A stretch of 34,012 nucleotides of DNA from a bacterium (lineage in GTDB: Bacteria > Bacillota > Limnochordia > DTU080 > RSA5), in NCBI GenBank assembly GCA_002919195.1, contig PKEU01000120.1:1-34012 (forward strand). Direction: 5' to 3'. Positions 1-34,012 of the stretch are shown here, one piece after another (positions within the stretch are counted from its first letter, which is position 1; every line of letters begins with the position of its first letter). A program made the translations under genes and the position numbers. The notes below the pieces were generated by a model. It was not told the origin of the DNA and searched no databases. It worked only from the letters and a program-made list of their open reading frames with translations.

Positions 1-378
1 TCCAACGAAAGCGAGGACGGGGCCCGGCCGGAGTTCTTGGTGAATCCGGCGAGTGGCGAGAGGATGGAGCTTGACCGGTATTATCCCGTACACCGGGTGG
101 CGTTTGAGTTTAACGGGAAACAGCACTATGTGGCGACGGGGCGCTTCACCAAGCAAGAGGTGGCGGCGCAGCGAAAGCGGGACAAGCTCAAGCAGCGGAT
201 TTGTAAAGAGAGAAACGTGCATCTTGTGATTGTCCACGCCGAGGATCTTTCGCTCACCGGGATGCTGCGGAAAGTGGGCACGCTGTTGCCTTTGCGGGCG
301 TTGCGGGGGTTTAAGGAAACCATCCGGTTTCTCAACCGCTGCGGCTTGCGTTATCAAAAAGCCGCAGCGGTGGGGTGA
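1..378 (+). CDS. PD-(D/E)XK-type endonuclease-like protein, 3' part
   Basis: The frame is open from base 1, so the gene starts upstream of the window; 125 codons are visible. The visible part reads like the core of a restriction-endonuclease fold. RPEFLVNP leads into ELDRYYP (candidate acidic metal ligand), then AFEFNGKQHY (candidate E-x-N-G-K catalytic strand), then QRKRDKLKQRIC and a hydrophobic LVIVHAEDLS strand. The spacing of D, E and K resembles small VSR/homing-endonuclease-like nucleases with a D...ExNGxQH core. TTG37 and GTG40 could serve as internal starts but have no ribosome site, and the conserved block begins upstream of them. A role in restriction, DNA repair or a mobile element cannot be settled from this fragment. 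The fold call rests on motif reading only. Confidence 0.6.
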   Translation, partial: SNESEDGARPEFLVNPASGERMELDRYYPVHRVAFEFNGKQHYVATGRFTKQEVAAQRKRDKLKQRICKERNVHLVIVHAEDLSLTGMLRKVGTLLPLRALRGFKETIRFLNRCGLRYQKAAAVG

Positions 379-592
379 GCGGCGGGATGAATCGAGAAAA
401 TTCGCTGCCCTGCGCATCATGGTGTGATCCTTTGGAGTGGAGGAAGTGAGCAACGTATCCCGAATTTCGCTAAGAAAAATCGAACTTTCCTGGCAAGCCG
501 GCTTGTTCATGTAAACCTCCTTGTGTTGATCTCGAGGTCGCCACCTCCGCGATTGCGTTTTTGAGGGGGTCCGGGCGGTTTGTCTGCACTGT
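379..592. other. Intergenic gap with an isolated minus-strand ribosome site
   Basis: There is no plus-strand gene here. On the minus strand an AAGGAGG ribosome site (515-521) lies 5 nt before an ATG at 510-508. The frame opened there has no stop down to base 1, running antisense and codon-aligned to the nuclease-like gene. The first ~45 residues lie in this gap. It may be a genuine short gene start, a remnant, or chance. No plus promoter for the next gene was recognised. Confidence 0.4.
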
Positions 593-2209
593 ATGGCCGC
601 CTTATCTCTCGTGGGAGTGGGAGGCGTGAAACGCGAGCTCTTCAACTCTCGAGTGAGCAAGGTGTGCGTCGCACTGGGCCTTTGGGGCGCCAGCGTAGCA
701 CTGATCGTCTCGCTTGTTTCCGGGACGCCCGTGCATCCTGGTGTCCTCGTTCTGGCGGGATTGCTCGCGGCAGTCAGCGGGTGGGCTGCCGTCCGGTGGA
801 GTTTAGCGCCTCTCGCTACGTTTCCTGCACCGGCTCGACCGATGGCTCGACCGAGCTCTAGGGTCGTCGAGGTGGGATCTGTGATCACGCCTACTGGGCA
901 GAGGAGGACGTTTGCCCGGCCTGAAGAGCGCCGACGGTTCGCGAGCACTTATCATGTGCCCACAGTCGGTGGAAAACTCGCTTCGAAATACGTTGAGAAT
1001 GGCTTCTCTACTGAACAGCAAATCGGGCGTGCACGGCGCACCGGGTACGCTTGGTACGCGAGGTACGCATGGCCCGCTGACCAGGCCAGGCACACGGACC
1101 ACTCTGATCATCCTGAGCACGCTGAGCATGGCGAGCATATCGGGCGCGTCAAGCGTATTGGCCGAGCTGAACTCAGTGGACGCGCTGAGCGAATTGGCAA
1201 GGCTGAACAGAGTGGACGCGCTGAGCGTATTGGCCAAGCTGAACACAGTGGACGCGCTGAGCGTATTGGTCAGGCTGAGCACCTTGGGCGCGCCGCGCGT
1301 GTTGACCAGGCTGAACGGACAGAGCACTCGGAGCATGGGCGTGCTGGACCGTTTGGAGGGACCGTTCGCAGCGGGAATGCCGGACCCGTTAAGAACATTG
1401 CTGAGCTTGAACAGCCTCGGTCAATTGGAGCAGCTCGACAGAGACGCTATACTGGTACTGGCAATCGATCCGCCCGGAGAAAAGCGGATCGCTCAGTTGA
1501 GCTGGAAGGCGGCTTAGAAATCCTGGACTTGTCGAGACTGCTTCGCCTTATCCGGGCGGGAAGGAAATCGGGGACCCTCGTCTTACGGCAAGACGGGAAA
1601 AAGGGCCTCATCTATTGGCAAGAGGGAGCGATCGTGGGCGCGATGCACGGGGGTTGGGAGGGAAGGGAAGCGTTGAGGCGTCTCTTCCAATGGAAAAGAG
1701 GATCTTTCCAGTTTATCCGGGGCCCCGTGCCGGTGGGAAGTTTGGTTGGAGAGCGTTGGGAGAGCGTAGTGCTCGATGGCGCCCGCAGCGTGAGCGACCC
1801 CGAGCTGTGGGAGAAAGCTGTGCCGCGGGACGAGTGTGCGCCTCGAAAAAGGCGGGCCTTGGACCGGATTTTCCTGCGACAGTTGCTGACCTATCAAGAG
1901 TGGCAGCTTCTTAATCATGTCGATGGAAATCGTACGGTCGAAGATCTTGCTCAACTCTTGCACTGGCCAATCGAGCAGGTGCGTCGCCACATGTATCCTT
2001 TGCTGGCGATAGGCGCCGTGGAGTGCGTCGACGCGGTGGAGCCTAAAGTTCGACAAAAGAGTGCGCGAGTGCGTCCACGACGTGGCGAACGAAGCGGAGC
2101 TTCTACGAGCAAAGCTACGGCTATTGCAAGAAGACGTGCAAGGCAGCCACATGGCAAGCGAGAGGTAAAAGTGATATCGCTCGACTCCGCTCGACGGAAC
2201 GCAAAGTAA
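593..2209 (+). CDS. Membrane-anchored DUF4388 (PatA N-terminal-like) protein with repeat linker
   Basis: 538 aa from ATG593. GTG626, just behind GGGAGTGGGAGG, is an alternative start that gives a cleaner N-terminus (KRELFNSRVSK). Residues ~24-72 hold two hydrophobic segments (VCVALGLWGASVALIVSL and VLVLAGLLAAVSGWAAV), a likely membrane anchor. Residues ~144-250 are a low-complexity His/Glu/Arg linker of 6-aa units alternating AERIGQ and AEHSGR (18-bp units, 36-bp higher order, 1166-1327). Residues ~304-376 are a DUF4388 domain: LEGGLEILDLSRLLRLI, then KSGTLVLR, GLIYWQEGAIVGA and a W-K-x-G-x-F-x-F ending. Residues ~423-478 resemble a winged-helix-like tail (LLNHVDGNRTVEDLAQLL). DUF4388 proteins are associated with signalling and gliding or polarity regulators. 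No partner gene is adjacent, so the specific role is unknown. Confidence 0.75.
   Translation: MAALSLVGVGGVKRELFNSRVSKVCVALGLWGASVALIVSLVSGTPVHPGVLVLAGLLAAVSGWAAVRWSLAPLATFPAPARPMARPSSRVVEVGSVITPTGQRRTFARPEERRRFASTYHVPTVGGKLASKYVENGFSTEQQIGRARRTGYAWYARYAWPADQARHTDHSDHPEHAEHGEHIGRVKRIGRAELSGRAERIGKAEQSGRAERIGQAEHSGRAERIGQAEHLGRAARVDQAERTEHSEHGRAGPFGGTVRSGNAGPVKNIAELEQPRSIGAARQRRYTGTGNRSARRKADRSVELEGGLEILDLSRLLRLIRAGRKSGTLVLRQDGKKGLIYWQEGAIVGAMHGGWEGREALRRLFQWKRGSFQFIRGPVPVGSLVGERWESVVLDGARSVSDPELWEKAVPRDECAPRKRRALDRIFLRQLLTYQEWQLLNHVDGNRTVEDLAQLLHWPIEQVRRHMYPLLAIGAVECVDAVEPKVRQKSARVRPRRGERSGASTSKATAIARRRARQPHGKREVKVISLDSARRNAK
1166..1327 (+). repeat. 18-bp tandem array (36-bp higher order) inside a CDS
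   Basis: Nine consecutive 18-bp units start at 1166 and encode AELSGR, AERIGK, AEQSGR, AERIGQ, AEHSGR, AERIGQ, AEHLGR, AARVDQ and AERTEH. Odd and even units differ, giving a 36-bp period that is best preserved at 1184-1273. Flanking EHAEHGEHI-type triplets suggest a decayed 9-bp base period. Because the unit is a multiple of three, two other frames stay open here as well. Confidence 0.9.
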
Positions 2210-2323
2210 TTGAAAGCGGCTGCGGAGTTTCAGGGAGCTTGGGGAGGTTCAAGGAGCACCGTAGAGCTTCGAAGGACAAGGTCCTAGCGAGCTTTAAGCT
2301 TCAACAAGAAAGAGTGCTAATAA

Positions 2324-2354
2324 GAACGGGCTCCGAAGATGGCGGAGCCCGTTC
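2324..2354 (+). terminator. Perfect 12-bp hairpin after the DUF4388 gene
   Basis: GAACGGGCTCCG (2324-2335) pairs perfectly with CGGAGCCCGTTC (2343-2354) around a 7-nt loop. The nearest T-run (ATTTTTCC) lies about 18 nt downstream, so it is a strong hairpin but not a textbook intrinsic terminator. Confidence 0.6.
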
Positions 2355-2474
2355 GATGGAGCGCAAGGGGACGATTTTTCCGGCATAGGCTGGGAACTGG
2401 CACGCCGCGAAGGGTGTGAACGGATCGTGAAAGCCGTCGGCTTCCTCACGGACTCGCTTGGGATTCGCTGCGTG

Positions 2475-2494
2475 AAGCCGCCCGATCGCGGCTT
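2475..2494 (-). terminator. Hairpin downstream of the beta-barrel gene
   Basis: AAGCCGC (2475-2481) and GCGGCTT (2488-2494) form a 7-bp stem with a 6-nt loop, about 22 nt beyond the minus-strand stop codon. A second short AAGCCG/CGGCTT inverted repeat lies at about 2439. There is no clear U-tract on the minus strand. Confidence 0.4.
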
Positions 2495-2516
2495 GCCGCC
2501 AAATCGTTAGAACTCG

Positions 2517-3176
2517 TTAGAACCGGTACGTGACGCCGACGCCCACGCCCCAGCTGTTCAGCTCGAATTCGCTATCATCGATGGCGATCGGTTCGCCGTC
2601 GATCACGAAGTTCTTGACCTCGCTCGAGAACCAACGGTAGTTGGCCGTAGCGTCCAGCGAGAGCCGCTCAGTAATGTCGGTGCTAAACTGGCCACCGATC
2701 AGAAAACCGAGGCCGGCCTCCGCTTCGACCTCCATCTCCAGTTCATTGCCCAAATCGTCCGCCATCTTAAACACCGACTGGGGGAGATACGAACCCACAC
2801 CGACCTGCACCAATCCGCGCCAGTTCTCCCCGGCCAAGGCGAGGTAGTCGGCCGTGACGGCAAGACCGAGCACGGTGCCTGTCGACTCAGTCGTCAACCC
2901 GGTCGTCGACGACTCGGTCGTCGAGCCGAGGCCGTCCACCTTCACCCCAACAGCAAACTTCGGGTGAAACCAGTAGCGACTGCCCAGATGCCAGCCGAGA
3001 TCAGGACCGCTGGATTCCGAAACTTGCTCGCCGTCAACGGTGACCGCCGCGGTGATGCGCTGATGGGTGAGTCCGCCGTAAAGCTCCCAATCACCGGGAG
3101 AAACATTGGCCAGAGCCGGCAATGCGGCGCTGGCGGTCAGGATCGCCGAGAGAACGAGCGCTTTTACTAACCGCAT
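2517..3176 (-). CDS. Secreted outer-membrane beta-barrel protein (OmpW/opacity-like)
   Basis: 219 aa from ATG3176, chosen because GAGGAGGAACC precedes it and a signal peptide follows at once: basic MRLVK, hydrophobic ALVLSAILTASAAL, cleavage near ALA-NVS. A longer in-frame start at 3248 would bury the signal. The mature protein alternates polar and hydrophobic residues in strands such as WELYGGLTHQRITAAVTV, LGWHLGSRYWF and LSLDATANYRWF. It ends in GVGVGVTYRF, the terminal aromatic residue expected of outer-membrane barrels recognised by BamA. The length suits an 8-stranded barrel. The gene stands alone. It implies an outer membrane (family knowledge). The cargo or function cannot be read from the sequence. 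Confidence 0.75.
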   Translation of the reverse strand: MRLVKALVLSAILTASAALPALANVSPGDWELYGGLTHQRITAAVTVDGEQVSESSGPDLGWHLGSRYWFHPKFAVGVKVDGLGSTTESSTTGLTTESTGTVLGLAVTADYLALAGENWRGLVQVGVGSYLPQSVFKMADDLGNELEMEVEAEAGLGFLIGGQFSTDITERLSLDATANYRWFSSEVKNFVIDGEPIAIDDSEFELNSWGVGVGVTYRF

Positions 3177-3409
3177 TTCAGGTTCCTCCTCTTTCTTGGT
3201 GGTCTTTCCCCGACCCCAATGGAGAGGTTCCCCTTGCGCGGAAAGCATCAGCGGAGAAAACGGCTACTCGTCCCCCTCGAAGGTTCCCGGCTTCCCTTTT
3301 CCCACGTTTTGCCAAGCCCAAGCCCCAACACAGTGCTATGCAGGTTCGTGGCGAGGTGCCCGACTCCTCCGGGTTGAAACGGGTTTGGACCAAAATCCGA
3401 CGATAGGTC

Positions 3410-3437
3410 AGTTCAACAGGAGGAGTTCAACAGGAGG
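3410..3437. repeat. 14-bp perfect tandem duplication
   Basis: AGTTCAACAGGAGG occurs twice head to tail (3410-3423 and 3424-3437) with no mismatch. Confidence 0.9.
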
Positions 3438-3509
3438 TTAGTTATCGGTTACATCATGTGAATGCTCAAGGCTCCGACTGGCTCATAGGGACATGGGTTC
3501 AATCACGAT

Positions 3510-3563
3510 ACACGGTTAAATCACTCTACCCGGTTAGATCGTCAGACACGGTTAGATCATCAT
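3510..3563. repeat. 18-bp tandem repeat, three copies
   Basis: Units ACACGGTTAAATCACTCT (3510-3527), ACCCGGTTAGATCGTCAG (3528-3545) and ACACGGTTAGATCATCAT (3546-3563) share the core CGGTTARATC. The iteron-like layout upstream of a gene could be an operator, but the same style of array is found in non-promoter places in this window. Confidence 0.9.
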
Positions 3564-3567
3564 ACGA

Positions 3568-3597
3568 TAGGTGCGATGCATCTAGGTGCGATGCATC
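3568..3597. repeat. 15-bp perfect tandem duplication with ATGCAT
   Basis: TAGGTGCGATGCATC occurs at 3568-3582 and 3583-3597. It is followed by a partial third GCATGCATCGG. The units contain the palindrome GATGCATC. Confidence 0.9.
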
Positions 3598-3734
3598 GGC
3601 ATGCATCGGCCGTAGGTGATTTTCCATTGGTGCATTTGTCGTAGAAATTGCCCTGCTCAAGCAAGAAGATTGACTCCGTCAGCGAAATAGGTGGCGTGGC
3701 ATAGAATATCTCCTCATGGACGGGTGTTAACGGA

Positions 3735-4409
3735 ATGTATCGATTTGAAATCCATTGTCATACGGCGGAATCGAGCAGTTGTGGTCGGGTTAAAGCAGAG
3801 CGTCTCGTCGAGCTCTACGTGCAAGCGGGCTATGACGGGGTGGTGATCACCGACCACCTTAATCCCGACAACCCTCGAACGCTCCTCGAAAGGGATGGGG
3901 TGCCGGCCACCTTTGAAAACCAGGTCCAACGCCTGCTGGAGGGTTATCGCAAGGCCCGGGCGGCAGCGGGGGATCGGCTTGTGGTGCTCTATGGGACCGA
4001 GCTCCGTTTCGCAAACGATCCCAACGACTACCTCGTCTACGGGATGAGTGAAGAGATGCTCCTCGAGCACCCTGACATCGTCAGCTGGGGGATCCAGAAG
4101 TTCTCTCAGTACGCGAGAGAACACGGCCTCCTCGTGATCCATGCCCATCCATTTCGCAACAACATGAGGGTGATCGATCCCAAGTGGGTCGACATGGTCG
4201 AAGTGTATAACGGCCACCCGCGTCATAATTCCCGGAACGAGCTTGCGCTGCTGTGGGCGAGGATGCACGGAAAGCCGGGCTCTGCGGGCTCCGATTTTCA
4301 CCAAGAAGGCGATGAAGCTCGAGGCGGCGTCCTCTTGCCCGAGCGCCCCGAAACGATCCAAGAGTTTATCGAGCTGATGAGAGAACAACCCTTGCTCATC
4401 ACGCGGTAG
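3735..4409 (+). CDS. PHP-domain metal-dependent phosphoesterase
   Basis: 224 aa, a typical size for a stand-alone PHP protein. The metal-ligand motifs are all present in order: H7-C-H9 (EIHCHT), D40-H41 (ITDH), E89 (GTELRF), H136-A-H138 (IHAHPF) and D187-x-H189 (GSDFHQ). PHP proteins hydrolyse phosphoesters with two or three metal ions and are cytoplasmic. Substrates in this class include nucleoside bisphosphates (RNase AM/YciV type) and histidinol phosphate; which one applies is not readable here. ATG3735 has only a weak ACGGA upstream, but the strand-1 motif starts five residues later, so no shorter start is possible. No operon partner is present. Confidence 0.88.
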   Translation: MYRFEIHCHTAESSSCGRVKAERLVELYVQAGYDGVVITDHLNPDNPRTLLERDGVPATFENQVQRLLEGYRKARAAAGDRLVVLYGTELRFANDPNDYLVYGMSEEMLLEHPDIVSWGIQKFSQYAREHGLLVIHAHPFRNNMRVIDPKWVDMVEVYNGHPRHNSRNELALLWARMHGKPGSAGSDFHQEGDEARGGVLLPERPETIQEFIELMREQPLLITR

Positions 4410-4412
4410 GTA

Positions 4413-4516
4413 CCTTACAAAGGCACCTAACAAAGGCCCATTACAAAGGCACCTTACAATGGCGCCTTACGAAGGTAGCTTACGAAGGTAGCTAGCGAAG
4501 GTAGCTATCCAAAGAC
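4413..4516. repeat. 13-bp tandem array, eight units
   Basis: Starting four bases after the PHP stop codon, 13-bp units run without gaps: CCTTACAAAGGCA, CCTAACAAAGGCC, CATTACAAAGGCA, CCTTACAATGGCG, CCTTACGAAGGTA, GCTTACGAAGGTA, GCTAGCGAAGGTA and GCTATCCAAAGAC. Neighbouring units are most alike and divergence is graded along the array, as expected from stepwise slippage or duplication. It has no spacers, so it is not a CRISPR array. Confidence 0.93.
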
Positions 4517-4529
4517 GTCGGAAGAAAGT

Positions 4530-4556
4530 GGGCCGCTTGCTTTGCGCAGGCGGCCC
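4530..4556 (+). terminator. 11-bp hairpin after the 13-bp array
   Basis: GGGCCGCTTGC (4530-4540) pairs with GCAGGCGGCCC (4546-4556) with one G-U wobble and a 5-nt loop. There is no T-tract behind it. It probably ends the PHP transcript. Confidence 0.5.
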
Positions 4557-4694
4557 TCCCAAACATCATACTGTACAGAACATGATCGTGTGCACCCACA
4601 CAATGCCCCGCGTCTTTATTTTTTGTAGGCCCAGGTACCTCACTTCGGTGGAAGAACGCGACGGAAGACGCAAACCGAGGTGGGTCGTGTCGTT

Positions 4695-5930
4695 ATGAAT
4701 GAACGTGGCGCTCAAGCCTCCCGAGAGACAACGGAACAACCGACAAAGCGCGTCTCCCTCGGTAAGTTGATCGAGATTCTGTTCGTGGCTCTACGCCTTG
4801 GATTGACCTCGTTCGGCGGGCCCATCGCCCACCTCGGGTACTTTCGAGAAGAGTATGTCCAACGTCGCCAATGGCTCGATGACAAAGCCTACGCGGATAT
4901 CGTGGCGCTGTGTCAGTTCTTACCGGGACCCGCGAGCAGTCAGGTCGGTATCTCGATTGGGATGTTGCGCGGAGGCTACCTAGGCGGCGTTCTCGCTTGG
5001 CTGGGATTTACGTTGCCCTCTGCAGTCGCCTTGGCTTTGTTGGCTACGTTTCTCCAAGATTACGACGTAACCAGCTCAGGGTGGCTGCGGGGACTACTGA
5101 TCGTCGCGGTCGCTGTCGTCGCTCACGCTGTGTGGGGCATGGCGACGAAACTGACTCCCGATCGGGAGCGAGTAAGCGTTGCCATTTTAGCGGCAATTGT
5201 AACGCTCATGGTGCCAACGGCATCGGTCCAAATGCTCGTGATTGTGATTGGCGGCCTCTTTGGTTGGTTGTTCTTGCGGAACGTGCCCACGCCGGACGAG
5301 GATGATACCGTGGCTTTCCCACTAAGCCGCAAGGCCGCCGTTACGGCGTGGCTACTTTTCTTTAGCCTACTCATCGGACTCCCATTCGTTCGGCAAATCT
5401 ATCCGGCGAAATGGGTCGCGGTGCTCGACAGCTTTTACCGGGTTGGCAGCCTCGTCTTTGGCGGAGGCCATGTGGTGCTGCCGCTCCTGTCCAGTGAAGT
5501 CGTCGCCAACGGCTGGATCACGGAGGAACAGTTCCTCGCAGGATATGGCGCGGCCCAAGCTGTGCCAGGACCCCTGTTTACCTTTTCCGCCTATATCGGC
5601 GCGGCAATGGAAGGTTGGTTTCTGAGCGCTGTGGCGCTTGTGGGCGTCTTTGCGCCGTCGTTTCTACTGGTTATTGGCTTACTGCCCTTTTGGGACAGCA
5701 TCCGGCGGCGCGCCTCGTTCCGAGCGGTGTTAAGCGGGATTAACGCTGCCGTCGTCGGCATTCTGCTTGCAGCCCTTTACGATCCGATCTGGACAAAGGC
5801 GATTCATACACCGGCGGATTTGAGTCTTGCGTTGGTCGGTTTCGGCTTGCTCATGTTCTGGAAGGTACCCTCTTGGGCCGTGGTGCTGGTGATGGCTGCC
5901 GGTGGAATGATGATTGACGCCCTCATCTGA
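4695..5930 (+). CDS. chrA: Chromate efflux transporter, two-domain ChrA (CHR family)
   Basis: 411 aa from ATG4695, preferred over GTG4680 because GAGGTGGG lies ~10 nt before the ATG. Two homologous CHR halves are visible. The N-terminal half has LRLGLTSFGGPIAHLGYF and CQFLPGPASSQVGISIG. The C-terminal half has FYRVGSLVFGGGHVVLPLL and YGAAQAVPGPLFTFSAYIG. The repeated FGG(P/G)xxH and PGP signatures are family hallmarks. About ten membrane segments are evident. Long-chain ChrA proteins export chromate at the cytoplasmic membrane by an anion-coupled mechanism (family knowledge). No chrB regulator is adjacent. The gene is convergent with the next one, only 29 bp apart, with no visible terminator between them. 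Confidence 0.92.
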   Translation: MNERGAQASRETTEQPTKRVSLGKLIEILFVALRLGLTSFGGPIAHLGYFREEYVQRRQWLDDKAYADIVALCQFLPGPASSQVGISIGMLRGGYLGGVLAWLGFTLPSAVALALLATFLQDYDVTSSGWLRGLLIVAVAVVAHAVWGMATKLTPDRERVSVAILAAIVTLMVPTASVQMLVIVIGGLFGWLFLRNVPTPDEDDTVAFPLSRKAAVTAWLLFFSLLIGLPFVRQIYPAKWVAVLDSFYRVGSLVFGGGHVVLPLLSSEVVANGWITEEQFLAGYGAAQAVPGPLFTFSAYIGAAMEGWFLSAVALVGVFAPSFLLVIGLLPFWDSIRRRASFRAVLSGINAAVVGILLAALYDPIWTKAIHTPADLSLALVGFGLLMFWKVPSWAVVLVMAAGGMMIDALI

Positions 5931-5959
5931 CGCGAAGCCAACCCCAATCAGGCGCTGTG

Positions 5960-7039
5960 TTACGGACTCCAAATCGTGGCGGCGATGTAGCGCTCGCCCA
6001 GGGCGCTGTCGTTGAAGTAGTACACCGTCACCAGCTGGCCGTCGGCTCTTTCGACGGTCCTCGGGTAACCGATATCGTGATTGCCACCATCGTCACGCAA
6101 CACGATATCGGGCGACCAGGTGACGCCGTTATCCTCGCTCACCCGAGCCCGGATCCCAAAAGGCGGGTTTCTATAGCCGTACACCAGGCACAGGCGGCCG
6201 TCTCGCAGGAGGGTCAGCGAAGGAGGATTGCCGCCGTGCCCTGTGTCTTCGACGGGCCGTGAAAGGTAACGCCACGACTTTCCCAGATCCTGGGATTCGT
6301 AGAGGTCGATCCATGAATGCTGTTGCTGCCTGCAGCGCACGGCGACGAGGAGCTTCTCGCCTACCCGGGCGCTCGCGGGCATGATGGCGTAACCTTTGGG
6401 CTCAGGAGTGATCCAGCTCAAAAACTGAAACGAGCGGCACCCGTCGGTTGTCAAGGCGCAAAAGGGACGTCCTTCGCCGCCGTCGGATTTCGCAGCCGTC
6501 AAAAACAGCAGGCACTCGGTCCGCGATAGGACCTGGTAATCGGTGCGCGCGGCGATACCGGGCAAGCCAAACATGGGCAGCCGGTACGGCCCCATCCATT
6601 CCCGACAGCGGTTGGTCGAAACATAAAACCACGAAAACGCCCCGGCAGCCAACCCCGTCCGGCTGCACATCAGGGCAAAATCGGGATGTTGGAGGTTGAC
6701 GGGGTCCTGGTTTTCCGGGATGTCCTCTAAACGGACAGCCTGACCGGTCTGCAGCTCCGGGACAACGTGCTCATCGGCCGCAAGCCCTTTTCCGCCAGGG
6801 GCCTCGCACGGGGTAGGGATGACCTCCCACGTTTCACCGCCGTCCAGGGATCGAGCTTGCATCGGCTCGAACGGGCGCGTCTTGTCCCTCAAGTGAAATC
6901 GGTCCGCTTCGGGGTCGCTTCCCAGGTATCCTGCCGTAAAGCCGACAACGATCTCGTCGCCCCACGACCAAATGCCGTAATTGGCCGGCCAGCCGGCAAA
7001 GCGTCCCTTTTCTCGAAAGACCGTCACGTGCTTTTTCAA
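5960..7039 (-). CDS. Sialidase-like BNR/Asp-box protein (intracellular)
   Basis: 359 aa from TTG7039, chosen because GGGAGGT sits 6 nt upstream; GTG7054 would lie inside that ribosome site. At least three Asp-box-like motifs are seen (SLDGGETW, SQDLGKSW, SEDNGVTW), with the WPANYGIW N-terminal strand and a C-terminal DDGGNHDIGYPRTVERADG block. This suits a six-bladed propeller of the exo-alpha-sialidase superfamily. No signal peptide is present, so it would act in the cytoplasm. Many such proteins are not true sialidases, and the Arg triad cannot be assigned by eye. It may act on an imported glycoside; no transporter is directly linked. Confidence 0.75.
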   Translation of the reverse strand: MKKHVTVFREKGRFAGWPANYGIWSWGDEIVVGFTAGYLGSDPEADRFHLRDKTRPFEPMQARSLDGGETWEVIPTPCEAPGGKGLAADEHVVPELQTGQAVRLEDIPENQDPVNLQHPDFALMCSRTGLAAGAFSWFYVSTNRCREWMGPYRLPMFGLPGIAARTDYQVLSRTECLLFLTAAKSDGGEGRPFCALTTDGCRSFQFLSWITPEPKGYAIMPASARVGEKLLVAVRCRQQQHSWIDLYESQDLGKSWRYLSRPVEDTGHGGNPPSLTLLRDGRLCLVYGYRNPPFGIRARVSEDNGVTWSPDIVLRDDGGNHDIGYPRTVERADGQLVTVYYFNDSALGERYIAATIWSP

Positions 7040-7108
7040 GCGGCTACCTCCCACTCAGCGCGGCTCGAGACGTCCTCGCGTTAAAGTGCGCCGGGAAATG
7101 GTTTCGCA

Positions 7109-7292
7109 CGAACGTGCGCCTTGCGATGCTCTCCGTGTCAACGTGCGGATGGCGATGCCCTCAGGCCACCGTCCAGATGGCGATGTCTTCGCACCAACGT
7201 CCGGGCGGCGATGTCCCCGCACCACCGTCCAGACAGCGATGTCCCCCCGCCAGCGTCCAGGCGCCGATGGCCTCGTGTCAACGTCTGGACGG
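7109..7292. repeat. 28-bp tandem array, about six to seven units
   Basis: Units begin near 7109, 7138, 7166, 7194, 7222, 7250 and 7278 (the last partial). Each starts with CAACGTSCG/CACCGTCCA and carries GGCGATGTC in its middle. The first unit is 29 bp, the next five are 28 bp. The array fills the gap between the Sir2 gene and the sialidase-like gene and lies ahead of the latter on the minus strand. Unit identity is roughly 70-80 % by eye. Confidence 0.88.
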
Positions 7293-7337
7293 TCTTCTCG
7301 CGCAAACGAACCTGCAGTCTTCCATGAGCCTCGTTCT

Positions 7338-8111
7338 CTATTCGAATAAGCGCGCCAACACCTCCGCAGCCTTGCTTCGCACAACAATCTCCGCGACGCC
7401 GTCATAAGGAGTGGGCGTAAGGTTGAGAATCCACAAACGCGCTCCCTGCTCGAGCGCGATCTGGGGAAGAGAGGCCGCAGGGTACACTTGCAACGAGGTC
7501 CCGATCACCAGGAGGGCCTCGCAATTTTCAAGAGCGGTCTTCGCCTGGTAGAGAGCCTTTTCGGGAAGAAGCTCGCCAAAAAGCACGATCGCCGGGCGAA
7601 TCAGCCCGCCGCAGCGGCATCGAGGCAGCGAGGCGATGTCGTTAACGGGCTTTTTCAGCACCTCGACCGGATGAGGCCGGCCGCAGTCGTGACACCTGGC
7701 CTCCCTCAGTGAACCGTGGAGTTCGGCGACGTTTCGGCTGCCCGCCGCAGTGTGGAGCCCGTCGACGTTTTGCGTCACGATCCATTGGAGGCGGCCCTGC
7801 TTTTCGAGTTCGGCGAGGGCCCTGTGGCCAGCGTTGGGCTTCACCCGATCGAGCATTTCCAGCCGTGTCCGGTAAAACTCGTAGAAAAGAAGGGGGCGCT
7901 CAAGCAGGGCGTCGACGCTGGCGAGCTCTTCGGGCCGGTACCGGCTCCACAAGCCGTCGGGTGAGCGGAAGTCCGGCAGCCCCGACTCGGTACTCATGCC
8001 CGCGCCGGTCAATACGACGAGCCGTTCGACTTCTTGCAGTTCCTCGATCAGCCGATCTTCCAACTTCTTCACACGATCGTCCATGAAACGCTCTTCCATG
8101 CGATCTTCCAT
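7338..8111 (-). CDS. cobB: NAD-dependent protein deacylase, Sir2 family
   Basis: 257 aa from ATG8111. ATG8084, preceded by GGAAGAG, is an equally good or better start. The Sir2 motifs are in order: GAGMSTESGLPDFRS (36-50, NAD binding), TQNVDGLH (113-120), catalytic H132 in ELHGS, zinc ligands C140-x2-C143 and C165-x-C167, and GTSLQVYPAASLP (204-216). It would remove acetyl or acyl groups from protein lysines in the cytoplasm, consuming NAD+. The extra N-terminus (MEDRMEERFMDDR) is itself a threefold ~12-bp near-repeat, which favours the downstream start. It runs towards the sialidase-like gene on the same strand but is separated from it by the 28-bp array. Confidence 0.93.
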   Translation of the reverse strand: MEDRMEERFMDDRVKKLEDRLIEELQEVERLVVLTGAGMSTESGLPDFRSPDGLWSRYRPEELASVDALLERPLLFYEFYRTRLEMLDRVKPNAGHRALAELEKQGRLQWIVTQNVDGLHTAAGSRNVAELHGSLREARCHDCGRPHPVEVLKKPVNDIASLPRCRCGGLIRPAIVLFGELLPEKALYQAKTALENCEALLVIGTSLQVYPAASLPQIALEQGARLWILNLTPTPYDGVAEIVVRSKAAEVLARLFE

Positions 8112-8718
8112 GGCGCTTGGGACACGCCACGCCTACGGCGCGCCGAATGCTCCTTTCATAAGATTGTGACTGTATAGTGACTACAACCTCAATGGCTCGC
8201 AGGGGGTACCCACCGGGAGCAGGTACCCACAGGGAGCAGAGCGAATGTGCTCGGGACGCGCCCACAATCCGTATGCGGCGAAATCACGAATCTTTGTTCG
8301 AACCGATCGTAAGGGGAAAGTTCGAGACGCTGGGGAAGCTTTCCTTGTCTAAATGACAGCGCGCCTGCAACCGAGCGCAGATCGCCTCGGACGAGGTCCG
8401 GAATGCACCGCGTGCTTTGGGATGCGCAAAGGTGCACAGGGTCGGCGTTTTCGAGGCGGAACTTGGCGATTCGTTGTGGTCGATGTGCCGTTGCGGTCGC
8501 GGTCCCATTCTGGTCCCATTCTTCTGGGGCGATGTGATGATCCGTGTGGCGATTCACTCGGCTCGCTGGGCGGCCTACCTCGTTCGCTCCTCCTAGCTCG
8601 GTTGGTTCGTTCATTGACCCGTGCATTGGCCCGATCACCAGGTGGTTCAAACTTGGGAAGCTTCGTCGTCAGAGATGTCGCGTCCCACATTTCGCTGCCA
8701 GAGGAGGCCCGTGGTCCC
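8112..8718. other. 607-bp divergent gap, no gene
   Basis: This lies between the Sir2 gene (minus) and the kinase gene (plus). It contains a 17-bp tandem duplication (8205-8238) and an 11-bp duplication GGTCCCATTCT near 8500. The frame in front of the kinase is open back to 8353, but its translation (Arg/Gly/Ser-rich, no motif) does not look like protein. Minus-strand ORFs across 8189-8690 are likewise low-complexity. No clear promoter was seen. Confidence 0.55.
8205..8238. repeat. 17-bp tandem duplication
   Basis: GGTACCCACCGGGAGCA (8205-8221) is followed directly by GGTACCCACAGGGAGCA (8222-8238), with one mismatch. Confidence 0.9.
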
Positions 8719-9510
8719 GTGCACTCGCTGATAAACCAGATGCCCCAGGCCTTTCACGGCATCGTAGGTCCGGTAAAGACGGTGGACGTCCCTGCGCAGG
8801 GCGCCACATCGGAAGTGATCATCCTCTCGAGCGCCCAAGGCCGGTTTGTCGTGAAGCGCGCAACGAAACCACCGTATCATGAATGGCTACGCCAGGAATA
8901 TCAGGTGCTGCGAAGCTTGAGCCCGCGGATAAACCTCGTCCCAAAGCCCTTTGGCTACATCGAGGAGGGACGGGACGGAGGCCCCTCGCACTGGCTGTTG
9001 ATGCAGCATCTTCCTGGAATTCCGTTGCGGGAGGTGCTTCGCCGGGGAGTCGACGCCACAGAGCGGCGCAGGCTCTTGTTCGCCTTTGGCGAGGCTCTGG
9101 CGACGATCCATGCAGAGCCCGTCCCGGACGAGCTCGCGTCGGAGGAGCCCTGGTTAGACCGCATGCTGCGCTTGGCCGAGGTCTATCTCCAAAAGTACGA
9201 GGTCGATGGCGATGAAACGCTCCTCGCGAGGCTAAAAAGGGAACGCCCCGAACCGGTGGCCCCGTGTCTCATCCACGGGGACTACACGTTGGACAACGTC
9301 TTGATCGACGACGGGCGCGTGAGCGGGATCATCGACTGGTGCTGGGGAGCGGAGGGTGACCCTCGTTATGATCTCGCGCTCGCGATTCGGGAGAAAGACG
9401 AAGCCTTCCAAGATCCGGCGGACATCGAAGCCTTTTACAACGGCTACGCGGGGCGCCGGCTGACAGAGGAGGAAATGGAGTACTTCGTGGGTATCTACGA
9501 GTTTTTCTAG
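8719..9510 (+). CDS. Aminoglycoside-phosphotransferase-fold (APH) kinase
   Basis: 263 aa from GTG8719, with GAGGAGG 11 nt upstream; ATG8740 is the alternative. Kinase-like motifs are all present: TSEVIIL with GRFVVKR (ATP-site Lys46), the hinge region LLMQHLPG, HGDYTLDN (186-193, catalytic Asp188) and IDWCWG (metal Asp206), then DPRYDLA. Proteins of this fold phosphorylate small hydroxylated molecules such as aminoglycosides, homoserine, choline, thiamine or macrolides, using ATP in the cytosol. No drug-specific signature is visible, so a resistance function should not be assumed. It stands alone with no operon partner. Confidence 0.85.
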   Translation: MHSLINQMPQAFHGIVGPVKTVDVPAQGATSEVIILSSAQGRFVVKRATKPPYHEWLRQEYQVLRSLSPRINLVPKPFGYIEEGRDGGPSHWLLMQHLPGIPLREVLRRGVDATERRRLLFAFGEALATIHAEPVPDELASEEPWLDRMLRLAEVYLQKYEVDGDETLLARLKRERPEPVAPCLIHGDYTLDNVLIDDGRVSGIIDWCWGAEGDPRYDLALAIREKDEAFQDPADIEAFYNGYAGRRLTEEEMEYFVGIYEFF

Positions 9511-9813
9511 GGCTTTTTTTCGCGAGGCTGTCGTCCCGTCGTCCCAAATGTGCCCCGAAAGTGTCCGGAAACTGCCTCGAAGTGCTTTGCACATGCTTTT
9601 CGCGGTGGTTCGACCTCTCTTGTTTCCAGAAGCAAAGAAGCAAAACGCCTGCTCAGGGCCGTGCTTCGTATTGACGAGTTTGGGGCTTGGCGATCACGGA
9701 GAGCCTCGTTCGATCTCGACGCGATTTTTGAGAGCACATTTCGGACAAGGGAACGCTTGAAGTTGCCACGTCAGTTTCGGGTCGCGGGCAGGACCGCGGA
9801 TCGCAACATGACG
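9511..9813. other. Convergent gap, no gene
   Basis: 303 bp between the APH kinase and the DUF456 gene. A T7 run (GGGCTTTTTTT) starts 7 nt after the kinase stop but has no convincing stem in front. TTTCGGACAA at ~9749 recurs at ~10937. No ORF with a ribosome site was found. Confidence 0.45.
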
Positions 9814-10299
9814 TCACAGCACCGTGACGACAAACACAACCGTCATCGCGATGGCCACGGTCACCTTGACCACCAAAGAACTCAGCGCCCCGATGAGCCC
9901 ACCCCAGCCGGCCCTGATCGATTCAGACGCGGTTCGTCCCGAGATGAGCTCGCCCACAACGGCGCCGACAAACGGTCCTGCGAGCAGCCCGATGGGCAAG
10001 AAAAACAATCCTACCAGAGATCCGACGACCGCTCCAACCGCTCCGGCCCTGCTGGCTCCGAAACGCCTGGCGCCCCAAGCGCGTGCAAAGTAGTCAGCCA
10101 CCTCCGCCACGATCACGACAGCGAGTGCCAAGCCGAGAAACGTGACGGTGATGCTCTCAAATCCCTCTACGATGCCATATACCAGCATCGCAAGCCAAAT
10201 CAACGGTAGACCGGGCAGCGCGGGCAGCACCGTCCCCAACGTCCCTATCACCATGACCATTAACGCGATCGCAAACGCACTCCACTCAGCCGACGTCAT
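9814..10299 (-). CDS. DUF456 family integral membrane protein
   Basis: 161 aa from ATG10299, chosen because GGAGG lies 8 nt upstream; the in-frame GTG10314 overlaps that site. Four to five hydrophobic segments cover most of the protein (FAIALMVMVIGTLGTVLPAL, IWLAMLVYGIVEGF, FLGLALAVVIVAEVADYF, AGAVGAVVGSLVGLFFLPIG and a C-terminal VVKVTVAIAMTVVFVV). The PxLPGLPLIWLAML segment and the Gly-rich GLLAGPFVGAVVGEL segment with the following E-x-I-R-A are DUF456 signatures. The family is widespread and of unknown biochemical role. There is no linked gene. Confidence 0.85.
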   Translation of the reverse strand: MTSAEWSAFAIALMVMVIGTLGTVLPALPGLPLIWLAMLVYGIVEGFESITVTFLGLALAVVIVAEVADYFARAWGARRFGASRAGAVGAVVGSLVGLFFLPIGLLAGPFVGAVVGELISGRTASESIRAGWGGLIGALSSLVVKVTVAIAMTVVFVVTVL

Positions 10300-11363
10300 C
10301 GAGCAATCCTCCACTGATCTCTTTCCGACGCGGGCTCCGCGTCACCCCTGCAGGTCGCTTTCGCCGTCTCTGTTCAAAAACGAGCTCTGCGTCGTACGGG
10401 GGAGCGCTCACCACATCCTGAATCGGAGAAGCCGACCACGTCCGCAATCGGAGACGCTGACCCCGCCCCCAGTCGGAAACGCTGACCACGCCTCCGTCGG
10501 ACACGCAGGCCCCGTCCCTCGTCGGAGACGCTGACTCCCGTCGCATCGGAACGCGAATCGCGTCCGTCGTCCTCTTCGCCTGGGTGATCACGTCTCCCTT
10601 GGGAAGCGCTCGGCTCGAAACGTCTCTTTGAGACGCTCACGGCCTGTTCGGCCAAATTCCCAACCGTAGATGTTTTTCCTTTGCCGAGGGGAAAAGGCTC
10701 CCGGGCGGCCGGTCGTGTGTCATGTGTCAATGAAGAAGTGAAAGCGCATCGGCCTCGACGTCAGCCGGCTGTCCGGAAAGTGCTCCGAACTCGCTTGTCT
10801 CCCGCCTGAACCGGTTCGCTCGTGGACCGACTCGTGGGCTGACGATACCAAAACGCCAGCTCACAAGGGGTTTCTCGACCGCCAAGCCGACCGCCAAGCC
10901 TCCGTGGTCCTTCCCTGCGCGTCACTTCGAAGCATCTTTCGGACAACCTCGCGCTTCTTAGGGGCAAAAATCGGACGACGACGCTTTGTTGCGGGCACAA
11001 AGCGGACGGCTACGCAGAGCAAAGTGCACCAAAGTGCAATCGCCAGGAACACGCTGGGCAAAAGTGAAATGGCAACAGCAGGTGCCCACGTCTTGTCGTT
11101 GCACCGAACCTACACGCGGCGGCGTTGCTGGAGTTTTGTTCCTAAGCGCGGCGATTCATGCATGCCGAAGCGAGGCTTCTCGAACGCTTGCTTTTCGCCG
11201 TACGCCTTGAGGGAGCCGATCCTGCATCGGTCGACCGATCCGGCCACGATCCAGCCAAAAAGGCGGGAGAGCATCTCAAGCGAGCGGGAAAAACGCTCCT
11301 TGCATTTAAGTTATCAATGAGAGCTACACAGCAATCAACGCGATCTTAAGCGCCAAGGAGGGG
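10300..11363. other. 1.06-kb gap without a recognisable gene
   Basis: Both strands were read. ORFs of up to 138 codons (10904-11320 plus; 10374-10730 minus) lack ribosome sites and have Arg/Ser-rich translations unlike folded proteins. A 25-bp tandem array (10421-10544) lies near the DUF456 promoter side. The element TTTCGGACAA at ~10937 matches one at ~9749. AAGGAGG at 11355 belongs to the next gene. No tRNA, IS or terminator was recognised. Confidence 0.5.
10421..10550. repeat. 25-bp tandem array, five to six units
   Basis: Units start at 10421, 10446, 10471, 10496, 10521 and (partial) 10545. Each opens with RTCGGARACGC and continues with TGACCACG-like sequence. Unit lengths are 25, 25, 25, 25 and 24 bp. 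The array lies upstream of the DUF456 gene on the minus strand. Confidence 0.88.
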
Positions 11364-12353
11364 ATGGTGTTGGAGTACCGCCAGCTGGGTTCGACTGAGC
11401 TAAAGGTGAGCGCGATCAGCCTGGGGACGTGGGCCATCGGCGGCGCGTGGGGGAAAGTGGACGACGAAGAGTCAATCCGCGCCATTTACCGGGCGATCGA
11501 CCTCGGCGTCAACTTCTTTGACACCGCCGATATCTACGGAGATGGGCGGAGCGAAGAGCTCCTCCGCAAGACGACGGCCGACAAAGCGGACGAGATCTTT
11601 ATCGCCACGAAGTTCTGCCGGGCGGGCGACATCCACGACCCCGCAAACTACTCAGAAAAGCAGGTGCGCGCCTATTGCGAAGGGAGCCTCAAGCGCCTTG
11701 GCAGAGAGCGCATCGACCTCTATCAGATCCATTGTCCGCCCACCGAGATCTTGCGGGACGGCTCGGTCTTTGAGGTGCTCGATAAACTCCAGCGGGAAGG
11801 CAAGATCCGCTACTACGGCGTCAGCGTCGAATCCGTAGAGCAAGGCCTGATCGCCATGGAGTATCCAGGCGTGAGGGCGCTGCAGGTGATCTTTAATATC
11901 TTTCGCCAGAAACTCATCGACGAACTTTTCCCGGTGGCCAAGGAAAAGGGCGTCGGCCTCCTTGCCCGGGTGCCCCTTGCTAGCGGCCTTTTGACCGGGA
12001 AGTTCACGAAAGAGAGCCGTTTCGCCGAGGACGACCACAGAAACTACAACCGGGACGGCGCTCACTTCAACGTGGGCGAGACCTTCGCCGGCCTGCCCTT
12101 TGAGAAAGGCGTGGAACTCGCCGACCAGCTCCGCTGGATCGCCGAAGGCCGCGGTACTATGGCCCGGGCGGCGCTGCGGTGGATCCTCCATTTCGACGCG
12201 ATCAGCTGCGCGATCCCGGGCTTCAAAACGGTGGCTCAAGTGGAGGAAAACGTCGCCGCCGTCAACACGCCGCCTTTTTCCGACGAAGAGCTCAAGAGGC
12301 TCTCGGAGTTTTATCACAACGAAGTGAAACAATACATCCGGGGGCCGTATTGA
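11364..12353 (+). CDS. Aldo/keto reductase
   Basis: 329 aa. AAGGAGG (11355-11361) is so close to ATG11364 (2 nt) that GTG11367 or TTG11370 is the more likely true start; TTG11370 would begin with the usual EYRQLGSTELKVS. The catalytic tetrad of the (beta/alpha)8 AKR fold is present: D53 and Y58 (FFDTADIYG), K83 (ATKF) and H123 (LYQIHCPP). The C-terminal part has ARVPLASGLLTGKF and a CAIPGFKTVAQVEENV NADP-binding-like segment. It should reduce a carbonyl substrate with NADPH in the cytosol. It resembles the AKR11/YajO-like bacterial groups. The physiological substrate is unknown, and there is no operon partner. Confidence 0.92.
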   Translation: MVLEYRQLGSTELKVSAISLGTWAIGGAWGKVDDEESIRAIYRAIDLGVNFFDTADIYGDGRSEELLRKTTADKADEIFIATKFCRAGDIHDPANYSEKQVRAYCEGSLKRLGRERIDLYQIHCPPTEILRDGSVFEVLDKLQREGKIRYYGVSVESVEQGLIAMEYPGVRALQVIFNIFRQKLIDELFPVAKEKGVGLLARVPLASGLLTGKFTKESRFAEDDHRNYNRDGAHFNVGETFAGLPFEKGVELADQLRWIAEGRGTMARAALRWILHFDAISCAIPGFKTVAQVEENVAAVNTPPFSDEELKRLSEFYHNEVKQYIRGPY

Positions 12354-12363
12354 GGTGTGTTAC

Positions 12364-12393
12364 GAGGCGCTCCTCTTCATGGTGGAGCGCCTC
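12364..12393 (+). terminator. 10-bp hairpin after the aldo/keto reductase
   Basis: GAGGCGCTCC (12364-12373) pairs perfectly with GGAGCGCCTC (12384-12393) across a 10-nt loop, 10 nt after the stop codon. It lacks a T-tract. Confidence 0.55.
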
Positions 12394-12404
12394 AACAGTC
12401 CCAG

Positions 12405-12501
12405 CAGACGGTCCCAACTTTACAGCGCCAACAATCCAGTCCCAACAAACGGTCGCAACGATGCGGTCCCAACGATCCAATGCCAACGATCCAGTCCCAA
12501 T
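12405..12501. repeat. 14-bp tandem array, seven units
   Basis: Consecutive units are CAGACGGTCCCAAC, TTTACAGCGCCAAC, AATCCAGTCCCAAC, AAACGGTCGCAAC (13), GATGCGGTCCCAAC, GATCCAATGCCAAC and GATCCAGTCCCAAT. The 3' half (TCCCAAC) is best kept. The array fills the gap between two convergent genes, so a promoter or operator role is unlikely. Confidence 0.92.
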
Positions 12502-12590
12502 GATCAGGCCGGTCTCACCGTCTGATCGGTCCCCCGTTCTTCCGATCAAGGCCTCGTCGCTCTGCCTTGCGTCGTCTCGTACCCGCCTTT

Positions 12591-15197
12591 TCACATCGCG
12601 CCAAACCAGCCGCCGTTTCGGACCACCTCGCGGCGGAGTTGCCACGTCGCCTCGACGATGTTTTTCAGCGCAGGGATCACCTCGTCCCAATGCCTGGTCT
12701 TGAGCCCGCAGTCGGGATTGACCCAGAGCTTCTGTACGGGAAAGACTTTGAGCGCCGTCTCCAGGTGCCGGCGCACCTCGTCGACGGTGGGCACCCGGGG
12801 GCTGTGGATGTCGTAGACGCCGGGACCGATTTCGTTGGGGTAGTGAAAATCCGCGAAGGCGTCGAGGAGTTCCATGCCGGAGCGGGCTGCTTCGATGGAG
12901 ATCACGTCGGCGTCGAGCTCGGCGATGGCATGGACGATGTCGTTAAACTCCGAATAACACATGTGCGTGTGGATTTGGGTCCCATCTTTCACTCCAGCGG
13001 TCACGAGGCGAAAGCACTCCACGGCCCAGCGGAGATAGGTGTCCCAGTCTTTCCGTCTCAGGGGCAACCCTTCTCGGAGGGCGGGTTCGTCCACCTGGAT
13101 GACGCGGACGCCGGCGGCCTCCAGGTCCAGCACTTCGTCGCGCAAGGCCAAGGCGATCTGCCGGCACGTCACTTCCCGGGGTTGGTCGTCTCGCACAAAC
13201 GACCACTGGAGAATCGTTACCGGTCCTGTCAGCATGCCTTTCACCGGCTTTTGAGTCAGCGATTGGGCGAACGTGGCCCAGCGCACGGTCATGGGCTCCG
13301 GCCGCCACACGTCGCCGTAGATGATGGGCGGCTTGACGCACCGGGTCCCGTAACTTTGGACCCACCCCGACGACGTGACGGCGCACCCTGCGAGCAGTTC
13401 GCCGAAGTACTCCACCATGTCGTTGCGCTCAAACTCGCCGTGCACCAGCACGTCGAGGCCGATCTCTTCTTGCCGCCGGATGGCGTCGCGAATCCACCCC
13501 TCGATCTTCGCGTCGTACGCTTCTCGGGAGATCTTTCCCGCCCGCGCTTGAGCCCTGGCCTCGCGCACCTCTTGGGTCTGGGGAAGCGACCCGATGGTCG
13601 TCGTGGGAAGGACCGGCAGTCGGAGGCGAGCTTGCTGTTTCGCAGCCCTCTCGTGATACCGGCTAGGCCGCCGCAAGTCGGCTTCCGAAACCGCCGCGAG
13701 CCGTTGAGCGACTTCAGGGCGGTGGATCCGGGGCGACGTCCGCCGGGAGGCGATGGCCCGTGCGTTGGCTTCGAAAAGCCAGCGGACGTTGTCGGCGGCG
13801 CCGTTGGCCGCAGCGGTGAGCGCCGCCACTTCGTAAAGCTTTTGAGTGGCAAACGCGACCCACGTTTTGAGCTCTTGGTCGAGCTTCGTCTCAAGCCGCA
13901 GGTCGACGGGCACGTGTAAAAGCGAGCACGAGGGGGCGACCCAGACTCGTTCCGAGCCCAAGGCGCGTTGGGCCCTCTTGATGGTCTCCAGCGCGGCGTC
14001 GAGGTCGGTGATCCACACGTTGCGGCCGTTGACGACCCCCAGCGAGAGCGAAAGCCTCTCGGGCACGCCTTGCGCCAGGGCTTGATCGAGGTCGCCGGTT
14101 CCTTCTGAAAGGTCGAGGTGCAGCGCAGCTACGGGGAGCGAGAGCGCGGTCTTGAGATTAGGGCCCAGCGGCCCAAAGTAGGTAGCCAGCATGATGTTGA
14201 GGCCCGGCGCGGCTTCGACCAGGCGCTGGTAGGTCCGTGTCAGCGCCGCGAGCTCATCGTCGGACAAATCGAGGGCGAGGATGGGTTCGTCGAGCTGCAC
14301 CCACTCCGCTCCGGCCGCCGCGAGCCTCCGCAAGAGTTCCTCGTAGACGGGGAGGAGGCGATCCAACAGCTCCAGAGGCGCGCTCACGAGACGGCCCTCG
14401 CCCTGCCGCGCGCTCCCGGGCGCATGAGCACGGGCCTGTCCTTGGGCCGCGCCATGGATCCGCGCTTTGAGGTTTGTCCCATCAAGGTTGTGCGCTCCCT
14501 GGGTTTGCTCGCTCCGGACCCGCGCTCCACGGGTCTCCGTCTCCCGGGCTTGGGCGCCCCGGTACTGTGCCTCCCGGGTCAGGTCGGCCCGGACCTCCGC
14601 TTCACGGGTCTCCGCCTCCCGGGCTTGGTCCCCCCCGACCTGCGGCTTCCGAACCTGCGCTTCCTCTCGCCCAGCGGCACGCACCTTCGAAAGCCGCAAA
14701 AACGTGACGGGCCCGACGAGCACTGGCTTGGTCTTGATCCCGATCTTGAGCGCCTCGTGAAAGGCCTGGAGCGGCTTGTCGCCCACGAGGCGAAACTCCT
14801 GGTCTGGGCTGAGTTCCGGCACGATGTAGTGGTAGTTAGTGTTAAACCACTTGGTCATCTCGAGCGGGGGAACACCACCGTCTTCGCCGTGCCGCCCCCG
14901 GGCCATGGCAAAGTAGGTGTCTAATGGGACGGGTCCGCCGGTCCAGCCGAAGCGCTCGGGAATCGCCCCGACGAGCACCGCCGTGTCCAGGACGTGGTCG
15001 TACAAAGAGAAGTCGTTGGAAGGAATGAGCGAGATGCCGGCCTCCCGCTGCAGTTCCCAGTGGCGGCGCTGTAGCTCGAGCGCTGCTTCCTGCAGCTTAT
15101 CTTCATCGATCTCGCCCGCCCAATAGCTTTCGACGGCCCGCTTGAGCTCCCGGTTTTTGCCGATGCGGGGAAATCCCAGGTTGGTCGATCGAACCAC
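12591..15197 (-). CDS. metE: Cobalamin-independent methionine synthase MetE with in-frame repeat insertion
   Basis: 868 aa from GTG15197, chosen because GGAGG lies 8 nt upstream and the conserved STNLGFPRIGKNRELK follows at once; GTG15212 sits on the ribosome site. It transfers the methyl group of 5-methyltetrahydropteroyl-triglutamate to homocysteine. The C-terminal zinc ligands are visible: His and Cys in HTHMCYSE, Glu in IEAARSG and Cys in NPDCGLKTR. VLVGPVTFLRLS and EWVQLDEPIL mark the N-terminal barrel. MetE is usually ~750-770 aa. The excess is a ~96-aa hydrophilic insertion (DNA ~14385-14672) between FLRLSKVRAA and LELLDRLLPVYEELL, made of 5-aa units. The flanking motifs are intact, so the enzyme is probably active. 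It is second in a SAM-riboswitch operon. Confidence 0.95.
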   Translation of the reverse strand: MVRSTNLGFPRIGKNRELKRAVESYWAGEIDEDKLQEAALELQRRHWELQREAGISLIPSNDFSLYDHVLDTAVLVGAIPERFGWTGGPVPLDTYFAMARGRHGEDGGVPPLEMTKWFNTNYHYIVPELSPDQEFRLVGDKPLQAFHEALKIGIKTKPVLVGPVTFLRLSKVRAAGREEAQVRKPQVGGDQAREAETREAEVRADLTREAQYRGAQARETETRGARVRSEQTQGAHNLDGTNLKARIHGAAQGQARAHAPGSARQGEGRLVSAPLELLDRLLPVYEELLRRLAAAGAEWVQLDEPILALDLSDDELAALTRTYQRLVEAAPGLNIMLATYFGPLGPNLKTALSLPVAALHLDLSEGTGDLDQALAQGVPERLSLSLGVVNGRNVWITDLDAALETIKRAQRALGSERVWVAPSCSLLHVPVDLRLETKLDQELKTWVAFATQKLYEVAALTAAANGAADNVRWLFEANARAIASRRTSPRIHRPEVAQRLAAVSEADLRRPSRYHERAAKQQARLRLPVLPTTTIGSLPQTQEVREARAQARAGKISREAYDAKIEGWIRDAIRRQEEIGLDVLVHGEFERNDMVEYFGELLAGCAVTSSGWVQSYGTRCVKPPIIYGDVWRPEPMTVRWATFAQSLTQKPVKGMLTGPVTILQWSFVRDDQPREVTCRQIALALRDEVLDLEAAGVRVIQVDEPALREGLPLRRKDWDTYLRWAVECFRLVTAGVKDGTQIHTHMCYSEFNDIVHAIAELDADVISIEAARSGMELLDAFADFHYPNEIGPGVYDIHSPRVPTVDEVRRHLETALKVFPVQKLWVNPDCGLKTRHWDEVIPALKNIVEATWQLRREVVRNGGWFGAM
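14385..14672 (-). repeat. Degenerate 15-bp tandem array inserted in metE
   Basis: Read in the gene's frame, the insertion splits into 5-aa (15-bp) units: GREEA, QVRKP, QVGGD, QAREA, ETREA, EVRAD, LTREA, QYRGA, QARET, ETRGA, RVRSE, QTQGA, with weaker units after. At DNA level the middle units share a GAGACCCGTGRAGCG-like consensus. Nothing corresponding exists at this position in typical MetE (recalled E. coli length and sequence). Confidence 0.85.
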
Positions 15198-15234
15198 TTT
15201 TTCATCCTCCACCTTTCAGGTCCACCCTTCGAAC

Positions 15235-23080: not shown

Positions 23081-24007
23081 TCACTTGATCGCCCCCTGTG
23101 TCAGGCCCCAGGCGATGCGGGGTTGAAAGACCAGGTATACCAGGATCATGGGCAGCGCCGTGAGCGTCGCGCCAGTCATGATCAGCGGCACGTTGGCGAC
23201 GTATTGGCCTTGGAAAAGGGCGAGCGCGAGGGGAAGGGGAGCCTTGGCCGGGTCGTGGAGAAGGACGAGCGGGATGATGTAGGTGTTCCACGTCCAGACG
23301 GTGGTCAGCGCGCCGCAGGTGACGATGGCCGGCCGGGCGATGGGGACGTACACCTGCCACAGTGCCTGCCAGCTGCCGGCGCCGTCCACCAGCGCCGAGT
23401 CGAGAAGCTCGCGCGGCAGTCCCATGAAAAAGGACCGGATCACCAGCGTCGAGAAGCAGGCGCTCATCGCCAGGTTGGGCATGTTGACGCCCGTAAAGGT
23501 GTTGACGAGCCCCAAGGAGTTGGCCAGCTGAAAGAGCGGGATCATGATAAACTCCGACGCGACCATCACGCCTAGGCCCACGACGCCCAAGAGCAGGAGG
23601 TTTTTCCCCGGAAACTGCATGACACTAAACGCAAAGGCCGACATGATGGCAAAGACGAGGGAGAGGGCGACCGGCGGCGCGGTGAGCCAAAAGCTGTTGG
23701 CGTAGTAGCGCAGGAAGTGGTGGTCGAAAAGGACCGTGCGGTAATTGGCAAAGCCGAGGCTCGCGGGCAGCGCCAGGGGCCCCCGGCGGATGATGTCGAC
23801 GTGCTCCCGGAAGGTGCCGAGGAGCATCATGATAAAGGGGAGGAGCACCAGTGCGGCGATGAGCCCGAGCAGGAGGTGGATCGCCAGCGCGCGGGCGGCG
23901 CGCATCGCCCGGAGGGTTCCCTTCGAGCGGGCCGCGCCGGCGGAGCGCGCGGGCGGTGTTTTAACCGCGGGGCGCGTGCCGGGCCCCGGCGAAGACGCAG
24001 CCCTCAT
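23081..24007 (-). CDS. Carbohydrate ABC transporter permease (MalG-type)
   Basis: 308 aa. ATG24007 overlaps the stop of the upstream permease gene (ATGA), indicating translational coupling. Residues ~1-40 are a Pro/Ala/Arg-rich cytoplasmic tail longer than usual, so an internal Met at MRAARALAIH is an alternative. Six membrane helices follow. The EAA loop that contacts the ATPase reads LLDSALVDGAGSWQALWQ with the following PIARPA. The protein ends FQPRIAWGLTQGAIK, typical of CUT1 permeases. It pairs with the next gene to form the channel. No ATPase gene is in this cluster. Confidence 0.93.
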   Translation of the reverse strand: MRAASSPGPGTRPAVKTPPARSAGAARSKGTLRAMRAARALAIHLLLGLIAALVLLPFIMMLLGTFREHVDIIRRGPLALPASLGFANYRTVLFDHHFLRYYANSFWLTAPPVALSLVFAIMSAFAFSVMQFPGKNLLLLGVVGLGVMVASEFIMIPLFQLANSLGLVNTFTGVNMPNLAMSACFSTLVIRSFFMGLPRELLDSALVDGAGSWQALWQVYVPIARPAIVTCGALTTVWTWNTYIIPLVLLHDPAKAPLPLALALFQGQYVANVPLIMTGATLTALPMILVYLVFQPRIAWGLTQGAIK

Positions 24008-24888
24008 GGCGCCGCTTCCCTCCCTTCGCCCAGCATCCTGCCGAGGGCGGCGATGCCCATGATGAGCGCCGTGAGGACCAGCATGACCGCCGAAGCGTAA
24101 CCGACCCGCCCCTCGACAAAGGCCAGCTGGTAAGCGTAGAGGCCGACGGGCCGGGTGCCGTAGGCGCCGTTGGTCGTCACCCGCACGACGGAGAAAATGT
24201 AACCGCCCAGCGATTGGACCGTCGCCATGATGAGCGCCACTACCACTTCAAACCGCAGGTCGGGCAGGGTGATGTGCCAAAACTGCCGCACCGCTCCGGC
24301 CCCGTCGATCTTGGCTGCCTCGTACAGGTGCTCGTCAATCTTTTGGATCCCAGCGACAAAGAGAATGACGCAAAAGCCAAACCAGGCCCACGTGCCGATG
24401 ATCCCCACCGCAGTGGTGGCGGTCTCCGGCGCGCCGAGCCACGGACGCGCGAGGTGCCGCAAGCCCACGGCTTGCAGGAGCCCGTTGACGATGCCAAAGA
24501 GGGGGGCGTACACCCAGCGAAAGATGACGCCCAGCGCGATCGGGGCCACGACTTGCGGGATAAAGTAGATGGTTTGATATGCCCTGAGCCCCCGCACTTT
24601 CGCCCGCCCGATGACCGAGGCGATCAAAAGGCCCAAGACGATCGGAATCACGACGATGTACACAAAGTAGATGAGGTTGGTCGCGAGGGCCGCCCAAAAC
24701 CTCGGGTCCCGGGAAAGTTCTGCGAAGTTGGCGAGGCCGACAAATCGCTTGGGGCCAAAGCCGTCCCACTGGACGACGCTGTAGTAGAAGTTGGCCAGAA
24801 AGGGGTAGATCACAAACACCAGCGTCGAAACCACCGTCGGCGCGATATAGAGGTATGGCAGGATCCCTCGCGACCAGTGCCTGCTCAT
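24004..24888 (-). CDS. Carbohydrate ABC transporter permease (MalF/UgpA-type)
   Basis: 294 aa from ATG24888. There are six membrane helices, beginning YLYIAPTVVSTLVFVIYPF, with the CUT1 signature FYYSVVQWDGF in the first external loop. The EAA loop is LYEAAKIDGAGAVRQFWH followed by ITLPDL. It forms the inner-membrane channel with the MalG-type partner (4-nt overlap). The solute-binding-protein gene lies 73 bp upstream on the same strand, giving the usual order SBP-F-G, followed here by the GH4 enzyme. The ribosome site is weak (GAGAGCGAG). Confidence 0.93.
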   Translation of the reverse strand: MSRHWSRGILPYLYIAPTVVSTLVFVIYPFLANFYYSVVQWDGFGPKRFVGLANFAELSRDPRFWAALATNLIYFVYIVVIPIVLGLLIASVIGRAKVRGLRAYQTIYFIPQVVAPIALGVIFRWVYAPLFGIVNGLLQAVGLRHLARPWLGAPETATTAVGIIGTWAWFGFCVILFVAGIQKIDEHLYEAAKIDGAGAVRQFWHITLPDLRFEVVVALIMATVQSLGGYIFSVVRVTTNGAYGTRPVGLYAYQLAFVEGRVGYASAVMLVLTALIMGIAALGRMLGEGREAAP

Positions 24889-24961
24889 CGGCTCGCTCTC
24901 ATCCGCTCTGGAAAAGTCTTGACGTCCGCTGGCCGAAAGGAATGCTTACGGCCTGTCGCGC

Positions 24962-26305
24962 TCATTGCCCAGCGTGGCTCCGGTAGTCGTCCTCGATTTT
25001 CTGGACAAACTCCTCGGGCGTGATGCTGCCGAGGACGAGCTCGCGCCCCGCCTCGGCCATCGTGTCCCACATGGTGGGCGTCGTCCAGTCGAGGAAGTGC
25101 CCGACCCGGTTGACCTGGTTAGCCTCGTTCCAAGCCACCAAGATGTCGTGGTAGACGGTCCCCTCGGGCACCAGCTCCACGGGGGCCGGGACTCTCGCGG
25201 GCACGACGTCCATTCCCAGCTGCAGGGAGACAGTGGTGTCGGAGTTGATCAAGATATCGAGAAACTCCGCTGCCACGTCGGGATGCGCCGAGCGGGCGTT
25301 GATGCCAAGGGGCGTCGCCATGCCGCCGATTTGCGGCGGCAGCTCTCCGCCTCGCTCCACGGGCGGGAACGGGCGAAAGGCCACATCAAAATCGACCCCG
25401 GCGATGCTGGATGAGTACCAGCTTCCCTGAATAAAGATGGCCGCAACGCCGGCCTCGAAGACCGCGAGGGCATCATCGCCGCCGAGGGCGGTGTAGCCGT
25501 CGACGAAATACCCCTTTTGCGCCCACTCTTGGACGATCCGGGCGGCTTCGACGTTGCCCGGCTCAAGCCACGTGCGGTCCCGGGAACCCCGGATCACGAT
25601 GTCGTCGAGATACTCTTGCGCGGCGTCGGCGCCCATCTGATGAGCGAGCGTCGCATGCTGCACCGCGCCATAAAGGTGGAAGAACTGCCAGTCATCGAGG
25701 AGTCCCAGCGCTACCGGCGCGTATCCGGCCTGCTTGACCGCCTCCATCACCTCTTGGAGCTCGGCGAGGCTCTCGGGGATCCCAAGGCCCAGAGCGTTGA
25801 GGATGTCCATGTTGTAATAGACGCCGACGATCTCTGCGTCGACGCCGACGCCCCAGATGACCCCTTCGCCAAACTGCGTGCCGTCCTCCGAGTAGCGGGC
25901 CCGGTTCCAAAGGCTTGGGGAGAAAAGCCTTTCCGTCCACCCGTACTTTTCAGCGTAGACGTCGAGGCCCACGAGGTGCCCGGCCCGGACCATAGGGCCC
26001 ATCATGTTTTCGCCGTTGTTGACCAGCATGATGTCGGGTCCCGCGCCGGCGGCGAGAGCGGCCATGACAGCGGTGCGCATGTCCTCGAGCGGTCGTGAAG
26101 TGCGCCGGACCTCCCAGCCGGGATAGCGCTCCTTCAATTGCTCGATCGCGGCTTCAACGACGGGGTTTCGGTTGGGGCTGTAGTACACGTCCCAGATCTC
26201 CAGCACTCCCGGCTCGGCAGCCCCGATTGCGGGGGAAAAAGCGCCCGCCAGGAGGACGATCAGCCATCCTGCAAGCCAGAGACGCAAGACTCTCCAGTTG
26301 AGCAT
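24962..26305 (-). CDS. Extracellular sugar-binding protein of an ABC importer
   Basis: 447 aa from ATG26305, chosen because GGGGAGGG lies ~8 nt upstream and a signal peptide follows (LNWRVLRLWLAGWLIVLLAG, cleavage near GAA-EPG). Longer in-frame starts would mask it. No lipobox cysteine is seen, so it may be anchored otherwise or free in a periplasm. The mature part shows family-1 solute-binding features: LEIWDVYYSPN, GAGPDIMLVNNGENM, VYYNMDILNALGLGIPESLAEL and an ALAVFEAGVAAIFIQGSWY block. It should capture the substrate for the two downstream permeases. Its promoter region is shared with the divergent ROK regulator. Confidence 0.93.
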   Translation of the reverse strand: MLNWRVLRLWLAGWLIVLLAGAFSPAIGAAEPGVLEIWDVYYSPNRNPVVEAAIEQLKERYPGWEVRRTSRPLEDMRTAVMAALAAGAGPDIMLVNNGENMMGPMVRAGHLVGLDVYAEKYGWTERLFSPSLWNRARYSEDGTQFGEGVIWGVGVDAEIVGVYYNMDILNALGLGIPESLAELQEVMEAVKQAGYAPVALGLLDDWQFFHLYGAVQHATLAHQMGADAAQEYLDDIVIRGSRDRTWLEPGNVEAARIVQEWAQKGYFVDGYTALGGDDALAVFEAGVAAIFIQGSWYSSSIAGVDFDVAFRPFPPVERGGELPPQIGGMATPLGINARSAHPDVAAEFLDILINSDTTVSLQLGMDVVPARVPAPVELVPEGTVYHDILVAWNEANQVNRVGHFLDWTTPTMWDTMAEAGRELVLGSITPEEFVQKIEDDYRSHAGQ

Positions 26306-26461
26306 CGGCGTGCCCTCCCCAAAAATGAGATGTCGCAGGGTGATGCAAGGCAGGAGATTGACTTTTTTTCGTATAGAAAGTAACGTGCGAGCATTATTCG
26401 GCAATCGAGTCCAGATTCCTCTGAAAAATTCAGTATCGAGACGATTATGGGAGCATTGCAA
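26306..26461. promoter_or_regulatory. Divergent promoter region between sugar-binding protein and ROK regulator
   Basis: This is an AT-richer stretch. On the plus strand TTGACT (26358-26363) is followed after 17 nt by a weak TAACGT. TATAGA/TCTATA overlaps both strands at ~26372. CTGAAAAATTCAG (26421-26433) is an inverted repeat that could be a ROK operator. The assignments are tentative. Confidence 0.4.
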
Positions 26462-27727
26462 ATGGACAAAGGGCGTCGCGTCGATGTCTCTGGAAAGGCA
26501 CCATCCACCCATTCGGGCGCTCGCATGAGCCAGCTGGTGAAAAACCTCAATCGCTCGGTGGTGCTTGAGCTCTTGCGGCGGGAGGGGCCGCTTTCCCGCA
26601 CCGAGATCGCCCGGCGCGCCGGCATCAGCCTGCCGGTGGTGTCAAGGCTTATCCAGGCGCTGCTCGCGGAAAACCGGGTCGTCGAAGTGGGCAAAGCCAG
26701 CTCCTCGGGCGGGCGCAGGCGCACCCTGATCGGGTACAACGACGCCTACGGGAAAGTGGCCGGCGTCGACATGGGCGCGACCAAAACCGTCATCGGCCTG
26801 ACCGATCTTTCGGGGCGGATGCTCTGGGAGCGCAGGGTGCCGACAGCCCAGCTTTCGGCAAGCGGCAACTTGATCGACGCCCTCGCTGCGGAGATTCAGC
26901 GCGCCGCGCACGAGGCTGGAGTGGGCCTCCGCGAGCTCGTCGGGGTGGGGGTGGGCGTGCCGGGCATCGTGCGAAACGGCGTCATTTTCGAAGCTCCGGG
27001 CCTCAAGCTTTCCGATGAAGAGCGAGAGATCGAAAAAGGCCTCGGCAAGCGCCTCGATCTTCCCGTCTGGGTCGACAACGACGTCAACGCCATCGTGTTG
27101 GGAGAGCACTGGAAAGGCCAGCTCCAAGGCGTCGAAGACGCGCTCTGCGTCGCGATCGGCACAGGGATCGGCGTCGGGATCCTCGCCGGCGGCCAGCTGT
27201 ACCGGGGAGCGCACGGCGCCGCGGGGGAGATGGGCTATTGGATCTTGGAAAGCGCCGCCCAGCTTCAAAGGGATGCCGATCAGTACGGCTACCTGGAAAA
27301 CATCGCGGCGGGTCCCGGAATTGAGCGGCGCGCCCTCGCGGCGGCCCAGGCTCAGCCAGAATCGCTGCTTGCCAAAAGGATCGCGGCGCAGCCCACGCCG
27401 GGGGCCCTTGCGGCCACCGACGTCTTTGCGGCGGCGGCTCAAGGGGACCCCGCGGCGCTGGAGGTCGTGCGGGAGACGACGGACGTCTTGGGCGTCGCCT
27501 TGGGAAACGCAGCGGCACTCCTCGATCCCGAGGTGATCGTGATCACCGGCGGTGTGGCCCGGGCCGGAGAGCTCCTCCGCGCGCCGATCGCCGAAACCGT
27601 GGCCCGGGTGGCGCCTTATCCGCCTCGCGTCGTCCTTTCGACCCTGTACGAGCAGGCGGCGATTCTCGGCGCCGTCTGGGGCGTGCTTCACAAACACGAA
27701 AGCTCCTTGCGGATCAACGTGGAGTGA
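26462..27727 (+). CDS. ROK-family transcriptional regulator (NagC/XylR-like)
   Basis: 421 aa from ATG26462, with GGGAGC 8 nt upstream; ATG26447 and ATG26525 are alternatives. A winged helix-turn-helix is at the N-terminus: NLNRSVVLELLRREGPLSRT, then EIARRAGISLPVVSRLIQAL. The sugar-kinase-like ROK domain follows: VAGVDMGATKTVIGL, GVGVPGIV, VWVDNDVNAIVLGEHW, AIGTGIGVGIL and HGAAGEMGYW. The zinc motif CxCGxxGC usual in ROK proteins is absent (only one Cys in the protein), which puts it in a zinc-less subgroup. It is probably a sugar-responsive repressor of the divergent SBP-permease-GH4 operon. Confidence 0.9.
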   Translation: MDKGRRVDVSGKAPSTHSGARMSQLVKNLNRSVVLELLRREGPLSRTEIARRAGISLPVVSRLIQALLAENRVVEVGKASSSGGRRRTLIGYNDAYGKVAGVDMGATKTVIGLTDLSGRMLWERRVPTAQLSASGNLIDALAAEIQRAAHEAGVGLRELVGVGVGVPGIVRNGVIFEAPGLKLSDEEREIEKGLGKRLDLPVWVDNDVNAIVLGEHWKGQLQGVEDALCVAIGTGIGVGILAGGQLYRGAHGAAGEMGYWILESAAQLQRDADQYGYLENIAAGPGIERRALAAAQAQPESLLAKRIAAQPTPGALAATDVFAAAAQGDPAALEVVRETTDVLGVALGNAAALLDPEVIVITGGVARAGELLRAPIAETVARVAPYPPRVVLSTLYEQAAILGAVWGVLHKHESSLRINVE

Positions 27728-27887
27728 TCGCCTGGCCACCCTGTCACAGCGGGCCAGTCCAGGATGGGATATCCGTCCCAACCAAGTGAGGAGGGACGCC
27801 CCTCGGGTCATCTCGCGATTTGTGTTAAGCTAGAGTTGGTAGCTGCTGCCATCCGCGAGACACATCCGACAAGGAGGTACCTGGCAT

Positions 27888-28097
27888 ATGAAGATGGAGA
27901 TCGTGAAGCAGGAGCTGGAAGCCTGGGGCGAACTGATGATCGCGACGGCTAACGGTGAGCGCTATGAGATTCACCTTGGTGACACCACTTTCGATTTCGA
28001 AAAGCGGGTGATCACCCTCAAGACGCCGACCGCGATCTATGAGATCGACGGCGACGCCGTGGAGAGCATCGAAAAGCACTACGGCCACAAGGATTGA
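27888..28097 (+). CDS. Small conserved-looking protein of unknown function (69 aa)
   Basis: ATG27888 follows AAGGAGGT by about 9 nt, one of the best ribosome sites in the window. The protein is acidic, soluble and strand-rich: WGELMIATANGERYEIHLGD, then TTFDFEKRVITLKTP and YEIDGDAVESIEKHYGHKD. It has no signal, Cys or membrane segment. The alternating pattern suggests a small beta-sheet domain. Strong translation signals and a long hairpin behind it suggest a single-gene transcript. I do not recognise a named family. Confidence 0.75.
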   Translation: MKMEIVKQELEAWGELMIATANGERYEIHLGDTTFDFEKRVITLKTPTAIYEIDGDAVESIEKHYGHKD

Positions 28098-28487
28098 CCA
28101 GTTGAGCGGAATTAAGCCACATCCGGTTGATTGAGCGCGACCGGGGCTCGAGGCAAGCGGTTTCAAAGGCCGTAAGCCCAAGCCCTTGCGGAAACAACGC
28201 TCCCAGCATGACGGACAATGCCATGTTGGGGGCGTTTCCATTTGAAGAGGGGGTCTCAGCCCCGATTGGGCCCCTAGCTCAGGAATTGTTTAAAAAGACG
28301 GAGTAGAGTTAGTCGTATGAAGGATGAAAGTAAACGGTTGAGTAGAAACTTTATAGCATACCGAAGGGGGGTGTAGAGACAGCTGTGAATTTAAAGCGTT
28401 CGTGCAGTCCTCAACTCGTGTAAGTCGTCGCGACGGAGTCACGGTCATCGATCACTGGCAGACAAGGACAGGTGAGGAGGATCGCTG
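28098..28487. other. 390-bp gap: hairpin, then leader of the second sugar-binding protein
   Basis: After the hairpin at 28196-28236 the DNA becomes AT-richer (28270-28400), as expected of a promoter zone for the solute-binding gene. A convincing -35/-10 pair was not found. CGTCGCGACG (28426-28435) is a 10-bp palindrome with a central CG like many LacI-family operators, 53 nt before the start codon. No ORF is present. Confidence 0.45.
28196..28236 (+). terminator. 15-bp hairpin downstream of the 69-aa gene
   Basis: AACGCTCCCAGCATG (28196-28210) pairs with CATGTTGGGGGCGTT (28222-28236), including two G-U pairs, with an 11-nt loop. Outer GGAAA and TTCC extend the stem past a 2-nt bulge. The following TTTCCATTTG is a weak U-tract. 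Confidence 0.65.
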
Positions 28488-29753
28488 GTGCGGTTTCGTC
28501 GCAAGATAGCGGCTGCAATCTTCTCCCTCGTGATGACGCTCGTTTTGACTGGCAGTTGTCTGGCTCAGCAGGTGACGCTTCGGGCGGCAACGTGGGATGG
28601 CGGTCAAGGCTTAGAGATCATCAAGATGGTTTTTCAGGAGTTTGAGAAGCTCAATCCCGATATTCGAATCGAAGTCGAGTCATTTTCGTCGTATAACGAT
28701 CGAATGGTTTTGCAGTTCACCACGGGCAACGCACCAGACATCTTCATGATGAGCCGGGACTGGCAGTTTATCCCCTTCGTCGAAGCGGGTTTCGTCGAGC
28801 CTCTCAACGAGTACATGGAACGCGACGGATACGACCCAACACTGATCTTCTATCCCGCCATCTTGTCGGCGCACGAGCTGGACGGGAAGTACTACTCATT
28901 GCCCAAAGACATGGCGAGCGCGGCGACCTACTACAACTCTGAGCTTTTCGCCGAAACGGGCCTGCCGGACCCCGATCCTCTTTGGAACTGGTCGGATTTC
29001 GTTACCGCGGCTCAGCGTTTAACTCGCGATCGTAACGGAGATGGAGTTCCCGACCAGTATGGTTATTACGTCAACCTGCTTGACGTCTGGGCTACGTACC
29101 CCTTTATTTACTCCAATGGCGGCGGCTTCTTGAACCCCGAGAAAGATCGAGCTTCCGGGTATGTCAACTCGCCAGAGACGATCGGCAGCATCGAGGCACT
29201 GATGTCGCTCGTTGAATCGGGCTATGCAGCGACGCCTCAAAGCGTCGAGCAGTTTGGCGGGACCACCCAAGCTTTCTTAAACGACAATTTGGCGATGATG
29301 ACAACCGGCCCGTGGTCCATGTCCACCTTTGAGAGTGCCGGCAAGTCATTCGCGACTGTGATGAACCCGCAAATGAAGCAGCCAGCGAGCGTTCATGCGT
29401 CGGCCGGTTGGGCTATCTCGGCGTATACGCCTCACAAAGAAGAGGCGTGGAAAGTGCTCAAGTTTATCACGGGCGAAGTTGGCCATCGCATCATGGCGGA
29501 AACGGGATGGGCTTTGCCGGCAGTTCCGGCAGTGGCCGATGAGCTAGGTTACACGTCCATCCCGACGAAGCGAGCCTTTTACCACGCCCTGGAATACAGC
29601 AAACTTTTGCCCGGGGGTTTGCTGGCCACTTGGCAAGAAGATGTGGGTGATTTTCTCGGTGAGGCCTTTCAAGCCATTATGAATGGCACGATGGCCGTAA
29701 CGTCCGCTTTGGAAGAGGCGGCAAGACGCATCGACGCTGCATTGCGAGATTAG
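28488..29753 (+). CDS. Extracellular sugar-binding protein (family 1), second system
   Basis: 421 aa from GTG28488, with GAGGAGG ~7 nt upstream. Signal peptide: MRFRRK, then IAAAIFSLVMTLVLTGSCLA, with cleavage likely after LA before QQV. The cysteine context TGSC is a poor lipobox. The mature domain shows VTLRAATWDGGQGLEIIKM, FTTGNAPDIFMMSRDW, YYNSELFAETGLPDPDPLWN and DRNGDGVPDQYGYYVN, all common in CUT1 binding proteins. Base composition is lower in GC than its neighbours. No permease lies on the same strand. The minus-strand permease/ATPase genes 1.3-5.5 kb away, or those of the 24-kb cluster, may serve it. Confidence 0.92.
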   Translation: MRFRRKIAAAIFSLVMTLVLTGSCLAQQVTLRAATWDGGQGLEIIKMVFQEFEKLNPDIRIEVESFSSYNDRMVLQFTTGNAPDIFMMSRDWQFIPFVEAGFVEPLNEYMERDGYDPTLIFYPAILSAHELDGKYYSLPKDMASAATYYNSELFAETGLPDPDPLWNWSDFVTAAQRLTRDRNGDGVPDQYGYYVNLLDVWATYPFIYSNGGGFLNPEKDRASGYVNSPETIGSIEALMSLVESGYAATPQSVEQFGGTTQAFLNDNLAMMTTGPWSMSTFESAGKSFATVMNPQMKQPASVHASAGWAISAYTPHKEEAWKVLKFITGEVGHRIMAETGWALPAVPAVADELGYTSIPTKRAFYHALEYSKLLPGGLLATWQEDVGDFLGEAFQAIMNGTMAVTSALEEAARRIDAALRD

Positions 29754-29800
29754 CGCATGATGAGTGATTGGGCAAATCGTAGATCGCCCTACGTGGGACA

Positions 29801-29828
29801 AAGCCGGGGCCGTGCGAGGCCCCGGTTT
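29801..29828 (+). terminator. Intrinsic terminator after the second sugar-binding protein
   Basis: CCGGGGCC (29804-29811) and GGCCCCGG (29818-29825) form a perfect 8-bp stem with loop GTGCGA, preceded by AAAG and followed by TTTCT. The dehydrogenase downstream is therefore probably a separate transcript or depends on read-through. Confidence 0.8.
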
Positions 29829-29878
29829 CTCCGTTCGCAGCGGATCCTCTGATCTCCTGACGATGGGAGGCACTGGAA

Positions 29879-30940
29879 ATGCCCCGCAGACTGGCTTGGA
29901 AGCGGCCAGGCAAAGTGGAAGTTCTCGAGTATCAAGATCGCGAGCTGCAGGAAGATGAAGTCCTGGTCAAGACGGAGTATGCCTCGGGAAAGCACGGGAC
30001 CACGCTCGCTTTGTTTGAAAACGTCAATTTCGAAGGCAAGCGGTTTGACCCCGCGATGCGCATTTTTCTCGACGCCGATGACGCCGGTGGGCCTGCCGGT
30101 GGTGAGCCACAAAACTTAGGCACCACCGGCGTCGGCACCGTTATCCAAGTGGGTTCGGGCGTTACCCGGTGGAAAGAAGGCGACCGGGTCTTTGGCCGGA
30201 TGGACACCCGGGAGACCAACATCTGCAAAGCGGACGACCTGTGGGAACTGAGCGATCTCGATCCCCTGGAAGCCCTCTGCATCGAACCGGCGTATGTGGC
30301 CTTTCACGCCGTGAGAGAGGCCAATGTGCGCTACGGCGATACGGTAGCTGTCATCGGACTGGGGGCCATCGGTCTCCTCGCGGTGCAAATGGCACACCAA
30401 TGCGGTGCCGAGCTCGTCATTGCGGTGGATCCCTTGGAAAAGCGAAGAGATTGGGCCCAACGGCACGGGGCGAACTACGTGCTCGATCCCCGTCAGGGCG
30501 ATCCTGCCCTTGAGATTCACAAGCTGACTGGCGGGCCGGGAGTGGACGTCGCGATTGAAGTTGCGGGGCGGACGGAGGCGCTGGAAACCGCGATCCGGAG
30601 CACCCGCGTTGGCGGGACCGTCTGTTCCGCCGGCTTTTACCAAGGCGAAGCCAAGGGGCTCTGGCTCGGCAGGGAATGGCATCACAACCGCTTGACGATG
30701 GTCGTGCCCCACGGGTGCGGTTGGGGTCATCCGCCCCGCGACTACCCGCGCTGGACAGAAAAGCGGGCCTACGACGCGATCGTGAGCCTGATGCGCCAGG
30801 GCAAGCTGCAAGCCGACGGGCTGATCGACCCCGTGGTGCCTCTCGAAAAAGGCCCGGAAGTCTTCCGCCTGATTCAGGAAAACCCGGGCCAGGTGATCAA
30901 GTACGCTATCCGGTTTGAGTCCTATGAGCCCCGGTCATGA
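29879..30940 (+). CDS. Zinc-type medium-chain dehydrogenase/reductase (MDR)
   Basis: 353 aa from ATG29879, behind GGGAGG. It has a GroES-like N-terminal half and a Rossmann half with TVAVIGLGAIGLLAVQMA (155-172) and VDP at the end of the second strand, suggesting NAD(H). The position where most zinc MDRs have the first catalytic Cys reads YASGKHGTTLAL with no Cys, and the GHE motif is absent. It is closer to a subgroup annotated as zinc-binding or threonine-dehydrogenase-like that oxidises sugars or polyols in ABC sugar operons. Its place next to sugar importers fits a sugar or cyclitol dehydrogenase. The last codons lie in a 13-bp tandem array. Confidence 0.83.
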   Translation: MPRRLAWKRPGKVEVLEYQDRELQEDEVLVKTEYASGKHGTTLALFENVNFEGKRFDPAMRIFLDADDAGGPAGGEPQNLGTTGVGTVIQVGSGVTRWKEGDRVFGRMDTRETNICKADDLWELSDLDPLEALCIEPAYVAFHAVREANVRYGDTVAVIGLGAIGLLAVQMAHQCGAELVIAVDPLEKRRDWAQRHGANYVLDPRQGDPALEIHKLTGGPGVDVAIEVAGRTEALETAIRSTRVGGTVCSAGFYQGEAKGLWLGREWHHNRLTMVVPHGCGWGHPPRDYPRWTEKRAYDAIVSLMRQGKLQADGLIDPVVPLEKGPEVFRLIQENPGQVIKYAIRFESYEPRS

Positions 30941-30974
30941 GGCCGGGCCATGAGTCCGGGTCATGAGGCCGGGT
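30923..30974. repeat. 13-bp tandem array across the dehydrogenase stop codon
   Basis: Units TATGAGCCCCGGT (30923-30935), CATGAGGCCGGGC (30936-30948), CATGAGTCCGGGT (30949-30961) and CATGAGGCCGGGT (30962-30974) are continuous. The dehydrogenase TGA (30938-30940) is inside the second unit, so the array begins within coding sequence and expands into the gap. Confidence 0.92.
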
Positions 30975-31044
30975 TTACGAATCCCTCGTCAGATCTCTTG
31001 TCGAGTCTCCTGAGCCGCCCGGCAGTCGCCCGGCGTCAAAAGGG

Positions 31045-32154
31045 CTACGACGCCTTGGGCAGCTGCGCAAGGCGCGCCTGGGTCGCCGCGTCAAAGAGGC
31101 GGATCTTTGCCGGGTCAAAGGTGAGCCACACCTGGCCGTTGGGAGGCGGCAGGAATTCCGTGGAGGTGGTCACCTTGAGCGTGTGGGGCCCCAGCGCGAG
31201 CGTCAGCATCCTCTGGGCGCCGATCAGCTCCGAGACAATGACGGACGCGGCGATGCCTCCACCCTCGGGCTCGGTGAGGCTGACGGCGATGTTTTCCGGC
31301 CGGATGCCGATGGTCACCTCGTCGATGCGGGCGGCCTGGATCCGGGCCGCCGCCTCGGGCGAGAGGGGTACCTGATAGCCTTCGCCCTCAAGGAAAAGGC
31401 GGCCTGCGTCCTGGCGTACACGCCCCGTGAGGAAGTTCATGGGCGGGTTGCCGATAAAGGCGCCGACAAAGACCGTGGCCGGGTTGTCGTAAACCTCCTG
31501 GGGCTCGTCGAGCTGGACGATCTTGCCCTCGGACATCACGGCGATCCGGTCGCCGAGGCTCAAGGCTTCGACCTGGTCGTGGGTGACGTAGACGGTCGTC
31601 GCCTGGATCTCCTGCTGGAGGCGCTTGATCTCTGCCCGCATGGAGAGGCGGAGGAGCGCGTCGAGGTTGGAAAGCGGCTCATCCATCAAGAGGACTTGGG
31701 GCTCGACGACCACCGCGCGCGCCACCGCGACCCGCTGCCTTTGTCCCCCAGACAGCTGGCTGGGATAGCGATCGAGGAGGTTTCCCAACTGGAGGAGCTC
31801 GGCCGCGCGGCGCACCCGGCGGTCAATTTCGGTGCGGTCGACCCCTTTCACCCGGAGGCCGAAGCCGATGTTGGCCGCTACGGTCATGTGGGGAAACAGC
31901 GCGTAGCTTTGAAACACCATCCCGATGCCGCGCTTTCCCGGGGGAAGGTGCGTGACATCGCGGCCACCGATCAAGATCCGCCCCTCGTCCAGGGTCTCAA
32001 GCCCCGCGATGCAACGAAGCGTCGTCGTCTTCCCGCAGCCGCTCGGCCCGAGAAAGACGAGAAACTCGTTTTCCCGAATGTGCAGGTCGATGCCGTCGAC
32101 CGCACGGACTTTCCCAAACTGTTTGACGATGCCTTCGAGACGAACGTCCCTCAC
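31045..32154 (-). CDS. ugpC: Sugar ABC transporter ATP-binding protein (UgpC/MsmX/MalK-type)
   Basis: 369 aa from GTG32154, chosen because AAAGGAG lies ~8 nt upstream; a start at 32193 would include that site. Walker A GPSGCGKT (36-43), Q-loop Q82, signature LSGGQ (134-138), Walker B LLMDEP (155-160) and switch H192 are all intact. A C-terminal regulatory OB/TOBE extension (~240-369) with IGIRPENI marks the CUT1 subfamily. It powers sugar import at the membrane. It lies directly downstream of two permeases on the same strand. As the only sugar ATPase in the window it could also serve the 23-26 kb permeases, as MsmX-type ATPases are known to be shared. Confidence 0.95.
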
Positions 32155-32262
32155 GGTCGCTCTCCTTTCGTCACGGCACGTGTCTGATCGCAAAAGGTTG
32201 AAAGGCCATTCCCGCGTCCATCTGGCTCTGACTCGGCTGTGTTTGCTGGCATCTGCCGCGCT

Positions 32263-33075
32263 TTATTTATTGATGGAGACGCCCCACAGGTTGATCAGGT
32301 ACCTCCGGATCGCCACGATAAACAAGATCGCGGGCAAAATCATAAAAAAGCCGCCGGCAAACTTGAAGTAAAGGGGCGAGGCGCCCAGCGTTCCCATAAT
32401 CTGCGCCGGCAGCGTCCGGTTGTTGACGGTCAAGATGGTGGCAGCGAACACCTCGTTCCACGACATGACAAAGGTGAGAATGCCCGACGCCGCGAGCCCC
32501 GGCAAGATGAGGGGGAGGCTGACCCGGAAAAAGGCGCCGAACCTGCTGCAGCCCAGCGTCTGAGCTGCCTCCTCCAAGTCCTTGGGCACCCGGGTAAACA
32601 CCCCCGCCGTGATCATCACCACAAAGGGAAGGGCGAGCGTCACGTGCATCAAGGTGACGCCGAGCAGTGTGTCATAGAGACGCCAGCGGATGAACGTGAC
32701 GGCGAGGGGCACCGCCAGGATGCTGGTGGGAAACATGCGCGTGATCAAGATCCCGGTTTGAAACGCTTCCCGGCCGCGAAAGCGAAAGCGGGTGAGCGCG
32801 TAACCTGCGGGCGCTCCCAAGAGGAGCGAAAGGACCACTGTGGCCAGCGCCACAAGGAGGCTGTTGCCGGTTGAACGAAGCACGCCAAAGGAGTTGACGA
32901 AAAACCGGAGGCTCTCCAGTGAAAACTGGGACGGGATGATCGTCCTCGGCCAGGTGAAAAAGTCGGATCGCGGCGTCAATGCGGCAAGGCCGATCAAGAC
33001 GATGGGGATCAACGTCCAAAGCGCCAGCAAGGTCGCGAGCAGGTAGTGCGCCGTCCGCCGGAGCCAAAGCGGCAT
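32263..33075 (-). CDS. Carbohydrate ABC transporter permease (MalG-type), second system
   Basis: 270 aa. ATG33075 directly follows the TAA of the upstream permease (TAAATG), so the two are translationally coupled. Six membrane helices are visible, starting TAHYLLATLLALWTLIPIV. The EAA loop is LEEAAQTLGCSRFGAFF followed by RVSLPLILPG. The C-terminus is RRYLINLWGVSINK. It forms the importer channel with the MalF-type partner. 108 bp separate its stop from the ATPase start, with no terminator seen. Confidence 0.93.
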   Translation of the reverse strand: MPLWLRRTAHYLLATLLALWTLIPIVLIGLAALTPRSDFFTWPRTIIPSQFSLESLRFFVNSFGVLRSTGNSLLVALATVVLSLLLGAPAGYALTRFRFRGREAFQTGILITRMFPTSILAVPLAVTFIRWRLYDTLLGVTLMHVTLALPFVVMITAGVFTRVPKDLEEAAQTLGCSRFGAFFRVSLPLILPGLAASGILTFVMSWNEVFAATILTVNNRTLPAQIMGTLGASPLYFKFAGGFFMILPAILFIVAIRRYLINLWGVSINK

Positions 33076-33951
33076 TTAAACCACCCCAATCTGTTCCTCT
33101 TTCGAGCGCAAAAAGACGAGGTACCCCCAGGTGATGACAATCGAGAGCAAGGTCAGCGTGAGCGCGTAGGCCGAAGCCACCCGTTCGTTGCGGATCAACT
33201 CGTACCAGAAGTACGACTCCGACGCCAAGACGGGATAGAGGCGGCCCGTGAGCACCACGACCGGGCTAAAGACTTGCAGCGCCAGCATGGTCCGGATGAC
33301 GAGGGCCGTCTGGATGCTCGGCCGGAGCAGCGGGAGGATCACCAGGCGAAACCGCTGCCAGGGGGTGGCGCCAAAGGTATCGGCGGCTTCCAGGTAGTCT
33401 TTCGCGATCATTTGCAAGCCCGCGAGCAGGATCAGCATCACGAGCGGCGTCGCCCGCCAGATTTCGGAGATCACGAGCGCCGTAAGGAGCCATTGGGGCG
33501 ACTGGTGGCTGAGGTAGATCACCGCCCGGTCGATGAGCCCTGCGCCAAGCAGCGCTGCGTTGAGGTAGCCCCGCTCGGTAAAGATGGAAAGCCAAATGAG
33601 GCCCGACGCGAGGTCGGAGATGCTCATTGGAATGGCATAGATCGCCAGGTAAAGCATCGAACCCCGGAGCTTGCGGTTGATGATGAGGGCCATCGTCATG
33701 GCGAGGACGAGTTGCGCCGGCACCACGATGACCGTGAGCCAAAAGGTGTTTTTCAAGGCGCGCGCGAAGTAGACGTCGTTGATCATCCTTTGAAAGTGGA
33801 CGAGGGTCAACGAGCCGTCCTCGGCCCGGATGGACAAGAGAAACACCTGGACTAACGGCATGACGAAAAAGACCAGCATAAAGAGGATGCTGGGGAGCAG
33901 CAGCCAATACGGCAGGTCGATTCGCTTGAGCACTCTCTGCAACCCGGACAC
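33076..33951 (-). CDS. Carbohydrate ABC transporter permease (MalF-type), second system
   Basis: 291 aa from GTG33951. AAAAGGGG upstream is close (2-3 nt), so the start is not certain; TTG33942 is an alternative. Helix 1 reads YWLLLPSILFMLVFFVMPL. The EAA loop is DYLEAADTFGATPWQRFR followed by LVILPLL. It pairs with the MalG-type permease next to it. A sugar-binding-protein gene would be expected further upstream, beyond the window end. Confidence 0.92.
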   Translation of the reverse strand: MSGLQRVLKRIDLPYWLLLPSILFMLVFFVMPLVQVFLLSIRAEDGSLTLVHFQRMINDVYFARALKNTFWLTVIVVPAQLVLAMTMALIINRKLRGSMLYLAIYAIPMSISDLASGLIWLSIFTERGYLNAALLGAGLIDRAVIYLSHQSPQWLLTALVISEIWRATPLVMLILLAGLQMIAKDYLEAADTFGATPWQRFRLVILPLLRPSIQTALVIRTMLALQVFSPVVVLTGRLYPVLASESYFWYELIRNERVASAYALTLTLLSIVITWGYLVFLRSKEEQIGVV

Positions 33952-34012
33952 CGCCCCTTTTGGTCAGATGCGCCGGCGGCGGGGGCACTTGGGCCCGCCC
34001 CGCGGGGGCCGG
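33952..34012. other. Window edge upstream of the permease operon
   Basis: On the minus strand a frame open from the edge ends at TGA 33967-33965 (Arg/Pro-rich, 15 codons). This could be the end of an upstream gene or non-coding GC-rich DNA. Too little is present to decide. Confidence 0.2.

What the first reader, a model, noticed from the sequence alone, without database searches (positions are those of the whole stretch)
3410..30974. Short tandem arrays with unrelated units scattered through the window
At least ten arrays (3410, 3510, 3568, 4413, 7109, 8205, 10421, 12405, 14385, 30923, plus 1166) have units of 13-18 bp or 25-28 bp. Each has a different sequence, with adjacent units most alike. 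They occur in convergent as well as divergent gaps, after stops, in coding frames and in an RNA stem. No common element, spacer or transposase explains them. A lineage-specific slippage or templated-duplication process is a reasonable hypothesis.
Basis: partly seen in the sequence, partly recalled or inferred. Interest (0 to 1): 0.78.

Follow-up and report, generated by a model that had tools for sequence, protein, structure and literature searches.

The report
Nuclease genes ringed by tandem repeats
The short repeats in this bacterial DNA are not spread evenly but crowd within about ten kilobases of copies of one selfish-looking DNA-cutting gene, which suggests, without yet proving, that repair of the enzyme's cuts stutters the nearby sequence.

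Summary
The arrays are real: 11 at TRF score 50 or more, against 0.25 per dinucleotide shuffle.

In 704 kb of this genome sampled away from one gene family, density is 0.72 per 10 kb, as in unrelated bacteria (0.77). mutS and mutL matches exist; no reverse transcriptase was found.

Its product has a RepA-initiator-like domain fused to an I-Bth0305I-like homing-endonuclease fold; its 3' part is at window 1-378. Density is about 10 per 10 kb within 1 kb of such genes and 2.7 at 7-10 kb. Found in this genome, the link was then tested in four others: combined p 1.4e-5, three of four individually significant. Counted in intergenic DNA alone it weakens outside this genome (p 0.04 to 0.57).

Best reading: the nuclease nicks or breaks DNA near its own gene, and end-joining with fill-in makes tandem duplications. 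The association is shown; causation is inferred. Main rival: both collect in gene-loose regions.

The parts
1..378 (+). 3' part of a RepA-like/EDxHD-fold nuclease gene; the contig begins inside the gene
   Evidence: G000:C18:1-366, 55% aa identity to the C65 copy; D..E.NG.QH..D..K residues present in alignment A1; 92.6% DNA identity over 376 bp to the C181 copy
1152..1316 (+). 36-bp array, 4.6 copies, inside a DUF4388 gene (593-2209)
   Evidence: score 211; DUF4388 Pfam hit at E 2.6e-15. My gene caller missed this gene, so searches count the array as intergenic
3410..3437 (.). 14-bp x 2.0 array, intergenic
3496..3565 (.). 18-bp x 3.9 array, intergenic
3568..3597 (.). 15-bp x 2.0 array, intergenic
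4408..4506 (.). 13-bp array beginning in the stop codon of a PHP-domain gene
   Evidence: PHP gene 3735-4409
7139..7275 (.). 28-bp x 4.5 array between two genes that both lie on the minus strand
   Evidence: genes 5960-7054 (-) and 7338-8111 (-)
8205..8239 (.). 17-bp x 2.1 array, intergenic
10410..10554 (.). 25-bp array, intergenic
10876..10900 (.).
   Evidence: among the 11 merged arrays
12396..12505 (.). 14-bp array in the convergent gap between the aldo/keto reductase and metE genes
   Evidence: genes 11364-12353 (+) and 12591-15212 (-)
14364..14660 (-). degenerate repeat-built stretch inside metE
   Evidence: 78% direct repeat inside it; alignment to one relative needs 100 gap columns, mostly around residues 150-290
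30924..30974 (.). 13-bp x 3.9 array overlapping the end of an ADH-like gene (29879-30940); the only array at score 50 or more in the last 21 kb
   Evidence: the name ADH-like is by eye

Best explanation
The arrays are products of local, sequence-independent tandem duplication centred on chromosomal copies of a stand-alone nuclease gene. The protein has an N-terminal winged-helix domain like plasmid RepA initiators and a C-terminal homing-endonuclease (I-Bth0305I/EDxHD) fold. Most likely mechanism (inferred): the enzyme makes offset nicks or staggered breaks in DNA near its own gene; fill-in and Ku-type end joining duplicates the segment between the cuts; repeated rounds and slippage build arrays of any unit sequence. 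In coding DNA mostly frame-keeping products survive. Shown: array excess around the genes, decay with distance, predicted fold, low dN/dS between two copies, presence of Ku. Inferred: that the nuclease is the cause, that it acts in cis, that it nicks, and that end joining is the route.
For: Density near the gene versus held control stretches of the same genome (window left out): G000 23 in 43 kb vs 51 in 704 kb (p 1.4e-11), G004 62 in 124 kb vs 9 in 54 kb (p 4.7e-4), G003 4 in 22 kb vs 0 in 54 kb (p 0.007), G034 30 in 48 kb vs 4 in 20 kb (p 0.015). Without the discovery genome: Fisher p 1.4e-5 over four genomes; 17 vs 26 stretches, medians 3.9 vs 0.5, p 2.4e-5. Decay from 9.7 to 2.7 per 10 kb between 0-1 and 7-10 kb. 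Within-locus gradient with coding/non-coding class kept: p 0.006. Excess holds in both contig-length classes of G000 and within low and high intergenic-fraction windows of G000 (1.5 vs 0.18 and 2.83 vs 0.67 arrays per 4 kb). 14 of 25 nuclease genes have an array within 200 bp, against 63 of 241 other genes in the same stretches and 52 of 1001 control genes. First of 19 gene families in G000 by local array density. dN 0.027, dS 0.27 between the shared parts of two copies. Ku in 8 of 8 genomes. Paired nicks giving tandem duplications by end joining is published for mouse cells (PMC5730883, abstract and passages).
Against: All evidence is correlative, and no cleavage was tested. Counted on intergenic DNA only, the excess is p 1.3e-7 in G000 but only 0.044 (G004), 0.055 (G003), 0.084 (G034) and 0.57 (G001) elsewhere; on coding DNA only, 0.15, 0.056, no arrays at all in G003, 0.029 and 0.23 for G000, G004, G003, G034 and G001. 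G001 shows no significant excess on any count (3 in 20 kb vs 26 in 310 kb, p 0.26) and reverses at TRF thresholds 40 and 80. Two copies with the motif, L255 and L261 on short contigs, have no array. Array-rich stretches exist without the gene: L118 and L119 in G000, L123 in G001 (6 in 20 kb), and L031 and L034 among 59 unrelated loci. For three window genes (ChrA, SIR2, AKR) the G001 counterparts also have arrays nearby (2, 1, 2). Within-locus decay of the 100 intergenic arrays alone is weak (p 0.08). Controls in G003, G004 and G034 are 3, 3 and 1 stretches.
Confidence: 0.43

Rival explanations
1. Shared tolerance: nuclease genes and arrays both accumulate in gene-loose, fast-changing parts of the chromosome, and neither causes the other.
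For: Nuclease stretches are more intergenic (0.21 vs 0.13 in G004, 0.25 vs 0.11 in G003). In G000, intergenic-array density correlates with intergenic fraction over 60 stretches (rho 0.59). Counted per intergenic base, the excess outside G000 is only marginal genome by genome. Some array-rich stretches lack the gene. Counterparts of three window genes also have arrays nearby in G001.
Against: Per intergenic base the G000 excess is 15.1 vs 2.7 per 10 kb (p 1.3e-7), and the direction is the same in all five genomes with controls. It persists in 4-kb windows split by intergenic fraction (pooled, 91 within genome). Coding arrays go the same way in four of five genomes, one significantly, and lie nearer the gene than chance within loci (p 0.004). 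Gene-loose controls such as L168 and L112 have no intergenic array.
Confidence: 0.34
2. Reverse direction: the mobile gene lands in or is kept at pre-existing arrays, for instance because its RepA-like domain binds iteron-like repeats.
For: The RepA_N-nuclease chimera Odn needs iterons to cut (PMC8263062, passages). 14 of 25 genes have an array within 200 bp.
Against: Array units share no clear motif. The excess extends to about 10 kb rather than only at the insertion point. Density elsewhere in G000 is at background, so a rich supply of targets is not seen.
Confidence: 0.15
3. A lineage-specific slippage or templated-duplication process acting on the whole genome.
For: Units are unrelated between arrays and similar within them.
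Against: 51 arrays in 704 kb away from the gene, 0.72 per 10 kb, against 0.77 in mixed phyla. mutS and mutL matches present. No reverse transcriptase match.
Confidence: 0.04
4. Assembly or binning artefact in a fragmented assembly.
For: 219 contigs; short control contigs have more arrays than long ones (1.98 vs 0.49 per 10 kb).
Against: The excess holds within both contig-length strata and in other assemblies. One contig has dense and sparse parts. 44 of 46 coding arrays near nucleases have periods divisible by three (35 of 44 in controls).
Confidence: 0.04

Closest known systems
Odn and related RepA_N-T5orf172 nucleases of phages (PMC8263062, PMC10448857; passages seen)
   Same: RepA-type initiator DNA-binding domain fused to a homing-endonuclease-type nuclease domain
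   Different: Nuclease domain here resembles the I-Bth0305I (EDxHD) fold rather than T5orf172; genes are in bacterial contigs, several per genome, with array halos; no iteron target is known
I-Bth0305I, EDxHD homing endonucleases
   Same: Catalytic-domain fold (3r3p: Z 8.0, rmsd 3.0, 94 residues); a PHROG homing-endonuclease profile matches 16 of 17 members at E up to 0.1, best 4e-11
   Different: N-terminal part is a RepA-like winged helix; no intron or target gene was identified here
Bacterial minisatellites / VNTR loci
   Same: Short tandem units, degenerate, intergenic or inside genes
   Different: Usually treated as independent loci (recall); here many unrelated arrays crowd around one gene family
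TAACTGA intergenic repeats of Beggiatoaceae (passages in PMC4853749)
   Same: Direct repeats abundant in a bacterial genome
   Different: There one heptamer recurs; here every array has its own unit
Tandem duplications from paired nicks repaired by end joining (PMC5730883; abstract and passages seen)
   Same: Duplication at breaks with protruding ends, with repeated rounds giving second and third duplications
   Different: Shown in mouse cells with engineered nickases, not with a natural bacterial nuclease

Membership tests
RepA_N-nuclease chimera (Odn type) | RepA_N-type initiator domain at the N-terminus | tested here: met
   Fold only: 4pql_B Z 13.2, rmsd 2.1, 93 residues aligned. By sequence, HTH_36 matches 14 of 17 members; no family called RepA_N is among the 25 of 40 Pfam families listed
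RepA_N-nuclease chimera (Odn type) | T5orf172 (GIY-YIG) nuclease domain | tested here: inconclusive
   Leans to not met: the C-terminal part aligns with the I-Bth0305I catalytic domain, and the full Pfam table of the first member shows no T5orf172; for the other 16 only 25 of 40 families were listed
RepA_N-nuclease chimera (Odn type) | Iteron-dependent cleavage of a replication origin | not testable with these tools
   Needs purified protein
EDxHD homing endonuclease | Vsr/I-Bth0305I-like catalytic fold | tested here: met
   3r3p_B Z 8.0, rmsd 3.0, 94 residues (the tool calls Z below 8 middling, so this is borderline alone); Foldseek viral matches include proteins named VSR endonuclease, DUF2726 and homing endonuclease; PHROG homing-endonuclease profile in 16 of 17 members
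EDxHD homing endonuclease | Conserved acidic catalytic residues | tested here: inconclusive
   D152 and K190 are invariant and E162, N164, G165, Q167, H168, D187 nearly so in 17 members, but they were not mapped one by one on I-Bth0305I
EDxHD homing endonuclease | Homing: copying of its gene into a cut cognate site | not tested
   Copies are dispersed and DNA similarity between C18 and C181 stops at the gene end, but no empty site was examined
Minisatellite / VNTR | Head-to-tail short units | tested here: met
Minisatellite / VNTR | Copy number varies among strains | not testable with these tools
   No second genome of the genus was among the 40 relatives listed
CRISPR array | One repeat separated by unique spacers | tested here: not met
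   Units are contiguous and differ between arrays

The most novel reading that the evidence does not exclude
A chromosomal, multi-copy RepA-like/EDxHD nuclease gene is a resident local mutator: it continually creates short tandem duplications in a halo of about 10 kb around itself, inside genes and between them, giving its host zones of rapid length variation that move with the gene.
Probability: 0.32. Interest if true: 0.88.

Novelty: new variant of a known kind. Interest (0 to 1): 0.7.

Why it matters
Why some bacterial regions fill with unrelated minisatellites has, to my knowledge, no general answer. Here a single gene family predicts where many of them are, in several genomes. If causal, it would be a natural enzyme that writes tandem duplications into nearby DNA: a testable origin for repeat-built protein inserts, longer intergenic gaps and local hypervariability, and a possible laboratory tool for making duplications. 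Even if not causal, the gene is a usable marker of array-rich zones. Nothing in the listings of my ten literature searches described this link; I saw listings, abstract starts and passages only, and none of the searches asked exactly for it.

Tried and rejected
Genome-wide slippage: rejected, since background away from the nuclease is ordinary in the quarter of the genome sampled. Missing mismatch repair: mutS and mutL family matches lie side by side on C115, the MutS frame (595 codons from base 2) being cut by the contig start. Reverse transcriptase: none at E 1e-3 in G000, while 3 of 14 control genomes rang. Contaminant contigs: considered; the window itself has dense and sparse parts. Shared motif at arrays: 5- and 6-mers tested, best pooled z 3.6 among about two thousand 6-mers, with different top words in each genome. 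Transposons as cause: rve and DDE_Tnp_1 matches are few (3 and 1 in G000), and only one match in the five genomes searched falls in a held stretch, L138 with no array; too few for a real control. Viral homologues as an outgroup: 110 arrays in 802 kb (1.37 per 10 kb), with no viral baseline. Plasmid collection: no match; phage collection: 4 partial matches of one region at 33% identity. Rfam: no match. Naming the organism: not achieved. A class-level guess (Limnochordia) rests on recall of genome sizes and comes from no call.

The OpuC-type operon comparison first looked like a clean natural experiment (four genes with 4, 1, 1, 2 arrays within 1.5 kb in G000 and none in G001). It is weaker than that: overlapping windows count five distinct G000 arrays, and G001 has three arrays starting 1.6 kb beyond the operon's end, just outside the cut. 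The operon name is by eye.

Weak points of the counts: L122 (all N) and L209 (holds a nuclease fragment; 3 arrays in 20 kb) were left out of both groups. Mixed-phyla controls are the 59 of 80 metE loci of 15 kb or more. Control stretches in G003, G004 and G034 were picked because they held aldo/keto-reductase-like hits, not at random. G020 and G028 have no controls. The gene caller was my own script and missed at least DUF4388. Of the five G000 nuclease contigs, C65 came from the first sample taken without regard to the gene, the window was given, and C67, C173 and C181 were fetched because of the gene.
Full report
Observation. TRF finds 11 merged arrays at score 50 or more in the 34-kb window; 60 dinucleotide shuffles average 0.25. 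The arrays are not evenly scattered: 10 of 11 lie in the first 12.6 kb (p 3.6e-4, cut chosen after seeing the data). Units are contiguous and differ between arrays.

Is the whole genome like this? The window is one contig (C18) of an unnamed assembly, G000, of 3.13 Mb in 219 contigs. I sampled about 800 kb of it in 60 stretches. Arrays cluster in a few contigs: intergenic arrays per intergenic base are over-dispersed (chi-square 111, 59 df, p 5e-5). In the first 40 stretches, 27 have no intergenic array. Unrelated bacteria, the 59 of 80 metE loci of 15 kb or more from mixed phyla, average 0.77 arrays per 10 kb. Ten other genomes of the class or order, each with 1 to 6 stretches, range from 0 to 1.25.

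The common factor. The first sample held one array-rich contig over 10 kb, C65 (11 arrays in 16.8 kb). By eye, it carries a gene whose product resembles the truncated frame at the very start of the window. A genome search found six places: C65, C173, C67, C181, C18 (the window) and a 53-residue fragment on C21. All five substantial copies lie among the nine densest of the 60 stretches. An all-against-all protein comparison found no other family, among those in three or more stretches, confined to the nine array-rich ones. Among 19 families present in three or more stretches, local array density is highest for this one: 9.35 per 10 kb within 3 kb. The next, at 6.62, has a member on C65 beside a copy.

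Test in other genomes. The gene matched in 12 of 60 genomes, G000 included, at one to ten places each. I fetched 20 stretches with 21 gene copies from six other genomes. Control stretches were already held for four of these. Arrays per 10 kb near the gene versus control: G004 4.99 vs 1.67 (62 in 124 kb, 9 in 54 kb); G003 1.84 vs 0 (4 in 22 kb, 0 in 54 kb); G034 6.20 vs 2.00 (30 in 48 kb, 4 in 20 kb); G001 1.50 vs 0.84 (3 in 20 kb, 26 in 310 kb, not significant). G000 without the window: 5.34 vs 0.72 (23 in 43 kb, 51 in 704 kb). Leaving out G000, where the idea arose, the combined p is 1.4e-5, and the stretch-level test, 17 against 26, gives p 2.4e-5. Thresholds of 40, 60 and 80 give the same direction except in G001, which reverses at 40 and 80. 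G020 and G028, without controls, show 2.35 and 2.81.

Gradient. Pooled over 25 stretches including the window, density per 10 kb falls with distance from the gene: 9.7 (0-0.5 kb), 9.7 (0.5-1), 5.0 (1-2), 3.8 (2-3), 5.0 (3-5), 3.5 (5-7), 2.7 (7-10), 2.8 (10-15; 1.1 without the window), 0.5 (15-35, window only). Part of this reflects looser gene spacing: intergenic fraction is 0.55 within 1 kb and about 0.2 beyond 2 kb. With each array re-placed at random in its own locus and class, observed arrays are still nearer (p 0.006). This comes mainly from coding arrays (p 0.004, n 46) and is weak for intergenic ones (p 0.08, n 100). Fourteen of 25 genes have an array within 200 bp, against 63 of 241 other genes in the same stretches and 52 of 1001 control genes.

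Only tolerance of loose regions? Pooled over genomes, 4-kb windows matched on intergenic fraction have 2.4 to 6 times more arrays near the gene, and coding arrays fall from 4.97 per 10 kb within 1 kb to 1.39 at 7.5-10 kb against 0.45 in controls. That pooling mixes genomes. Within genomes (window left out), intergenic density near the gene versus control is 15.1 vs 2.7 in G000 (p 1.3e-7), 14.3 vs 5.7 in G004 (p 0.044), 7.3 vs 0 in G003 (p 0.055), 12.8 vs 5.5 in G034 (p 0.084) and 3.5 vs 2.8 in G001 (p 0.57). Coding density is 1.0 vs 0.42 (p 0.15), 2.5 vs 1.1 (p 0.056), 0 vs 0, 3.3 vs 0 (p 0.029) and 1.2 vs 0.49 (p 0.23) in the same order. So the direction is consistent, but outside G000 the proof against mere tolerance is thin. 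Near the gene 44 of 46 coding arrays have periods divisible by three, against 35 of 44 in controls; coding sequence itself favours such periods.

Orthologues in G001. Of 88 G000-G001 gene pairs in held stretches, the 81 whose G000 member is away from the nuclease have equal array counts nearby (means 0.14 and 0.15), while the 7 near it have 2.57 in G000 and 0.71 in G001. The four syntenic genes of an OpuC-type operon, 3.4 to 7.2 kb from the C65 nuclease, account for five distinct arrays in G000 and none within 1.5 kb in G001; but G001 has three arrays starting 1.6 kb beyond that operon. Three window genes without synteny have arrays in both genomes (5, 2, 3 and 2, 1, 2). G001's single nuclease gene is on another contig.

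The gene. An alignment of 17 members shows invariant or nearly invariant D152, E162, N164-G165, Q167-H168, D187 and K190. The AlphaFold2 model has mean pLDDT 90. Residues 1-93 match a plasmid initiator N-terminal domain (4pql, Z 13.2, rmsd 2.1; related entries are titled 'initiator' and 'Rep-DNA complex'; that these are staphylococcal RepA is recalled). Residues 111-224 match the catalytic domain of homing endonuclease I-Bth0305I (3r3p, Z 8.0, rmsd 3.0, 94 residues). At E up to 0.1, a PHROG homing-endonuclease profile matches 16 of 17 members and a replication-initiation profile 10 of 17. The shared 125 codons of two copies in G000 differ with dN 0.027 and dS 0.27, which suggests purifying selection. 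DNA similarity between those copies stops at the gene's end, as for a stand-alone mobile gene. The family is patchy: 28 of 398 genomes drawn from the phylum at E 1e-15. That search scored at most six candidates per genome, and one single-contig genome, G395, reached six.

How it probably works. Inference: offset nicks or a staggered break near the gene, filled in and joined, duplicate the sequence between the cuts, whatever it is; later rounds and slippage lengthen it. Engineered paired nicks do this in mouse cells through Ku-dependent joining, including second and third duplications (PMC5730883, abstract and passages). Ku is present in all eight genomes checked, seven carriers and one non-carrier, so the route is available but not specific. 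Action near the gene could come from the RepA-like domain binding close by, or from local capture of the protein; neither was tested. Mismatch-repair matches are present and no reverse transcriptase matched.

Nearest known. The RepA_N-T5orf172 nuclease Odn of phage ICP1 has the same plan with a different nuclease domain, and cuts iteron-bearing origins (PMC8263062 and PMC10448857, passages). I-Bth0305I supplies the fold (PMC3943268, passages). Minisatellites supply the array type. The combination, with array halos on chromosomes, appeared in none of the listings of my ten literature searches.

Verdict. Arrays: real. Association with the nuclease: strong in G000 and significant in three of four other genomes, from limited sampling and small control sets. 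Causation: more likely than any single rival, unproven.

Noticed in passing
L252:9198-11197 (G004:C120): Two nuclease genes in tandem; the second has lost the E.NG.QH motif and may be a catalytically dead partner or regulator.
   Followed up: no
window 12591-15212; L111:12770-14170; L208:618-3707: Ordinary enzymes (MetE; by eye a NagA-like deacetylase and a large glycosidase-like protein) carry repeat-built stretches in contigs that hold nuclease copies.
   Followed up: partly
L118 and L119 (G000:C135, C145): Array-rich short contigs (4 in 7.1 kb and 6 in 6.4 kb) with no nuclease gene or remnant at E 1e-3; a copy could lie beyond the contig ends.
   Followed up: partly
L123 (G001:C7:55000-74999): The densest G001 stretch (6 arrays in 20 kb) has no nuclease match at E 1e-3, yet holds the orthologue of the window's aldo/keto reductase.
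   Followed up: partly
L031 and L034: Two of 59 unrelated control loci (Xanthomonas massiliensis, an Acidobacteria assembly) have 10 arrays in 22 kb each without this nuclease.
   Followed up: no
G395 (single 3.6-Mb contig): At least six copies of the nuclease family in a one-contig genome of the same phylum: the best place for a whole-genome test.
   Followed up: no
window 2517-3248: An outer-membrane beta-barrel protein match (PF13505, E 1.9e-9), notable if the host is Firmicutes-like, which is a guess from recall.
   Followed up: no
window 16713-16760, L171:11320-11368, L179:4614-4662: A dispersed repeat of about 48 bp, 94-98% identical, shared by three contigs of this genome.
   Followed up: no
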